Origin: Thermaerobacter subterraneus DSM 13965
GTDB taxonomy: Bacteria > Bacillota > Sulfobacillia > Thermaerobacterales > Thermaerobacteraceae
NCBI RefSeq assembly: GCF_000183545.2
Contig: NZ_JH976535.1
Location: 921,890 to 985,889, forward strand
DNA: 64,000 nucleotides
Direction of reading: 5' to 3'
Each line of letters starts with the position of its first letter. Position 1 is the stretch's first letter. The notes under the pieces were generated by a model. The model made no database searches. It saw only the letters and a program-made list of their open reading frames with translations, and had not been told where the DNA came from. Both the position numbers and the translations under genes were made by a program. Positions 1 to 64,000 of this stretch are shown piece after piece.

Positions 1-268
1 CCAGCGTCCTATGGGGGCTTCCAGCGGGTGGGCTACCGTTCTGCCGACCCCGAAGACGGGCGGGGGAAGCGGGCCATTGCCTGGGAAATTGCGCAATGCA
101 CTGCCCCACAAGCAGGAAATAGCGGTTTCGGCTAAGAAATGCCCATGGCGTTGGATCCTGGGGGACCGGCAGGTATGGCGGTGCGGTGGCTGTCGCCGCC
201 AGAGGGCGGCCGCCACGTTGCGGACCCCGGGCCGAAAATCCCCGGACGGGGAGCGAAGGGGTGGTACG

Positions 269-1927
269 GTGAATCACGGTGCGTGGCACCGAACCGTTTT
301 GCGGAGGATTCGCCGTGCGGGCGGTGCGGTCCTGGCGGGCGTGGTGCTGGTCGCCCTGATCCTCGGTGGTTGCGGCTCGCCGGGTTCCGGCGGGAGCGGC
401 GGCGAGGAGCAGGTCCTCAACGACAACATCGGATCGGAGCCGCCGACGCTGGATCCGGCCCTGATGACCGACCTGACCAGCTTCCAGATCGTCAACTCGG
501 TGATGGAGGGCCTGACCCGCATCGGTCCCAACGGGGTCGAACCCGGCATGGCGGCCGAGTGGGGGGTTAGCGACGACCAGATGACCTACACCTTCCACCT
601 GCGGGATGCGGTGTGGCAGAACGGCGATCCCGTCACCGCCGAAGACTTCGTCTACGCCTGGCTGCGGGTGCTGAATCCGGAGACCGGGGCCCCGTATGCA
701 TACCAGCTTTACTACATCAAGAACGCCGAGGCCTATAACAGCGGTGAGATCACGGACCCGTCCCAGGTCGGCGTCAAGGCGCTGGACGAGAAGACCCTGC
801 AGGTGACCCTTGAGTCACCCACACCGTATTTCCTCAGCCTGACGGCCTTCCCCACCTTGATGCCGGTGCACAAGGCGACGGTGGAATCCAACCCGGACTG
901 GGCCGGGGAGGCGGCCACCTATGTGGGCAACGGTCCCTTCAAGATCGCCGAGTGGGTCCACGACAGCCACATCGACCTGGTGAAGAGCGACACCTACTGG
1001 GACAAGGACACCGTGCGCCTGGAGAAGATGCACATCGTGATGGTCAACGAGGGCGCCACGGCGGAGACCATGTTCGCCAACGGCGAGCTGGACTCCAACG
1101 GCAGCTTGAACCCGCAGGACATCCCCCAGCTGCTGGCCAGCGGCGAGGCGAAGACGTCGCCCATCATCAGCGTGACGTCGATCTACTTCAACACCCGCAA
1201 GGCGCCCTTCGACGACCCGCGGGTGCGCAAGGCCTTCACCCTGGCCCTGGACCGCAAGGCCATCGTCGAGCAGATCCTCAAGGGCGGGCAGAAGCCGGCC
1301 CTGGCCTTCGTGCCCTTCGGCATTCCCAACCCGGTGACGAACCAGGACTTCCGGGAGGAAGGCGGCGACTACTTCCAGGACGCCGACGTGGAGACGGCGC
1401 GGCGGCTCTTGGCCGAGGCGGGCTATCCCGACGGACAGGGCTTCCCCAAGGTGACCTACTTGTACAACGACAACGACACCAACCGGGCCCTGGCCGAGGC
1501 CTACCAGCAGATGTGGAAGCAGAACCTGGGCGTCCAGGTCGAGCTGCAGTCCATGGAGTGGAAGGTCTTCCTCGCCGCCCAGAAGCAAGGGGACTACGAC
1601 CTCAGCCGCGGCAACTGGGTGGGCGACTACCTGGATCCCATGACCTTCCTCGACCTGTGGGTCACCGGCGGCGGCAACAACCGCGTGGGCTGGTCCAACG
1701 CGCAATATGACCGGTTGATCGAGGAGGCCAAGGCCACCGGCGATCAGCAGGTGCGCTTCCAGAACATGCACGAGGCCGAGAAGATCCTGATGGACGAGAT
1801 GCCCATCGGCCCGATCTTCTTCGGGGTCAACGTCTACCAGGAAAAGCCCTACGTCAAGGGCGTCTTCCGCACCGCCCTGGGCACGACGGACTACAAGTGG
1901 GCCTACATCGAAGGCAAGGGCCAGTGA
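269..1927 (+). CDS. Peptide ABC transporter substrate-binding lipoprotein
   Basis: This is the extracellular solute-binding protein of an oligopeptide/dipeptide importer (SBP_bac_5, OppA/DppA type). With the GTG start at 269 the product has 552 residues. A basic N-terminus is followed by a hydrophobic stretch and a lipobox ending LGGC (Cys35), so the protein should be lipid-anchored outside the membrane. The body begins NIGSEPPTLDP, and the family landmarks YTFHLRDAVWQNGDPVTAEDF and GNGPFKIAEW follow. The frame is open upstream to 11, but only the GTG has a purine-rich ribosome site (GAGCGAAGGGG) and puts the signal peptide at the N-terminus. Permeases and ATPase follow on the same strand. 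The exact peptide ligand cannot be read. Confidence 0.93.
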   Translation: MNHGAWHRTVLRRIRRAGGAVLAGVVLVALILGGCGSPGSGGSGGEEQVLNDNIGSEPPTLDPALMTDLTSFQIVNSVMEGLTRIGPNGVEPGMAAEWGVSDDQMTYTFHLRDAVWQNGDPVTAEDFVYAWLRVLNPETGAPYAYQLYYIKNAEAYNSGEITDPSQVGVKALDEKTLQVTLESPTPYFLSLTAFPTLMPVHKATVESNPDWAGEAATYVGNGPFKIAEWVHDSHIDLVKSDTYWDKDTVRLEKMHIVMVNEGATAETMFANGELDSNGSLNPQDIPQLLASGEAKTSPIISVTSIYFNTRKAPFDDPRVRKAFTLALDRKAIVEQILKGGQKPALAFVPFGIPNPVTNQDFREEGGDYFQDADVETARRLLAEAGYPDGQGFPKVTYLYNDNDTNRALAEAYQQMWKQNLGVQVELQSMEWKVFLAAQKQGDYDLSRGNWVGDYLDPMTFLDLWVTGGGNNRVGWSNAQYDRLIEEAKATGDQQVRFQNMHEAEKILMDEMPIGPIFFGVNVYQEKPYVKGVFRTALGTTDYKWAYIEGKGQ

Positions 1928-1974
1928 GCCCCGGGCCGGGGGCGCCCGGCTCGCCATAAGCGCCGCTTCCGCCG

Positions 1975-2008
1975 CCGGGGGAGCCGCCGTCGCGGGCGGC
2001 TCCCCCGG
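1975..2008 (+). terminator. Strong stem-loop after the binding-protein gene
   Basis: Perfect 14-bp arms (CCGGGGGAGCCGCC and its complement) enclose a 6-nt loop, 47 nt after the stop codon. There is no T-run, so full termination is doubtful. A partial terminator or 3' stabilising hairpin, giving more binding protein than permease, is the usual role at this place in ABC importer operons; that is inference. Confidence 0.45.
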
Positions 2009-2195
2009 CCGGCGGCGGGGCGCGTTACCGCGGGTCCCGGGAGCCCTCCCGCCACCCTGGCCGCAGCGGGACGGCAGCCCGCCCCCTGCCCGCCCGGCAC
2101 GCCCGCGGTGCGACCGGCCCCTCGCCGGACGTTGGCGCGTATCGCCCTGGGTGACCCAGGCGACCGGGCCCGTGGCGCTGGGGGGCTGCGGGCCC

Positions 2196-2245
2196 GGTTG
2201 TGATGCCTTGGGGGCGGTCGGGTTGTGATGCCTTGGGGCCGGTCG
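2196..2245 (+). repeat. 25-bp tandem duplication upstream of the permease gene
   Basis: Two adjacent 25-nt copies (2196-2220 and 2221-2245) begin GGTTGTGATGCCTTGGGG and differ at one base. They lie 31 nt before the permease start. Apart from this repeat and the hairpin at 1975-2008, nothing else was recognised in the 349-nt gap. Confidence 0.85.
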
Positions 2246-2276
2246 AGGCGGCGTTCATCCCGAAGGAGGCAGCACG

Positions 2277-3188
2277 GTGAAGTACGCGGGCCAGCGCCTT
2301 GTGGTGACCCTGATCACCCTTTGGGCCATCGCCAGCCTGACCTTCTTCATGATGCGGGCGGTGCCCGGCGGTCCCTTCGCCGCCGAGAAGGAACTGCCGC
2401 CGGCGGTCCTGGCCAACCTGGAGGCCCGCTACCACCTGGACTGGCCTCTCTGGCGCCAGTATCTGGACTACCTCTACCGCACCGCCGTGTGGGACCTGGG
2501 GCCGTCCTTCACCTACCCCAACCGGACGGTGAACGACATCGTGGCCGACGGGTTCCGGGTCTCGGCCGCCCTGGGCGCCCTGGCCATCGGCGTCGCCCTG
2601 GTGGCCGGCATCGGGGTCGGCGTGGCGGCCGCGGTCTATCACACCCGCTGGCCCGACCGGGTGGCCATGTTTGCCGCCACCCTGGGCATCTCCATCCCCA
2701 ACTTCATCCTGAGCGGTCTGTTGATCTACGTCTTTGCCTACCATCTGCGGTGGCTGCCGGCCGGCCTGTGGGGCAAGCCCGCCCAGGCGGTGATGCCCAC
2801 CCTGGCCCTGGCGGCCCTGCCCACGGCGGTCATCGCCCGGCTGGTGCGGTCCAACATGCTGGAGGTCCTGCGCCAGGATTTCATCACCGTCTGCCATGCC
2901 AAGGGGCTGAGCCCGCGGCGGGTGATCTTCGTCCACGCCCTGCGCAGCGCCGTGCTGCCCGTCATCACCTACCTGGGCCCGCTGGCCGCCGGCGTCCTGA
3001 CGGGAAGCTTCGTGGTCGAGAACATCTTCGCCATCCCCGGGCTTGGCAAGTACTTCGTGCAGAGTGTCACGAACCGCGACTACTCCGTCATCATGGGCGT
3101 GACCATGTTCTACAGCGCGCTGCTGGTGGTGGCCAATGTGCTGGTCGACGTGGCGTACCGGCTGGTCGACCCGCGCATCCGGCTGTAG
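2277..3188 (+). CDS. Peptide ABC transporter permease, OppB/DppB type
   Basis: This is an inner-membrane permease of the peptide importer, 303 residues, typical for the family. It starts at GTG 2277, 8 nt after AAGGAGG. The N-terminal membrane helix (VVTLITLWAIASLTFFMMRAVPGGPF) is the OppB/DppB signature. Five further hydrophobic segments follow. The cytoplasmic EAA loop that docks to the ATPase is visible as GLSPRRVIFVHALRSAVLP. It pairs with the OppC-type permease that starts 28 nt downstream. Confidence 0.95.
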   Translation: MKYAGQRLVVTLITLWAIASLTFFMMRAVPGGPFAAEKELPPAVLANLEARYHLDWPLWRQYLDYLYRTAVWDLGPSFTYPNRTVNDIVADGFRVSAALGALAIGVALVAGIGVGVAAAVYHTRWPDRVAMFAATLGISIPNFILSGLLIYVFAYHLRWLPAGLWGKPAQAVMPTLALAALPTAVIARLVRSNMLEVLRQDFITVCHAKGLSPRRVIFVHALRSAVLPVITYLGPLAAGVLTGSFVVENIFAIPGLGKYFVQSVTNRDYSVIMGVTMFYSALLVVANVLVDVAYRLVDPRIRL

Positions 3189-3215
3189 GTGGCGCCGTTA
3201 CGGGAGGATGACGCC

Positions 3216-4169
3216 ATGGCGACCCCCTCGACCCATCCCCTGCCCGGCGGAGGTGCCGGTTCCCTGGCCCCCCCTTTTCCGGGAGGAAGCGGTGGGGACG
3301 GACTGCTCGCCGAGACGCTGGCAGCTCCGGCGCCCGGATACTGGCAAGAGGCCTGGCGGCGGTTGCGGAAGAACCCGCTGGCCATGGCGGGCCTGGTGGT
3401 GGTGGTCCTCATGGTGGTGGCGGCCGTCGTGGGGCCCATGCTGTCCCCCTACGGCTACGAGGAGCAGGTGCTGGCCGAGGCCAACCAGCCGCCCAGCGCC
3501 GCCCACTGGTTCGGCACCGACCATCTCGGGCGCGACATCCTGACCCGGGTGCTCTGGGGGGCGCGGGTGTCCCTGGCGGTCGGCATCATGGCAAGTCTGA
3601 TCGGCCTGACCATCGGCGTCACCTACGGCGCCATCGCCGGGTTCTACGGCGGCCTGGTCGACAACGTGATGATGCGGATCATCGACGTGATCTACGGCCT
3701 GCCCTTCATCCTGTACGTGGTCCTGCTGGTGGTGGTCATGGGCCCGGGGCTGGACAACGTGTTCATCGCCCTGGGCGCGGTGTACTGGACGGGCATGGCC
3801 CGCATCGTGCGCGGGGAGGTCCTGAGTCTCAAGCAGCGGGAGTTCGTCCTGGCCGCCCGCGTGATGGGCGTGCCGCCGTGGCGGGTGGTGTGGCGCCATC
3901 TGGTGCCCAACGCCATCGGACCGATCCTGGTCACCATGACGCTGCTGGTGCCCGAGGCCATTTTCAGCGAGGCCTTTCTGAGCTACCTGGGGCTGGGGGT
4001 GCAGGCCCCCTTCGCCTCGTGGGGCGTGCTGGCGGCCGAGGGCAACCGCGCCCTGCGGGCGGCACCCTGGGCCCTGTTCTTCCCTGCTACTTTCATCTGC
4101 GTCACCATGCTGGCCTTCAACTTTCTGGGCGACGGGTTGCGGGATGCCCTGGACCCGCGGCTGCGCTAG
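3216..4169 (+). CDS. Peptide ABC transporter permease, OppC/DppC type
   Basis: This is the second permease of the importer, 317 residues. The ATG at 3216 is chosen because GGGAGGA lies 7 nt upstream; a GTG at 3189 is also in frame. A roughly 40-residue Gly/Pro-rich cytoplasmic head precedes an OppC_N-like segment (WRRLRKNPLAMAGLVVVVL). The sequence FGTDHLGRDILTRVLWGARVSL is diagnostic for OppC/DppC. The EAA loop reads VMGVPPWRVVWRHLVPNAIG. It lies between the OppB partner and the fused ATPase gene and is almost certainly in the same operon. Confidence 0.95.
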   Translation: MATPSTHPLPGGGAGSLAPPFPGGSGGDGLLAETLAAPAPGYWQEAWRRLRKNPLAMAGLVVVVLMVVAAVVGPMLSPYGYEEQVLAEANQPPSAAHWFGTDHLGRDILTRVLWGARVSLAVGIMASLIGLTIGVTYGAIAGFYGGLVDNVMMRIIDVIYGLPFILYVVLLVVVMGPGLDNVFIALGAVYWTGMARIVRGEVLSLKQREFVLAARVMGVPPWRVVWRHLVPNAIGPILVTMTLLVPEAIFSEAFLSYLGLGVQAPFASWGVLAAEGNRALRAAPWALFFPATFICVTMLAFNFLGDGLRDALDPRLR

Positions 4170-4211
4170 ACCAGGACGACATGGCGATCTTGCAATCAAG
4201 GAGGCAGCGAT

Positions 4212-6677
4212 GTGGGCAGGACGGGTGAGGTAAGGGCCGGCGCCGGACCGGGCCCGGGGACGGAGCCGGCGGGCAGCGGCCGGGTTGTGGCGGGAGTGAA
4301 GCCGCTGGGCCCGGAAGATCCGGCCGGCAGCACCGCGCCGGGCGCTGAGCCCCTGCTGGCCGTGGAGAACCTGGAAGTGACCTTCTTCACCGACGGGGGG
4401 CCGGTGCCCGCGGTGCGGGGGGTGAGCCTCACCGTGGGCCAGGGCGAGGTGGTGGCCCTGGTGGGCGAGTCCGGGTCGGGCAAGTCGGTGACCGCCCGGG
4501 CCATCACGGGGCTGGTGCCGCCACCGGGCCGGGTGGTGGGCGGCCGGATCCGGCTGGGAAGCCGCGACCTCCTCGACCTGAGCCCAGCCGCCTGGCGCGC
4601 CATCCGGGGCCGGGAGGTGGGGCTGGTCTTTCAGGATCCGATGACCTCCCTCGACCCCCTGTTCACCGTGGGCGACCAGCTGGTGGAGGCCATCACTGCC
4701 CACCGCCGGATGCCCCGGGCCAGGGCGCTGGCGCGGGCGGAGGAGCTGCTGGCGCTGGCCGGCCTGCCGCGGCCGGCCGACCGGCTGCGCCAGTATCCCC
4801 ACGAGCTGTCGGGCGGCATGCGCCAGCGGGTGCTGATCGCCATGGCCCTGGCCACCCCGCCGCGGCTGGTCATCGCCGACGAGCCCACCACCGCCCTGGA
4901 CGTGACCATCCAGGCCCAGATCCTGGCGCTCCTCGACGACCTGCGCCGCCAGACGGGCGCCTCCCTGCTGCTGATCACCCACAACCTGGGGGTGGTGGCG
5001 GAGCTGGCCGACCGGGTGTACGTGATGTACGGGGGCCGCATCGCCGAGGCCGCGCCCGTCGACCGGCTCTTCGCCCGGCCGGCCCACCCCTACACGCGGG
5101 CGCTGCTGGCCGCGGTGCCCGATCCCTTCGCAGCGGAGGCGCGACCTCCCGACCCCATCCCCGGCGATCCCCCCGATCCGCGGCGGCTTCCCGCCGGCTG
5201 CCCCTTCGCCAGCCGGTGCCCGCTGGCGGAAGAACGCTGTTTCCACCAGGTGCCGCCGCTGCGGGAGCTGGCCCCCGGCCACGTGGCCGCTTGCTGGCTG
5301 CTGGAAGAGGCGGGCGAAGGGGAAGGGCCCGCCGGCCGGGAAGCGCTGGCCGGAGGCGGCGGCCAAGGCGCCCCGCTGGCGACCTCCGGCCGGGCCGCTG
5401 GCGGACCGGGCAGTGCCGGGGCCGGCGCGGAACGCGCCTCGGGCCAGGGTGCGGCGGGACCGCGGGTGCGGGTGACCTTCGGCAGCGGCCCTGGGGAGCC
5501 GGTTCGTCCCTACGATGGACGGGGGTTGGGGCCGGACCCGGGGCAAGCGACTTGGCAGGATCCCTGGCAGCCCCCGCGGGAGGCCCCGGGGCAGGCGACC
5601 CGGACCGTGGGGCAGGATGGGCAGCGGGACCTGGGGCAGGCGGGCCGGCAGGATCGGCGGCAGGCTCCCCAGGCCGCCCGCGGCGGGGCGGCGGGCGGTG
5701 ATCCCAGGCAGCCGGAAGTCCTGCTCCGTCTCGAGGATGTGGCCACCGTCTTTCCCATCCAGCGCGGGTGGCGGCAAACCCGCTTCCTGCGCGCGGTCGA
5801 CGGCGTGTCCCTGGAAGTGCGGCGGGGCGAGACCCTGGGGCTGGTGGGGGAGAGCGGCTGCGGCAAGACCACCCTGGGCCGCACCATCGTGCGCCTGTAC
5901 CGGCCGGCCCGGGGACGGATCCTCTTCCGCGACCGGGACCTGGCCCCGCTGGACGAACCGGCCCTGCGCCCCGTGCGGCGCCACCTGCAGATGGTCTTCC
6001 AGGACCCGTACGCCTCGCTGGATCCCCGCATGCGGGTGGAAGATCTGATCGCCGAGCCTCTCCACCTCGTCCCCGGCCTGAGCCGTCGGGAGCAGCGGGA
6101 ACGGGTGCGGGCCATGCTGGCGCGGGTGGGGTTGCGCCCCGACCACGCCTTGCGCTATCCCCACGAGTTCTCCGGCGGCCAGCGCCAGCGCATCGGCATC
6201 GCCCGGGCGCTGGTGGTGGAACCCGAGCTGGTGGTCGCCGACGAACCCCTCTCGGCCCTGGACGTGTCGGTCCAGGCCCAGATCCTCCACCTGCTCGGAT
6301 CCTTGCAGGAGGAACTGGGCCTCTCCTACCTGCTGATCACCCACGACCTGGCCGTGGTGCGGCACGTCTGCCAGCGGGTGGCGGTGATGTATCTAGGGCG
6401 GGTGGTGGAGGAGGCGCCGGTCGAGGAACTCTTTGCGCGGCCCCTGCATCCCTATACCCAGGCGCTGATGGCAGCCATCCCCGTCCCCGACCCGGTGCGG
6501 GCGCGGCGCCGGGAGAGGCAGCTGGTCCAGGGCGAGCCGCCCGATCCGGTGAACCCGCCTTCGGGCTGCCCCTTCCGGACCCGCTGTCCCCTGGCCCAGG
6601 CCCGCTGCGCGGAGGAGGTGCCCGAACTCCGGGAGCTGGCGCCGGGGCACCGGGTGGCCTGCCATCTGGCCGGCTGA
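4212..6677 (+). CDS. Fused double ATPase of the peptide ABC importer (OppD-OppF fusion)
   Basis: One 821-residue polypeptide carries two complete ABC ATPase domains that usually come as separate OppD and OppF proteins. Domain 1 has Walker A GESGSGKS near residues 85-92 and Walker B LVIADEPTTALD near 219. Domain 2 has GESGCGKT near 547 and LVVADEPLSALD near 673. Each ends with the oligopeptide-transporter C-terminal motif with three cysteines (CPFASRCPLAEERC and CPFRTRCPLAQARC). A linker of about 110 residues, rich in Gly/Ala/Arg/Gln and probably disordered, joins them at roughly 5340-5715. The GTG at 4212 lies 7 nt after AAGGAGG. A single-chain double ATPase fixes the 1:1 stoichiometry of the pump. 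Confidence 0.93.
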   Translation: MGRTGEVRAGAGPGPGTEPAGSGRVVAGVKPLGPEDPAGSTAPGAEPLLAVENLEVTFFTDGGPVPAVRGVSLTVGQGEVVALVGESGSGKSVTARAITGLVPPPGRVVGGRIRLGSRDLLDLSPAAWRAIRGREVGLVFQDPMTSLDPLFTVGDQLVEAITAHRRMPRARALARAEELLALAGLPRPADRLRQYPHELSGGMRQRVLIAMALATPPRLVIADEPTTALDVTIQAQILALLDDLRRQTGASLLLITHNLGVVAELADRVYVMYGGRIAEAAPVDRLFARPAHPYTRALLAAVPDPFAAEARPPDPIPGDPPDPRRLPAGCPFASRCPLAEERCFHQVPPLRELAPGHVAACWLLEEAGEGEGPAGREALAGGGGQGAPLATSGRAAGGPGSAGAGAERASGQGAAGPRVRVTFGSGPGEPVRPYDGRGLGPDPGQATWQDPWQPPREAPGQATRTVGQDGQRDLGQAGRQDRRQAPQAARGGAAGGDPRQPEVLLRLEDVATVFPIQRGWRQTRFLRAVDGVSLEVRRGETLGLVGESGCGKTTLGRTIVRLYRPARGRILFRDRDLAPLDEPALRPVRRHLQMVFQDPYASLDPRMRVEDLIAEPLHLVPGLSRREQRERVRAMLARVGLRPDHALRYPHEFSGGQRQRIGIARALVVEPELVVADEPLSALDVSVQAQILHLLGSLQEELGLSYLLITHDLAVVRHVCQRVAVMYLGRVVEEAPVEELFARPLHPYTQALMAAIPVPDPVRARRRERQLVQGEPPDPVNPPSGCPFRTRCPLAQARCAEEVPELRELAPGHRVACHLAG

Positions 6678-6944
6678 GACTGGAAAGCCGGTTGAGGCCG
6701 GAAGGGAAAGGGCGTGCCGGCCTCCCAGGCCGCTGAAGAGGCCGGTCCGCTCCCGTGGGAAGGCCGGCTCGCTGCGGTGCGCCGCCGTTCCCTCGTCGTG
6801 CCGGCCTGTTGCGGGCGGTGCGCCGGTCCCCTACAGGTGCCGGGCTGCTGGGTGCGGTGGGGGCCAGGCAGGGGGCGGGCGGCACGGGCGCCGGTTTCAA
6901 CTCCGGAGGCGGTGCAAGGTCAAGTCCGAGGGAGGCGGCAAGGC

Positions 6945-8246
6945 ATGGCAACCCCTTCGCCTGCGAGCGCCGGTTCAGGCCAGGACAGCCCCGTGGGCCC
7001 CGCGGTCACCCGCTGGGTGGCCGTAGCGGTAGCCACCGTCTGGCGGGATCCCGGCCGGCCCCGGCCCGTCGACCTGCCGGCGCTGGCGGCCCCCGCAGGC
7101 TTGCGGGAGTGGCTGTCCGCCCTGGACGTGGAGGCCCGGAAGGACCTGGTGGGCCGCATCGAGACCCAGGTGTTGCTGGGCCAGCCGGTCACGGTGCTGG
7201 AAGAACGGGACGGGTGGGCCCGGGTGGCCGTTCCCGAACAGGCGGAACCCGGCGCTCCCGGTGGGTATCCGGGCTGGATCCCGGGCTGGCAGTTGACGGC
7301 CGATCCCGCCTGGGCGGCGGTGGCGCGCCGGGCGGGTCTTGCCGGGGCACCGGCGCCGGAGGAAGCCGGGGAGGGCCTGACCACCGCGACCGTCACGGCC
7401 CTGACCACGTGGCTTTACCACCGGCCCCACCCGCAGGCTCGCTGGCTGGAGGTGAGCTTCGGCACCTGCCTCCCCGTCCTGTCCTACGGAGACGGCGGCA
7501 GCGGGAGCCTGGCTGCGGTCTTGGACGGCAGCCCGGCGGCGGGAGGTGGCGAGGCCGCCGGTGGAGCGGAGGGCGAGTGGCTCCCCGTGGCGGTGCCCAC
7601 CCCCAACCCGGCGCCCGGGCACAGGGCAGCCTTGACCCCGGACGCGGGCGGCGGCGGTCCGGCCCGGGCCGCCACGGCGGGCCCGGCGCCCGGCGATCCG
7701 GCCCGGCACCGGCACGCCAGTGGCCCGATCGAACTCCCGGCGGCCGAGGATGGCCCGCTGGCCGCAGGACCTCCCACCGTGGCGTGGGTGCGGCGGGCGG
7801 CCGTGCGCCTGGACCCTCCCCGCCGGGTTCCACCCGCTGGCCAGGCTTCACCCGCCAAGGTGCCGGGGACGGCCCTCCTGGAAACGGCGCGCCGGTTCCT
7901 GGGGCTCCCCTACCTGTGGGGCGGCACCTCGGGCTTCGGCGTGGACTGCTCGGGTTTTGTGTACCTGGTCCACCGCTTCCACGGCCTGCTGATCCCCCGC
8001 GACGCGGCCCCGCAGCGGGACCACGGCGACGGGCGGCCGGTGGCGCGGGACCGGCTGCAGCCTGGCGATCTGGTCTTCTTCGCCCACGACGGCGGCAAGG
8101 GCAGCGTGCATCACGTGGGGATGTACGCCGGCGACGGCCGCATGATCCACGCCCCCAGCTCCGGGCGGGTGGTAGAGGAGATCCCCCTGGACACGCCGCC
8201 CTACGGGGAGAAGTACGCCGGCGCCCGCCGCTACCACGCGGGCTAG
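6945..8246 (+). CDS. NlpC/P60 cysteine peptidase, YkfC-like (murein peptide endopeptidase)
   Basis: This protein probably cleaves the gamma-D-glutamyl bond of cell-wall peptides. It has 433 residues from ATG 6945 (GGGAGG site upstream), with SH3-like N-terminal regions (for example VTVLEERDGWARV) and a C-terminal NlpC/P60 domain. The catalytic cysteine is in GVDCSGFVYLVHRFHG (Cys335), the histidine in VHHVGMYAG (His390), and the third residue is in MIHAPSSG. The stretch IPRDAAPQ...PGDLVFFA is typical of Bacillus YkfC. No signal peptide is seen, which fits a cytoplasmic recycling enzyme. A roughly 110-residue Gly/Ala/Pro-rich insertion (about 7520-7790) separates the SH3 parts. Its place directly after a peptide importer mirrors ykf/dpp operons that salvage murein peptides. 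Confidence 0.85.
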   Translation: MATPSPASAGSGQDSPVGPAVTRWVAVAVATVWRDPGRPRPVDLPALAAPAGLREWLSALDVEARKDLVGRIETQVLLGQPVTVLEERDGWARVAVPEQAEPGAPGGYPGWIPGWQLTADPAWAAVARRAGLAGAPAPEEAGEGLTTATVTALTTWLYHRPHPQARWLEVSFGTCLPVLSYGDGGSGSLAAVLDGSPAAGGGEAAGGAEGEWLPVAVPTPNPAPGHRAALTPDAGGGGPARAATAGPAPGDPARHRHASGPIELPAAEDGPLAAGPPTVAWVRRAAVRLDPPRRVPPAGQASPAKVPGTALLETARRFLGLPYLWGGTSGFGVDCSGFVYLVHRFHGLLIPRDAAPQRDHGDGRPVARDRLQPGDLVFFAHDGGKGSVHHVGMYAGDGRMIHAPSSGRVVEEIPLDTPPYGEKYAGARRYHAG

Positions 8247-8476
8247 CCGGCCGGATCCCGGGAGGCCACCGGCGCGGGCGGGCTTATGCCACGCGGCCGG
8301 CTTGCGGCGGCGGGCGCGGTTCTTCCGGTGTCCTGTTGCACAAGGATTCGGGCCCAAAGAAGCCCGCGGAGGCGCGGTCCGGTCCGGGCCCGGTTACCGA
8401 TCCGGTGGCGGGGCTCGCGCGCGAGGCGGGGCGGCGCTCCGCCTCCTAGTGCCCGGTCAGGCCCGAAGTGGGGACC

Positions 8477-9019
8477 TCAGCGGCCCACGGCCTCCAGCCG
8501 GATGCCCGCCCGCTGCAGCAGGCGCAGCACCGCCAGGGTCAGGGCGCCGTCGATCAGGTGGTGCACCGCGGTGCCACCGCTGGTGAGCCACGCCTGGAGC
8601 GCCGTGCCGGAGGCCAGCCAGACCACCAGGCCTTCACCGGCGGCGTGCACCGGCAGGGTCAAGAGCAGCGCGGCCCAGAGGGGCCATCCCCGGCGCTGGG
8701 CCCAGGCACCCAGGACCGCGAAGGGCACGTGTACGAAAGCCCGCGCGGCCACCACCGGGCCCAGGGTGAGGAAGAACCCGGCCGTGGCACCCAGGCCCAC
8801 CATCACGGCCACCCCCGGGCCGAGGGTCATCGCCAGCATGGGCGGGACGTGGGAGGCCAGGGTGGCGGTGTAGTAGGGGCCGAGGGTGAGCTGCAGCGTT
8901 CCCCGGAAGAAGATGGGGATCATCAGGGCAAGGGCGGTCAGCAGGCCGCCCAGCACCACCTGGCGGGCCACGGGCGCGGTGGCGGCAGGCGAAGCCTGCG
9001 GGGACGTCCTGGCGGGCAT
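8477..9019 (-). CDS. niaX: ECF-type niacin transporter substrate-binding component
   Basis: This is a 180-residue membrane protein with five or six hydrophobic segments, the size and pattern of an ECF transporter S component. FFRGTLQLTLGPYYTATLASHVPPMLAM resembles NiaX/YceI-type niacin transporters, and the divergent neighbour is the niacin regulator NiaR, which supports the substrate. The ATG at 9019 has GGAGGAAGG upstream. The shared energising ECF module (A, A', T) is not in this window. Specificity is inferred mainly from the niaR neighbour and the shared operator region. The 230-nt gap to the convergent peptidase gene holds only a weak GAGGCGG/CCGCCTC hairpin (8423-8445). Confidence 0.75.
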   Translation of the reverse strand: MPARTSPQASPAATAPVARQVVLGGLLTALALMIPIFFRGTLQLTLGPYYTATLASHVPPMLAMTLGPGVAVMVGLGATAGFFLTLGPVVAARAFVHVPFAVLGAWAQRRGWPLWAALLLTLPVHAAGEGLVVWLASGTALQAWLTSGGTAVHHLIDGALTLAVLRLLQRAGIRLEAVGR

Positions 9020-9204
9020 GCGATCCTTCCTCCCCGGGCGGGTACCCCCGGTCCTGCGGGGTACCGCACCGTTCGTGTTGGGTGCCGCACGGCCTGGGAC
9101 GGGCTGCGCCCCGCGGCGGCCACTCCCTGCGATGCGGGCGCGTGGCTCAACGCGCCGGCGGGCGTGGTTGCCGAGACTCCGGCTCTGAAGCCGAGATCCG
9201 GAAA

Positions 9205-9220
9205 CGGTGTATCGACACCG
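9205..9220. promoter_or_regulatory. Inverted repeat, candidate NiaR operator 1
   Basis: CGGTGT and ACACCG arms flank ATCG in the region between divergent niaX and niaR. The arm resembles the GTGT/ACAC arms of the second palindrome cluster 15 nt further on. Confidence 0.5.
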
Positions 9221-9234
9221 GAGCGATTGTATCT

Positions 9235-9264
9235 ATACATCTGTATCTACAGGTGTATATACAC
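9235..9264. promoter_or_regulatory. Overlapping palindromes, candidate NiaR operator 2
   Basis: ATACATCTGT and ACAGGTGTAT form a 24-bp inverted repeat around ATCT (9235-9258, one mismatched pair). This is overlapped by the perfect 12-bp palindrome GTGTATATACAC (9253-9264). The ACAGGTGT half-site resembles known NiaR boxes of Firmicutes. This A/T-rich island stands out in a GC-rich intergenic region (9020-9473) and could also hold both promoters. Control of both niaX and niaR from here is inference. Confidence 0.7.
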
Positions 9265-9473
9265 AGGGGCAGCGATACAAATCAACAGGCACCTTGGGCG
9301 CGGCCTGGTCGCCGGCCGCAAGGACCACGATGGGGCGACAAGGAAAGCGGGGGCGATCCTGCGAAGGAGAGCACGGGCCGGTTCGTTCCGGCCTGCGTCC
9401 CGGTTCCACCACGGGAGGTTGGCCACGGGAACCGCCCGAACCCCAGGTTCCGCCACTGGCGAAGGAGGGGGCC

Positions 9474-10250
9474 ATGTCGCCGCGGCGCCGCTCGAACGAA
9501 GGGACAGGCGGGCAGGGGCAAGACCAGGCCCCCGGGGGGCACGGACCCCGGCGTACCACGCCCTCCCATGGGCAGGGGGACGGGACCCGGCTGGATCCGC
9601 CGGGGGCCCGCCGGCAGGCTCCGGGGGAACCTACTGATTCCGGGCATGCCGGGCCAGCCGGCTCCCACGCTCCCGCTGCTTTGACGCCTGGGCGCGGGGC
9701 TCCTGGTTTCGAGGGGCTGACCCGGCCGGGTGATGCCGCCCGGCGGCGCCAGGCGATCCTCCAGCTCCTGGCTCGCGCAGAGGAACCCATCCCCGGCCAG
9801 CGGCTGGCCGGGCTGCTGGGCGTCACGCGGGCCGTGATCGTCCATGATGTCGCGTTGCTGCGGGCCCAGGGGGAGCCCATCCTGGCCACCCCCGCCGGAT
9901 ATGTCCTGAACCGGCCTCCGGCCCGCTTCACCTGGCAGGTGGCCGTCGAGCACGGCCCCGAGCTGCAGACCATCCGCCGGGAGCTTTACGCCATGGTGGA
10001 CCAGGGCGTGACGGTGCGGGACGTCATCGTGGAACACCCGGTCTATGGTGAACTGAGGGGGCTCTTGGACCTGCGCTCGCGGCACGACGTCGACCGGTTC
10101 TGCCGGCAGATGGCTGCCACCGGGGCCGAGCCCCTGCTCACCTTGACGGGCGGCCCGCACCTCCACACCCTGGAGGCCGACGACCCTACCGCCCGTGCCC
10201 GGGTGGAACAGGCCCTGCGCGAGCTGGGTTTTCTGCTTGACAAGGAGTAA
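9474..10250 (+). CDS. niaR: Niacin-responsive transcriptional repressor NiaR (HTH-3H)
   Basis: This 258-residue DNA-binding regulator represses NAD-precursor uptake or synthesis genes when niacin is bound. The ATG at 9474 follows AAGGAGGG. About 80 Gly/Pro/Arg-rich, probably disordered residues precede an HTH_11 winged helix (RRQAILQLLARAEEPI...LLGVTRAVIVHDVALLR). A 3H ligand domain with its spaced histidines follows (VEHGPE, VIVEHPVYGEL, GGPHLHTLE). Family members usually lack the long N-terminal extension. It is divergent from niaX, and the palindromes at 9205-9264 lie between the two. Confidence 0.9.
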   Translation: MSPRRRSNEGTGGQGQDQAPGGHGPRRTTPSHGQGDGTRLDPPGARRQAPGEPTDSGHAGPAGSHAPAALTPGRGAPGFEGLTRPGDAARRRQAILQLLARAEEPIPGQRLAGLLGVTRAVIVHDVALLRAQGEPILATPAGYVLNRPPARFTWQVAVEHGPELQTIRRELYAMVDQGVTVRDVIVEHPVYGELRGLLDLRSRHDVDRFCRQMAATGAEPLLTLTGGPHLHTLEADDPTARARVEQALRELGFLLDKE

Positions 10251-10297
10251 GCCCCTGGCGCCGGAGGGGAGCCTGGGGGTCCCGGGAACCCGGGGCG

Positions 10298-10362
10298 CCG
10301 TCCCTGGTGTGGACTGTGGGGGCCCGTCCCTGGCGTGGACCGTGGGCCCGTCCCTGGGGGGA
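10298..10362 (+). repeat. Imperfect direct repeats of about 24 bp
   Basis: Two copies of CCGTCCCTGG-Y-GTGGAC-Y-GTGGG (10298-10320 and 10324-10346) are followed by a truncated third copy starting CCCGTCCCTGG at 10347. Together with the next repeat they occupy most of the 507-nt gap between niaR and the peptidase gene. No gene is seen in this gap. Confidence 0.75.
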
Positions 10363-10393
10363 CCGCCGGTTCTTCCCGCCACGCCCGAACAGC

Positions 10394-10558
10394 GTGCCGG
10401 CCCGCCCCCGCCTGCTCCGCTCGCCCAGCTGTGCCGCCCGGCCCGCCCCCGCCTGCTCCGCCCGCCCACCTGTGCCGCCCGAACGCCCCGCCTGCCCCGC
10501 CCACCCCCCTGTGCCGCCCGGCCCGCCCGCCCCGCGTGCTCCGCCCGCCCCACGGCCT
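10394..10558 (+). repeat. Degenerate minisatellite of about 40-bp units
   Basis: Four pyrimidine-rich units begin GTGCCGSCC at 10394, 10431, 10472 and 10511 and share CCGCCTGCTCCGCYCGCCC-type cores. The unit lengths are 37, 41, 39 and 48 nt. The strand is almost free of A. Open frames across it are compositional artefacts. Confidence 0.75.
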
Positions 10559-10757
10559 GTCCGACCCCTTCTGCCCCGTCCACCGGACCCGCCCGCCCCT
10601 GGGCTTGCACCCGATCCTGCCGGCGCGACCGCCCTTCTGCTGTGCACAAAGCCTATCCCGCCCGCGAATCCCTAAGTGAATCCCCAGGGGATGGCAGGAA
10701 TCGCCGCCCGTCAGGGCCGGAACCCGGGCCGGTCCGGGCGGGGGAGGAGGGGACTGC

Positions 10758-13700
10758 ATGTCCAAGCGGCAACGGCGGGCCGCGCTGGCCTGCCTGGTGA
10801 CGGCCGCTCTCATCGCCCTCTCGTTCCTTACGGCACCCGCCCAGGCCTTTCAGGGGCTCGATGCGCGGGCGCATGGGGACGAACGGGCGGCGGCCCTGGA
10901 ACCGTCCCTCGACATCCGGGACGACCTGCAGGCCCTGGACCTGCGGGAGCGGACCCGGGAGGCGGCGGCACAGCTGGCTGCCGAGGTCGGCGGCGGCCTG
11001 CGCATCCGGTGGAACCCCTTCTACAAGACCCCGTCCCTGATCACCCGCAGCCAAGGCTACCTGACGGGGCCGGCCGAGGGCCAGGCGGTAGACATCGCCC
11101 GGCGGTGGCTGCGGGAGCATAAGGACCTCTTCGGCTGAACGGACCAGGTGGTCGACGGGCTGAAGGTGGTCCGGGACTACGCCCTGCCCGGCACGGGCCT
11201 GCGCCCGGTCACCTTCCAGCAGACCTTCGGCGGGATCGAGACGGCCGCGGGCGGTCGCATCATCGTGGCCGTCAACCGGGAGGGGCGGATCCTGTCGGTG
11301 GCGGCCAGCGCCCAGCCGGCGGCGCCCGTCAAGGGCGGGTTCGACCTCAGCGTGACCGAGGCCCTGGAGAAGGTGGTGGGCGCCCTGGCGCCGGCGGTGG
11401 ACTACGTGCCCGAGGTGACCGGCACCCGCGCCGGCTGGACCGTCCTCGCGCAGGGGCCCTTCGCCACCGTGCAGTACGCGCGCAAGGCCCTCTTCCCCAT
11501 GGGGAAGGAGCTGCGGCCTGCCTGGCGGATCCTGTTCATCCCCAAACTCACCGAAGGTTACGAGGTCCTGGTCGACGCCACCAGCGGCCAGATCCTGTAC
11601 CGCCGCCCCCTGGTGAACTTCAGCGGGCCCGAGGGGCTGGTGTTTGAGAACTACCCCGGGGCGCCGGCGGGGGGGAGCCAGGTGGTGAAGTCCTTCGCCG
11701 GGGATCCCAGCGCCTCGCCCAGGGGCTGGGTAGGGGTGCTACCCGGTGTCAGCGGTCCGACCACCTTCGGCAACAACGCCGACACCTTCGCCAACTGGAG
11801 CAACTTCCTGGTGCCGGAAGGCCCCGGGCTCGTTCGTCCGGTGAACCTGCTCTCCCACTTCAACTATGCCTTCACGGACCAGTGGGGTCGCACCCAGTGC
11901 CAGGCGACGCCACCCTCCTACGCCGAAGACGTGGAGGCCGCGGTGACCAACCTCTTCTACCACCACAACCTGTTCCATGACCACCTCTACAAGCTGGGGT
12001 GGACGGAGCCGGCCGGCAATATGCAGCTCGACAACTTCGGCAAGGGCGGCCAGGGCGGCGACCCGATCCTCGGCCTGGCCCAGGCGGGGGCGCTGACCGG
12101 CGGCGAGCCGCTCTACACCGGCCGGGACAACGCCTACATGCTGACGCTGCCCGACGGCTTGCCCTCCTGGAGCGGCATGTTCCTCTGGGAGCCCATTCCG
12201 GGGGCCTTTGAGGGCCGGTGCGCCGACGGCGATTTCGACGCCGGAGTGATCTACCACGAGTACAGCCACGCCCTGTCGAACCGGCTGGTGGCCGGCGGCG
12301 AGGCCCTCAACAGCCACCAGGCGGGGTCCATGGGCGAAGCCTGGGGCGACTGGTACGGCATGTCCTACCTGATCGCCCGGGGGCTGCAGGACCGGCCCAT
12401 CGTCGGCCAGTACGTCACCGGCAACAGCAAGACGGGCATCCGCAACTACGCCCTGGATCAGAGCCCCCTGGGCTTCGGCGACATCGGCTATGACATCACG
12501 GGGCCGGAGGTCCACGCCGACGGCGAGATCTGGGCCGTCATCCTGTGGGACGTGTGGAAGGCTCTGGTGGGCAAGTACGGCAAGGCACAGGGCGCTCGGA
12601 TCGCCGAGCAGCTGGTGACCGATGCCATGCCCATCTCGCCGCCCGATCCCAGCATGATCGACATGCGGGATGCCATCCTCACGGCCGACGTGGACCGCTA
12701 CCACGGCGACCACTTCGATTTGCTCTGGACCGCTTTCGCCCGCCGCGGCCTGGGGGCCGGAGCCGTGAGCAACACCGGCGACGACACCGACCCCCACCCG
12801 GCCTTCGACCACCTGGCCAAAGCCCGCAACGGCCGGCTGGTGGGGACGGTGGTCAACGCCACCACCGGGAAGCCCATCGACGGCGCCCGGGTGATCATCG
12901 GCGAGTACGAGGCGCGGGTGAGCCCGGCGGCGGTGACAGGAGCCAAAGGCGGCTTTGCCCTCGACATGGTGGACGGTGCCTACACCGTGACCATCCAGGC
13001 GCGGGGCTTCGGGGCCCGGACCTTCCGCAACATCAAGGTCGCCGCGGGCCGGACCACCTCCCTGCGCTTCAGCCTCCAGCCCAACTACGCCTCGGCGGCC
13101 AACGGGGCCAAGGTGATCCAGGTCAGCCGTCTGGGCGAGGACGCCACCCTGCCGGCCAAGAACGCCCTGGACGACACCGAGGCGACGGTCTGGGCCACGG
13201 CCGTCAACGACCAGGGCTATGACGGCGAGTGGATCGTGGTCGACCTGGCCGGTGATCGGCCCGTGCCCATCACGGCGGTCCAGGTCAGCGCCTTCAAGGA
13301 CATCGCCAAGGCGCGCTTCGCGGCCCTGAAGGACTTCACCCTGCAGGTGTCCACCGACGGGGTGGTGTGGAAGACCATCCTCCAGGGCAGCTTCCCCACG
13401 GAGAAGCCGCGTCCCGTGGCGCCCGCCCTGCACTACAAGCTCTGGACGCTGAGCCAGCCGGTGCAGGCGGCCTACATCCGGTTCTTTGCCGACAGCGCCC
13501 AGGACAACAGCCTGGGATACGCCCAGGTCGCGGAGATCCAGGTCTTCGGCGGGGACCGGGCCACGGCGGTCGAACCGGCGCCGCTGCCCAAGGAAGACCC
13601 GATCGTCGAGGAGGGGACGGTCCAGGTGGGCAACCCCACCTCGGACACGGTGGGCGGCGTGACGCAAAACGAGTTCGCCGCCACCTGCAACCCCAACCCC

Positions 13701-13967
13701 TCCAGCCAGGGCCTCGACGGGTGGGTGATGGAGCTGCCCGAGTCCTTCGGTGACGGGACCCATCGCATCACCGCCGCCGGCCCGGGCACGGGGACCTACG
13801 ACTTCGACCTCTATTTCTATGCGGCGAACTGCCAGATGCTGGGCAGCAAGGCGTCGGCCGCCGCCGACGAGTCGGCGGTGATCCCCGGCGGCACCCGGTT
13901 CGTGGTGGCCGCCCTGTGGCTAGGCGCCAGCGTCCCGCTGCGGCTGATCGCCGAACCGTCCCAGTGA
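10758..13967 (+). pseudogene. Secreted M36 (fungalysin-type) metallopeptidase interrupted by an in-frame TGA
   Basis: A single frame encodes about 1,070 residues but is broken by TGA at 11136-11138. The first part (10758-11138) has a signal peptide and the start of an FTP-like propeptide ending REHKDLFG. The second (from GTG 11148) resumes with VVDGLKVVRDYALPG, exactly as an FTP domain would continue, so one codon is affected and the frame is not shifted. The catalytic zinc motif HEYSH (12255-12269) and the downstream GEAWGDWYG glutamate are intact. After these come a carboxypeptidase-regulatory-like fold (GRLVGTVVNATTGKPIDGA), a discoidin-like segment and a C-terminal domain. It is a recent pseudogene, a read-through gene or a sequencing error. 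The second part lacks its own export signal. Confidence 0.85.
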
Positions 13968-14077
13968 GGACGAACCGGCCGCGGCGCCGCGGAATCCGCC
14001 GGCGGCCCCGGCGCCGGCGGGCGGAGCGGGGGACGGCTTCCCCCGAAGGGGAGTGCCAGCGGGCAGTGGAGGAGCGG

Positions 14078-14111
14078 GGCCGGCGGGGCGCCTGCAGGCG
14101 CCCCGCCGGCC
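14078..14111 (+). terminator. 34-bp perfect palindrome, probable terminator
   Basis: GGCCGGCGGGGCGCC-TGCA-GGCGCCCCGCCGGCC is a perfect palindrome followed by CTTTG, about 110 nt after the peptidase stop. It lies between two convergent genes and could stop transcription from both sides. No other feature was seen in 13968-14250. Confidence 0.65.
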
Positions 14112-14250
14112 TTTGCCCGGGCACCGGGACGAGCCCGCCACGGGCCGGGTTCTTCTGGACCTGGGGGCCGGGCGGCCGGCCGACCTTCCCCAGCAGGTGG
14201 CCGCCGGGGTGCTGGATCCCTTCCTGGACCGGGCGCTGGCGGTTCTGCAA

Positions 14251-15612
14251 TCACCGCCGCCAGGGCGATAGGGCCATGCGCCGGTAGGTGTGCCGCCGGC
14301 CGCGGATGGCGATGCCGTAGGCCATGATGTTCTCCGGCAGGGCGATGCCGTGGTAGCCCGCATCCCCCAGATGATGCACGTCGAACCCCGCCGCCTTGGC
14401 CATCAGGGCGATCTGCCGCACGGTCTCCTCGCCGGCCCCCTCCTGGGACGTGCCCACGGTGCTCATGGCCAGGGCGCCGGCGGCGTGGACCGCCTCCACC
14501 CAACGGCGCGCCTGGTCCAGGGTGACTCCCGGCACGGTGGCCGGCGCGGGCAGGGCCACCAGGTCGACCCCGGCCGCCACCAGGTCCTTGACGTCACCCT
14601 CGTCCAGAAAGGGTTCCTGCCCGAACCAGCGGCCGGCGCCGTGCATGCGGCCGGCGGCCAGCAGCAGCCGCTCGGGCGGAAGAACCCGGCGGATGGCCTC
14701 CGCCGGCCGGAGGATGCCTTCCGGGCTGACCCCCGTCTGGGGGTTGCCGGTCAACAGGATCCACTGGGCCCCTTGCTCCACCGCCCGCAGGGCATTCTCC
14801 GGGGTGGCCCGCCGCCCCGGCGGCACCCGGTCGCTGGGCTCCAGGTTGATCCCCACCACCCGGCCGGCCAGCAGGGCCAGGGCGGCCAAGGGGCGTACGA
14901 GGTCGAGCGCCCCGGCACCCGGCACCGCCTGCCCGGCGAGGGCAGGGGCCGCGGGTTGACCCGCGGGTGCGGCGGGTGCGGAGGCGGCCGGCAAGGCGGC
15001 ACCACGACCGGTCTCGGTAGACGCGGCAGAGGCCGGAGCATGACCGGGCGCGGTGGTCGCCACCCCGGCTGGCATGGTGCCGGGCGCGACGGCCGGGGCC
15101 CCGGCTGCCGCCTGGGCGCGCCCGGTCAAGGCCGGCGGGGCAGCCGGCAAGGTGGCGGGCTCGCCGGCAACCGCCGCCGGACCCGGCGCGGCCCAGGCGG
15201 GGGCCGCGCCGGCCGGTTCGTCCCAGCCCGGCAGGCCGGCGATCCGGGGCGCCCGCACGTCGTAGACGTTGACCAGCAACAGGTCCGCACCGAAGGCGGC
15301 GGCCAGCTCGCCGTTGGTCACGCCGTCCACCAGGGGCGCGGCCACGGCCACCACCTCGGCGGCCAGAACCCGGCCCTCGCTGGCGGCGATGGCCTGCCGC
15401 AGGGCCGTGCCCCGCAGGCGCACCAGCTCGGCCGGTACCAACTCCAGCAGCCGCCCTGCGGGCCGGCCCTCCGGCGCCGGCGGCACGGCAGCCTGTACGG
15501 CGGCAGCCTGCACGATCTCTTGCGGTGCCCCCGTGGCACGCGGCTGCGGGGATCCAGAGGGCTGGGATAGGTTCTCCCCGGCGGGCTCGCCGGGGTGGAA
15601 CGGGACGTTCAC
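14251..15612 (-). CDS. DUF7916-family TIM-barrel-like protein of the PTS operon
   Basis: I recognise the conserved parts of a family often found beside PTS genes: EGRVLAAEVVAVAAPLVDGVTNGELAAAFGAD, GRVVGINLEPSD, LLTGNPQTGVS, STVGTSQEGAGEETVRQIA, and HHLGDAGYHGIALPENIMAYGIAIRGRRHTYRRMA. The reaction is not known to me. The start is taken as GTG 15612 because AGGAGG lies 7 nt upstream; the frame is open further to 15684. A low-complexity Ala/Pro/Gly insert of about 100 residues (roughly 14935-15230) interrupts the core between GLPGWDEP and the strand LDLVRPLAALALL. It is the last gene of the PTS cluster, 50 nt after the IIA gene. Confidence 0.75.
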   Translation of the reverse strand: MNVPFHPGEPAGENLSQPSGSPQPRATGAPQEIVQAAAVQAAVPPAPEGRPAGRLLELVPAELVRLRGTALRQAIAASEGRVLAAEVVAVAAPLVDGVTNGELAAAFGADLLLVNVYDVRAPRIAGLPGWDEPAGAAPAWAAPGPAAVAGEPATLPAAPPALTGRAQAAAGAPAVAPGTMPAGVATTAPGHAPASAASTETGRGAALPAASAPAAPAGQPAAPALAGQAVPGAGALDLVRPLAALALLAGRVVGINLEPSDRVPPGRRATPENALRAVEQGAQWILLTGNPQTGVSPEGILRPAEAIRRVLPPERLLLAAGRMHGAGRWFGQEPFLDEGDVKDLVAAGVDLVALPAPATVPGVTLDQARRWVEAVHAAGALAMSTVGTSQEGAGEETVRQIALMAKAAGFDVHHLGDAGYHGIALPENIMAYGIAIRGRRHTYRRMALSPWRR

Positions 15613-15662
15613 GGTTCGACCTCCTGGGGTTTCGCCACCTGGCATGGGCCGCTCGCCGGTCC

Positions 15663-16214
15663 TCAGGCGGGCCCGGCGGCCCATACCACCCGGAACAGCA
15701 CGCTCTTCCCCGCCAGCGCGGTGCCCTGGGCCACGGGCGCAACCCGGCCCCCCAGCTCGTCCAGGTTGGTGACCAGGACCGGCGAGAGAGGGGAGCGGGC
15801 TCCTGCCTTGAGGCGCTCCAGGTCGATCCGGATCAGGGGCTGGCCCGCCTCCACCTGCTGTCCCACCGCCACCAGGGCCTCGAAGGCCCCCTCGGCGTGG
15901 GCCGAATCGATCCCCAGGTGGATGAGCAGCTCGACGCCCTCCGGCGTCCGCAGTCCCACGGCATGGCCGGTGGGGAAAAGGGCGGTGACGGTCCCGGCCA
16001 GCGGGGCGATGACGGGGCCCGCCTGCGGGTCCAGGGCCATCCCGTCGCCCACCATCCGCTCGGCGAAGACGGGGTCCGGGACCTCCTCCAGCGGGACGAC
16101 CCGGCCGGTCACCGGTGCGGGCACGGCCAGCTCCCTGCGGTCACCGCCGCCGGCCGGCTCCGCCGCGGCGGCCCCGGCAGGGCCGCCGCGGGCCGGGTTC
16201 GACCGCTCACCCAC
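15663..16214 (-). CDS. PTS IIA component, glucose family
   Basis: This cytoplasmic phosphocarrier (183 residues) passes phosphate from HPr to IIB. The two active-site histidines are visible in FPTGHAVGL (His84) and ELLIHLGID (His99, the phosphorylated one). The family start APVTGRVVPLEEVPDPVFAERMVGDG is intact. About 25 Ala/Gly-rich residues precede the domain. The GTG start at 16214 overlaps the end of the IIB gene by 8 nt, implying translational coupling. Confidence 0.92.
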   Translation of the reverse strand: MGERSNPARGGPAGAAAAEPAGGGDRRELAVPAPVTGRVVPLEEVPDPVFAERMVGDGMALDPQAGPVIAPLAGTVTALFPTGHAVGLRTPEGVELLIHLGIDSAHAEGAFEALVAVGQQVEAGQPLIRIDLERLKAGARSPLSPVLVTNLDELGGRVAPVAQGTALAGKSVLFRVVWAAGPA

Positions 16215-16452
16215 GGCCCAGAAGCTCCTTCATCTCGGCTTCCAGGTGCTCGGCGCTGGTACCGAAGACCACCTGCACGGCGCCGCCCCCCATGCGCACC
16301 ACGCCCATGGCTCCCTGGCGCCGCAGGGCGGCTTCGTCCACCTTCCCCGGATCCGCCAGCACCAGGCGCAGTCGGGTGATGCAGCTGTCCAGCTCCCGGA
16401 TGTTGTCCGGTCCTCCCAGGGCCTCGATGACGGCCCGGGCCTTGTCCGACAT
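16207..16452 (-). CDS. PTS IIB component, glucose/GlcNAc family
   Basis: This 81-residue phosphotransfer protein has the phosphorylated cysteine in LDSCITRLRL (Cys24). The sequence GAMGVVRMGGGAVQVVFG is typical of IIB of the glucose/N-acetylglucosamine family. The ATG at 16452 follows GGGGAGG. In most relatives IIB is fused to IIC or IIA; here it is a free-standing gene between them. Confidence 0.92.
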   Translation of the reverse strand: MSDKARAVIEALGGPDNIRELDSCITRLRLVLADPGKVDEAALRRQGAMGVVRMGGGAVQVVFGTSAEHLEAEMKELLGRG

Positions 16453-16617
16453 CGTTCTCGCCTCCCCGGCTACCAGATGGGGCCGCGCCGTGGAGCCACC
16501 GCGGGCGGGCCCGGCGACGCCGCCCGGGCCCACCCGCTTCGTGGCTCTCTCCGCGCGGGTTGGGACGTGGTCCCGTTCCGGGGCCGGGTCTGCGACGAAC
16601 CCGGCCCCGGTTTCAGA

Positions 16618-17751
16618 CTAACCCTGCGGATTGCTGCGTGTCTCCACCGGCTCCCGGCCGGGCGTGGGCAGGTCCAGCCGCCGGATCAGGAACCGGAACA
16701 GGAAGTAGTAGACCACGCCGAAGACCAGGCCGATGGGGATCAGCAGGGCGGGCTGGGTCGCAATGCCCCAGTTCAGCACGTAGTCGATGAGACCGGCGGA
16801 GAAGGTGAACCCGTGGCGGATCCCCAGCTCGTAGACCAGGGCCATGGAGATGCCCGAGAGCACCGCGTGGGTGATGTACAGCACAGGTGTCAGGAACATG
16901 AAGGCGAACTCCAGCGGTTCGGTGATGCCGGTGACGAAGGAGGTCAGGGCCGCGGAGAGCAGGATGCCCCGGGCCGCCGCCCGGTTCTCCGGCTTCGCCT
17001 CGTGGATCATGGCCAGGGCGACGCCGATCAGACCGAACATCATGATCGGATACCACCCGGCCATGAAGATCCCGGCCGACGGGTCGCCGGCGAAGAACCG
17101 GTGCAGGTCGCCGTGGACCACCTCGCCCGTCTGGGGGTTGGTGAAGTCGCCGAAGACGAACCAGACCAGGCTGTTGATGATGTGGTGCAGGCCGAAGGGC
17201 AGCAAAAGCCGGTTCAGCACCCCGAAGACGAAGACCCCCGCAGCCCCCGCCCCCACGATCCAGTTGCCCAGGGCGTCGATGGCCTGCTGGACGGGGCCCC
17301 AGACGAACCCGAAGACCACGCCCAGGACCAGGGCCCAGAAGGCGGTGACCAGCGGGACGAACCGGCGCCCGCCGAAGAAGCCCAGCCACTCCGGCAGCCG
17401 GATGTTGTGGTAGCGGTTGTACATGGCCGCGGCCAGCGCGCCGGTGAGAATGCCCGCCAGGACGCCCATGTTGAGGTCCTCGTTGATGGTGGTGAGGGTC
17501 TTCTGGAACACCACGTACCCGACCAGAGCCGCCAGTCCGGCCACACCCGCCTGGTTGGCCAGGCCGATGCCGACGCCGATGGCGAACAGCAGGGGCAGGT
17601 TGGAGAAGATGGCATCCCCGGCCTGCGCCATCACCGGAATGTTCAAAAGGTCCGGCTGGCCGAGGCGCAGCAGGATGCCGGCCGCGGGTAGCACCGCCAC
17701 GGGCGCCATCAACGCCCGGCCCACCCGCTGCAATCCCCCCATGACGTTCAT
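16618..17751 (-). CDS. PTS IIC membrane permease, glucose/N-acetylglucosamine family
   Basis: This 377-residue integral membrane sugar permease couples transport to phosphorylation. It has about ten hydrophobic helices. Family landmarks are LMAPVAVLPAAGILLRLG at the N-terminus, the substrate-site motif TGITEPLEFAFMFLTP, and HGFTFSAGLIDYVLNWG near the end. The last is closest in my memory to NagE-type (GlcNAc) permeases, but glucose remains possible. The ATG at 17751 follows GAGGAGGGG. The gene is preceded by a GlcT-type RAT and terminator, so its expression should depend on antitermination. EI and HPr are not in the window. Confidence 0.9.
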   Translation of the reverse strand: MNVMGGLQRVGRALMAPVAVLPAAGILLRLGQPDLLNIPVMAQAGDAIFSNLPLLFAIGVGIGLANQAGVAGLAALVGYVVFQKTLTTINEDLNMGVLAGILTGALAAAMYNRYHNIRLPEWLGFFGGRRFVPLVTAFWALVLGVVFGFVWGPVQQAIDALGNWIVGAGAAGVFVFGVLNRLLLPFGLHHIINSLVWFVFGDFTNPQTGEVVHGDLHRFFAGDPSAGIFMAGWYPIMMFGLIGVALAMIHEAKPENRAAARGILLSAALTSFVTGITEPLEFAFMFLTPVLYITHAVLSGISMALVYELGIRHGFTFSAGLIDYVLNWGIATQPALLIPIGLVFGVVYYFLFRFLIRRLDLPTPGREPVETRSNPQG

Positions 17752-17790
17752 CGCGGACACCCCTCCTCTGAATATGTCCACCTTGCCAGC

Positions 17791-17842
17791 AAAAAACCGG
17801 AGGATGCACGGCCTTGCTGCCGGGCCGCGCACGCCTCCGGTT
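17791..17842 (-). terminator. GlcT-controlled leader terminator of the PTS operon
   Basis: Read on the minus strand, an arm AACCGGAGG...GCGCGGCC pairs with GGCCGTGCAT...CCTCCGGTT and is followed by TTTTT. Its 5' arm shares bases 17839-17842 with the RAT hairpin, so the two structures exclude each other. Confidence 0.88.
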
Positions 17843-17869
17843 CATGCCGGGTCGAACCCGTAACACACC
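17839..17869 (-). promoter_or_regulatory. Ribonucleic antiterminator (RAT) bound by GlcT
   Basis: On the minus strand the 31-nt element contains GTGTTACGGGTTCG followed by CCCGGCATGAAC. This matches the Bacillus ptsG RAT pattern (GTGTTACTGATTCG...CAGGCATGA). It lies between glcT and the IIC gene and overlaps the terminator, the classic arrangement for BglG-family antitermination. Confidence 0.9.
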
Positions 17870-17898
17870 GGGTTTCGATGGTGGTCTAGGCATCGCCT

Positions 17899-18822
17899 TT
17901 ATTCGCGCCCTGAGGGTGCCGTTCCTTCCGGGGGCCTGCCCTCCAGCATCAGTTTGGCCAGGTGCAGGGCCACGTAGCCCAGGTCGTCTTCGGGCACGGG
18001 CTTGCCCAGCCGCCGGGCGATTTCTGCCCCCATCTCCTCCGCCAGGGCCATGGCCTGGGGGAACTCCTCCCGGATCCGGGGCAGCAGGGGGTTGGGGGTT
18101 CCGCCACCCTGCGCCACGGCGTCGACCAGGTAGCGCAGGTGGGCCACCAGCCGGGCGTGATCCAGGTTGCCAGGGCGCAGCGGCACCTCGAGCCGCCGCC
18201 GGACCCACTCCACCAGCTCGTGCACCAGCGCCGTGTCCCGGGCCGGCTGCTTGACCGGGACGCCCGCCCGGGCCGCTCGCAGGTGCAGGGCCACGAAACC
18301 GGCTTCCGCCGGTGGCAGAGCCGGCCCGCCGGCAGCGGCCACGTCCGCCAGCAGCTGGCGGGCCAGGAGCAGTTCCTCCGGGAACAGCACCTCGATCTCG
18401 TCCAGGAAAGGGTTCTCCAGGGGGAGGCCCTGGCGCACCCGGTGCAGGGCGAAGGCCAGGTGGTCCACCAGGGCGGGCACGATGTGGGGGTCCACCGGTT
18501 CGCCCAGGGCCGCCTCCGCCCGCTGCACGAGCCGTGCCACCACGCCCGGCAACCAGTCCGGGGCGGGCACCGCCGCCGGTTCGGCAACGTAGACGGCTTC
18601 GATGGCGGGATCACCGGCGGCAACCCAGCGGGATTGCCGGGACCGGTAACCCAGGCCGCGGCCCTGCAGCACTACGGCCCGGCCGTTCCCGTCCCGGGCC
18701 AGGACCGCGTTGTTGTTGAGGACTTGCATCACCCGGTACCCCGCCGGGCCCTCCTCACCGGGCCCGGCGATGCCCCGGCCGGGCCGCGCCCGGCGCGCCT
18801 CGGACTGGTGGTCGCGGGACAT
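17899..18822 (-). CDS. glcT: Transcriptional antiterminator GlcT (BglG family)
   Basis: This 307-residue RNA-binding regulator keeps the PTS operon transcribed when sugar is present. The N-terminal CAT domain is clear (VMQVLNNNAVLARDGNGRAVVLQGRGLGY). Two PTS-regulation domains follow, with histidines in VDHLAFALHR and FVALHLRAA (PRD1) and VAHLRYLV and YVALHLAK (PRD2). The ATG at 18822 follows AAGGAGG. About 30 extra residues precede the CAT domain. The RAT and terminator lie between its stop codon and the IIC gene, so the cognate target is visible in cis. Confidence 0.95.
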   Translation of the reverse strand: MSRDHQSEARRARPGRGIAGPGEEGPAGYRVMQVLNNNAVLARDGNGRAVVLQGRGLGYRSRQSRWVAAGDPAIEAVYVAEPAAVPAPDWLPGVVARLVQRAEAALGEPVDPHIVPALVDHLAFALHRVRQGLPLENPFLDEIEVLFPEELLLARQLLADVAAAGGPALPPAEAGFVALHLRAARAGVPVKQPARDTALVHELVEWVRRRLEVPLRPGNLDHARLVAHLRYLVDAVAQGGGTPNPLLPRIREEFPQAMALAEEMGAEIARRLGKPVPEDDLGYVALHLAKLMLEGRPPEGTAPSGRE

Positions 18823-19111
18823 CGCCGGCCCTCCTTCTCGCCTGGCAGGATGCGCATCGGGTGCCATGGGTACCCGCCTCGCGCCCCGCGCCCGTGGCTC
18901 TCGGCTGGGCGTCGCCCCTGGGTTCGCGGGCGGCCGCCCGCGATCCTGCCGCCACCGGGGCGATCAGGGCAGGCGAGACAGATGGCCATCACGACAGGTC
19001 GAAGGACTATAAGGCTTTGACCCGATAGGCCGCCCTGCGGCCGGAACCGGCCGGCGGCATCGCGGCGGGCCGTCGCCGGGCTCGTCGAGAATTGTCGCAC
19101 GAATCTCGTTG

Positions 19112-19141
19112 ATTTCGTGGTATTTCGGAACATTTCGTGCC
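19112..19141 (+). repeat. Three direct repeats at 10-bp period
   Basis: ATTTCGTGGT, ATTTCGGAAC and ATTTCGTGCC follow head to tail in an A/T-rich island (about 19085-19145) of the 456-nt region between glcT and the next gene, which is divergent. One helical turn per copy is what a protein binding several times on one DNA face would need. A TATAGT (minus strand, 19006-19011) may be the glcT -10 box. Nothing else was recognised in this gap. Confidence 0.6.
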
Positions 19142-19278
19142 AGGAAATGGACAGGTCCGGGCGAACTTGGGCCAGTACCCGCGGCGGGCCGGTGCCCCGG
19201 CGAGGCGAGACCCCGCCCCGGCCGGGACGGTGACCGGGTTCTGCCCGGGTGAACGCGGGACCGGTGGGGGGAGCGGGC

Positions 19279-21462
19279 ATGGGGATCCGGGATATTCCGG
19301 GCATGGCGCGGATGGCGTGCCTTCCGGCACGCTGGACGGCCAGATCCTCCAGATCGGGGTGGGAAGGCAGGGTGCTGCGGGCCGGGCCGGCAGCAGCCGA
19401 GGAGCAGGGCCTTCCCCCCGGGCCTGAGGGGGACCGGCACCGGAGCGCCGCCGCCGGGTGGCGGTGGCGCCAGGCCGCGGGCGTCATCCTCACGGTGGTG
19501 GCCAGCGTCACCGCGACCGAACTGGCCCGCCGCGCCGGCAGCCCGGCCTGGCTAGTGGTCCTGGCCGCAGCCGTACCTCTGGCGTCGGGTACCGCCTGGC
19601 TCGACCGGCAGTGGGGCCGCTGGTGCCGGCAGGAAGAGGACCGGCGCTGGCTGGTGGAAACGGTTCTGGACGAGTTCCGCTCCCGGGCCACCGCCGTCAC
19701 CCTGGCGGCCGGCATGTTGCGGCGCAGCCGCTCCCAGGCCTCCGGCGGGGCCTCTGCGGTGGATCCCGCGACCCCGGCCGCGCCCGCTGGCCCGGCCTCG
19801 CCCGTCTCGCCGGCGACCTTCCCGGCGGTGCCGGCTCCCGCCTCCCCGGTGGCGCCGGCTGCCGCGGCTAGGGAGACTGCCGCCATCCCCAGGCCCCGGC
19901 TTCCTGATCCCCCGGACCGGCCGGACGCCCGCGCGTCCCTCGCCGGCCCTGGCGGCGGGTGGGGGCGCATCGTTCCCCTTCGCGTGCAGGAGGGGTTGCC
20001 CGCCGGCCGGTTCGCTGACGAGCGGTCCCACACCCACGTGCTGGTCCAGCTGGAGGCCGAGGCCGAGCTGCTGCGCCTCAGCGCCTTGCAGCTGGCCTGC
20101 TGGCTGCGCCTCCAGGCCCGGCGGGTGCGGCCCGAACGGGAACGGGTCGACCTGGCCGCCGTGGCCGAGCGGGTCGCCCGCCGGCTGGCTGCCGTGGCCC
20201 TGGCCCGCCAGGTGCAGGTCACGCTGGCCGGCCGGTCCGGGACGGCCATGGTGGTGCGCGGCGACCGGGCGTTGCTCGAGCTGCTGTGCTCGAGCCTGGT
20301 GGCGGCGGTCATCGACCGCTGCCCGCCCGGAAGCCGCCTGGAGATGCGGGTTGACGGTGACGGGGCGGCGGTCGTGCTGGACCTGGAGGCGCAGCTGCCG
20401 GCTCCGGGCGGCGACGGGGGCCGGCCCGGGATGAACCCGGCGGAGGGCAGGGCGGTGCTCTTGCCGCAGGCGGTCCGCGACGCTCGCCCTGGCGCCGTTG
20501 CGGCCGGCTCCCGGGCCGGCGGCCCGGCAGGCCCCGCCGGTTCCACTGCAGGACGAACCGGCCCCGCGGGAGGGGCGGCCGTGGGCAACCGGTGGCGCCG
20601 CGGCGTGACCTCGCCCCTGGCCCTGGAGCTGGTGGCGGCGGTAGCGGGCCTGCACGCCGGCCGCTGGCGGGCGGCGCCCGGCGGGTTGCGGTGGACCGTC
20701 GAGTTGCCCGCGGCCCACGGCCCCTTCGGCATCCTCCGGTCGCTGGTGCGCCCGGCGCCCTCTCCAGGTTTGCCGGCTTCGCGCCCCAGTCCCCTGGTCA
20801 AGGCGCGGGTCACCCCGGGGATCGTCTCGCCGGTGGCGGGTCTTGCCGCCGCCCGGGCCGCCGCCCCTCGCGCCCTTGCCCGGCGGGCCACGGTCGTGGC
20901 GCCGGCGGTGGTCCCCGGCGGGGCCAGGGTGGCGCCCTCGCCGGCGCGGTGGGCCAGCCCGCGCCGCGCCGGCGGTGCGCGCCCCTTGTCCCCTGGCGGC
21001 CCTGGGCGGCCCGCGGGGCAGGCCGGGGGTCCGGCCGGCCGGAGGCACGGGTGGCGGCCGCCCGGGTTGCGGGGAATCCTAACCAGGGTGAGAGCCGTGC
21101 CGCACCTCTCGGCGCTGGCCGTGAAATTCGTCGCCACGGCGGCCGTCCTGCTCTGGATCCTCCCTGCAGGCGGGAGCATGGCCGGACCCGGTGCTCTGCT
21201 CCTTCTGGCTGCCGCCGTCACCCTGGCCGGTTACGTCACCGGCGATCGCATCGTCCTGCCCGTCGGCGGGCAGGCGGTGGCGATGGTGGTGGACGTCCTG
21301 CTGGCGGCCCTGATCCTGGCGGTGGCCGGCTACCTGTGGCCGGCCCTGGCCCTGCGGCCGGGACCGGTGGGGCTGGCGTCCCTGGCCCTGGGCATCGCCG
21401 AGTTCTTCTTCCACCGGTACTTGAAGACACGGGGGCTGGCCCGGCCGGTGCCGGGCGAGTAG
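19279..21462 (+). CDS. Membrane protein with degenerate histidine-kinase-like core and C-terminal DUF2512 (YndM-like) domain
   Basis: The 727-residue frame has an N-terminal hydrophobic pair (AAGVILTVVASV...WLVVLAAAVPLASG). A helical segment follows (RRWLVETVLDEFRSRATAVTLAAGMLRR) where a kinase would carry its His box, but no phospho-acceptor His is evident. Next comes a stretch resembling the start of a HATPase fold ([27 protein letters not shown], then GDRALLELLCSSLVAAVIDRCPPGSRLEM) without clear G boxes. A long Ala/Gly/Pro linker leads to four membrane segments matching DUF2512/YndM (VKFVATAAVLLW...GYVTGDRIVLPVGGQ). The frame is uninterrupted, but the DUF2512 part could be a separate gene from GTG 21088 (124 residues). 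The start is uncertain. Function is unknown. Confidence 0.55.
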   Translation: MGIRDIPGMARMACLPARWTARSSRSGWEGRVLRAGPAAAEEQGLPPGPEGDRHRSAAAGWRWRQAAGVILTVVASVTATELARRAGSPAWLVVLAAAVPLASGTAWLDRQWGRWCRQEEDRRWLVETVLDEFRSRATAVTLAAGMLRRSRSQASGGASAVDPATPAAPAGPASPVSPATFPAVPAPASPVAPAAAARETAAIPRPRLPDPPDRPDARASLAGPGGGWGRIVPLRVQEGLPAGRFADERSHTHVLVQLEAEAELLRLSALQLACWLRLQARRVRPERERVDLAAVAERVARRLAAVALARQVQVTLAGRSGTAMVVRGDRALLELLCSSLVAAVIDRCPPGSRLEMRVDGDGAAVVLDLEAQLPAPGGDGGRPGMNPAEGRAVLLPQAVRDARPGAVAAGSRAGGPAGPAGSTAGRTGPAGGAAVGNRWRRGVTSPLALELVAAVAGLHAGRWRAAPGGLRWTVELPAAHGPFGILRSLVRPAPSPGLPASRPSPLVKARVTPGIVSPVAGLAAARAAAPRALARRATVVAPAVVPGGARVAPSPARWASPRRAGGARPLSPGGPGRPAGQAGGPAGRRHGWRPPGLRGILTRVRAVPHLSALAVKFVATAAVLLWILPAGGSMAGPGALLLLAAAVTLAGYVTGDRIVLPVGGQAVAMVVDVLLAALILAVAGYLWPALALRPGPVGLASLALGIAEFFFHRYLKTRGLARPVPGE

Positions 21463-21893
21463 CGGGCACACCGTCCGGCAACCCTCCGGCCGCAGCCAGG
21501 AAACCGGAAAGCCCGGATACCCGGAAGACCGCGGGGTTCACCCCCTGCGACGGCCCATGCCGCAGCGGCCCCGTGATCCGCGCCGGCGGCGCCCTGCCGC
21601 AGCCCCGGTGGCCCGCCGCCGTGGCAGCCTCCTGCCGTCGTGGCCTACCGTTGCCCAGCTGTCCCGCCTCCGCGGTCCTCTCTCGCCACGCCCGGCCGCA
21701 GATCATCCTGCCAGAAGTGGTATCATCGAACTTCGGAAGAAGGACGGCCCGCCGGTGCGGTTCGCCCTGGTTTGCGCCGCACCGGCGGGTCCGTTCCAGG
21801 CGCCGTTCCCCGGGCCAACAGGTGCCGCCCAACGGCGGGCCGGGCCGGACGGCCGGTTCGACCGGCGGGAACGGCGGGTGGGAGGAGGGTTGC
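21463..21893 (+). other. Intergenic region before the M42 peptidase genes
   Basis: No gene was recognised in this 431-nt stretch. A less GC-rich spot at about 21705-21740 contains GGTATCATCG, whose TATCAT could serve as a -10 box for the peptidase operon, but no convincing -35 box stands at the right distance. Confidence 0.4.
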
Positions 21894-23009
21894 TTGTTGG
21901 ATGCGGCGGAAGTGCTGGCCCGCCTCGCCTCCATCGCCGGTCCCCCGGGCCATGAGGGGCCCGTGGCGGCGGCGGTGGAAGAGCTCTGGCGGCCCCTGGC
22001 CGCCGAGGTGCGCCGGGACGCCCTGGGCAACGTGATCGCCGTGGTGCGGGGCGAGGGGCTGGCCCTCCCCGGCGGGCGGCGGGCCAGCGTGATGTGGGCG
22101 GCCCACATGGACGAGATCGCCCTGCTGGTGGCCGCCATCGAGGACGAGGGCTTCCTGCGGGTCGACGCCGCCGGCGGCGCCGACCCCCGCAACCTTTTGG
22201 GGCTCGAGGTCACGGTCCACACCGCGGGCGGGCCCCTCGCCGGCGTGGTGGGGACCAAGCCGCCCCACCTGACCAGCGCCGAAGAGGCGCGCCAGGTGCC
22301 CCGCCTGCGGGACCTGTTCGTCGACGTGGGCCTGCCGGCGGAGGCGGTGCGGCGCCGGGTGCGGGTGGGCGACCCCGTCACCCTCCGCCAGTCGCCGGCG
22401 CGCCTTCAGGGCCGGCGCATGACGGGCAAGAGCCTGGACAACCGGGTGGGCGTCACGGTGCTGACCCTGGCCCTGGCCGATCTGGCCCGCCGGCGCCACG
22501 CCGTGGACGTGTACGCCGTGGCCACGGTCCAGGAGGAAGTGGGGCTGCGGGGGGCCGCCACCAGCGCCTACGGCCTCGACCCCACCCTGGCCATCGCCGT
22601 GGACGTGACCTTCGGCGACCAGCCCGGCGTGCCCGACGGCAAGACCGTGGAACTGGGCAAGGGCGCGGCGGTCGCCCAGGGGGCCAACATCCACCCGCGG
22701 GTGCTGGAGGCCCTGCGGGAGGCGGCGAAGGCCGAGGGCATCGCCACCCAGCCCGAGCCCATTCCGGGCGCCTCGGGCACCGACGCCTGGGCGATCCAGA
22801 TCGCCCGCGAGGGGATCCCCACGGGCCTGGTGTCGGTGCCGCTGCGGCACATGCACAGCCCGGCGGAGGTGGTCGACCTGGGCGACGTCCAGGAGGCGGC
22901 CCGCTTGCTGGCCGCCACGGCGGCCCGGCTCGACGCCGGGGCTGCCAGCCGGCTGGTGGGTCCGGGCTGGCAGGAGGTGAGGGCGGGTGCTGCTGGCGCG
23001 GCTCAGTGA
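21894..23009 (+). CDS. M42-family metallo-aminopeptidase, paralogue 1
   Basis: This is a probable cytoplasmic, di-metal, TET-forming aminopeptidase (371 residues). The conserved metal ligands and catalytic acids can be read: WAAHMDEIALLV, GKSLDNRVG, VQEEVGLRG, VDVTFGD and the final HMHSPAEVV. The start is TTG 21894 or 21897, 5-8 nt after GGAGGAGG; there is no ATG nearby. The last 23 nt overlap the next M42 gene. It is the first of three adjacent paralogues, which probably differ in substrate preference. Confidence 0.88.
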   Translation: MLDAAEVLARLASIAGPPGHEGPVAAAVEELWRPLAAEVRRDALGNVIAVVRGEGLALPGGRRASVMWAAHMDEIALLVAAIEDEGFLRVDAAGGADPRNLLGLEVTVHTAGGPLAGVVGTKPPHLTSAEEARQVPRLRDLFVDVGLPAEAVRRRVRVGDPVTLRQSPARLQGRRMTGKSLDNRVGVTVLTLALADLARRRHAVDVYAVATVQEEVGLRGAATSAYGLDPTLAIAVDVTFGDQPGVPDGKTVELGKGAAVAQGANIHPRVLEALREAAKAEGIATQPEPIPGASGTDAWAIQIAREGIPTGLVSVPLRHMHSPAEVVDLGDVQEAARLLAATAARLDAGAASRLVGPGWQEVRAGAAGAAQ

Positions 23010-24015
23010 GGCCCGGGGCGTTTCCGGGGACGAGGGGGCGGTGCGCGAGCTCCTGCTGGAGGCGGTGCGCCCCCACATCGACGCCTACCGCATCGACGGC
23101 ATGGGCAACCTGCTGGTCGTCAAGGGGAAGGACAAGCCCGGCCCCAGGGTCATGGTGGCCGCCCACATGGACGAGGTCGGCGTGATGATCACCCGGATCG
23201 AGAAGAGCGGCCTCCTGCGTTTTGCCAAGGTCGGCGGCCTGGACGACCGGCTGCTGCCCGGCAAGCGGGTGCGGGTGGGGCCGGACGGCGTGCCCGGGGT
23301 CATCGGCAGCAAGCCGATCCACCTGGACCGCAAGGCGAGCAGCGTGACCCCCGCGGACGAGCTCTACATCGACATCGGGGCCACCTCCCGCGAGGAGGCG
23401 GAGAAGCTGGTTCGTCCCGGGCAGTACGCCACCTTCGACACGGCCTTCGGCGAGCTGGGCCAGGGCTGCTGGAAGGGAAAGGCCTTCGACGACCGGGTGG
23501 GTTGCGCGCTGCTGGCCGCCCTTCTGGAGGAGGACTACGACTTCCCCTTCTACGGCGCCTTCACCGTCCAGGAGGAGATCGGCCTCAGGGGCGCGGCCAC
23601 GGCGGCCTATGCCATCGCGCCCGACGTGGCCCTGGTGCTGGAGGGCACCACCTGCGCCGACATCCCCGGTGCGGACGAACACGGCCAGTCCACCCGCCTC
23701 GGGCACGGGCCGGCCATCACCGCCATGGACCGGACGGTGATCCCGCCCCGCTGGCTGACGGACCGGCTGGTGGCGGCGGCCGAGCGGCGGGGCATCCCCT
23801 ACCAGTGGAAGCGGACCACCTTCGGCGGCACCGACGCCGGCCGGATCCACCAGGCGCGCGCCGGCATCCCGTCGGCGGTGGTCTCGGTGCCGTGCCGCTA
23901 CATCCACTCCCCCTGCGCGGTGATGAGCCAGCAGGACTATCACGATGCGGCCAGGCTGGTCCGCGGGTTTCTTGAAGACCTGAGCGAAGGAGGCGTGCCC
24001 CGCCATGGTGACTGA
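22987..24015 (+). CDS. M42-family metallo-aminopeptidase, paralogue 2
   Basis: This 342-residue M42 peptidase starts at GTG 22987, 7 nt after AGGAGGTG, inside the end of paralogue 1. Motifs: VAAHMDEVGVMI, GKAFDDRVG, VQEEIGLRGAAT, LEGTTCADIPG and RYIHSPCAV. Glu replaces Asp at the fourth metal position (LEGTTCAD), as in the YsdC/CelM-like branch of the family, whereas paralogues 1 and 3 have Asp. It overlaps paralogue 3 by 11 nt. Confidence 0.9.
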   Translation: MLLARLSEARGVSGDEGAVRELLLEAVRPHIDAYRIDGMGNLLVVKGKDKPGPRVMVAAHMDEVGVMITRIEKSGLLRFAKVGGLDDRLLPGKRVRVGPDGVPGVIGSKPIHLDRKASSVTPADELYIDIGATSREEAEKLVRPGQYATFDTAFGELGQGCWKGKAFDDRVGCALLAALLEEDYDFPFYGAFTVQEEIGLRGAATAAYAIAPDVALVLEGTTCADIPGADEHGQSTRLGHGPAITAMDRTVIPPRWLTDRLVAAAERRGIPYQWKRTTFGGTDAGRIHQARAGIPSAVVSVPCRYIHSPCAVMSQQDYHDAARLVRGFLEDLSEGGVPRHGD

Positions 24016-25168
24016 CGACATGACGGCCGGTCGGGCCGGGCCGGGCGGCGAGCCGCCGCACCCCTCCGGTGCGGGCCGCGAACCGCAGCCCGTTGCCGCC
24101 CCGGCCGCGGAGCGGGAGGAGCCGGCGGGCGAATCCCGCCTGATCGGGTTCCTCCGCGACCTGACCCAGACCTACGGCCCGTCGGGCCGGGAGGAGGCCG
24201 TGCGCGAGTACATTCGCGCGCGGGTGGAGGCCTGGGCCGACGAGGTGCGGGTGGACGCCCTGGGCAACCTGATCGCGCGGCGCGGGCCGCGGGGTGGGGC
24301 GGCCCCGGGCCGCGGCGGCGGTTCGGGGCGGCGGATCATGGTGGCGGCCCACATGGACGAGATCGCCCTCATCGCCACCCACATCGACGAGAAGGGTTTC
24401 ATCCGGGTCGAACCGGTGGGCGGGCAGGATCCCGTCATCCTCATGGGCCAGCGGGTCGAGTTTGCCGGCGGCGTGATCGGCGTGGTCTCCAGCGAGAAAC
24501 TGGACGGCGCCCGCGACCTCAAGATGGGCAAGCTGTTCGTGGACATCGGCGCCGCCTCGGGCGACGACGCGCGCCGCTCCGTGCGGGTCGGCGACATGGC
24601 CGTGTTCCACCGGCCCCTGGAGCGGGCGGGCCGGCGCCTGGTGGCCAAGGCCATGGACGACCGCTCGGGTTGCGCGGTGGTCATGGAGGCCATGGCGCGG
24701 CTGGAGGACTCGCCCCACGAGGTGTTCTTCGTCTTCACGGTCCAGGAGGAGGTGGGCCTGCGCGGCGCCCGCACCGCCTCCTTCGGCATCGAGCCGGACG
24801 TGGCGGTGGCGGTGGACATCACCCTGGCCGGGGACACCCCGGAGCCTGAGCACCGGGTGGCGGTGGAACTGGGCAAGGGGCCGGCCGTCAAGGTGAAGGA
24901 CAACAGCCAGATCGCCCACCCGCTGGTGCGCCGCTGGATGGAAGGCACGGCGGAGGCGGAGGGGATCACGTACCAGCTGGAGGTGCTGCCCTTCGGCGGC
25001 ACCGACGCCGGCGCGATGCAGCTGGCCCGGGCCGGGGTGCCGGCGGGGACCCTCTCCATTCCCACGCGGTACGCCCACACGCCGGGGGAGATGGTCGATG
25101 CCGGCGACCTGGAGGGGGCCGTGCGGCTGCTGGTCGCCATGCTGCAGCGCCCGTTGCCGGAACTCTAG
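24005..25168 (+). CDS. M42-family metallo-aminopeptidase, paralogue 3
   Basis: This 387-residue M42 peptidase starts at ATG 24005 after AAGGAGG. A Pro/Ala/Glu-rich head of about 40 residues, absent from the other two copies, precedes the catalytic domain. Motifs: VAAHMDEIALIA, KAMDDRSG, VQEEVGLRGART, VDITLAGD, FGGTDAGA and RYAHTPGEMVD. With overlapping reading frames, the three genes should be translated together, possibly allowing mixed oligomers. Confidence 0.9.
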   Translation: MVTDDMTAGRAGPGGEPPHPSGAGREPQPVAAPAAEREEPAGESRLIGFLRDLTQTYGPSGREEAVREYIRARVEAWADEVRVDALGNLIARRGPRGGAAPGRGGGSGRRIMVAAHMDEIALIATHIDEKGFIRVEPVGGQDPVILMGQRVEFAGGVIGVVSSEKLDGARDLKMGKLFVDIGAASGDDARRSVRVGDMAVFHRPLERAGRRLVAKAMDDRSGCAVVMEAMARLEDSPHEVFFVFTVQEEVGLRGARTASFGIEPDVAVAVDITLAGDTPEPEHRVAVELGKGPAVKVKDNSQIAHPLVRRWMEGTAEAEGITYQLEVLPFGGTDAGAMQLARAGVPAGTLSIPTRYAHTPGEMVDAGDLEGAVRLLVAMLQRPLPEL

Positions 25169-25498
25169 ACCCCGGACGGAACGGCGGCATGCCGCGGGCG
25201 GCCTGCCCGCAGTCGGGCTGGGAGGGGCAAGGGCCGGGAGAAGCAAGGGCTGGGAGAACCCTTTGGGATGGGTGAAAATGAATATCACTTCTTTTCTGCC
25301 GAAATCGCGCGAATTTGCGAGTTCCCGGCAGGATTCTCGCCCGGCCATGCGGTACAGTAAGAGAGGCGGGCACTGATCCGGTCCCTGGCAACGCCTCCCG
25401 GCCGCCGGGAGCGCGCCGGGCGCTCCGGCCCACAGGCGCTTCCACGCCGGGGCCGGTCCACGGGGGTCCGCCAGGGGCAACCACAGCTGCCAGCCGCC

Positions 25499-25528
25499 TT
25501 GCCACGGTGGACGGGGTTGCCATAGACT
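25499..25528 (+). promoter_or_regulatory. Candidate sigma-A promoter of the ferredoxin gene
   Basis: TTGCCA (25499-25504) and TAGACT (25523-25528) are separated by 18 nt, 37 nt before the ferredoxin start. Further up in the 397-nt gap (25169-25565), an A/T-rich patch at 25270-25365 contains CCCGGCAGGATTCTCG followed by TACAGTAAG. This resembles an arrangement upstream of aconitase and may be a second promoter or a regulatory site. Confidence 0.5.
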
Positions 25529-25565
25529 TAGAGGGGTAAACCGGCGAGGAAAGGAGCACCGGCCG

Positions 25566-25814
25566 ATGATCTACGTCATCTGCGAGCCGTGCATCGGCAC
25601 CAAGGACCAGTCCTGCGTCGAGGTCTGCCCGGTGGACTGCATCTACGAGGGCGAGGACCAGTTCTTCATCCACCCGGAGGAGTGCATCGGCTGCAGCGCC
25701 TGCGCGGCCGTTTGCCCCGTCGAGGCGATCTACGACGAGGACGAGGTCCCCGAGCAGTGGGAGCACTACAAGGAGAAGGCCCGCAAGTTCTTCGAGGAAC
25801 GCGGCCAGCTCTGA
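25566..25814 (+). CDS. 7Fe ferredoxin ([3Fe-4S][4Fe-4S])
   Basis: This small electron carrier has 82 residues and is nearly complete in family consensus with Thermus-type seven-iron ferredoxin. The cysteine pattern C9-x7-C17-x3-C21-P places C9, C17 and C50 at the 3Fe-4S cluster. C21, C40, C43 and C46 would bind the 4Fe-4S cluster ([12 protein letters not shown]). The tail [21 protein letters not shown] also matches thermophile homologues. AAGGAG stands 10 nt before the ATG. It could serve 2-oxoacid:ferredoxin oxidoreductases or other redox partners not in this window. Confidence 0.95.
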
Positions 25815-25858
25815 TCCTCGGCCGCCCCAGCTCCCATCACCGAGCGTGCCAGCCAGCA

Positions 25859-25884
25859 GCGCCCCGGAGCCGTCTCCGGGGCGC
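25859..25884 (+). terminator. Terminator of the ferredoxin gene
   Basis: GCGCCCCGGAG and CTCCGGGGCGC pair around CCGT, followed by GTGTTGTATTT, 45 nt after the stop codon. Confidence 0.8.
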
Positions 25885-25972
25885 GTGTTGTATTTAGGCC
25901 GCGCCCCGTCCAGGCGAACACGGCTTTGACCGCCGGAGTGCCGGCTCCCCGGAACTCGCCACCGGCCTTTGT

Positions 25973-26341
25973 TCAGGGCCGGCGAGCCGCCGTGGCGTTC
26001 CGCACGATGGCGGCGACGCGCATCTCCGTTAGCTCGTCCAGGTGCGTGAAAAACCAGGCACTGGGCATGAACTGGTCGGCCTGGTTCGGCTCCCGCTCGA
26101 AGTGCGCTTTGTCCGTCAGGCCGAAGGTCATGAAGCGCTCGTCGGCTCGGAAGAAGCAGAGGACAGGACCGCTGCCCCTGGCGTATCCGGGCATGCCGTA
26201 CCACAGTCGCGGGGTGAGTCCGGGCACGGCATCGAGGATGACCCGATGCAGCCGCAAGCCGTAGGACCGGAAGGGTTCCCGCCACGTTTGGATCTTCTCC
26301 AGAACGGCGGTTTCGCCTAGGTCGCATCTTGTACCACTCAA
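25973..26341 (-). CDS. DUF1801/YdhG-like small protein
   Basis: This is a 122-residue cytoplasmic protein with the family-like features VILDAVPGLTPRLWYGMPGYAR, LCFFRADERFMTFGL and a C-terminal LDELTEMRVAAIVRNA helix. Related proteins are annotated as DUF1801 or as YdhG/Fra-type iron chaperones; the role here is not established. It starts at TTG 26341, about 7 nt after AAGGAGA, and no better start is visible. Its base composition is slightly lower in GC than its neighbours, which may hint at transfer. Confidence 0.75.
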   Translation of the reverse strand: MSGTRCDLGETAVLEKIQTWREPFRSYGLRLHRVILDAVPGLTPRLWYGMPGYARGSGPVLCFFRADERFMTFGLTDKAHFEREPNQADQFMPSAWFFTHLDELTEMRVAAIVRNATAARRP

Positions 26342-26451
26342 GGCTTCTCTCCTTTCCCAGCGGCAAGGGCCGCGGGGCGGCCCTCCCTGGAGCCGCCCCG
26401 CCGGTCATCTCGCATACCCTCTCGCCTTGCTGTCGCCCCGCCCAGGCACCG

Positions 26452-29265
<2,814 letters not shown>

Positions 29266-29340
29266 CCGTCGTCCCCCTCTCTGGGGCCATTGTAACGCTT
29301 TTTCTGCCCGGCCAGGACCTGCCGGTCCCATCCCGGGTCG

Positions 29341-29380
29341 CAAAAAGGCGGGGGCCCGGCAACCACCGGCCGAGCCCCCC
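29341..29380 (-). terminator. Terminator between icd and acnA
   Basis: On the minus strand GGGGGCTCGG pairs with CCGGGCCCCC (one mismatch) around a 10-nt loop and is followed by GCCTTTTTG. It should end the icd transcript. Confidence 0.8.
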
Positions 29381-29454
29381 GAACGTCTGATATCCCACAA
29401 GAGCTATCGATGCCTTTTCGCCCCCCGGCGCCGCCGTGCCGCCGGCAGGCCCCC

Positions 29455-30945
29455 TCAGTCCTCGCCCTGCGCCTTGGTGAACCCCGGCTCGCCGTCGAAC
29501 TCCTGCAACACCTCGATCTGCATCCAGCGGAAGCGGCTGCCCACCCGCTGGACCAGGTCGACAACGTCCTCCTGGCGCGCCTCGCCGTCGCCCTTGTAGA
29601 GGAAGCGACAGCGGTAGTGGTCCACCAGGTCGATCAGCCCGCCCGTGGGCGGGTACACCTGGGTCCCGCGGTTGGAGATCATCTTCAGGCGGAAGGCGCT
29701 GCCCTCCGCCAGTTCCTCCAGGGCAGGACCCAGCTGCTCCGGCAAGAGGTCGCTCTCGACGAACACGTCGGCGCCCACGATGCGGCGGCTCCGGGCCTTC
29801 ACGTAGGCCGGTTCGGGGCTGATCTGGGGCAGCTTGACGGCGCGGTAGGAGCGAACCTGGGCGTTCCGCGGCTTCTGGCCCAGGTTGGCGATGATGGCGT
29901 CGGTGTACTCCGTGGTCTTGGCGCCGCGGTCGTAGCCCACGATGTCGCCCGTCAGGACCTTGCCCTCCTCCAGCGTGTAGAGGACGGCGTTCTCGATCAG
30001 CTCGGCCACGGCGAACTCCTCGATGTAGCGCAGCATCATCACCGCCGAGAGGAGCACCGCCGTGGGGTTGATCACGTTCTTGCCGGCGTACTTGGGGGCG
30101 GAGCCGTGGACCGCCTCGAAGATGGCCACCTCGTTGCCGATGTTGGCCGAGGGGGCGAAGCCCAGCCCGCCGACCAGGCCCGAGGTGAGGTCGGAGAGGA
30201 TGTCCCCGTTCATGTTGGTGGTGACGAGGACGTCAAACTGCTCGGGCCGCTTTACCAGCTGGTGGGCGGCGTTGTCCACGATGATGTGCTGGGCCTCGAT
30301 GTCCGGATACTCCTGCGCCACCCGTTCGAAGACCCGCTTCATGGTCCCCTCGCTGAGCTTCATGATGTTGGACTTGGTGGCGCAGTGGACCCGCTTTCGC
30401 CCTTCGGCCCGGGCCAGCTCGAAGGCGAAGCGGACGATCTTCTCCGATCCCTTGTCGGAGATCAGCTTGAGGGTCTGGGCGACCCCCGGAGTCTGCTGGT
30501 GCTCGATGCCGGCGTACAGGTCTTCCACGTTCTCGCGGACGACCACCAGGTCGATGCCCCGGCCCGAATAGGGAGTGGGCACGTTGGGCAGCTCCCGCAC
30601 CGGCCGCACGTTGGCGTAGGTCTCGAAGAGCTTGCGCAGGGTGACGTTGGCGCTCTTCTCGCCGTAGCCGACAGGGGTCTCCAGGGGCCCCTTGAGGACG
30701 ATCCGCGACTTGCGGATGGAGTCGATGGTCTCCTGCGGCACGCCGGAGGCAAGGCCCTTCTTAAATACACTGGCCCCCGCTTCTCGGATCTCGAAGACCA
30801 GGGGGGCCTTGGCTGCCTCCAGAATCTTTAAGGTCGCGTCGATACACTCCGGGCCGATCCCGTCGCCGGGAATGACGGTGACGAGTTTGCGGCCGTCTTC
30901 CGTGACGAAGAGCTTCTTCCCGCTCTCGGTGGTTACGAGTGGCAT
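29455..30945 (-). CDS. icd: Isocitrate dehydrogenase, Thermus-like long form
   Basis: This enzyme oxidatively decarboxylates isocitrate to 2-oxoglutarate. The 496-residue length and the extra C-terminal domain (after NLGQKPRNAQV) match the Thermus-type enzyme and not the shorter E. coli form. Motifs: VIPGDGIGPECIDATLK, the substrate segment PVGYGEKSANVTLRK, the metal/cofactor region TTNMNGDILSDLTSGLVGGLG and AVHGSAPKYAGKNVINP. The ATG at 30945 follows GGAGGA. Cofactor choice (NADP or NAD) was not resolved. Aconitase follows on the same strand. Confidence 0.96.
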   Translation of the reverse strand: MPLVTTESGKKLFVTEDGRKLVTVIPGDGIGPECIDATLKILEAAKAPLVFEIREAGASVFKKGLASGVPQETIDSIRKSRIVLKGPLETPVGYGEKSANVTLRKLFETYANVRPVRELPNVPTPYSGRGIDLVVVRENVEDLYAGIEHQQTPGVAQTLKLISDKGSEKIVRFAFELARAEGRKRVHCATKSNIMKLSEGTMKRVFERVAQEYPDIEAQHIIVDNAAHQLVKRPEQFDVLVTTNMNGDILSDLTSGLVGGLGFAPSANIGNEVAIFEAVHGSAPKYAGKNVINPTAVLLSAVMMLRYIEEFAVAELIENAVLYTLEEGKVLTGDIVGYDRGAKTTEYTDAIIANLGQKPRNAQVRSYRAVKLPQISPEPAYVKARSRRIVGADVFVESDLLPEQLGPALEELAEGSAFRLKMISNRGTQVYPPTGGLIDLVDHYRCRFLYKGDGEARQEDVVDLVQRVGSRFRWMQIEVLQEFDGEPGFTKAQGED

Positions 30946-31051
30946 ATCTTCCTCCCCAGGGGCTCCCGTGCCCCTCGACGCGAGTATACCACTGGGCTTG
31001 CAAGCCAAGTCAACTTGCGGCCGGACCCGCCGCCCCGGGGGAGGAACCGGC

Positions 31052-31081
31052 GGGGCCGGCGGCGTAGCCGCCGCCGGCCCC
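31052..31081 (-). terminator. Stem-loop after the oxidase operon
   Basis: 13-bp perfect arms (GGGGCCGGCGGCG and complement) around TAGC lie 15 nt beyond the stop of the subunit I gene. There is no T-run, so it is either a weak terminator or a transcript-end protector. Confidence 0.5.
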
Positions 31082-31095
31082 GGGGTTCCGCGAAT

Positions 31096-32979
31096 TCAGC
31101 CCACCGGCCACACCTTGTGCAGGTTCGACCAGGCGACCACGTACATCAGGACGAACCAGGCCAGGAAGGCGAAGACCAGCACCACGGTGCCCGGCGCCTC
31201 CACCCGGGCCCCGGGAGCCCCGGGCTCCGGGGCCGCCCCGTAGCCGGCCCCCGCGGCCGGGCCCGCCCTGTGGCCCGCCGGGCCCGTGCCGCCCGGCGCA
31301 CCCTGGGCTTGCCGGCCCTGCTCGCCGCCCGGCCCCTCGGGGCCGGATCCGCCGGTGATGGGCGGGATCGCGCCGGGTGCGGTGGCCGGCAGGGCGATGC
31401 GCAGCCCCGCGCCAACCCGGGTGGTGGTGCGGTGGGAGAACAGGGTGCCCAGCATGACCGCCACGAACATCGCCCCGCCCAGCACCGCCAACACGGCGCC
31501 CATGCCGACCCCGGCGAGCAGCAGCTGGACCCGGGGATCTTCAAAGACCGTCACCGGGATGGCCGCCTGCTGGTAGGTGATGTCCCACAGGCGCCGCGGC
31601 ACGCCCAGCTTCCCGGCGGCCATCATGCTTCCGGTCAGGACGGCCAGGCCCAGGGAATAAATGTAGGGCTGCCACCGGGCCAGGCCCGGGAAGGCCAGGG
31701 GCCGCTGGCCGATCAGCGGCAGCAGGTAGTAGGCGATGCCCATGAAGGCCACCGTGGTGCCGGCCACCACCGTGGAGTGGAAGTGCCCCGGGACGAACAG
31801 GGTGTTGTGCACCAGCATGTTGAGCTGCATCTGGCCCATGATCACGCCCGTCACGCCGCCCACGAAGCCGAACCACAGCACGGACAGGGCCAGGGCGGCG
31901 AAGCCGGGCTCGCCCCAGGGCGCCTTGCGCAGCCAGGTGAACAGGCCGCGGTGATGCCCCCGCTCCCGCTGGGCGACCTCCACGGCGCTGGGGATGGAGA
32001 AGGCGTGGATCATGCTGCCCACCGTGGCCAGGTACATGAAGTAGCTGGTGTTCATGATGCGGTTGCTGGTGCCCAGCCCGGGGTCGACCAGCAGGTGGTG
32101 GATGGAGCCCAGCTGGATGAAGGCCACGTAGAGGAAGAAGGCCAGCCGGCTCAGCCCCTCATGGAGCGGCCGCGCGCCCACCGTCAGGCTGGCCAGGGCA
32201 TACCACACGCCCACCATGGCGGCCAGGTTGACCTGCTGGGAGCCGTGGCCGAAGCCCCAGAAGAGGAGCCGGTAGACGGCCGGGTCGACCGACGGCAGCC
32301 AGCCCATGCTCCACAGGAAGGTCGGGATCAGGGCCAGGGCGCCCGAGACCAGGGTGAAGACCGCCAGCACCGCTGCGGCCAGGAAGGCATAGGTGACCAG
32401 GGGCAGGGAGGTCTTCACCAGGCCTTCCGCCCGTGCCCGCAGGACGGTGGCGAAGAACACGCCCACGGCCACCAGCGCCCCCACGGTGAAGACGATGAGC
32501 CCCAGGTAGAAGGCCGGGTGGCCCTTCAGGGGCGGGTAGGCGGTGACCATCACGTTGGCTTCGCCGGTGAGCATGGCCGCCTCGGTGACCAGGGCGCCCG
32601 CCAGCATGAGCGCGTAGGCGATCCAGCCCGCCCGCGGCGTCACCAGACGGGTATTGAGCAGGACGGCGCTGCCGAAGTACAGGCCCGCCACCTCGAAGAA
32701 CAGGATCCAGAAGACCAGCATGGTGGTGCCGTGGGCCGTGACGAACCGGTAGAACAGCTCCGCCGGGAGAAGGTGCACCGCCGGCCAGCGGGTCAGGCCG
32801 ATGAGCAGGGCCAGCAGGCCGCCGAAGGCCAGGAAGACCACCGCCGTGACCGCGTTGACGATGATCAGCGTCTCGGCCTGCCGGTGGACGGCCAAGCCGG
32901 TGACCGGGCACGTGCGGAAGCCGGCGGCAGGCCCTGCCGGCGCCGGGGTGCGGGTCGCCACCACGGTGCTTGACGCCAT
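31096..32979 (-). CDS. Heme-copper oxidoreductase subunit I, atypical active site
   Basis: This 627-residue membrane protein has at least 12 helices. All six metal-binding histidines are visible: AHGTTMLVFW (low-spin heme), FGHGSQQVN (CuB), SIHHLLVDPG (CuB pair) and VPGHFHSTVV (both hemes). In A- and B-type oxidases the residue four after the first CuB histidine is the cross-linked tyrosine (GHPxVY). Here it is Gln (GHGSQQ). The protein may therefore be a divergent oxygen reductase or a nitric-oxide-reductase-like member. A Gly/Pro-rich loop of about 75 residues precedes the last helix. The gene follows subunit II by 16 nt. Confidence 0.85.
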   Translation of the reverse strand: MASSTVVATRTPAPAGPAAGFRTCPVTGLAVHRQAETLIIVNAVTAVVFLAFGGLLALLIGLTRWPAVHLLPAELFYRFVTAHGTTMLVFWILFFEVAGLYFGSAVLLNTRLVTPRAGWIAYALMLAGALVTEAAMLTGEANVMVTAYPPLKGHPAFYLGLIVFTVGALVAVGVFFATVLRARAEGLVKTSLPLVTYAFLAAAVLAVFTLVSGALALIPTFLWSMGWLPSVDPAVYRLLFWGFGHGSQQVNLAAMVGVWYALASLTVGARPLHEGLSRLAFFLYVAFIQLGSIHHLLVDPGLGTSNRIMNTSYFMYLATVGSMIHAFSIPSAVEVAQRERGHHRGLFTWLRKAPWGEPGFAALALSVLWFGFVGGVTGVIMGQMQLNMLVHNTLFVPGHFHSTVVAGTTVAFMGIAYYLLPLIGQRPLAFPGLARWQPYIYSLGLAVLTGSMMAAGKLGVPRRLWDITYQQAAIPVTVFEDPRVQLLLAGVGMGAVLAVLGGAMFVAVMLGTLFSHRTTTRVGAGLRIALPATAPGAIPPITGGSGPEGPGGEQGRQAQGAPGGTGPAGHRAGPAAGAGYGAAPEPGAPGARVEAPGTVVLVFAFLAWFVLMYVVAWSNLHKVWPVG

Positions 32980-32995
32980 GAGCCATCCCCCCCAC

Positions 32996-33580
32996 CTAGT
33001 CGACCACGATGAGCCGGCCGCTCATCAGGTGGTGTCCGACGCCGCAGTACTCGTTGCAGACCACGGCGTACTCGCCGGTCTGCTGGGGCGTCAGCTCGAT
33101 CACGTAGACGTAGCCGGGCAGGACCTGGAAGTTCAGATTCAGCGGCTGGATGGAGAGGCCGTGCTGAAGGTCGGTGGAGGAGACGTAGAGCCGGTACGTC
33201 TCGCCGCGCTTGAGCCGCAGGATCGGCCGCCACTGGTAGGCCATGGCCTCCAGGTAGACCTCGCCTCCCGGCTCCGGTTCCACCACCGGCACGCCGAACT
33301 CCTCGCCCACCTGGTGCTCCTTGATGAAGGCCTCGGCCGCGGCTTTAAAGTCGGCCGGCGCCATGCGGTAGCTCTCGATGGGCGTGTTCTGGTGGCCCAC
33401 GTGGGGCCAGATCCACATCATGGCGAACATCACCAGGGCCCAGATCAGGGCCGCGATGAGCCAGACCCGTTCGATCCGGCCCAGAGGACCCCACCACACC
33501 CGCGGGGGCGGTTCGAGGGCCGAGGCGCTTCCCGGACCGGCCACGGCGTGGACCGCCGGGCCACGTTCCGCTGCGTTCAT
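32996..33580 (-). CDS. Heme-copper oxidoreductase subunit II with CuA site
   Basis: This 194-residue protein has one N-terminal membrane helix (VWLIAALIWALVMFAMMWIWP) and an exported cupredoxin domain that accepts electrons. The binuclear CuA ligands are complete: LQHGLSI for the first His and CNEYCGVGHHLM for Cys, Cys, His and Met. The single helix is typical of B-type (ba3-like) subunit II. The ATG at 33580 follows AAGGAGGT. The CuA centre implies a cytochrome c or similar protein donor and not quinol. Confidence 0.92.
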   Translation of the reverse strand: MNAAERGPAVHAVAGPGSASALEPPPRVWWGPLGRIERVWLIAALIWALVMFAMMWIWPHVGHQNTPIESYRMAPADFKAAAEAFIKEHQVGEEFGVPVVEPEPGGEVYLEAMAYQWRPILRLKRGETYRLYVSSTDLQHGLSIQPLNLNFQVLPGYVYVIELTPQQTGEYAVVCNEYCGVGHHLMSGRLIVVD

Positions 33581-33736
33581 CCCCTTGACCTCCTTTGCGT
33601 GCTGCGGCACCGCCGGCGGCTGCCGCCTCCCCTGGGGCGAGGGGGCGCCGCGCCTGTCGCCAGGCTGCCGGCGTTGCCGGTTCCACCGCCCTTGAGCTCA
33701 CTGCCGCGTCCCGTTGCCGGCTCCGGCCGGGCGCGA

Positions 33737-33913
33737 TCACCGCGGGAACAGGGGCACCTGGGCCAGTTCCATCAGGCCCCACACGATGTAGAGCAGCACC
33801 GGGACCATCAGGCCCACGCCGAGCAGGAAGAACTCGTCATCCAGCAGCCGCTGGATCCACGGCACCGGCTCCGGCACCGGGTCCGTCTGCGCCGCCGCGC
33901 GCCCTCCGTCCAT
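33737..33913 (-). CDS. Small single-helix membrane protein of the oxidase operon
   Basis: This 58-residue protein starts MDGGRAAAQTDP and has one hydrophobic helix (FFLLGVGLMVPVLLYIVWGL) after an acidic LLDDE turn. It lies 4 nt after the stop of the heme O synthase gene and before subunit II, with GGAAGGGGG upstream. Position and size suggest a small accessory subunit comparable to subunit IIa of ba3 oxidases, though the sequence itself is not one I recognise. Confidence 0.7.
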   Translation of the reverse strand: MDGGRAAAQTDPVPEPVPWIQRLLDDEFFLLGVGLMVPVLLYIVWGLMELAQVPLFPR

Positions 33914-33917
33914 GGCC

Positions 33918-34937
33918 TCACCCCCTTCCTGCCAGGGCCAGCGCGAAGACCGCCAGGATCCAGCCCAGGTAGGGGCCGGAAAGCTTGTACAGCCGCCAGG
34001 CCAGGCGCTCCCGCCGGCCGGGGCCGGCCAGGGCGACCGCCAGGTTGAGCGCCACCATGACCGCCCCCGCTGCCGCCACTGCCAGGGTGTGCCGGCCCCG
34101 GTACCAGCCCCAGAGTGCGGGGATCAGGGAAAGGACCACCAGCGCCAGGGTATTGGCCAGGGTGAGCCAAGCCGCCCGGCGGGGTCCCGCGGTGACGGGC
34201 AGCATGGGGATGCCGGCCCGGGCGTACTCGTCCCGGACCACGATGGCCAGGGGCCAGAAATGGGAAGGCGTCCAGAGGAAGAGCCAGGCGAACAGGAGCC
34301 ACGCTCCGGGACCCGGGGTGCCGGTCTGGGACAGCCACCCGGCCAGCACCATCAGGCTGCCGGCGGTGCCGCCCAGGACGATGTTCCACGCCGTGCGCCG
34401 CTTGAGCCAGAGGCTGTAGAGCCCGGCGTAGACGGCGATGCCCGCCAGCAGCACCAGGGCCACGGCGCCGCCCAGCAGCACCGCGGCGGCCGAGACGCCG
34501 GCCAGGGACAGGACCGCCCCCACTTCCAGCGCCCGCAGGGGCTCCAGGCGCCCCGCCGGCAGGGGCCGGGCGGCGGTGCGGTCCATGCGCCTGTCCACGT
34601 CCCGGTCTACGAAGTGGTTGAACGCCGCCGCCCCGGCGGCGGCCATGCCGCCGGCCAGGGCGAAGCCGGCGAGCCGGGCCGGATCGGGCTGCCCGCCAGC
34701 CCCGGCGTACCCCGCCAGCACCCCCGACAGGACCAGCATCAGGACGATGCGCGGCTTGGTGAGGATGACCAGGTCCAGCATCATCCGGACCTTATCCGTG
34801 GGGGCAAGGGCCCGGCACGGAGAACAGCCGTATGGCGTGGCGCCCGGAACCGGAGCCCGCCGGGACGGCAGCACCGGAGCCGTCCTCGGGGCCGCTTGTG
34901 GCGGGGCGCCTGCGGCGTCCGTGGTGCTTCCCGTCAT
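33918..34937 (-). CDS. ctaB: Protoheme IX farnesyltransferase (heme O synthase)
   Basis: This UbiA-type membrane prenyltransferase adds farnesyl to heme B to make heme O for the oxidase below it. It has 339 residues with about eight helices. The prenyl-diphosphate/Mg motif NHFVDRDVDRRMDRTAARPLP and the second acidic region VVRDEYARAGIPMLPV are present. The ATG start at 34937 has a weak GGGGGGA site; about 50 Ala/Pro-rich residues precede the first helix. Being the first gene of the oxidase operon, it indicates that the enzyme uses a farnesylated heme (O or A). Confidence 0.93.
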   Translation of the reverse strand: MTGSTTDAAGAPPQAAPRTAPVLPSRRAPVPGATPYGCSPCRALAPTDKVRMMLDLVILTKPRIVLMLVLSGVLAGYAGAGGQPDPARLAGFALAGGMAAAGAAAFNHFVDRDVDRRMDRTAARPLPAGRLEPLRALEVGAVLSLAGVSAAAVLLGGAVALVLLAGIAVYAGLYSLWLKRRTAWNIVLGGTAGSLMVLAGWLSQTGTPGPGAWLLFAWLFLWTPSHFWPLAIVVRDEYARAGIPMLPVTAGPRRAAWLTLANTLALVVLSLIPALWGWYRGRHTLAVAAAGAVMVALNLAVALAGPGRRERLAWRLYKLSGPYLGWILAVFALALAGRG

Positions 34938-35025
34938 GGCGCGTCCCCCCTTGTCCCCGGGGTCGGGCGTCCTTCCCCTGGGCGGGACTTCCAGGATCCA
35001 CGCTAGGGAGGGGACGGGGAGGCGC

Positions 35026-35045
35026 CGTGTGACGAAGATCACACG
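35026..35045. promoter_or_regulatory. CRP/FNR-type palindrome upstream of the oxidase operon
   Basis: CGTGTGA-CGAAGA-TCACACG is a perfect inverted repeat that contains TGTGA-N6-TCACA, the consensus for CRP/FNR family regulators. It lies 89 nt before the ctaB start. Firmicutes use Fnr-type proteins with this half-site spacing, so redox or NO control of the oxidase is plausible. An A/T-rich stretch (about 35040-35130) next to it probably holds the promoter. The regulator is not in the window. Confidence 0.7.
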
Positions 35046-35232
35046 AAAACCGTAAATAAGGTGAGTTAAAGGGCAAGATCCGGCGGAGGAGGGGCGCTTT
35101 AAGTCTTTATTGAGTTGAAAGGTAAACTGGGTCTTGGCGCGTGGAACGGGCCCCTGCAGGGAAGCCAGGTAGGGAGGCCCGGGTAGCGAAGCCCAACTGC
35201 AGGCCGGTTCGGCGGCGGCGAGGCGAGAGGAT

Positions 35233-36591
35233 TCAGCGAAGTCCCAGGGGGCGACCGCTGGCCGGGGGACCTTGCCCGTCTTGACCGGCCGCGGCGGCCG
35301 GGCTAGCTTGTCCCGTCAGGGCTCGCCCCGTCCAGGCGAGAAGAACCGCCAGGATGCCGACCGCAGCGGTCCCGGCCAGGAAGGTCCAGGTGGGATGGCC
35401 CAGCGCCCCCGCCGCGGCGGAACCGGCCACGACGGCCACCGAAAAGCACGCATAGAACAGCCCGAAGGCCCGGCCCCGCTGCCCCCGGCCCGTGGCATCG
35501 ACCACCAGGGCCGCAGCCGCGGGGAACACCAGGGCAAAGCCGGTGCCAAAGACCACCATGGCCAGCGCCAGGCCGGGCAGGGAACCGAAGGCGGCCAGGC
35601 CCGCCAGGGCCGCCGCCACGGCCAGCAGGCCCGCCAGCAGCGGCCGAACCCGCCCCCAGCGGTCGGACAGGCGGCTGGCGGGGGAGAGGAAGAGGGCGAT
35701 GGCGGTAAGCCCAAACAGGCTGAGCAACATCCCCGTGGCGGCAGGGCCAGCGCTCAGGGCGGCCACCTTGGCGGGGAGGGTGTACACCAGGAGCCCCAGG
35801 GCGAACATCAGGGCCAGGGCCCCCAGGTAGGCTAGGCGCAGGGCTGTGTTCCTCCACAGGGGGGTCGTGCGGGGCGCCGCCGGGGCGCCGGGCTCGGGAG
35901 CGCGCCGCCCGCCCGGGGCTGGGGAGCGGGCCGGGGAAGGGGATGAACCCTGCGGGGCCTGAGCGGCGGCCAGGGCCGGGTTGCCGTACGCCGCCATGTC
36001 ACCCCCGCCGGCGGCCAAGCCGGTCCGGCGGGCAGGCCCGTGGGAGGCCGCGACCTCCTCGTCCCGGACCCAACGGGCCACGACCATGGTCACCAGGAAC
36101 AGCAGCGCTGCGGTGGTGGCGAACACCCAGCCCGGACCCAGGCGCTGAGCCAGCAGGCCCCCGTAAGCCGGGCCCACCACCGAAGCCAGGCCGATGGCGG
36201 CACCGGCACCGGCCATGATCTGCCCCCGGTGGGTGCTCTCACCGTGGTCCCCCAGGAGAGCAAAGGCCGCCGGCGTCACCAGGCCTGCACCAAAGCCATG
36301 CACCAGCCGGGCCAGCGCCAGCTGGGCGGCCGTTTCCGCCGGGGCGTAGGCGCCGGCGCCCAGGGCCGCCAGCGCCAGACCCAGCACCAGCACGCCCTTG
36401 CGTCGCCCCCCATCCAGCCAGCGGCCGGCGGCCAGGTTCCCAGTCAGATTGGTCAGGGAATAGGCCCCTACGATGAGTCCCGCCAGGAAAGAAGGGACCC
36501 CCAGCCGGTGGGCATAGGGGGCGATCAGAGGCATCTGGGAGAACTGGTCGAAGAAGGCAGCCATGACGGCCACATAAAGCAACCGGTGCAT
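35233..36591 (-). CDS. Major facilitator superfamily transporter
   Basis: This 452-residue membrane protein has about 12 helices in two halves. The A-like loop GRWLDGGRRKGVLVLGLALAALG and the repeat SRLSDRWGRVRPLLAGLLAVAAALAG are typical MFS cytoplasmic loops. A Pro/Gly-rich central loop of about 65 residues separates the halves. The pattern is DHA1/YfcJ-like; substrate is unknown. It starts at ATG 36591 with GGGGA upstream. The divergent neighbour encodes a small exported protein, and a cluster of short repeats lies between them. Confidence 0.88.
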   Translation of the reverse strand: MHRLLYVAVMAAFFDQFSQMPLIAPYAHRLGVPSFLAGLIVGAYSLTNLTGNLAAGRWLDGGRRKGVLVLGLALAALGAGAYAPAETAAQLALARLVHGFGAGLVTPAAFALLGDHGESTHRGQIMAGAGAAIGLASVVGPAYGGLLAQRLGPGWVFATTAALLFLVTMVVARWVRDEEVAASHGPARRTGLAAGGGDMAAYGNPALAAAQAPQGSSPSPARSPAPGGRRAPEPGAPAAPRTTPLWRNTALRLAYLGALALMFALGLLVYTLPAKVAALSAGPAATGMLLSLFGLTAIALFLSPASRLSDRWGRVRPLLAGLLAVAAALAGLAAFGSLPGLALAMVVFGTGFALVFPAAAALVVDATGRGQRGRAFGLFYACFSVAVVAGSAAAGALGHPTWTFLAGTAAVGILAVLLAWTGRALTGQASPAAAAGQDGQGPPASGRPLGLR

Positions 36592-36707
36592 GACGGTTCG
36601 CTCCCCGGGCCGGGCTCCGGCATCCCGCGTACGGGCCTGGCACTACGAGTGTAGTCGTGCCGGCGGCCCTGCAGCAACGGCCGAACCGGGCTGGTCTCAT
36701 TCCGGTG

Positions 36708-36797
36708 GGTGTACACTGCGCTGGTGCACTCCTCCGGTGCACTGAACTGCGTCAAGGAAATGTAGCTTTGGCGTCACGAAACATGTAGCCTTGGTGT
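36708..36797. promoter_or_regulatory. Cluster of short repeats between divergent genes
   Basis: GGTGTACACT (36708), GGTGCACT (36723) and GGTGCACT (36736) occur at 15- and 13-bp steps. They are followed by two 15-bp copies ATGTAGCYTTGGYGT at 36760 and 36783 (23-bp step). The region is less GC-rich than its surroundings and lies between divergent genes (MFS transporter and exported protein). It looks like a multi-site operator/promoter. The rest of 36592-36947 shows nothing else. Confidence 0.55.
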
Positions 36798-36947
36798 AAA
36801 TGGCAAGACATGGATGGGCATCCACAATGGACGAGGGGCCTCGCGCCGCACCCTGGGAACACCGGGCAGGACCCCTGCGGGAAGGAGCCCTGCACAGGAG
36901 CCTGGGAACCCCGAGTCGGGCGAGCTCCCGGAACCACAGTCGGGGGG

Positions 36948-37490
36948 ATGGCGAAGGTGAGGCGGGTGGTCGCAACGGTGCTGGTCGCGGTGGGGTCTAT
37001 GGTCCTGGCCGGCGTGGGGTCCGCGTCCCGCGCTTCGGAGCCGTGGTGGTTTGACCTGCCTCCCGGCGAGAAGCGGGAGATGGCGGCCCGGGAAGACGTC
37101 TACAGGCGTTCTTCTCCCCCGGCACCCAAGGACCAGGTGGGGGCGCGGGAGGCCGTGCAACAGGGTGACCCCGCAAGACCGGCGGGCATCATCGAATCGG
37201 GCGAGTATCCGGATCCCACGGTGGTGATCCAGAACCGCTGGCAGGGCCCCGCCGGGGACGGCCATATGGCGGTCTTCGCCGGTGCCTACCGCGACCGGCC
37301 GGAGCAGGGCCTGGTGATCGTCCACTGGTACGATGACCAGTGGCGGTTCGTCAGGGGGAGGCCGGTGGAATCGCCCCGTGCGCAGGGCAGCCTGCGGATC
37401 ACCGGCGCCGGGGACGGGGTCTTGATCCTGCGGGCCGGCTCGGGTGATGAACTGCGCTTTGACCTGGCTACGGCCACGTTCGTGGATTGA
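36948..37490 (+). CDS. Exported hypothetical protein
   Basis: A 180-residue protein with a signal peptide (KVRRVVATVLVAVGSMVLAGVGSASRASE). The mature part contains a charged region (EKREMAAREDVYRRSS) and a compact C-terminal domain with regularly spaced aromatic and hydrophobic residues (GLVIVHWYDDQWRFVRG, GDGVLILRAGSGDELRFDLATATFVD). I do not recognise the family. The ATG at 36948 touches its G-rich site; GTG 36957 has better spacing and is an equally good start. Confidence 0.65.
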   Translation: MAKVRRVVATVLVAVGSMVLAGVGSASRASEPWWFDLPPGEKREMAAREDVYRRSSPPAPKDQVGAREAVQQGDPARPAGIIESGEYPDPTVVIQNRWQGPAGDGHMAVFAGAYRDRPEQGLVIVHWYDDQWRFVRGRPVESPRAQGSLRITGAGDGVLILRAGSGDELRFDLATATFVD

Positions 37491-37523
37491 TCCCCCTTGC
37501 TACAGCGGCGGGTCGCAACGGCA

Positions 37524-37557
37524 GCGGGGCCGGTGCCCCAGGCGGCACCGGCCCCGC
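37524..37557. terminator. Bidirectional terminator
   Basis: 14-bp perfect arms GCGGGGCCGGTGCC and complement flank a 6-nt loop between two convergent genes (stops at 37490 and 37582). Confidence 0.7.
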
Positions 37558-37581
37558 GGGTGAGGGGAGGGGGCTAGGAGG

Positions 37582-37854
37582 CTACCTGGCCACGTTGCGG
37601 CCGACGGTGCGGTCGGCCAGCTTGATCAAAGCCGAGGCGATCTGCGCCTGCTCCTGATTGCTGGCGTTCTGCCACATCTCCTTCAAGAGCCGCTGCTCGG
37701 CGCTGCGCGGCTCCGCTTCCCGCGCCAGCCAGTCGCCGACCTCCGTCACCACGCCGGTAATGCCCTCGCTGGACATCCCCAGGTTCTCCATGGTGCGGAC
37801 CTTGTCGGCCAGGACGGTCAGTTGCTGGCGGAAGACCTCGCTGAATTCCGGCAC
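37582..37854 (-). CDS. DUF3243 protein, YmfJ-like
   Basis: A 90-residue cytoplasmic protein whose pattern (DKVRTMENLGMSSEGITGVVTEVGDWLAREAEPRSAEQRLLKEMWQNAS) matches the Bacillus YmfJ/DUF3243 family of helical, acidic small proteins of unknown function. It begins with GTG 37854, 7 nt after GGGAGGA. Confidence 0.85.
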   Translation of the reverse strand: MPEFSEVFRQQLTVLADKVRTMENLGMSSEGITGVVTEVGDWLAREAEPRSAEQRLLKEMWQNASNQEQAQIASALIKLADRTVGRNVAR

Positions 37855-38044
37855 CGGTGATTCCTCCCTTCGCCGATGTCTAAGGTGTCACCGGCACCGC
37901 AGCGGTATGCGAGGGGCGGGCGGCGGCGCGCCTCGTACCCGGGCCTCCCGGGCGGCCCGGCCGCCTTGTCTCCCTCATAAAGGCCATGGGAGGCGGGAAC
38001 CCCATTTCGGGGGTCACGTACCGTCCATGGCAGGAGGTGACATC

Positions 38045-38398
38045 TTGAGGCCCACGGACGGTGGGTTCCGCCACCAGACCGGTTTTCAGCGGGGCGCGGA
38101 ACCGGCACCGGGTACGGGCGGGCAGGTACCAGCTGCAGGCGCATCCGGGATGCGGGCAGCCGGCAACCCGGGGCCTATACCCCGGCCGGTGCCTGCGCCA
38201 GCTGGGGCGCAGCCGCCGGCCCACGATGGACCCGGTGGTCAGGGGCCGACGCGCGAGGCGATGCAGGAGAAGATGGCCCACCAGTTCGGCTTCGACAGCT
38301 GGGAGGCATTCCGCGCCGCCGCCGAGCGGCGCCTGGGCAAGGCGGTGGTGCGCCGGCTGGAGAGAGAACTGGCCCGCTACCCGCGGGCGGGCTCGTAG
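38045..38398 (+). CDS. Small hypothetical protein with conserved-looking C-terminal helix
   Basis: A 117-residue frame from TTG 38045, which follows AGGAGGTGA at a suitable distance. The first 70 residues are Gly/Pro/Ala-rich. The end (REAMQEKMAHQFGFDSWEAFRAAAERRLGKAVVRRLERELARY) looks like a genuine helical domain. I do not recognise a family. The gene converges with the remnant of an MFS transporter. Confidence 0.5.
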   Translation: MRPTDGGFRHQTGFQRGAEPAPGTGGQVPAAGASGMRAAGNPGPIPRPVPAPAGAQPPAHDGPGGQGPTREAMQEKMAHQFGFDSWEAFRAAAERRLGKAVVRRLERELARYPRAGS

Positions 38399-38605
38399 GG
38401 GCCGCCCCGGGCCGGGATCCACCGGATGAAGAGCAGGAGGCCCGCGGCCGGCACCAGCAGCGCCAGGGCCAGCTCCCGCAGCATGGCGCTCCCCAGCGGC
38501 CCGCCCAGCAGGATCCCGAGCAGGCTGCTGGAGAGGATGCTGCCGATGTAGCGGCAGGTCATGTAGAGCCCCGAGGCGGCCCCCGTTTCCTCTCTGCCCG
38601 GGGTT
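38377..38605 (-). pseudogene. C-terminal remnant of an interrupted MFS transporter
   Basis: The minus-strand frame reads RTPGREETGAASGLYMTCRYIGSILSSSLLG..., which is the penultimate-helix region of a multidrug-type MFS protein (the GAASG...T.R.IG pattern), and continues to a normal C-terminus. It has no start of its own. Its N-terminal half lies beyond the insertion element at 40362-41462. About 100 residues that should connect the two pieces are missing, so a deletion accompanied or followed the insertion. Confidence 0.75.
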
Positions 38606-38618
38606 CGTAGCTGCTTAC

Positions 38619-40376
38619 CATTCCATCATCATCTGTTATCAGCCGTAGGCGAACCTTCCGCATAACGGTTCTCCCACTTCCGACCTGTCCCCTATTCGGC
38701 TTGTGGATGGAACATATGTTTGGTATCCTGGGAAGGGAGGATGATCGGGCCGATGCAGGCGACCTTCCAGACGAAGATCCATGACCGGTCGGTTTACCCG
38801 GCCCTGGACGCCCTCGCCGCCCTGTACGGTCGCCTGCTGCGCCGGTTGTTCGTCGATCTCTACGTGCGGAAGCGTCCCCTTGTCGAATGCAAGCGGGAGT
38901 CCATTGCCCGCGACGGCATCACAGCCCGCTACTTCAACGCGCTGGCCACCGAACTGAAGGCCAAGGTGAAGGCGGCGGAGGAAGCCCATCGGCACCATCT
39001 GGCGCACCTGCGCGGGCAGATCCAATCCACCGAACGCGCGATCGCCAAGCTCCACAAGCAGGAGAAAGCCTTGGCCTCGGGCAAGGGGCGCTGGGCGACC
39101 CTTGCCCCCCAAGAGAGGGCGGCGCGCCGGCGTCGGATCCGGTTTCGGCTGCACCAGAAGAAGCGGCGGCTGGCGATGCTGCGCGCCCGCCTGGCAGCGG
39201 CGGAAGCGCGGACGGGATCGCCGCCGATTTGTTTTGGCTCGCGGCGTTTGTTCCACCGGCAGTTCCACCTGGAGGCGAATGGGTTCGCTTCCCACGACGC
39301 ATGGCGCAAGGCATGGCGCGATGCCCGCAGCCAAAGCTTCTTCTGCCTCGGCTCCAAAGACGAGAGGAGCGGCAACCAGACGTGTTCGCTCTTGGGCGAC
39401 CGCTTGCGCCTTCGGTTGCCCAACGCCCTGGCCGGCCGCTTTGGACGGCATGTTTGGCTGCACGGCGTCCGTTTCCCCTATGGGCAGGATGTCATCCTGG
39501 CGGCCCTCGCGTCTGGGCAAGCGATTTCCTACCGCTTTGTCCGGAAGAACGGCGCCTGGTACGTCTTCGCCACCACCGAACGGCCCGCGGCCCCGATCAC
39601 GACATCGCGAAGGGCGGGGGCCCTTGGTGCCGATCTGAACCCCGACCGGCTGGCCGTGGCGGAGGTCGACCGCTTCGGCAACCCGGTGGCGGCGCGCGAC
39701 ATGCGACTTCCGCTCCAAGGCAAGCGCCGGGAGCAGGTGAAGGCCATCCTGGGCGAGGTGGTGGCGGACCTGGTGGCATGGGCAAAGGGCGCCGGCAAGC
39801 CCATCGTGGTGGAGCGGCTGGATTTTCGGGAGAAGAAGGCTCGTCTTCGAGAAGAGGGCGATCGGTACGCCCGGATGCTGTCCGCCTTTGCCTACGGCGC
39901 GTTCATGACCCTGCTGCTCTCCCGGGCCGCCCGGGAAGGCGTGGAAGTGATCCGGGTCAACCCGGCCTTCACCAGCGTGATTGGCAAGGTCAAGTTTATG
40001 GCCCGGTACGGACTGTCGCCCCACGCCGCCGCGGCGGTGGCGATCGCCCGCCGGGGCCTGGGTTTGGGCGAGCGCTTGCGCTCCGGAACCGCCCGCCCTC
40101 TACCCGCGAGGAATCGAGGGCGGCACGTCTGGAGCGATTGGCGGCGCATCGCCCCGTCGGTGCGCGGCCAGCGGGCGCACCGGCTCTATGAGCGGTCCTC
40201 CGAGGACGCCCCAGGTCGGGGGGAACCCCGATCCACCCGGGCACCGGCGGCCTCAAGGCCGCACGGCCCCGGGTGCGATGGTCTGGCTTGGGGTCCGGGG
40301 TGCGATCCCCCGGCGCGAATCGTCGGGAGCACCGTTCGCCCGGCGTCATAGGCGGATGCAATCAATGCCTATGTTT
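38619..40376 (+). mobile_element. IS200/IS605-type element carrying only a tnpB-like gene
   Basis: A single TnpB-like gene without tnpA sits inside an MFS gene. A TTAC tetranucleotide (38615-38618), the favoured target of some IS605-family members, borders the left side. The right side carries a subterminal hairpin CATAGGC...GCCTATG (40347-40373). Both ends are estimated; no terminal inverted repeats are expected for this family. Without TnpA the element could move only if a transposase acts in trans. Confidence 0.65.
38753..40351 (+). CDS. TnpB-related protein (IS200/IS605 accessory protein)
   Basis: A 532-residue member of the large TnpB-related branch, starting MQATFQTKI, with GGGAGG upstream; other in-frame starts are ATG 38741 and TTG 38720. 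RuvC-like motifs: GADLNPDRLAVAEVD (Asp), PIVVERLDF (Glu) and NPAFTSVIGKVKFMARYGLSPHAAAAVAIARRG. In this last block the usual third catalytic Asp appears to be His (SPHAAAA), and no CxxC zinc finger is seen. Canonical TnpB is an RNA-guided nuclease; this branch may cut poorly or not at all. The 3' end (about 40250-40376) may overlap a guide RNA, by analogy only. Confidence 0.85.
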   Translation: MQATFQTKIHDRSVYPALDALAALYGRLLRRLFVDLYVRKRPLVECKRESIARDGITARYFNALATELKAKVKAAEEAHRHHLAHLRGQIQSTERAIAKLHKQEKALASGKGRWATLAPQERAARRRRIRFRLHQKKRRLAMLRARLAAAEARTGSPPICFGSRRLFHRQFHLEANGFASHDAWRKAWRDARSQSFFCLGSKDERSGNQTCSLLGDRLRLRLPNALAGRFGRHVWLHGVRFPYGQDVILAALASGQAISYRFVRKNGAWYVFATTERPAAPITTSRRAGALGADLNPDRLAVAEVDRFGNPVAARDMRLPLQGKRREQVKAILGEVVADLVAWAKGAGKPIVVERLDFREKKARLREEGDRYARMLSAFAYGAFMTLLLSRAAREGVEVIRVNPAFTSVIGKVKFMARYGLSPHAAAAVAIARRGLGLGERLRSGTARPLPARNRGRHVWSDWRRIAPSVRGQRAHRLYERSSEDAPGRGEPRSTRAPAASRPHGPGCDGLAWGPGCDPPARIVGSTVRPAS

Positions 40377-41462
40377 TGAGGAACGGTCTAGGTGGCGGAC
40401 CTCCTCGAAGTAGGCCGGCATGCCGAAGAAGATCGTGTAGAAGGCGAGGTTGGAGGGCTCCCCGCCCGCCGCCTTGACCCTCCCTTCCCGGCGCGCCAGG
40501 GCCAGACCCAGGGCGACGGCCACGGGCACCGCCCACCAGGCGGGGCGAGGCTCGGACAGGGAGAGCAGCGCCGCCAGCCCGGCCAAGACGGTTCCACCGA
40601 AGAGCATCATGCCCGGCAGGTCGAGCCCGCCGGCCCCTTCCGCCGCCCGGGCCCGTTCCACCGCCCGGACCCCCCGGGAGGGGGACGAACCCGGCCGCTC
40701 GGCGTGCCCGGCCCCGGCGGCGCTGGCCCTGCCCCGGCCCGCGGCGCCGGGCGCGCCACTGGCAACTTCGCGCGCGTCTTGAGCGCCGGGCCCGCCACCG
40801 GCGATGCCTGCCGGGGCCCTGCTGGCGGGCCCGTGACCTGCGACCCGACCCGGGCCGGCGCCGGCAGGATCGCCACCGGCGGCTCCGCCGGGCGGAAAGG
40901 CCTGGGCCGCCAGCGCCAGGCTGAGGGCCACGGGCAGGTAGTTGACGTAGAACAGCGCCTGCCAGCCGCCGGCCCTGACCAGGAACCCGCCCAGGGAAGG
41001 GCCCAGGGCCGCCGAGGTGGAGGCGAACACCGCCAGGATGCCCAGGGCCTGGCCCGTTCGTCCGGTGAAGGCGTCGCGGACCGCGGCCATGCCGGCCGGG
41101 TAGAGGGCCGAGCTCCCCAGCGCCTGCAGCACCCGGGCGGCCACCAGGGCCCCCAGGGTCGGGGCGTGGGGCGCCAGGGCAGACGCCGCGGCCACCAGGA
41201 CGAGCCCGGTGAAGAAGACCCGCCGCCGGCCCAGCCGGTCGGCCACCTTGCCCAGGACCGGCTGGCCCACCGAGCTGGCCAGGTAGAAGGCGGCGATGAC
41301 CCAGGTGAGCCGCCCGATGGGCACCCGGAAGTCCCGGGCGATGGCGGGCAGCGCCACGGCGATCATCGACGAGTTGAGGGGATTCAAGAGGGCGCCGAAG
41401 GCCACGGCGGCCAGCAAAAGGCCGCGGGCGGCCTCCGGCCGGCTTCGTTCCGCCCTTGCCAC
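40362..41462 (-). pseudogene. N-terminal part of an MFS transporter, truncated by the insertion element
   Basis: The frame encodes helices 1 to about 9 of a multidrug-type MFS protein: LLNPLNSSMIAVALPAIARDF, the loop GKVADRLGRRRVFFTGLVLV, and LGPSLGGFLVRAGGWQALFYVN. It runs until FEEVRHLD, after which it continues only six codons into insertion-element sequence before a stop. An Ala/Gly-rich linker of about 90 residues lies in the middle. The start is GTG 41462 with a weak ribosome site. It is complementary to the remnant at 38377-38605. Confidence 0.82.
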
Positions 41463-41592
41463 GTTCCCGATCCACCGTCCCGGATGTTCACGGTCCCCAG
41501 GTCATGCTGGGGAGGGAATGGCCTTCCATGGCGAAGTTATTACATCGCCGACATCGCCTGCGAATGCCGCTCGAAAAGGGGCCCAATCCTTG

Positions 41593-45207
<3,615 letters not shown>

Positions 45208-45209
45208 CC

Positions 45210-48050
45210 TTGACCCGGAAAAAGCTGATCGAAGTCGCCCTGCCGTTAACCGAGATCAACGACGCTTCGGCCTATGACAAGATGCCGGGGATCGGCCCCC
45301 ATCCCAAGGGGATCCACCACTGGTGGGCGCGGCTGCCCTTGCCGGTGGCCCGGGCGGTGCTCTTTGCCTCTGTGGTCGACGACCCGTCCAGCCACCCGGA
45401 CCGCTTCCCCACCGAGGAGGAACAGGCCCGGGAGCGGGAGCGGCTCTTCGGCATCATCCGGAAGATGATGCAGAAGCAGCTTCACAAGCACCCCGAGGTC
45501 TACGCCGAGGCCCGGGCCGAGATGCTCAAGCACTGCGACGGGAAACTGCCGCCGGTGCTGGATCCCTTTGCGGGCGGGGGTTCCATCCCGCTGGAGGCTG
45601 CGCGCCTGGGGTTCGAGGCCTACGCGGGGGATATCAACCCGGTGGCCGTTCTCCTCAACAAGTGCAACCTGGAGATTGCACCCCGGTGGACGGACCACCC
45701 GCCCGTCAATCCGGAAGATCGCGGCAAAGTCGGTGGCAATGCCCGGTGGCGTGGTACAGCCGGTCTCGCAGCGGACGTGCGTTACTACGGGCGGGTGATC
45801 CTCGAGCGGGCCCGCGAGAAGATCGGCCACCTCTATCCCCCGGTCAAGGTGACGCCGGAGATGGCCGAGGGACGGCCGGATCTCCAGCCGTACGTGGGCA
45901 AGGAACTGCCGGTGATCGCCTGGATCTGGGCGCGGACCGTGCCGAGCCCGAACCCGGCGGCCAGGGGCGCTCAGGTGCCTCTTATGAGTACATTCTGGCT
46001 ATCCAGCACAAAAGGCAAGGAAGTATATCTTGAACCCGTAATTGACCGTGCAACCTGTACCTGGTACTTCGTTGTGCAAACTGGACGTCCTAAGGATCGC
46101 GTTGCAATCACTACAGGGACGAAGATGGCGACTTCTGGGTTCCGATGTATTTTGACCGGTGACCCCATTTCCTTTGTATATATCCGTAAGCAGGCGCAAT
46201 CTGGTATGATGGCCACTCGTCTTATAGCCATTGTTGCGGACTCGGGGCGTGGCCGACTCTACCTTCCTGCCTATGCGCATCACGAACACGTGGCTAGCAT
46301 GGCCAACCCCGATGACTACCCGGTGCAGGAAATGCCATCTAAAGCCCTAGGCTTTGTCGTACCAAACTACGGTTTCAGGTACTGGTATGAACTATTCACC
46401 CCCCGCCAGCTCACGGCCATGGTGACGCTGTCGGACCTGGTACGGGAAGTGCGGGCGGACGTACGACGAGATGCGGCCGCCGCCGGACTGTCGCACGACG
46501 AGGCAGATGCCTACGCCGCTTCAGTGGTAGTTTTTCTTGCACTCGCGCTTGACAGGTGCGCGGATTTTAACAATGCCTTGAGCACGTGGAAACCTAGTGG
46601 TCAACAACAGATGCACCTATTTGGCCGCCAAGCCATTCCGATGGTATGGGATTTCGCTGAAGCTAATCTCCTAGGTGAAAAGGCCATTTGCTGGTATAAT
46701 GCGGTTAATATATGCGCTGATGCCATCGAGACAATTCCTGTTGTCGGAGTTCCAAAATCTCCGGGGCATGTCCGCTCTCTCGACGCTGCTCGGCCGTGGG
46801 ATCACCTCAAGAACCTCCTCGTCAGCACCGATCCGCCCTACTATGACAACATCGGCTACGCTGCCCTTTCGGACTTCTTCTACGTGTGGCTGCGGCGGAC
46901 GATCGGCGATCTCTACCCGGCCCTCTTCGCTACCATTCTTGTACCCAAGGAGCCGGAGCTGGTGGCGGCGCCGGAGCGGTTTGGTGGAGACAGGCATGAG
47001 GCCAAGGAACACTTCGAGGAGGGCTTCCGCCGGGCCTTCGGGCAACTGCGCGAGAAGATGGACCCGCGGTTTCCCCTCACCGTCTACTATGCCTTCAAGC
47101 AGGACGACGAGGAGAGCGGAGCGGGTAACAAAGACGAAGAGACGAACGGTAACCGGGTGGACCGTACCACCGGGTGGGAGACGATGCTGGAGGCTCTGAT
47201 CGGCACGGGTTTTCAGATCACCGCCACCTGGCCGGTGCGTGCCTCGCAGAAGTGGCGGATGCGGGCCATGGGTTCCAACGCGCTTGCTTCCTACATTGTG
47301 CTGGCCTGTCGACCCCGACCCGAGGATGCACCCCAGATTGACCGCCGCGGGTTCATGGCGGAACTCAAGCGTGAGCTACCCGACGCGATCAAGCGGCTCA
47401 AACAGGGCAACGTCGCTCCCGTGGACTTGGCCCAGGCCGCCATCGGTCCGGGGATGGCCATCTACTCCCGTTGCAGCCGGGTGTTGGAACCCGACGGCCG
47501 GAAGATGACGGTCCGCACTGCGCTGGCCCTGATCAACCAGGTTCTCACCGAAGTGCTTGCCGAACAGGAAGACGACTTCGACAACGAGACCCGCTGGGCC
47601 ATAGCCTGGTACGAGCAGCACGGGTTCGACGAGGGGGAGTTCGGTGAGGCCGAGCTCCTGTCCAAGGCCAAGGTGACCACCCTATCCGGCCTGGAGCAGG
47701 CGGGGATCGTACGGGCCCAGCGCGGCCGTGTCCGCCTGCTGCGGCCGGAGGAGCTCGACCCCAACTGGGACCCCGAGCGCGACAAGGCGCCGACCGTGTG
47801 GAGTGCCACCCACCAGCTCCTCCGGGTCTACTATCACGAAGGCGCTGGCGAGGCGGCCACGGCCTGGCTGGTCGCCAGGCTGGGTGGCCGGGCGGAGATG
47901 GCCCGGGACCTGGCCTACCGGCTGTTCCGCATCAGCGAGCGCAAGGGCCGGACCCAGGAGTCCCTGGCCTACAACGCCCTGGTTCTGGCCTGGCCCGAGC
48001 TGGTCCGGCTGGCGCAAGGCCGCCAGGGCGAGCAGATGACCGTGCTATGA
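45210..48050 (+). CDS. DUF1156 DNA adenine-type methyltransferase
   Basis: A 946-residue DNA methylase of the kind found next to DUF499 ATPases. The N-terminal DUF1156 region (LPLTEINDASAYDKMPG...HHWWARLPLPVARA) precedes the AdoMet site VLDPFAGGGSIPLEAARLGF (about residue 117) and the catalytic motif STDPPYYDNIGYAALSDFFYVWLRR (about 540), typical of N6-adenine enzymes. The TTG start at 45210 lies 2 nt after the helicase stop, so translation is coupled. The central segments at about 45985-46400 and 46520-46760 fall to roughly 43-47% GC while the flanks are as GC-rich as the rest. The frame stays open and family-like there, which suggests recombination with a lower-GC homologue between the two catalytic motifs. 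Confidence 0.92.
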   Translation: MTRKKLIEVALPLTEINDASAYDKMPGIGPHPKGIHHWWARLPLPVARAVLFASVVDDPSSHPDRFPTEEEQARERERLFGIIRKMMQKQLHKHPEVYAEARAEMLKHCDGKLPPVLDPFAGGGSIPLEAARLGFEAYAGDINPVAVLLNKCNLEIAPRWTDHPPVNPEDRGKVGGNARWRGTAGLAADVRYYGRVILERAREKIGHLYPPVKVTPEMAEGRPDLQPYVGKELPVIAWIWARTVPSPNPAARGAQVPLMSTFWLSSTKGKEVYLEPVIDRATCTWYFVVQTGRPKDRVAITTGTKMATSGFRCILTGDPISFVYIRKQAQSGMMATRLIAIVADSGRGRLYLPAYAHHEHVASMANPDDYPVQEMPSKALGFVVPNYGFRYWYELFTPRQLTAMVTLSDLVREVRADVRRDAAAAGLSHDEADAYAASVVVFLALALDRCADFNNALSTWKPSGQQQMHLFGRQAIPMVWDFAEANLLGEKAICWYNAVNICADAIETIPVVGVPKSPGHVRSLDAARPWDHLKNLLVSTDPPYYDNIGYAALSDFFYVWLRRTIGDLYPALFATILVPKEPELVAAPERFGGDRHEAKEHFEEGFRRAFGQLREKMDPRFPLTVYYAFKQDDEESGAGNKDEETNGNRVDRTTGWETMLEALIGTGFQITATWPVRASQKWRMRAMGSNALASYIVLACRPRPEDAPQIDRRGFMAELKRELPDAIKRLKQGNVAPVDLAQAAIGPGMAIYSRCSRVLEPDGRKMTVRTALALINQVLTEVLAEQEDDFDNETRWAIAWYEQHGFDEGEFGEAELLSKAKVTTLSGLEQAGIVRAQRGRVRLLRPEELDPNWDPERDKAPTVWSATHQLLRVYYHEGAGEAATAWLVARLGGRAEMARDLAYRLFRISERKGRTQESLAYNALVLAWPELVRLAQGRQGEQMTVL

Positions 48051-48083
48051 TCGGCCGGATGGCGAGTTTTTGGGGGTGGGACC

Positions 48084-51000
48084 GTGGCCGTAAGCAACTA
48101 CGAACGGGTCCGCAGGGCTCTCGAACTGCTGCGCAACGGGCTGGCGCCCTTCGTCGCCCGGGAGATCCGCCTCGCCCGCAAGGAGGGGCGGGTGGATGAC
48201 CGCGTCCTCTTGCGCTTCGTCGACGATCCCCTGGTGGCCGAGAAGCCGGTGGAACAGTGGGACGTCGCCCTCCTCCTCAAGCTGATGTGGAACACGTGGA
48301 ACGACGTGTTCAAGCATACCCTGGGCCAGGCCGAGCGCAGCTTCGTCTCCGAGATGCGCGATTGGCGCAACCGTTGGGCCCACCAGGAGCCCTTTAGCAG
48401 CGACGACACCTACCGGGTCCTCGATTCCGCCCGGCGCCTGCTGGCCGCCATCGCCGCCCCTGAGGCAGAGGAATTGGACCGTATGACCGCGGAGCTCCTG
48501 CGCATCCAGTTTGATGAAAAGGTCCGGCAGCAGCGGCGCAAGGCGGGCGGCTCCCTGATCGAGGCGGCGGCCAGCGGGATGCTCAAACCTTGGCGGGAGG
48601 TGGTGAGCCCCCACGAGGACGTGGCCGGCGGGCGCTACCAGCAGGCCGAGTTCGCTGCCGACCTGTGGCAGGTGTACCTCGGTGAGGCTCGGGACGAGTA
48701 CCAGGATCCGGCCGAGTTCTTCCGTCGCACCTACCCGACCCAGAGCTTGAAGGGGCTGCTGGTGAATGCCGTACGACGGCTGTCCGGCCAGGGCGGCGAC
48801 CCCGTGGTCCAGCTCCAGACCAATTTCGGCGGCGGCAAGACCCACTCCATGCTGGCACTGTACCACCTGTTCTCCGGCCTCGGGCCGGGGAGCCTCCCGG
48901 GCGTCGAGGACGTGCTCAGGGAGGCCGGCTTCACCTCCATCCCCCGGGCGCGGAGAGTGGTGCTGGTGGGCAATCGCATCTCCGTCGGCAACCCCAGCGT
49001 CAAGGACGACGGCACGGTGGTCCGCACCCTCTGGGGCGAGCTGGCCTGGCAGCTGGGGCGGCGGGACGCCTACGAGCGGGTGCGGGCCGACGACGAGCGG
49101 GCCACCAACCCCGGCGACACCCTGCGCCAGCTGCTGGCGGACTACGGGCCCTGCCTGATCCTCATCGACGAGTGGGTGGCCTACGCCCGCCAGCTCCACG
49201 ACGCCGGCGACCTGCCCGCCGGCAGCTTCGAGACCCAGTTCACCTTCGCCCAGGCCCTGACCGAGGCGGTCAAGGCCGTCCCCCACGCCCTGCTGGTGGT
49301 GAGCCTGCCGGCGTCGGAGAGCCCCACCGCCACCCGCACCGGTGCCGAGGACGTCGAGGTAGGCGGCTCCCGCGGCCGGGAAGCCTTGGAGCGGCTGCGC
49401 AACGTTATCGGGCGCGTGGAGGTGCCCTGGCGGCCGGCCACCCCCGAGGAGAGCTTCGAAATCGTCCGGCGCCGGCTCTTCCAGCCCATGACGGACCCCG
49501 AGCAGTTCGAGGCGCGGGACGTGGTGGCCCGGGCCTTCATGGAGCTTTATGAGAAACATCCCGGGGAGTTCCCCGCCGAGTGCCGGCAGCCCCAGTACGA
49601 GCGCCGGATCAAGGCGGCCTACCCCATCCACCCCGAGGTCTTCGACCGCCTATACGGCGACTGGGCGACCCTGGTGCGGTTTCAGCGGACCCGGGGCGTG
49701 CTGCGGCTCATGGCCGCGGTGATCCACAGCCTGTGGGAGCAGGGAGACCGCAGCCCCCTGATCCTCCCCTCCACCCTGCCCATGAACGACTCGCGGGTGC
49801 AGTCGGAGCTCACCCGCTACCTGACGGACAACTGGGTCCCCGTGATCCAGCGGGACGTGGACGGCGAGGGCTCGCTGCCCCGGCAGATCGACGGCGAGTC
49901 GAACACCTTCGGTCGCTACGGTGCCGCCCGCCGGGTGGCCCGAACCATCTTCCTCGGTTCCGCCCCCACCTACACCGCGGCCAACCGGGGCCTGGACGAC
50001 CGGCGGATCCGGCTGGGCTGCGTCGGACCCGGCGAGTCGCCCAACGTCTTCGGGGATGCCCTGCGGCGCCTGGCCAGCCGGGCGACCTACCTGTACACCG
50101 ACGGGACCCGTTACTGGTACGCTCCCCAGCCCAACGTCAACAGCCTGGCGGAGGAACGGGCCGAGCAGCTCAAGGGCCAGCCCGACAGGGTGGCCGAGGA
50201 GATCGAGCGCCGTGTGCGGGACCAGGCGCGCCACGCTGCGGGCCCCTTCGCGGGGGTGCACCCCTTCCCCCGATCCAGCCAGGAGGTGCCGGACGAACCG
50301 GCCGCCCGGCTGGTGATCCTGGGCCTCGACGCCCCGCACCAGCGCAGCGGCGAGAGCCCCGCCCGGGCGGCCGCCGCCCAGATCCTCGAGTGGCGTGGCC
50401 ACCAGCCCCGCGTGTACCGGAACACGCTGGTGTTCCTGGCGGTGGACCGCTCCCAGTTGGACGGCCTCGATGAGGCGGTCCGGCGCTACCAGGCCTGGGA
50501 TTCCATCCTGCGGGAGCGGGAGGCCCTCAACCTGGACCCCCACCAGACCCGCACCGCCGAGCGGCAGAGGGCGGACGCCGATGCCACGGTGAACCTGCGC
50601 CTGGAGGAGGCCTTTCAATGGGTGCTGGTACCCGAGCAGCCCGACCCCCAGGGAGAGATGGAATGGGTGGCCGTGCGGTTGTCGGGCTCCGGGAACCTGG
50701 TGGAACGGGCCGGCAAGAAGCTGGTTCCTGACGGTCACCTGTACACCCAGCTCGGCGGCAACGTGCTGCGCCTGCAGCTGGACAAGGTGCCCCTGTGGCG
50801 CGGCGACCACGTGGAGGTCCGCCAGCTGGTGGAGGACTTCTTCCGCTACCTCTATCTCCCCCGGCTGCGGGATCCGTCGGTGCTGGTGGGTGCGATCGAG
50901 AACGGCGTGGGGATGCTGACGTGGCTGCAAGACGGCTTCGCGTATGCCGAGAGCTATGACGAGGCGGCCGGCCGTTACCGCGGGCTGAGGGCGGGGGAGG

Positions 51001-51470
51001 GGGTCTCCCTGGATGCCCTTGCTCCGGTGGGGCTGCTGGTTCGTCCGGCGGTGGCGGAACGGCAGCTCAAGGCCGAACTGGTCGGGCCGGCCGGAGCGGG
51101 TGATGTGGCCGGCGGAGGCCCGGCCGGGCAGCCCGCGACCGCCGGTGCCGCCGGGGTGACCGTGGCCGGTGTGGTGGTCGCTCCGGGCGGGGGCCAAGGG
51201 CCGGGGGCTGTGCCGGGCACGCCGCCCCAGCCCGTCTTTCGCCGCTTCTACGGCAGGGCCACCTTGAACCCCATGCGGGTGGGAGGGGATGCCGGGAAGA
51301 TCGCCGAGGAGGTCATCGCCCACCTGGCGGCCCCGCCCGGGGCTGAGGTCCGGATCACGCTGGAGATCGAGGCGTCGCTGCCCGCGGGGTTCTCCGAGCC
51401 CGTGATCCGGACGGTGCGGGAAAACTGCAACACGTTGAAGTTCGAGGAGCACCACTTCGAAGAAGAGTAG
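48084..51470 (+). CDS. DUF499 ATPase with N-terminal Swt1-type HEPN domain
   Basis: A 1,128-residue protein. The first 130 residues look like a Swt1-type HEPN fold with the ribonuclease-type motif RNRWAH (Arg95-x4-His100) after a conserved WNDVFKHTLG helix. The DUF499 ATPase core follows, with Walker A QTNFGGGKTHSML (about 245-257) and Walker B CLILIDEWVAYARQL. A Gly/Ala/Pro-rich linker (about 51090-51230) precedes a small C-terminal domain. It starts at GTG 48084, 33 nt after the methylase stop, and closes the operon. HEPN domains commonly act as RNases that abort infection; here that is inferred from the motif. Confidence 0.9.
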   Translation: MAVSNYERVRRALELLRNGLAPFVAREIRLARKEGRVDDRVLLRFVDDPLVAEKPVEQWDVALLLKLMWNTWNDVFKHTLGQAERSFVSEMRDWRNRWAHQEPFSSDDTYRVLDSARRLLAAIAAPEAEELDRMTAELLRIQFDEKVRQQRRKAGGSLIEAAASGMLKPWREVVSPHEDVAGGRYQQAEFAADLWQVYLGEARDEYQDPAEFFRRTYPTQSLKGLLVNAVRRLSGQGGDPVVQLQTNFGGGKTHSMLALYHLFSGLGPGSLPGVEDVLREAGFTSIPRARRVVLVGNRISVGNPSVKDDGTVVRTLWGELAWQLGRRDAYERVRADDERATNPGDTLRQLLADYGPCLILIDEWVAYARQLHDAGDLPAGSFETQFTFAQALTEAVKAVPHALLVVSLPASESPTATRTGAEDVEVGGSRGREALERLRNVIGRVEVPWRPATPEESFEIVRRRLFQPMTDPEQFEARDVVARAFMELYEKHPGEFPAECRQPQYERRIKAAYPIHPEVFDRLYGDWATLVRFQRTRGVLRLMAAVIHSLWEQGDRSPLILPSTLPMNDSRVQSELTRYLTDNWVPVIQRDVDGEGSLPRQIDGESNTFGRYGAARRVARTIFLGSAPTYTAANRGLDDRRIRLGCVGPGESPNVFGDALRRLASRATYLYTDGTRYWYAPQPNVNSLAEERAEQLKGQPDRVAEEIERRVRDQARHAAGPFAGVHPFPRSSQEVPDEPAARLVILGLDAPHQRSGESPARAAAAQILEWRGHQPRVYRNTLVFLAVDRSQLDGLDEAVRRYQAWDSILREREALNLDPHQTRTAERQRADADATVNLRLEEAFQWVLVPEQPDPQGEMEWVAVRLSGSGNLVERAGKKLVPDGHLYTQLGGNVLRLQLDKVPLWRGDHVEVRQLVEDFFRYLYLPRLRDPSVLVGAIENGVGMLTWLQDGFAYAESYDEAAGRYRGLRAGEGVSLDALAPVGLLVRPAVAERQLKAELVGPAGAGDVAGGGPAGQPATAGAAGVTVAGVVVAPGGGQGPGAVPGTPPQPVFRRFYGRATLNPMRVGGDAGKIAEEVIAHLAAPPGAEVRITLEIEASLPAGFSEPVIRTVRENCNTLKFEEHHFEEE

Positions 51471-51484
51471 GCCGCGCCCGTGGC

Positions 51485-51514
51485 GGGGTTGGGGCGGCGG
51501 GGTTGGGGCGGGGG
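51485..51514 (+). other. Potential G-quadruplex
   Basis: GGGG-TT-GGGG-CGGC-GGGG-TT-GGGG-C-GGGGG gives five runs of at least four G in 30 nt, 15 nt after the DUF499 stop and before the pyruvate dehydrogenase operon. In the rest of the gap, GAAC-N2-AACCC-N3-GGGTT-N-GTTC (51554-51577) is an imperfect inverted repeat that could be an operator of the pdh operon, and AAGCCTCG occurs twice. Confidence 0.65.
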
Positions 51515-51664
51515 TACCTGCCCGATCGCGGCAGGCAATGCCAGAGCACAACCGAACTGAACCCGGTGGGTTCGTTCCTAACGACCGTTTGTAAGCCTCG
51601 TTGGAAGCCTCGCGGCGCGGGGCCGCCCGCGCCGGGGGAGCTCCTGACAACAGGGGGGAGCGGC

Positions 51665-52918
51665 GTGGGCAGCTTGCACCACCTCCGGGAGGAGACCCTG
51701 GAGCTGGTCCGGGTGCTGGACCCCGACGGCAACCTGGTCGGGGAGCCGGCCCCGGATCTTACCGATGAGAAGCTGGTGGAGTTCTACCGGTGGATGGTCC
51801 TGGCCCGTACCTTCGACGAGCGCTGCCTCAACCTGCAGCGCCAGGGGCGCATGGGGACGTACGCCCCGCTGGCAGGGCAGGAGGCCGCCCAGGTGGGCAG
51901 CGCCTTTGCCCTGCAGCCCGAAGACTGGGTCTTCCCATCCTACCGCGAGCACGCGGTGACCATGATCCACGGCCTGCCCATGGAGAAGGTGCTGCTCTAC
52001 TGGATGGGCCGGGAAGAGGGCAACCAGATCCCGCCGGAGGTCAACGTCTTCACCGTGGCGGTGCCCATCGCCACCCAGATCCCCCACGCCGTCGGCGCCG
52101 CCTGGGCCGCCAGGATCCGCGGCGACCGCCGGGCCTTCATCGTCTACTTCGGCGACGGCGCCACCTCCGAGGGCGACTTCCACGAGGGCTGCAACTTCGC
52201 CGGGGTCTTCAAGGCGCCGGTGGTCTTCTTCTGCCAGAACAACCAGTTCGCCATCAGCGTGCCCCTGCACCGGCAGACGGCGTCGGAGACCATCGCCCAG
52301 AAGGCGGTGGCCTACGGCTTCCCCGGGGTCCGGGTCGACGGCAACGACGTGCTGGCCGTGTACAAGGTGACCAAGGAGGCCCTGGACCGGGCCCGGGCCG
52401 GCGAGGGGCCGACCCTGATCGAGGCGCTGACCTACCGCTACGGGCCCCACACCACCGCCGACGACCCCACCCGCTACCGCGGGCGGGACGAGGTGGAGGA
52501 GTGGCGCCAGCGCCGGGATCCCCTGAACCGCATGCGGCGCTTCCTCATGGCCCGGGGCCTGCTGGACGAGGCCCAGGATCAGACCCTGGCCGAGGAAGCC
52601 CGGCAGCGGGTGGCGGCGGCGGTGCAGGCGGTGGAGGCCATGCCCAAGGCGTCGCCGGCGGCCATTTTCGATTACGTCTACGCCCAGCTGCCCTGGCACC
52701 TGGAAGAACAGCGGCGGGAGCTGCTGGCGGAACTGGGGGAGGCCGGGGCTGCGGGCGGCAGCTTTGCTGGGGGCGGGGCCCCGGGTCCGGGTGCGGGCGG
52801 TCCGGGCGGAGCGGCGGCCGGCGGGAGCGGCACGGCCGGTGGCCAGGGCGCTACCGCAGCGGGCGGGGCCCCGGGCGCCGCACCGGGCCGGGACGGCCAG
52901 CAAGGGGGTGGGCGGTGA
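51665..52918 (+). CDS. pdhA: Pyruvate dehydrogenase E1 component, alpha subunit
   Basis: Thiamine-diphosphate subunit of the 2-oxoacid dehydrogenase complex (417 residues). The ThDP motif GDGATSEGDFHEGCNFAGVFKAPVVFFCQNN is intact, as are PSYREHAV and the phosphorylation-loop region YRYGPHTTADDPTRYR. It is of the Firmicute/Thermus PdhA type; branched-chain E1 is the main alternative. The C-terminal 55 residues are Gly/Ala-rich. GTG 51665 is chosen because AGGGGGGAG lies just upstream; the frame is open to 51503. The stop overlaps the next start (TGATG). Confidence 0.93.
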   Translation: MGSLHHLREETLELVRVLDPDGNLVGEPAPDLTDEKLVEFYRWMVLARTFDERCLNLQRQGRMGTYAPLAGQEAAQVGSAFALQPEDWVFPSYREHAVTMIHGLPMEKVLLYWMGREEGNQIPPEVNVFTVAVPIATQIPHAVGAAWAARIRGDRRAFIVYFGDGATSEGDFHEGCNFAGVFKAPVVFFCQNNQFAISVPLHRQTASETIAQKAVAYGFPGVRVDGNDVLAVYKVTKEALDRARAGEGPTLIEALTYRYGPHTTADDPTRYRGRDEVEEWRQRRDPLNRMRRFLMARGLLDEAQDQTLAEEARQRVAAAVQAVEAMPKASPAAIFDYVYAQLPWHLEEQRRELLAELGEAGAAGGSFAGGGAPGPGAGGPGGAAAGGSGTAGGQGATAAGGAPGAAPGRDGQQGGGR

Positions 52919-53895
52919 TGGCCAAGCTGACCATCGTCCAGGCGGTGGCCGACGCCCTGCGCACGGAAATGGAACTGGATGAACGGGTGGTCGTCCTGGG
53001 CGAGGACGTAGGCGTCAACGGCGGCGTCTTCCGGGCCACCGAAGGCCTCTACCAGCGGTTCGGCGAGAACCGGGTGATCGACACGCCGCTGGCCGAGTCG
53101 GCCATCGTGGGTACCGCCATTGGCATGGCCATCTACGGCCTGCGGCCCGTGGCGGAGATCCAGTTCGAGGGGTTCATGGCCCCGGCCTTTGACCAGATCG
53201 TCAACCACGCCGCCCGCATCCGGGCCCGCTCCCGCGGGCGGTTCACCTGCCCGCTGGTGATCCGGGCCCCCTGGGGCGGCGGTATCCGGGCGCCCGAGCA
53301 CCACTCCGACAGCCCCGAGGCCTGGTACATCCACCAGCCGGGGCTCAAGGTGGTGATCCCCAGCACCCCCTACGACACCAAGGGCCTTTTGATCGCCGCC
53401 ATCCGCGACCCCGACCCGGTGATCTTCTTCGAACCCAAGCGGATCTACCGCGCCTTCCGGCAGGAGGTGCCGGAGGAGGCCTACACCGTCCCCATCGGCC
53501 GGGCCCGCACGGTCCGGGAGGGGCGGGATGTGGCCATCTTCACCTGGGGCGCCATGGTGCGGATCGTGGAGGAAGCGGCGGAGGAACTGGCGGGCCGTGG
53601 CATCGAGTGCGAGATCGTCGACCTCAGGACCCTGAGCCCGGTGGACGTGGACGCCATCGTGGCGGCGGTGCAGAAGACGGGCCGGGCCCTGGTGGTCCAC
53701 GAGGCGCCCAAGACGGCCGGCTTCGGGGCGGAGATCGTGGCCCTGATCAACGAGCGGGCCCTCCTGTACCTGGAGGCGCCGGTGTACCGGGTGGCGGGCT
53801 TCGACACCCCGATGCCCCTCTTCCACCTGGAAGACTACTACCTGCCCAACAAGGAACGGGTGATCCGGGGCGTGGAGCGGGTGCTGAACTTCTGA
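52918..53895 (+). CDS. pdhB: Pyruvate dehydrogenase E1 component, beta subunit
   Basis: A 325-residue partner of the alpha subunit forming the E1 heterotetramer. Motifs: LGEDVGVNGGVFRATEGL, TPLAESAIVGTAIGMAIYGLRPVAEIQF, and GGGIRAPEHHSDSPEAWYIHQPGLKVVIPSTPYDTKGLL. Its ATG overlaps the pdhA stop codon by one base, so the two chains should be made in equal amounts. The stop codon lies inside the first unit of a 13-bp tandem repeat. Confidence 0.95.
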   Translation: MAKLTIVQAVADALRTEMELDERVVVLGEDVGVNGGVFRATEGLYQRFGENRVIDTPLAESAIVGTAIGMAIYGLRPVAEIQFEGFMAPAFDQIVNHAARIRARSRGRFTCPLVIRAPWGGGIRAPEHHSDSPEAWYIHQPGLKVVIPSTPYDTKGLLIAAIRDPDPVIFFEPKRIYRAFRQEVPEEAYTVPIGRARTVREGRDVAIFTWGAMVRIVEEAAEELAGRGIECEIVDLRTLSPVDVDAIVAAVQKTGRALVVHEAPKTAGFGAEIVALINERALLYLEAPVYRVAGFDTPMPLFHLEDYYLPNKERVIRGVERVLNF

Positions 53896-53969
53896 CCCGG
53901 ACTTCCGAGCCGGACGTCTGACCCGGGCTTGTGACCCGGGCTTCTGACCCGGGCTTCTGACCCGGGCCG
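53892..53969 (+). repeat. Six tandem 13-bp repeats between pdhB and pdhC
   Basis: Six units related to CTGACCCGGGCTT run from 53892 to 53969; units 3 to 6 are nearly identical and units 1 and 2 diverged. The pdhB stop codon is the TGA of unit 1. Five of the units carry TGAC and four carry the palindrome CCCGGG. Confidence 0.92.
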
Positions 53970-54037
53970 TGGAGCGGGTGCTGGGCTCCTGGCCCGGGAA
54001 CGGCCAGGTGCGGCCCCGGAAAAGCGAGGTGCGGCGG

Positions 54038-55663
54038 ATGGCGTACGAATTCCGGTTGCCCGACGTGGGCGAGGGCATCCACGAAGGGGAGATCGTCCGC
54101 TGGCTGGTCAAGCCGGGGGACCGGGTGCACGAGGACCAGCCCCTGGTGGAGGTGCAGACCGACAAGGCCACGGTGGAGATCCCGTCCCCGGTGGCCGGCG
54201 TGGTGCTGGAGCTGCGCGGCAACGAGGGCGATGTGGTCCAGGTCGGCAGCGTGATCGTGGTGATCGAGACAGAAGCCCAGGGGGACGAACCGGCTGGGGC
54301 GGCGCCGGCTGCTGCTGCGGCCCCTGCGGCCCAGGCGGCGCCCCCGGCGGCGCCGCACCAGGCGCCCCCGGCTCCGGCGGCCGCGGGCCCGGCCGCGGCC
54401 CCGGGAGGGGTGCCGGCCGCCTCACCTGGGGTCACGCCGCCGCCCCCGCCTGGCCCGGCCGCGGTGCCCGGGGCGGATGCAGCGCGCGGGGCTCGGGCGC
54501 CGGGCGACGCAGCCCCGGCGGCCCCAGGCGGCGGGCCGGCGGCCGCAGCGCGGCGGGTCCTGGCCACCCCGGCCACCCGCCGGCTGGCCCGGGAGCTGGG
54601 GGTCGACATCCGGCAGATCCCCGGGACGGGCCCGGCGGGCCGGGTGACGGCCGAGGACGTGCGGGCCTTTGCCGCGGCCCGGGCAGCCGGGACGCCGGCG
54701 GTCACGGCGACTGCGGCCGGTGCAACGGCGGGTGGCGCGACGGTGGCGGCCCCGCCCGCAGCTCCGGGGGCAACGCCGGCCGTGGCACCCACTGCGCCAG
54801 CGGGTGCGGCCCCGTCTGCCGGACCGGCCGTTGCATCCCCTGGCGCCGCCGCGGCGACCCCGGCGGGGGTACCGGGGGTGGCCGCCGCAGCCACGGCGGG
54901 CGCGGCCAGGCCCGCGGCCGCGGCCGGTTCGGCCGCCAAGTGGGTCGTTGCAGCGGGAGGCGAGCAGCGCGTACCCTTGCGGGGCCTGCGCAAGCGCATC
55001 GCCGAGAAGATGGTCCAGTCCAAGTACACCGCCCCCCACGTGACCCACGTGGAGGAGGTCGACGTCACCGAACTGGCGGAGCTGCGGCGCAAGGCCCTGC
55101 CCCTGGCGGAGCAGCGGGGGATCAAGCTCACCTATCTACCCTTCATTGCCAAGGCCGTGGTGGCGGCCCTGCAGCAGTTTCCCATCTTCAACGCCAGCCT
55201 GGACGACGAGCGCCAGGAGATCGTGCTCAAGGGTTACTACCACATCGGTGTGGCCACGGCCACCGACGAGGGCCTCATCGTTCCCGTGGTGCGGGACGTG
55301 GACCGCAAGAGCATCTTCCAGCTGGCCCGGGAGATCGCGGCCTTGACCGAAGCGGCCCGGGCGCGGCGGATCGCCCTGGACGACGTGCGGGGTTCGACCT
55401 TCACCATCACCAACGTGGGCGCCCTGGGCGGCGGCGTGTGGTCCACGCCCATCATCAACTACCCCGAGGTGGCGATCCTGGGCGTGCACAAGTTCCGCGA
55501 GACGCCGGTGGTGCGGGATGGGCAGATCGTGGTGCGGACCATCACGTACCTCGCCCTGAGCTTCGACCACCGGGTGGCCGACGGGGCCGACGCGGTGCGG
55601 TTCGTCAACCGGATCAAGGAGTACCTGGAGCAGCCGAGCCTGCTGTTCCTGGAGATGGCCTGA
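54038..55663 (+). CDS. pdhC: Dihydrolipoamide acetyltransferase (E2)
   Basis: The 541-residue core of the complex. The lipoyl domain carries its lysine in VQTDKATVEIPSPVAG (Lys43). The E1/E3-binding domain is RRLARELGVDIRQIPGTGPAGRVTAEDV. The catalytic domain ends in LSFDHRVADGADAVRFVN. Two Ala/Pro/Gly linkers (about residues 85-165 and 215-300) act as swinging arms and are longer than usual. The ATG at 54038 follows GAGGTG. The lipoyl group would be supplied by LipA and LipB, whose genes lie 6 kb downstream. Confidence 0.96.
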   Translation: MAYEFRLPDVGEGIHEGEIVRWLVKPGDRVHEDQPLVEVQTDKATVEIPSPVAGVVLELRGNEGDVVQVGSVIVVIETEAQGDEPAGAAPAAAAAPAAQAAPPAAPHQAPPAPAAAGPAAAPGGVPAASPGVTPPPPPGPAAVPGADAARGARAPGDAAPAAPGGGPAAAARRVLATPATRRLARELGVDIRQIPGTGPAGRVTAEDVRAFAAARAAGTPAVTATAAGATAGGATVAAPPAAPGATPAVAPTAPAGAAPSAGPAVASPGAAAATPAGVPGVAAAATAGAARPAAAAGSAAKWVVAAGGEQRVPLRGLRKRIAEKMVQSKYTAPHVTHVEEVDVTELAELRRKALPLAEQRGIKLTYLPFIAKAVVAALQQFPIFNASLDDERQEIVLKGYYHIGVATATDEGLIVPVVRDVDRKSIFQLAREIAALTEAARARRIALDDVRGSTFTITNVGALGGGVWSTPIINYPEVAILGVHKFRETPVVRDGQIVVRTITYLALSFDHRVADGADAVRFVNRIKEYLEQPSLLFLEMA

Positions 55664-55690
55664 TGGCGGGGCAGAACGGGAGTGGATGGG

Positions 55691-57175
55691 ATGGTCGTCG
55701 GCGAGGTGGCGACGGAGACCGAGGTCCTGGTCATCGGGGGCGGCCCGGGGGGTTACGTGGCCGCCATCCGGGCCGCCCAGCTGGGCAAGGACGTCACCCT
55801 GGTGGAGAAAGACCGCCTGGGCGGGGTGTGCCTGAACGTGGGCTGCATCCCCTCCAAGGCCCTGATCGATGCCGCCAAGGCCTATCACCGGCTGGCCCGG
55901 GAGGCGGAGCGGGGCATCGTGGTCGAGGGGGCGCGGCTGGACTTTGCCCGGTTGCAGGGCTGGAAGCAGTCGGTGGTCCAGCGGCTGACGGGCGGCGTGG
56001 AGCAGCTCCTCAGGGGCAACGGCGTGACGGTGGTGAAGGGGCGGGCCACCTTCACCGGGCCCAACCAGGTGCTGGTGGAAAACCCCGGTGGGGGCAACGA
56101 GGTCTACCGGTTCAAGCACTGCATCCTGGCCACGGGCTCGCGGCCCGTTGAGCTTCCGGGCTTCGCCTTCGACGGCATCCGCATCCTGGATTCCTCGGAT
56201 GCCCTGACGTTGGACCACCTGCCCCTGCGGCTGGTGGTGATCGGGGGCGGGTACATCGGCCTCGAGCTGGGCACCGCCTTTGCCAAGCTGGGGTCGGAGG
56301 TGACGGTGCTGGAGCTGGCTGACCAGCTGCTCCCCGGCACCGATCCGGAGCTGGTGCAGGTGGTGGCCCGGCGCCTCCGCCAGCTGGGGGTCAAGGTCCA
56401 CACCGGCGTCCGCGTCCTGGGGTGGGAAGAGGCGCCCGGCGGCGAGGGGGTCCGGGTGGTGTTCCGGCCCGAGCCCCGCGGGGAGGGGGCGGCGGGAGCC
56501 GGGGCGCCGGGATCGGCGGGTTCGTCCGGATCGGAAGAACAGGCCGTGGTGGCCGACGCGGTCCTGGTCAGCGTGGGCCGGCGGCCCAACACCGGCGGCC
56601 TGGGACTGGAGCTGGCGGGCGTGGAGCTGGACGAGCGGGGCCGGGTGAAGGTCGATGCCCAGCTGCGCACCAGCCAGCGGAACATCTTCGCCATCGGCGA
56701 CATCGTGCCCGGTCCCATGCTGGCCCACAAGGCCAGCCGGGAGGGGATCGTGGCGGCGGAGGTCATCGCCGGGTTGCCCGCGGCGGCCGATTACGTGGCG
56801 GTGCCGGCACCCGTCTTCACCGACCCGGAGATCGCCACGGTGGGGCTGACGGAGGAACAGGCGCGCCAGCAGGGCTACGACCCGGTGGTCGGGCGGTTCC
56901 CCTACGCGGCCAACGGCCGGGCCCTGACCCTGGGCGAGCGGGACGGGTTCGTCAAACTGGTGGCCGATCGGGAGAGCAAGGTGGTCCTGGGGGCGGGCAT
57001 CGTGGGGCCGGAGGCGTCCGACCTGGTGGCCGAACTGGCCCTGGCCATCGAGATGGGCGCCACCCTGGAGGATCTGGCCCTCACCATCCACGCCCACCCG
57101 ACTTTAAGCGAGGCGGTGATGGAGGCGGCGGAGGCGGGGCTGGGCCACGCCATCCACGTGCTGGGGAAGCGGTAA
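55691..57175 (+). CDS. lpdA: Dihydrolipoamide dehydrogenase (E3)
   Basis: A flavoprotein that reoxidises the lipoyl group with NAD. It has 494 residues. The FAD fingerprint GGGPGGYVAAIRAAQLG, the redox disulfide GGVCLNVGCIPSK (Cys47, Cys52), the NAD fingerprint VVIGGGYIGLELG and the catalytic HAHPTLSE near the C-terminus are intact. About 20 Gly/Ala/Ser-rich residues are inserted near 56490-56545. The start is ATG 55691 or GTG 55682. It closes the pdh operon. Confidence 0.95.
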   Translation: MVVGEVATETEVLVIGGGPGGYVAAIRAAQLGKDVTLVEKDRLGGVCLNVGCIPSKALIDAAKAYHRLAREAERGIVVEGARLDFARLQGWKQSVVQRLTGGVEQLLRGNGVTVVKGRATFTGPNQVLVENPGGGNEVYRFKHCILATGSRPVELPGFAFDGIRILDSSDALTLDHLPLRLVVIGGGYIGLELGTAFAKLGSEVTVLELADQLLPGTDPELVQVVARRLRQLGVKVHTGVRVLGWEEAPGGEGVRVVFRPEPRGEGAAGAGAPGSAGSSGSEEQAVVADAVLVSVGRRPNTGGLGLELAGVELDERGRVKVDAQLRTSQRNIFAIGDIVPGPMLAHKASREGIVAAEVIAGLPAAADYVAVPAPVFTDPEIATVGLTEEQARQQGYDPVVGRFPYAANGRALTLGERDGFVKLVADRESKVVLGAGIVGPEASDLVAELALAIEMGATLEDLALTIHAHPTLSEAVMEAAEAGLGHAIHVLGKR

Positions 57176-57339
57176 CGAGCGGTAACGGAGAGCGGTCACG
57201 GGGGGGGCAATGCCTCGACGGTCCGGTGTGCCGGGGGCGATTCCTCCCCTCCGGCATGCCGGCCGCATTCCGGCAGCGATTCCTTTGGATACCGGGGCGA
57301 TCCCTCCGCTGGAGGCGATCGTCGAACGGCGCGACGGTG

Positions 57340-57381
57340 CATCAGCCCATGTCCATCAGCCCATGTCCATCAGCTCGTGCC
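57340..57381 (+). repeat. Three tandem 14-bp repeats
   Basis: CATCAGCCCATGTC at 57340 and 57354 is followed by the diverged copy CATCAGCTCGTGCC at 57368. The third copy overlaps the end of the minus-strand small membrane protein gene. No other feature was seen in 57176-57369. Confidence 0.85.
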
Positions 57382-57561
57382 AGCCGGCCCGCCGGTTCCG
57401 TTCCGCCGGCGGGCCATCACGGTGGACACGGCCCAGATGACGCCGCCGGCGATCAGGAGGAAGGGCAGCAGGCCCAGCCCCAGGGTAAGGGCGAAGATCC
57501 CCAGCCGCGCTACCAGCAGGAGCGCCAGCCCGGCCACCACCAGCGTCAATGCCCAGCCCAT
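57370..57561 (-). CDS. Small two-helix membrane protein
   Basis: A 63-residue frame from ATG 57561 contains two hydrophobic helices (WALTLVVAGLALLLVARLGIF and GLGLLPFLLIAGGVIWAVSTVM) followed by a basic tail MARRRNG. GGGGTGATC lies upstream. I do not recognise a family. The hydrophobic pattern and the positive-inside tail favour a real gene. Confidence 0.6.
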   Translation of the reverse strand: MGWALTLVVAGLALLLVARLGIFALTLGLGLLPFLLIAGGVIWAVSTVMARRRNGTGGPAGTS

Positions 57562-57818
57562 CCCGATCACCCCACCGGTTCGTCCGTTCCGGTTCACCCG
57601 GTTTCGCAGCAATAACCTGCCCGGAACGGCGGGGCCGCAGACCGGAGCCTTGTAACAGCGCGGGCAGGTCGAGGGCACGGCGGGCGACACCTGCGGCTGT
57701 TCCAGGTGCCGCCGGATTTCGCGGGCTGGCGGATCTCAGGTCTTGCCGGATCTGTTATAGTCATCTTAGAGGTGGGTTTTCGTCCGGACGGTCCTCACCT
57801 CCACATCACAATCCATGA

Positions 57819-58029
57819 CCTTCCTTCGGGGCAGGGTGGAAGTCCCGACCGGCGGTGATGGCGGCGCGCCAGTCCTGGCGCGACCGCACCAGCCCGCGAA
57901 CCGCGCGCCGGAGCACCCATGCCCGGGCCGAGGCAGGCAGGCCTCCCCGGCGCCGGTGCGGTGAAGGGCGCGGCCGATTCCGGTGAGAAGCCGGAGCCGA
58001 CGGTGATAGTCCGGATGGGAGAAGGAAGG
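57819..58029 (+). promoter_or_regulatory. FMN riboswitch (RFN element)
   Basis: The aptamer is closed by P1 arms CCTTCCTTC (57819-57827) and GAAGGAAGG (58021-58029). Conserved inner segments are present in order: GGGGCAGGGTGGAAGTCCC, GACCGGCGGTGATGG, AGCCCGCGAACC, CCGGTGAGAAGCCGGAGCC and GACGGTGATAGTCCGGATGG. The downstream gene is ribU, so FMN should switch off riboflavin uptake. A TATAGT at 57755-57760 may be the -10 box. Confidence 0.96.
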
Positions 58030-58521
58030 GACGCGGGATTTCCCGGGAGAGGCGAGCGCGGCCTTGCCGTGCTCGCCGGGTGGAGTGCCGCGCGCAGGTG
58101 TGCCGCGTCCTGGCGGTTGTCCCGCCATTGTGCACCGAGCACCTGGCGGACGTCCCGCGCACGTGGTGGTTGCGCTCCGCTACCGCGCACCTGGCACCGG
58201 GCGGATGGGCCCTGCTGGCGACGCCGGTGGCGGGGTGGGCCGGGGTCGCCGCGGCGGAGTGCCGCCAGCGTGCCGACCGCGGGGGTTCGGCGTTCGACCG
58301 CGGAATGTGCGGCGCCCGGTCGACGCCGGTGCGCCAGGGGAAGCCGGCCGGGGGTGCCGGCCGGGGGTCGTGGTCGACCGCGACGGGCGCTCGCAGTTGC
58401 GGCGCCATCTCCCGTGCGGGACGCCCGCGGTCGCGTGCGGCCGTGCGGATCACGCGAGCGCGGAATTCCGCGCGCCACCGGGAAATCGTTGACCCACGCG
58501 CAAGCCTACGGGTCCACCTGC
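58030..58521 (+). other. Unusually long leader between riboswitch and its terminator
   Basis: About 490 nt with no convincing gene. The sequence is very GC-rich, with many CGCG steps and local repeats (GCCGGCCGGGGGT twice near 58345-58370). Frames on both strands have skewed composition and no family features. It may be structured RNA, a decayed gene, or inserted sequence. Confidence 0.6.
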
Positions 58522-58560
58522 GTCCGTTCCCCCGAAGGGCTGGGCGGGACGGGCTTTTTT
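58522..58560 (+). terminator. Leader terminator of ribU (riboswitch expression platform)
   Basis: GTCCGTTCC (58522-58530) pairs with GGGACGGGC (58546-58554, two G-T pairs) and is followed directly by TTTTTT. It lies 33 nt before the ribU start and about 490 nt after the FMN aptamer. Confidence 0.75.
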
Positions 58561-58593
58561 GATGCCCGCCCGCACGCTCTGCGCAGGGGGTGC

Positions 58594-59202
58594 ATGCCGG
58601 TGGTTCGTCGCATGGTGCGCCTGGCGCTCCTGGCGTCCATGGCGTTCCTGCTCATGCTGTGGGAGATCCAGCTGACGCCTCTCCTCCCCTTCATCCCGGC
58701 GTACCTCAAGTACGATCCCGGCGATCTGCCCGTGTTGATGGGCGGCTTCGCCTACGGCCCCGCGGCCGGCGCCACGGTGGCGCTGGTCAAGGACCTGCTG
58801 TTCCTCTTCTCGGGCAAGTCCACGGCGGGTTGGGTCGGGATCGCCGCCAACCTGCTGGCCAGCCTGGCCTATGTGGTGCCGGCCGCGTGGCTTTACCGGA
58901 AGATCGGCAGCCGCTGGGCCCTGGCCCTGGCCATGCTGGTGGGGACCGCCAGCACCAGCGCTGTGATGGCCGTGGCCAACTACTTCGTCTTCCTGCCGCT
59001 GTGGGGGGTGCCCGCCGAGCAGGTGGGGGCCACGGTGGTCACCGCCATCACTCCCTTCAACCTGATCAAGGGCCTGGCCACCGGGGTGTTGGCGCTGGTG
59101 GCCTACCCGCGCATCGCCCGCGTGCTGGAGGACCCCGTCTTCACCACGCCGGTGGCCGAGGGCTGGGCGGGCCAGGCGGCCGGGGAGCCGCGGCGCCCGT
59201 AG
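58594..59202 (+). CDS. ribU: ECF riboflavin transporter S component RibU
   Basis: A 202-residue membrane protein with five or six helices. LASMAFLLMLWEIQLTPLLPFIPAYLKYDPGDLPVLMGGFAYGPAAG is the conserved start of RibU, and VALVKDLLFLF follows. The substrate is supported by the FMN riboswitch upstream. The ATG at 58594 follows CAGGGGG. It needs the shared ECF energy-coupling module, which is not in the window. Confidence 0.93.
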   Translation: MPVVRRMVRLALLASMAFLLMLWEIQLTPLLPFIPAYLKYDPGDLPVLMGGFAYGPAAGATVALVKDLLFLFSGKSTAGWVGIAANLLASLAYVVPAAWLYRKIGSRWALALAMLVGTASTSAVMAVANYFVFLPLWGVPAEQVGATVVTAITPFNLIKGLATGVLALVAYPRIARVLEDPVFTTPVAEGWAGQAAGEPRRP

Positions 59203-59375
59203 GGGGAGCCCGGCGGGCTGCAGCGCCAGGCGAGCTGCGGAGCCTGGCGGCCCGCGGCGCGGGGCCTGGCGGCTGCAGTGCATGACGCGCGCAGGGCGCT
59301 GGGCGCGGGCCCGGGGGGCGCCTGCACCTGGCAGGCCCTGGGCTGGCCGTGCCCCGGCGTCCTCGCCCAGGAAAA

Positions 59376-59407
59376 GGGGGCCGGTTTCTGCGGAGGAACC
59401 GGCCCCC
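59376..59407. terminator. Bidirectional terminator after ribU
   Basis: GGGGGCCGGTT and AACCGGCCCCC flank a 10-nt loop between convergent ribU and the DUF1805 gene. On the minus strand it is followed by TTTTCC. The remainder of 59203-59613 shows no feature. Confidence 0.75.
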
Positions 59408-59613
59408 TGCCTTCTCCGCGCCCTGCCCTCCTTCATGGCGACGGGCCGGCGACCCCGGCGGCCGCCGGGCAGGCGGGCTTGACCGCCCGCCCCCCGCCCG
59501 CCTCTTCCGGGCTTTTCGTGGGCCGTTGACCCGGGCTTCCAGGCTTCGGCCGGCTCTTCGGTACCCCCTTCTCCCGGCCCCGAGCCCAGCCCATGGCCTC
59601 CTCCCCCAGCCCT

Positions 59614-59985
59614 TCACCCGGCCGCCGGGCCCGGGTCGTCGCCGCCGGCCGCCGTCACGGCGGGAGCCGGTTCCACCGCCAGGAGGCGTTCCAGGGCGTC
59701 GCGCCCCGTCATCCCCGGGTGAATACCCAACTCCCGCGCCGCGCTGGTGACCGACTCCAGCGGGCGCTCCAGGAGATCGCTGAAGTCGCGGACGCCGAGA
59801 GCGCGGCCCGCCACGATGCGGCGGGCTCCGAGTAGGTCGTCCAGCAGGCGCACGTCCAGGGCGCCGCACATGATGTACCCGGCGGGGGTCGCGATGGCCA
59901 CCAGCCGGGTCTTGGGCAGTTCCACCTTCACGCCGACGGCCGTTCCGCCCTTGAGGGGGATGGGCCGAACCTCGACCACAGGCAT
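59614..59985 (-). CDS. DUF1805 protein, YunC-like
   Basis: A 123-residue protein with the YunC family core: VKVELPKTRLVAIATPAGYIMCGALDVRLLDD, RRIVAGRALGVRDFSDLLERPLESVTSAARELGI and HPGMTGRDALERLL. Its function is unknown to me. The start is ATG 59985, close behind GGGAGGG; the frame is open to 60108 but without family sequence. Confidence 0.85.
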   Translation of the reverse strand: MPVVEVRPIPLKGGTAVGVKVELPKTRLVAIATPAGYIMCGALDVRLLDDLLGARRIVAGRALGVRDFSDLLERPLESVTSAARELGIHPGMTGRDALERLLAVEPAPAVTAAGGDDPGPAAG

Positions 59986-60562
59986 TCCCTCCCGATGGCG
60001 CGGGCGCATGGTGCGGGCGCAGCGCGCCCGTTCCGTGCGGAGCCCGCCGGTCCGGTTACGGGCCGCCCCGGTGCCGGGGGCGGGGGCCCTCCGGGGAAAC
60101 CGCGGCAACCGCGGCGGATCCCGGCTTGAGGGCCCGCCGCTGGCCGGGGTCGCCGCCCGGACCTGGGCCCCTGGAACCGCTGGCTAGGGCATTGTATGGC
60201 CGCCCGTGGGCCGCCGCCCCACACGGGGCGGCAGGCGGGACTCCTCCCTGCACGTCCCGCTCGCAGGAGCGGGGCTCACCTCTTCTCCGGTACGCCATCT
60301 GGCTGCCTCGTGGCCCGTGGCCTGCCCGTCCCGGCGAGACGGCGGTCCGTGACCGGGGGACCGGCCGCCCTTGACCCGTGGAGCCCCCGGCGTGACCGGC
60401 CGTGACGGGTAGAGTGACCGGCTTGACCGGCCGGACGGGACCGGCCGGGCTGCCGGGCGGACGGCCCCCGGTGCCGGGAGATGGTGGCAACTGGAAGGTA
60501 TAGCAGCCGGGGGCTTCCGCAATCTAACCGCTGGAAACAGCTAGCCGTCAGGGGGGATCATC
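59986..60562. other. Intergenic region between divergent genes
   Basis: No gene was recognised in this 577-nt stretch. On the minus strand CATACAATG (about 60190-60198) contains a good -10 box (TACAAT) for the DUF1805 gene. Around 60390-60465 the words GACCGG and CCGGCC recur many times. Confidence 0.4.
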
Positions 60563-61435
60563 GTGGACGAACCCAGCGCCTTTGGTGGCCCGAGCCACGC
60601 TCGTTACGGCGCAACGCCGCAATCGTACAACCCGCAGGAGCAGTACACTTCCCAGTGGCAGTCGCCGGCGGGCGGGCAGGGCCTGGGCAACCAGGCTTCG
60701 GGCCAGTTCCAGAACCAGGCCGGCCAGGCCGGCGGGCAATTGGGCCAGTACGGCCAGTTCGGGCAGGCTGGCGGCCAGGCCGGCCAGTACGGGCAGTTCC
60801 AGAGCCAGGCGGGGGCGTATGGCCAGTTCCAGAACCAGGCCGGGCAGTTCGGGCAGTATGGCCAGAGCGCCCATGCCCAGTACGGCGCCACGGCCCAGAG
60901 CTACGATCCCGCGGAAAACTACAGCAGCCGCTGGCAGTCCCAGGCCGGTGCGGGTAACATGAGCAACCAGGCCGGGGGCGCCAGCTATGGCGCCGCGGGG
61001 GCTGGCCAGTACGGCCAGCCGTACGGGCAAGCCGGCGGCCAGTATGGCCAGTTCCAGAACCAAGCCGGGCAATTCGGCCAGTACGGCCAGTATGGCCAGG
61101 CGGGTGCCCAGGCGGGAGCCCCGTACGGTCAGTACGGCGGCCAGTACACCCAGAGCACGGCAGGCCAGTTCCAGAGCCAGGTAGGCCAGTACGGCCAAGC
61201 CGGAGGCCAGTATGGCCAGTTCCAGAACCAGGCGGGGTCATCCGCCCAGTTCCAGGGCCAGGCCGGCCAGTACGGGCAGTTCCAGGGCCAGGCCGGCCAG
61301 TACGGGCAGGCCGGCCCGGGCGGCCATGCCCAGTACGGCGCCACGGCCCAGAGCTACAACCCGGCGGAGAACTACTCCGCCAAATGGCAGTCGGCCACGG
61401 CCAACGAGCAGGCGGGTGGCGCTTTCCGGGGTTGA
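60563..61435 (+). CDS. Tyr/Gly/Gln-rich low-complexity repeat protein
   Basis: A 290-residue hydrophilic protein built mostly from GQYGQFQNQAGQ-like repeats, with hardly any Leu, Ile or Val. Three copies of a distinct motif, related to YGATAQSYNPAENYSAKWQS, punctuate it at residues about 15-34, 110-130 and the C-terminus. There is no signal peptide, membrane helix or cysteine. The composition resembles prion-like, phase-separating domains. Another analogy is the Gln/Gly-rich gamma-type spore proteins, which also have repeated motifs. It starts at GTG 60563 after GGGGGGA. I know no family for it; the repetitive but frame-keeping design argues that it is real. Confidence 0.8.
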   Translation: MDEPSAFGGPSHARYGATPQSYNPQEQYTSQWQSPAGGQGLGNQASGQFQNQAGQAGGQLGQYGQFGQAGGQAGQYGQFQSQAGAYGQFQNQAGQFGQYGQSAHAQYGATAQSYDPAENYSSRWQSQAGAGNMSNQAGGASYGAAGAGQYGQPYGQAGGQYGQFQNQAGQFGQYGQYGQAGAQAGAPYGQYGGQYTQSTAGQFQSQVGQYGQAGGQYGQFQNQAGSSAQFQGQAGQYGQFQGQAGQYGQAGPGGHAQYGATAQSYNPAENYSAKWQSATANEQAGGAFRG

Positions 61436-61462
61436 CGTGACCGCCGCCGGTGCGGTCGTCCA

Positions 61463-61490
61463 GGGGGCCGGGTTCCATCCCGGCCCCCTT
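61463..61490 (+). terminator. Terminator of the repeat-protein gene
   Basis: GGGGGCCGGG and CCCGGCCCCC flank TTCCAT and are followed by TTGTC, 27 nt after the stop. The rest of the 324-nt gap before lipA shows no recognisable feature. Confidence 0.8.
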
Positions 61491-61759
61491 GTCGCGTTGA
61501 CGGCCGGTGCTGTGCTGCCGTCGCGGCTCCCCGAGCCGGGGGAGCCCGCGGTGGGAACTGGTGGGCACAACGCGCCGCACGGCCCCCGCCGCAAGGCCTC
61601 GGCCTGAAGGCCCCTGCCGAAAGTCCCCGCCCGCAGGTACCTGCCCGTGGAAACCCGCCCGGGAGGAACCCGGCGCCCGAAGGCGAAGGCCCATTTGGCA
61701 GCCGCGCCGGGCCGGCCGGCCCTGCGGCGGCCACCCCAATGAAGGTGGGATCGCGCCCC

Positions 61760-63082
61760 ATGGAAGCCCTTCACCGGAATGGAAGCTCGCCCGAAACGGA
61801 AGCGCTGGCGGGACCGCAGGAGCCTCGGTCCGGCGCCGGCCCGGCCATCGTACCTGCTTCCCCGGCGGCTCGCCCTGGCCAGGCAGGTGCCGGCCAGGAA
61901 ACCGGTCCGGCTCTTCCCGGGCCCGACGCCGCCGCCACGGCCCAACCCGGCCGCTCCCCCGCTGGGGCCGGACCGGCGCCGGCGGCCGGTGGATCCGGCT
62001 CCGATGCCCGTACCCGAGGGTTTCGTGACCTCCCGGCGGCGGACGGCCATGCCCTGGCCGGCGGTCACGCCGGGCGCCGCCATCCTGACTGGCTCAAGGT
62101 GCGGCTGGCCCAAGGGCCCAATTACAACCGGCTCAAGCGGCTGCTGCGCGGCATGAGCCTGCACACCGTCTGCGAAGAGGCCCGCTGCCCCAACATCTAC
62201 GAGTGCTTCGAGAACCTGACCGCCACCTTCATGATCCTGGGGAACATCTGCACCCGGGCCTGCCGGTTCTGCGCCGTCACCACGGGCCGGCCCACCGAGC
62301 TGGATTGGGCGGAGCCGGAGCGGGTGGCGGATGCCGTCCAGCGCCTGGGCCTGCAACACGTGGTGGTCACGTCGGTGGCGCGGGACGACCTCCGGGACGG
62401 GGGCGCCGCCGTCTTCGCCGAGACCATCCGGGCCATCCGGCGCCGCTGTCCCGATACCGCGGTCGAGGTGCTGATCCCCGACTTCAACGGCGACTGGGAC
62501 GCCCTGCAGGTGGTCCTGGACGCCGAACCCGACATCCTGAACCACAACGTGGAGACGGTGCGGCGCCTCTCCGACCGGGTGCGCTCGCGGGCCCGATACG
62601 ACCGGTCCCTGGCCCTCCTGGCCGAAGCCAAGCGGCGGGCACCCCACATCAAGACCAAGTCGGGCCTGATGCTGGGATTGGGCGAGACGTGGGACGAGAT
62701 CCTGCAGACCCTGCGGGACCTGCGGGCCCACCAGGTGGACATCGTCACCATCGGCCAGTACCTGCGCCCGACCCGGGAGCCCGTCCATCTCCCGGTGGAG
62801 AAGTACTACCACCCGGACGAGTTCGCGGAGCTCAAGCGCATCGGCCTGGCCATGGGCTTTTCCCACGTGGAATCCGGCCCCCTGGTGCGGAGCTCGTACC
62901 ATGCCCACGAGCAGGCCGACCGGGCGCGCCGGCGGGACGGGGCGGGGGACGAAGCCGCACCGGCGCAGGTCCAGGCCGGGCCCCCGGAGACCCACCGCGG
63001 GGCCCCAGCCCAGGCGGCCCCCTTGGCAACGGTCCATGGCCTGCAGGCTGCCCGGGCAGCGGGGGGCGCAGCGGGAGCATGA
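61760..63082 (+). CDS. lipA: Lipoyl synthase
   Basis: A radical-SAM enzyme that inserts two sulfurs into protein-bound octanoate. The auxiliary cluster ligands ([12 protein letters not shown]), the radical-SAM motif (CTRACRFC) and the C-terminal RSSYHA serine are all present. The catalytic part begins at about 62085 (PDWLKVRL). Before it lies a roughly 110-residue Ala/Gly/Pro-rich head that normal LipA lacks, and a Gly/Ala tail follows. The start is uncertain (ATG 61760 with AAGGTGGG, or ATG 61739). The stop overlaps the lipB start. Confidence 0.95.
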
Positions 63083-63984
63083 ATCCCCCAACCGGTCCCC
63101 ACACCGGGATACGGACCGGTGGCATCATAAGAACCGCCACCGCCACCGGCGCGGGTGGCGCCGCGGGGCCCCAGCGGGCCGTCCCAGCGGCATCCGCTGC
63201 CGGCCCGGCGCTGCCGGACGGCCCGCCCGTCCTGCGGGTCACCTGGCTGCCCGGCCTCACCCCCTACGAACCGGCCTGGCGGCTGCAGGAGCGACTGGCC
63301 CGGGCCCGGGGCGAGGGCCGGGTGCCGGACCTGTTCCTCCTGCTCCAGCACCCGCCGGTCTACACCGTGGGCCGCAGCGGCCGCGACGACGAGATCCTGC
63401 TCAGCCCCACCCTGCGCCGGCAGCGGGGTGTGGAGGTGTTCCACATCGACCGCGGGGGCAAGGTCACCTATCACGGCCCGGGGCAGCTGGTGGGCTACGG
63501 CATCGTCGACCTGAAGAACCTGCCCGGGGGCCTCAAGCGCTATGTCCACGGCCTGGAGGAAGCCCTGGTGGCGACCCTGGCCCGCTTCGGCGTCGTAGCC
63601 CACCGGGAGGACGGGCTGGTGGGCGTGTGGGCCGGCCGTGAGAAGATCGCCGCCATCGGCATCCGCGTGAGCCGGGGCGTCACCTGGCACGGGTTCGCTC
63701 TCAACGTGGACCCCGACCTGGCCTATTTCGGCGGCATCATCCCTTGCGGCATCACGGACCGGGGCGTCACCTCCATGGCCCGCTTGCTGGGCCGGGCACC
63801 GGCCCTGGAAGCGGTGGCGCAGGTGGCCGCGGAGGAACTGGCCCGGGTCCTGGGGCGCCGCCTGGAGTGGACCGGCGACTCAGGCTGGCTCGAGGCGTGG
63901 GGGTACCGGCCGGCTGGCCAGGCGGCCGGTCAGGGTGCGGAGGGCGCGGCGGCCTCCCCGGCCACCAGGGAGGGGACCGGGTGA
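63079..63984 (+). CDS. lipB: Octanoyl-ACP:protein octanoyltransferase
   Basis: A cytoplasmic enzyme that moves octanoate from acyl-carrier protein to lipoyl domains, supplying the substrate for LipA. The lysine/cysteine pair is in [24 protein letters not shown] and [30 protein letters not shown] is the lipoate-family signature. About 45 low-complexity residues precede the domain and about 25 follow. The ATG lies within the lipA stop (ATGA), so both are translated together. Confidence 0.95.
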
Positions 63985-64000
63985 TGGAGCCCACCTTGCG
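63984..64000 (+). CDS. Start of a further gene, cut by the window end
   Basis: ATG at 63984 overlaps the lipB stop (TGATG) and reads MEPTL before the window ends. The repeated start-stop overlap suggests a third member of the lip operon. No function can be given. Confidence 0.4.

Follow-up and report, generated by a model that had tools for sequence, protein, structure and literature searches.

We found that the 12-base word GGACGAACCGGC is lineage specific, confined to the genus Thermaerobacter and, weakly, a sister genus, and on the strength of genome sequence we consider GGACGAACCGGC(C) to be probably a DNA uptake sequence of the genus. The word was recognized in a window of T. subterraneus DNA (the whole stretch of 64,000 nucleotides that was analyzed), where the 9-mer GGACGAACC has 18 exact matches, 11 on the plus strand and 7 on the minus strand (100 shuffles: mean, 0.76; largest, 4), and every one of the 18 positions given by the initial annotation proved exact. 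As that annotation also held, nine of these sites extend to the 12-mer, of which the window contains 9 exact copies (0.11 expected under an order-3 Markov model of the window). With up to one mismatch allowed, the number of GGACGAACCGGC sites rose to 24 (shuffle mean, 1.05), and the 15 one-base variants among them bear out its mention of more than ten. Its description of sites on both strands, in genes, and in intergenic DNA was confirmed by strand counts and gene calls. When words were ranked against the same Markov model, GGACGAACC came first at k = 9 (18 versus 1.68 expected) and GGACGAACCGGC at k = 12 (9 versus 0.11); at k = 8 the top word was a fragment of GGACGAACCGGC, and at k = 10 CAGTTCCAGA led (6 copies), with fragments of GGACGAACCGGC second. 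Scanning the window against Rfam and for tRNAs gave no match, and the 25 window proteins used as queries, which came from a subset of the window genes, included no transposase.

Sites in the window were compared with three genomes that very probably belong to congeners (G001 to G003; the T. subterraneus genome is G000). Two exact copies lie in one ABC-transporter ATPase gene, antisense at 5498..5509 (minus strand; the same in G002) and sense at 5951..5962 (plus; shared with G002 and G003 but altered in G001). The copy at 13968..13979 (plus; the same in G002) falls outside the gene calls and adjoins the end of an M36-peptidase-like call (11148-13967). Sense copies were found in a DUF7916 gene (15212..15223, minus; G001 carries GGACGAACCCGGC instead, a spacer form of 13 bases), a called gene matching DUF2512 (20551..20562, plus; the same in G002), an HmaC/DUF499 gene (50291..50302, plus; identical in G003), and a dihydrolipoyl acyltransferase-type gene (54283..54294, plus). 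The remaining two exact copies, antisense in a PTS EIIC gene (17355..17366, plus) and in the aconitase gene (27928..27939, plus), are identical in all three congeners. Spacer variant GGACGAACCCGGC recurs at 27175..27187 (minus; sense in aconitase), 40683..40695 (plus; antisense in an MFS transporter gene, where G002 has GGACGAACGCGGC), and 44769..44781 (plus; sense in the HmaA helicase gene). One-base variant GGACGAACCAGC occurs on the minus strand at 23406..23417, antisense in an M42 peptidase gene, and at 51035..51046, antisense in HmaC; GGACGAACCCGC (56516..56527, minus) is antisense in a pyridine-nucleotide-disulphide oxidoreductase gene and is the exact 12-mer in G003, and GGACGAACCGGT (57574..57585, minus) lies outside gene calls. 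The last two 9-mer sites, both on the plus strand, are GGACGAACCAGGC (31149..31157), antisense near the end of an oxidase subunit I-type gene, and GGACGAACCCAGC (60565..60573), at the beginning of the called gene 60563-61435.

The initial annotation had proposed counting the word genome-wide, testing it for replication-strand bias, and looking for competence genes. The whole T. subterraneus genome contains 274 exact copies of GGACGAACCGGC (125 forward, 149 reverse; reversed-pattern control, 3), and the congeners contain 429, 280, and 525 (G001 to G003; controls, 1, 3, and 3). This density of one exact copy per 5.6 to 10.5 kb is sparser than that of the uptake words in Neisseria or Haemophilus, which occur about once per kilobase. 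At every length from k = 7 to 14, the top-scoring word in the G000 and G003 samples (word statistics from 444 to 484 kb and 400 to 480 kb, respectively) was GGACGAACCGGC, a fragment of it, or an extension. A tolerant form of GGACGAACCGGC(C), GG-NN-GAAC-N(1-2)-GGC, has 1187 to 1395 copies in the genus and 368 in the sister genus genome (G004), which has 33 exact copies (control, 6). That assembly is incomplete, with 7% contamination and five contigs all N; its 33 copies are unlikely to be stray Thermaerobacter DNA, since 13 of the 30 motif loci could be aligned with the Thermaerobacter stretches examined, none above 88% identity. Each of the 394 further phylum genomes sampled, taken without regard to G+C content, had at most 7 exact copies. 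A separate dialect of the sister genus, GGAGGAACTGGC, was suspected from an enriched GAGGAACTGG but may reflect codon context (Glu-Glu-Leu) and is therefore not claimed; nor, likewise, are GGAACTGG-type words in two order mates (G005 and G006).

The majority of exact sites are within genes, where both orientations and all six reading frames are represented. One way in which such a word could in principle arise is through codon use, or through an Asp-Glu-Pro-Ala (DEPA) protein motif, in GC-rich genes. DEPA is read in the sense frame at 57 to 58% of in-gene exact sites (21 of 36 in G000; 29 of 51 in G003), and the peptide is about 10 times as frequent as the mean of its permutations (31 versus 3.3 and 36 versus 3.5, respectively). 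However, codon-shuffled genes gave 1.77 sense and 0.31 antisense copies in G000 (observed, 23 and 13) and 1.56 and 0.83 in G003 (observed, 34 and 17). Intergenic DNA held 12 exact copies in G000 (0.23 expected) and 28 in G003 (0.19 expected), some of which may sit in missed genes, since the calls are our own codon-model calls (77 to 79% of bases called coding). Codon shuffling and the intergenic counts rule out codon use or a protein motif as the full explanation, and the low counts across the 394 other genomes, again irrespective of G+C content, also argue against such an origin, to which we give next to no credence. We think it likelier that the word gave rise to the DEPA excess than the reverse. 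The initial annotation had likened the profile to DNA-uptake or other genome-wide recognition words, a comparison that would be undone by counts near a codon- and composition-matched expectation or by one amino acid motif behind the enrichment; the counts are far above those of codon-shuffled genes, no single amino acid motif explains the word given its intergenic excess, and the comparison is supported. Hundreds of copies might also be remnants of a small mobile element. Against this, the copies have no common flanks (past base 13, only weak composition deviations of at most 0.33 bits per position), they grade into one-base and spacer variants, and point changes often distinguish orthologous sites. 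In addition, a transposase-rich 20-kb tile of G000 outside the window (L013) has no tolerant-form site versus 12.0 expected; tile L029 has 3 versus 11.8. Given the lack of common flanks and the word-free transposase-rich tile, we rejected such remnants as very unlikely. Close inverted pairs bear on a further explanation, a transcription terminator or RNA element with the word as hairpin arms. Across the four genomes, 21 pairs are in hairpin order versus 4 in the opposite order (random means, 0.57 to 0.74 per genome), and, according to part of PMC2346458, inverted intergenic uptake words have been proposed as terminators. The hairpin-order pairs (4, 5, 4, and 8 in G000 to G003) make up only a small part of the 1474 sampled sites, and in two of the four genomes their count merely equals the maximum of 1000 random placements. 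Moreover, all 4 pairs in G000 and 2 of 6 in G003 (stretches with gene calls) lie in genes, as do most exact sites in either orientation, and no T run follows any of the pairs listed. We therefore regard a terminator as very unlikely.

The main rival is an intracellular chromosome-wide recognition site, whether bound by a nucleoid-associated or chromosome-organizing protein, acting as a hotspot of recombination or repair, or modified by a methyltransferase found throughout the genus. We consider such a site a possible explanation, though not one that we would favor. Among the forward sites of G000, the 100 listed are evenly scattered (Kolmogorov-Smirnov P = 0.39), as such a site might be, and presence in genes and intergenic DNA, graded variant tolerance, and conservation fit it as well. 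Exact sites were identical in G002 in 19 of 20 cases versus 84 of 160 flanking 12-mers (P = 1.7 × 10−4), and the word exceeded its flanks in all 12 directed comparisons, which are not independent (5 with P < 0.05, 7 with P ≥ 0.05). Alignments covered the word-statistics stretches plus 500 kb from G001 and 460 kb from G002, overlaps included, and 45 to 170 kb aligned per pair. In contrast to Chi and the words that guide FtsK/SpoIIIE, which are also over-represented recognition words and of which Chi and FtsK-guiding words show leading/lagging bias, tolerant-form copies on leading and lagging strands did not differ significantly in the sampled tiles (113:109 in G000, P = 0.84; 122:101 in G003, P = 0.18; strands assigned per tile by the sign of GC skew). 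We accordingly dropped a replication-oriented word, and the bias check proposed at the outset came back negative. The cyanobacterial HIP1 (GCGATCGC) is likewise highly iterated genome-wide with no obvious element, but it is a palindrome, whereas GGACGAACCGGC differs from its reverse complement. Enrichment also argues against a restriction target, since such sites are usually avoided. The Hma methylase encoded in the window is an unlikely owner of the word, since its helicase partner HmaA, by which we judged, is matched at 92% in G003 and only partially, at 39 to 40%, in G001 and G002, and no alignment above 400 bases to the Hma island was found in the syntenic stretches of these two genomes, yet both carry the word.

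The reading as an uptake sequence draws on a set of traits that the word shares with known ones: it is non-palindromic, in excess genome-wide, on both strands without replication bias, in several frames with a non-coding excess, and lineage specific with variants in a sister taxon, and the four Thermaerobacter genomes carry type IV pilus and ComEC genes. Part of PMC1939737 describes uptake sequences as non-palindromic, without orientation bias, and in non-coding excess, and part of PMC2346458 reports that one orientation is favored in genes. The stronger conservation of the word relative to its flanks, its absence from tile L013 with a low count in L029, and the excess of close inverted pairs in hairpin order also speak for this reading. 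Known uptake words are also homogeneous, with unexpectedly few singly mismatched copies, according to a section of PMC1939737; the Thermaerobacter word falls below them in this respect, with more one-base variants than exact copies in the samples (136 versus 48 in G000; 102 versus 79 in G003), although exact copies are far above each expectation. We take homogeneity as a described trait of uptake words and do not regard it as defining. The search for competence genes was positive: all four genomes encode ComEC, PilB- and PilT-type ATPases, N-methyl pilins, and DprA; PilD- and PilC-type genes were seen in G002, and a ComEA-type gene adjoins comEC in G000. ComEC and N-methyl pilins were not found in the incomplete G004. 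The order mates G005 and G006 had no N-methyl pilin and no PilT above the cut-off, and any T2SSE match in them was weaker than those of PilB type in the genus. A type IV pilus thus first seemed a specific predictor of the word, a notion that we dropped because 26 of 41 genomes had PilT above the cut-off, including 22 from outside the genus with no more than 6 exact copies of GGACGAACCGGC apiece. Among the pilins, matches to the ComP_DUS Pfam family in three of four congeners scored 22.5, 24.1, and 25.1 bits, below the gathering score of 27.3, and none was found in G003, which has the most copies of the word. The candidate pilin has a generic type IV pilin fold: no Foldseek match reached an E value of 0.001 (ComP was fifth), and VIA-align 2 placed ComP ninth (Z = 8.2) behind a best match to another minor pilin (Z = 9.5). 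Its identity with ComP is unsupported beyond the subthreshold Pfam matches and this fold.

From these data we infer uptake as opposed to another recognition function; Thermaerobacter cells would then be competent, their uptake would be sequence biased, and a pilin would be the receptor. A type IV pilus component may bind the word on free DNA as a short self tag, so that DNA of close relatives would be preferentially pulled in, pass ComEA/ComEC, and recombine. New copies of the word would arise by point mutation and, we propose, be retained by molecular drive because tagged alleles are over-represented in imported DNA. Sequence-specific uptake is described in part of PMC12040237 as an outlier (Neisseria, Haemophilus), almost all other competent species having no sequence preference, and in part of PMC5031613 as occurring in two phylogenetically distinct bacterial families. 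We found no published report of the Thermaerobacter word among open-licence PubMed Central papers and no report of Thermaerobacter competence in the literature searched; the words "pili" and "competence" are absent from the text of the T. marianensis genome paper. We lean, at slightly better than even odds, toward a third uptake-sequence system of independent origin. It would be the first in a thermophilic monoderm of the Bacillota and would have a word of its own, read by a type IV pilin whose specificity is unrelated to that of ComP. If this is true, DNA self-recognition at uptake is not limited to two Gram-negative families, and uptake tags have evolved repeatedly, here in a deep-branching monoderm. 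Such a system would also supply structural studies with a heat-stable receptor and provide an unrelated lineage without an outer membrane in which to test why uptake tags arise.

The DNA uptake sequence (DUS) of Neisseriaceae is read by the minor pilin ComP, and the uptake signal sequence (USS) of Pasteurellaceae has an AT-rich flanking extension. Part of PMC5031613 gives these words as 5'-ATGCCGTCTGAA-3' and 5'-AAGTGCGGT-3', respectively. Like the DUS, the Thermaerobacter word has 12 bases, is non-palindromic, is over-represented genome-wide on both strands, has variants in a sister genus around a steadier core, forms some close inverted pairs, and is accompanied by type IV pilus and ComEC genes. 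Unlike the DUS, it is an unrelated word with fewer copies, more one-base variants, and spacer-length variants, and it belongs to a GC-rich monoderm of the Bacillota, a host without LPS outer-membrane genes according to part of PMC11448272. It is unrelated to the USS as well, is much less homogeneous, and shows no AT-rich flanking extension, but it shares with the USS the character of a short genome-wide word that is unbiased in orientation overall, favored in one orientation in genes, and in excess in non-coding DNA.

The initial annotation had placed the 9-mer core GGACGAACC at 18 positions in the window, extended it to the 12-mer GGACGAACCGGC at nine of these, and noted over ten more sites with a one-base change. 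All 18 listed sites were exact, nine extended to GGACGAACCGGC, and 15 further sites differed from the 12-mer by one base. The rough chance levels offered with them (about one 9-mer, far less than one 12-mer) were borne out, with shuffles of the window yielding 0.76 9-mers and about one 12-mer at ≤1 mismatch and an order-3 Markov model yielding 0.11 exact 12-mers. Under the order-3 model, the window's top 10-mer was CAGTTCCAGA, found in several places (6 copies versus 0.1 expected).

A whole-genome count, set beforehand as a check, upheld the over-representation: the source genome (G000; 2,888,741 bases, two contigs) carried 125 forward and 149 reverse copies of GGACGAACCGGC versus 3 for the reversed pattern, used here as the control. 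Three congeners carried 429 (G001), 280 (G002), and 525 (G003) copies (controls 1, 3, and 3, respectively). The sole genome found from another genus of the family (G004, incomplete) held 33 (control 6). In an evenly drawn phylum sample of 398 genomes, which covered G000 to G003 but lacked G004, each of the 394 genomes outside the genus held ≤7 copies. Counts of the tolerant form GGNNGAACNGGC were 1262 (G000), 1395 (G001), 1263 (G002), and 1187 (G003), with controls of 151 to 168; G004 had 368 (control 110), and three class relatives (G007, G028, and G032) showed a 2.2- to 2.7-fold excess. Across the genus, the tolerant form was steady (1187 to 1395) and exact counts differed twofold (274 to 525), as if species differ in how strongly they maintain the consensus. 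The whole genome of an order mate (G006) had only 3 exact 12-mers yet 231 copies of GGNNGAACNGGC (reversed control, 47); this excess may reflect codon context or a distantly related signal.

We then ranked words under an order-4 Markov model in samples of G000 (444 kb) and G003 (400 kb). At every length from 7 to 14, the top-scoring word was GGACGAACCGGC or a piece or extension of it. Among one-base neighbours in these samples, changed copies were rare at positions 2, 5, 6, 8, and 11; position 1 allowed few changes in G000 (4 copies) and more in G003 (11), and some other letters were tolerated at positions 3, 4, and 10. Forms with one additional base ahead of the final CGGC were enriched (GGACGAACCCGGC, 20 versus 0.51 expected in G000 and 19 versus 0.42 in G003; GGACGAACGCGGC, 14 versus 0.21 in G003). 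C was preferred at position 13 (29/48 in G000; 52/78 in G003), and flanks beyond it showed no more than weak deviations in composition in either sample.

Exact sites lay in all six frames and between genes, in agreement with the claimed coding and intergenic occurrence (36 coding and 12 intergenic in the G000 sample, 51 and 28 in that of G003, by our own gene calls). Over 200 within-gene shuffles of synonymous codons, the expected sense and antisense counts were 1.77 and 0.31 in G000 (observed, 23 and 13) and 1.56 and 0.83 in G003 (observed, 34 and 17). Between genes, 12 sites were observed versus 0.23 expected in G000 and 28 versus 0.19 in G003. The excess thus persisted against a codon-matched expectation, and codon shuffles, antisense sites, and intergenic excess together rule out codons or one peptide as a full explanation, the alternative that the initial annotation had raised. 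Coding sites preferred the sense DEPA frame (21/36 in G000; 29/51 in G003); a favoured orientation inside genes is also described for uptake words (PMC2346458). AGSS was the commonest antisense reading in G000 and level with the RFV frame in G003. Since the DEPA peptide outnumbered the mean of its own permutations about tenfold, and AGSS was likewise ahead of its permutations, the word seems to shape protein sequence and not vice versa.

Where orthologous DNA could be aligned, exact sites were retained more often than adjacent 12-mers in 12 of 12 directed comparisons, of which reciprocal ones are not independent; P was below 0.05 in five, the others having few sites. From G000 to G002, 19/20 exact sites were kept versus 84/160 neighbouring 12-mers (P = 1.7 × 10−4), and from G002 to G000, 19/23 versus 91/184 (P = 0.003). 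Changed sites frequently differed by a single base or had shifted to another accepted form, and some were lost entirely. The window also contains an Hma defence set (41593 to 51470; HmaA helicase, HmaB adenine methylase, and HmaC ATPase; PADLOC E = 0 each), which aligned in G003; searched against the syntenic stretches of G001 and G002, it yielded no alignment longer than 400 bases.

Leading and lagging copies, summed over sampled tiles, did not differ significantly in G000 (113:109; P = 0.84) or G003 (122:101; P = 0.18), so the check for strand or replichore bias favoured neither strand. The 100 listed forward sites of G000 were evenly spread (P = 0.39), yet 19 fell within 0.8 to 1.0 Mb. The only G000 tile devoid of sites (L013; 12.0 expected; P = 6 × 10−6) carried Mutator and DDE transposases at 61% G+C, and the poorest G003 tile (L029; 3 versus 11.8 expected) carried IS21 and Mutator transposases at 66% G+C; these two tiles only were chosen for site poverty, and their lower G+C reduces the background as well. 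Within L013 (G000:C1:580001-600000), pieces of a sodium:neurotransmitter-symporter gene fell on three adjacent gene calls, one of which also matched a transposase, as if the gene was interrupted. Inverted pairs in hairpin order, 12 to 20 bases apart, numbered 4, 8, 5, and 4 in G000, G003, G001, and G002, versus 2, 0, 1, and 1 in the opposite order (overlapping stretches left out); random placement gave means of 0.57 to 0.74 and maxima of 4, 4, 5, and 3 (1000 trials).

A search for competence genes found ComEC, DprA, PilB-type and PilT ATPases, and N-methyl pilins in all four genus genomes. In G002, where the pilus locus was annotated, pilT is followed by a PilD-type peptidase gene, pilB, pilC, a clear pilin gene, and two less certain pilin candidates. 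A ComEA-type protein directly precedes comEC in G000, and a group II intron reverse transcriptase is encoded just ahead of this comEA-comEC pair (L168, 10215 to 11516). The first pilin of the locus has a type IV N terminus; all four genomes conserve its C-terminal cysteine pair. Against the Pfam ComP_DUS model, named for the Neisseriaceae minor pilin that reads the uptake word, it scored 22.5 (G000), 24.1 (G001), and 25.1 bits (G002), all under the 27.3 cut-off, with no match for G003. The structure predicted for this pilin (mean pLDDT, 82) has a general likeness to type IV pilins: ComP ranked fifth with Foldseek (E = 0.11; no match reached E = 0.001) and ninth with VIA-align 2 (Z = 8.2; best, 9.5). 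With these subthreshold scores and a generic fold, the type IV pilin locus is a plausible place for a putative receptor. PilT exceeded its cut-off in 26/41 genomes, including 22 that do not belong to the genus, so pilus genes allow but do not predict the word.

The likeness to recognition words suggested by the initial annotation was sustained, the pattern matching that described for DNA uptake sequences in PMC1939737. The word is long, non-palindromic, strand neutral, lineage restricted, and conserved; it occurs in all frames with an intergenic excess, forms some inverted pairs, and is absent from transposase-rich stretches. On the strength of this match, we lean toward GGACGAACCGGC being a DNA uptake sequence. 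Its main rival, an intracellular recognition site, we consider less likely. One-base variants exceeded exact copies (136 versus 48 in the G000 sample; 102 versus 79 in G003), and the Thermaerobacter word is therefore less homogeneous than known uptake words, for which PMC1939737 describes higher homogeneity; this speaks against uptake or fits a weaker or more tolerant preference. T. marianensis is described as without lipopolysaccharide outer-membrane genes and as one of the earliest monoderms (PMC11448272). If GGACGAACCGGC does serve uptake, this monoderm host would set Thermaerobacter apart from both known families of uptake words.

Follow-up and report, generated by a model that had tools for sequence, protein, structure and literature searches.

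A lineage-restricted Tyr/Gln-rich repeat protein with a putative sigma-G-type promoter in Thermaerobacteraceae

A low-complexity gene with three aromatic modules

The window (the whole stretch of Thermaerobacter subterraneus DNA that was analysed, 64 kb) contains, on the forward strand at positions 60563-61435, an ORF with a GTG start at 60563 and a stop codon ending at 61435. It encodes a 290-aa low-complexity protein rich in Gly, Gln, Ala and Tyr, and its coordinates and length are exactly those given in the first-pass annotation of the window. The gene is single-copy in its 2.89-Mb genome. Gln (23%), Gly (22%), Ala (16%) and Tyr (9%) together account for 71% of the protein, Cys and Ile are absent, and charged residues are few (Arg and Lys total four); the GRAVY value of about -1 indicates a strongly hydrophilic protein. 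Among the 195 open frames of at least 150 aa in the window, its Q+Y+N fraction of 0.358 was the highest, the next-highest being 0.136, and its longest repeated substring was 16 aa, against at most 8 aa in 200 shuffles. AlphaFold2 modelling from a shallow alignment gave a mean pLDDT of 41.5 without secondary structure, and the protein is predicted to be intrinsically disordered. The term prion-like, which had been applied to it earlier, holds for the composition only. Searches of Pfam and NCBIfam matched no family to the protein or its orthologues; the matches to PF21930 (best E 2.9e-4, under the family cut-off) were confined to the module region, were seen in three orthologues and were discounted as effects of composition.

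Three motifs had been described as punctuating the protein, and we found them as three 26-aa modules at residues 11-36, 103-128 and 254-279, with the consensus xHAQYGATAQSYDPxExYSSRWQS. Module 1 (SHARYGATPQSYNPQEQYTSQWQSPA; 60593-60670, + strand) is a divergent N-terminal copy (YGATPQSYNPQEQYTSQWQS). Module 2 (AHAQYGATAQSYDPAENYSSRWQSQA) lies at 60869-60946 (+), and module 3 (GHAQYGATAQSYNPAENYSAKWQSAT; 61322-61399, +) is followed by the conserved C-terminus ANEQAGGAFRG. Over 13 distinct copies of the module, Y5 G6 A7 T8, S11 Y12 and W22 Q23 were invariant. The linkers between the modules are irregular QYGQFQ-type repeats. The unit GQYGQFQNQAG occurs in two exact copies and in five copies in relaxed form, and the earlier description of the protein as built from such units thus overstates its regularity.

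A putative G-rich ribosome-binding site, AGGGGGGATC, was located at 60550-60559 (+), with GGGGGGATC conserved in five of five genomes, making it plausible that the gene has its own ribosome site, as the first-pass annotation claimed. The terminator claimed alongside it was borne out in part. A strong hairpin (fold -43.5 kcal/mol, z -4.1) is present 3' of the stop codon at 61462-61489 (+) and may serve as a terminator without a T-run, but a terminator scan after the stop codon detected neither a terminator nor a T-run, and the hairpin was rejected as a canonical terminator because the T-run is absent.

Conservation and distribution of the family

Orthologues were identified in all three other Thermaerobacter genomes examined and in one MAG of the same family (G004; 91% complete, 7% contamination), and the protein family rests on these five genomes. 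The orthologues are 258-404 aa long (26-40 kDa) and contain three or four modules each. Their lengths differ by whole codons and both termini are conserved, with the C-terminal end ANEQ[AT]GGA[FY]R kept in the genus. Gene order is also kept in all five genomes, with a divergent DUF1805 gene upstream and lipA downstream, and lipB follows lipA in every genome except on the short MAG contig. LipA, called from its first ATG, has ~110 N-terminal residues (61739-62086) ahead of the conserved domain. This stretch aligns to only one of the four relatives, and the true start of LipA may lie further downstream.

Codon-based comparison gave dN/dS values of 0.18-0.30 among Thermaerobacter pairs and of 0.53 for the comparison with the MAG, in which dS approaches saturation, and third-position changes were in excess in every orthologue pair. 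These results indicate that the frame is under purifying selection across the five genomes. The view that there is no real gene here, only a DNA repeat expansion or one of the long spurious frames common in high-GC DNA, can effectively be dismissed: the frame, the start region, both termini and gene order are conserved, lengths differ by whole codons, third-position changes are in excess, and dN/dS is 0.18-0.53. ORF 60563-61435 is confirmed as a real, conserved gene; conservation of the frame in relatives, on which the first-pass annotation had made its reading depend, was checked and found in five genomes.

To define the distribution of the family, a module profile was searched against 149 further genomes of the class (154 in total) and 398 genomes of the phylum, a sample of a larger group, and no convincing relatives were found in either set. 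Two weak matches in phylum genomes (G168 and G431) were rejected as chance; they lie in short frames that, by eye, are apparent shadows of an AsnC/Lrp-like regulator gene. A contig search returned the Bacillota MAG ZC4RG37 (4239-bp contig) as the only relative, which was taken to be the same contig as that of MAG G004. As far as searched, the family appears confined to Thermaerobacteraceae.

A putative sigma-G-type promoter and the sporulation gene set

Upstream of the ORF, at 60498-60526 (+), we detected a putative sigma-G-type forespore promoter consisting of a -35 element GTATA (60498-60502), a 17-bp spacer and a -10 element CAATCTA (60520-60526). The site GTATA-N17-CAATCTA lies 33-36 nt before the start in five of five genomes (36 nt in this genome). 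Alignment of the five upstream regions revealed a conserved island, TGGAAGGTATAGCA ... CGCAATCTA ... CTGGAA, amid diverged DNA, in which the -35 and -10 elements were invariant in all five genomes, compared with four of 51 columns just upstream. When scored with a weight matrix derived from SASP promoters alone, the target site was the top site of its intergenic region and the best in each of the five genomes; a score at least this high is reached at eight of 128,000 strand-positions in the window. The extended form GGTATA-N17-CAATCTA is expected by chance 0.02 times in the window at up to two mismatches. A generic sigma-G-type pattern with a spacer of 17-18 gave 39 matches genome-wide, and a reversed control gave 27. 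Taken by itself the motif is thus weak evidence, and the argument rests on its position together with its invariance; a sense-strand match to the generic pattern within ~120 bp of a given start has a chance expectation of ~6e-4.

The B. subtilis sigma-G consensus comprises gHATR, a spacer of 17-18 and CATNHTA, which the site fits with one mismatch. The -10 elements of sigma-F promoters contain GG, which is absent from CAATCTA; sigma-F and sigma-G are not separable with certainty from this -10 element, and we refer to the promoter as putative sigma-G-type (for the sigma-G-type promoter sequence in relation to B. subtilis, see PMC3789822). Three alpha/beta-SASP gene families of the same genomes are preceded by GCGTG-18-CATATTA, by GCATG-18-CATGCTA and by GTATC/GCATC-17-CACACTA/CAAACTA, indicating that the candidate promoter shares its architecture with those of three of the organisms' own alpha/beta-SASP gene families. 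The alpha/beta-SASP family with a DYWG[DE][IV]PAR stretch (L028-L032) had no clear sigma-G-type site within 400 bases upstream.

Two further features were noted during the promoter analysis. A sigma-G-like site, GCATA-18-CACCTTA, lies at 37881-37910 (-) just upstream of a DUF3243 (PF11588) ORF; 0.22 such matches per window are expected by chance, and the site is only a lead. Elsewhere in the same genome, outside the window, a 29-base stretch is present in three near-identical copies within ~6 kb (G000:C1, 388724, 393067 and 394995; loci L075-L077) and apparently belongs to a repeated element.

We examined the sporulation gene set of the five genomes. SigG scored above the curated cut-off and alpha/beta-SASPs were present in all five, and GPR was present in the four Thermaerobacter genomes. 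Gamma-type SASP (SspE) was found neither in the five genomes nor in any of the 154 genomes of the class, with a positive B. subtilis control, suggesting that the gamma-SASP role is vacant there. T. marianensis is spore-forming, with terminal spores that are rarely detectable (PMC3035304), and T. composti is a spore-former (PMC11008173). For T. composti Ins1, a possible auxotrophy has been predicted for several amino acids including Tyr (PMC11008173), which would suit a Tyr-rich reserve. Galperin et al. 2012 reported that none of the clostridial genomes sequenced up to then contained SspE (PMC3533761). Work from 2021 on the SASPs of C. difficile repeats this and describes the gamma type as a hypothesised amino-acid reservoir (PMC8452069). 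On the basis of its promoter, the Thermaerobacter gene is probably expressed in the forespore.

A possible spore-core protein and competing explanations

We propose, with moderate confidence, that the protein is a forespore-expressed, disordered spore-core protein that acts like a gamma-type SASP as an amino-acid reservoir or filler. The sigma-G-type promoter would direct transcription in the forespore late in sporulation, and the disordered cytoplasmic protein would be retained in the spore core. As a Gln/Gly/Ala/Tyr bulk protein, it would fill the core and be degraded to amino acids at outgrowth, and the YGAT...RWQS modules could, at a guess, be sites of weak self-association or protease access. 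Several points run counter to a reservoir role. The modules are far more conserved than pure storage would require, a hint that they may have a structural or binding function, the size of 26-40 kDa is far above that of SASPs, and the lack of a GPR site (see below) would leave the degradation route without an evident part for GPR.

The protein resembles SspE (PF04259) of Bacilli in being Gln/Gly-rich, repetitive, hydrophilic and free of Cys, in its apparent sigma-G-type promoter and in being encoded alongside alpha/beta-SASPs and GPR; the Thermaerobacter protein is also predicted to be disordered. It differs in that it is Tyr-rich and carries a different module, and in that the Thermaerobacter proteins, at 258-404 aa, exceed both the 84 aa of B. 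subtilis SspE and the SASP-size limit of <100 aa. The PF04259 profile matched none of the five orthologues at E <= 10, whereas the B. subtilis SspE control scored 6e-34. With the limit set at E <= 1, a genome-wide search with this profile gave no match in any of the five genomes. The GPR cleavage motif E[IVF][AG]xE was absent from all five orthologues. Distant homology to SspE, considered by eye from an aromatic-G-x-x-x-x-S pattern and Gln/Gly linkers, was unsupported, with an hhalign probability of 0.1%. With no similarity, no GPR site and a length three times too great, the protein is, as judged from its sequence, not a member of the SspE family. Nor did it match the alpha/beta-type SASP family (PF00269), the true alpha/beta-SASPs of the genome being encoded elsewhere.

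A possible but less probable explanation is that the protein forms a gel- or condensate-like spore matrix, in which Tyr, Trp and Gln stickers in the modules would organise or protect components of the core or of germination. The Tyr-/Gln-rich disordered sequence with conserved aromatic modules is consistent with such a matrix, for which GerG (CD0311) of Clostridioides difficile would be the working analogue and the best precedent for a structural or gel-forming role. GerG is a spore protein specific to its lineage, and its Asn-rich repeats form gels in vitro (PMC5241399); both proteins are lineage-restricted and disordered, with low-complexity repeats that vary in number among relatives. However, the GerG repeats are dispensable for function (PMC5241399), and the four Arg and Lys residues of the Thermaerobacter protein offer few partners for Tyr. 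The two are also set apart by composition and published description, GerG being Asn/Met/Pro-rich with GMPNNMSNNMNSNM repeats, whereas the Thermaerobacter protein combines Gly/Gln/Ala/Tyr with YGAT...RWQS modules; the Asn-rich GMPNNMSNNMNSNM repeats are absent from the Thermaerobacter proteins, in which Asn makes up 2-4%. The likeness to eukaryotic prion-like domains and glutenin repeats is compositional, with no homology claimed, and concerns other organisms and another context. The general composition in question is that of the Tyr/Gly/Gln prion-like domains of eukaryotic RNA-binding proteins and of wheat glutenin repeats.

It is more tentative still that this SspE-unrelated Thermaerobacteraceae family, which lies outside Bacilli, fills the gamma-SASP role by forming a Tyr/Gln condensate or gel as the matrix of the spore core in an extreme thermophile. 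If the proposed reservoir or filler role is correct, Thermaerobacter would possess a filler protein or amino-acid store of a type whose descriptions have so far been limited to Bacillus and related bacteria. In Bacillus spores, gamma-type SASPs are a major protein and a proposed amino-acid reserve for outgrowth, whereas clostridial genomes have yielded no report of them. If an unrelated protein has converged on this role in a deep-branching thermophile, that would show the role to be a general one that different sequences can fill, and would provide a simple test case for the condensation of a Tyr/Gln low-complexity protein at 60-75 C.

It is unlikely that the protein is instead made in the mother cell as a spore-coat or crust protein, cross-linked via Tyr (dityrosine) or Gln (transglutaminase). 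Its richness in Tyr and Gln would fit, and low complexity and restriction to one lineage are common among coat proteins, but the conserved promoter block lacks a sigma-K-type CATANNNTA -10 and its elements are of forespore type, which makes a coat role less likely, and Lys is nearly absent, so that few Gln-Lys cross-links could form.

Even less likely is a function that has nothing to do with spores, either as an adhesin (secreted or on the cell surface) or as a stress protein of vegetative cells. Low-complexity Gly/Tyr repeats are known in adhesins and in resilin- and glutenin-like proteins, but no signal peptide or hydrophobic segment was visible in the 290-aa protein, and no sigma-70-type promoter was found in the region of the gene, the element conserved upstream being sigma-G-like. 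The first-pass annotation had listed phase separation, adhesion and spore storage as options. Phase separation would fit the composition and the predicted disorder; adhesion is unlikely because a signal peptide or hydrophobic stretch is lacking, whereas spore storage gains support from the sporulation genes of these genomes and from the conservation of the sigma-G-type promoter.
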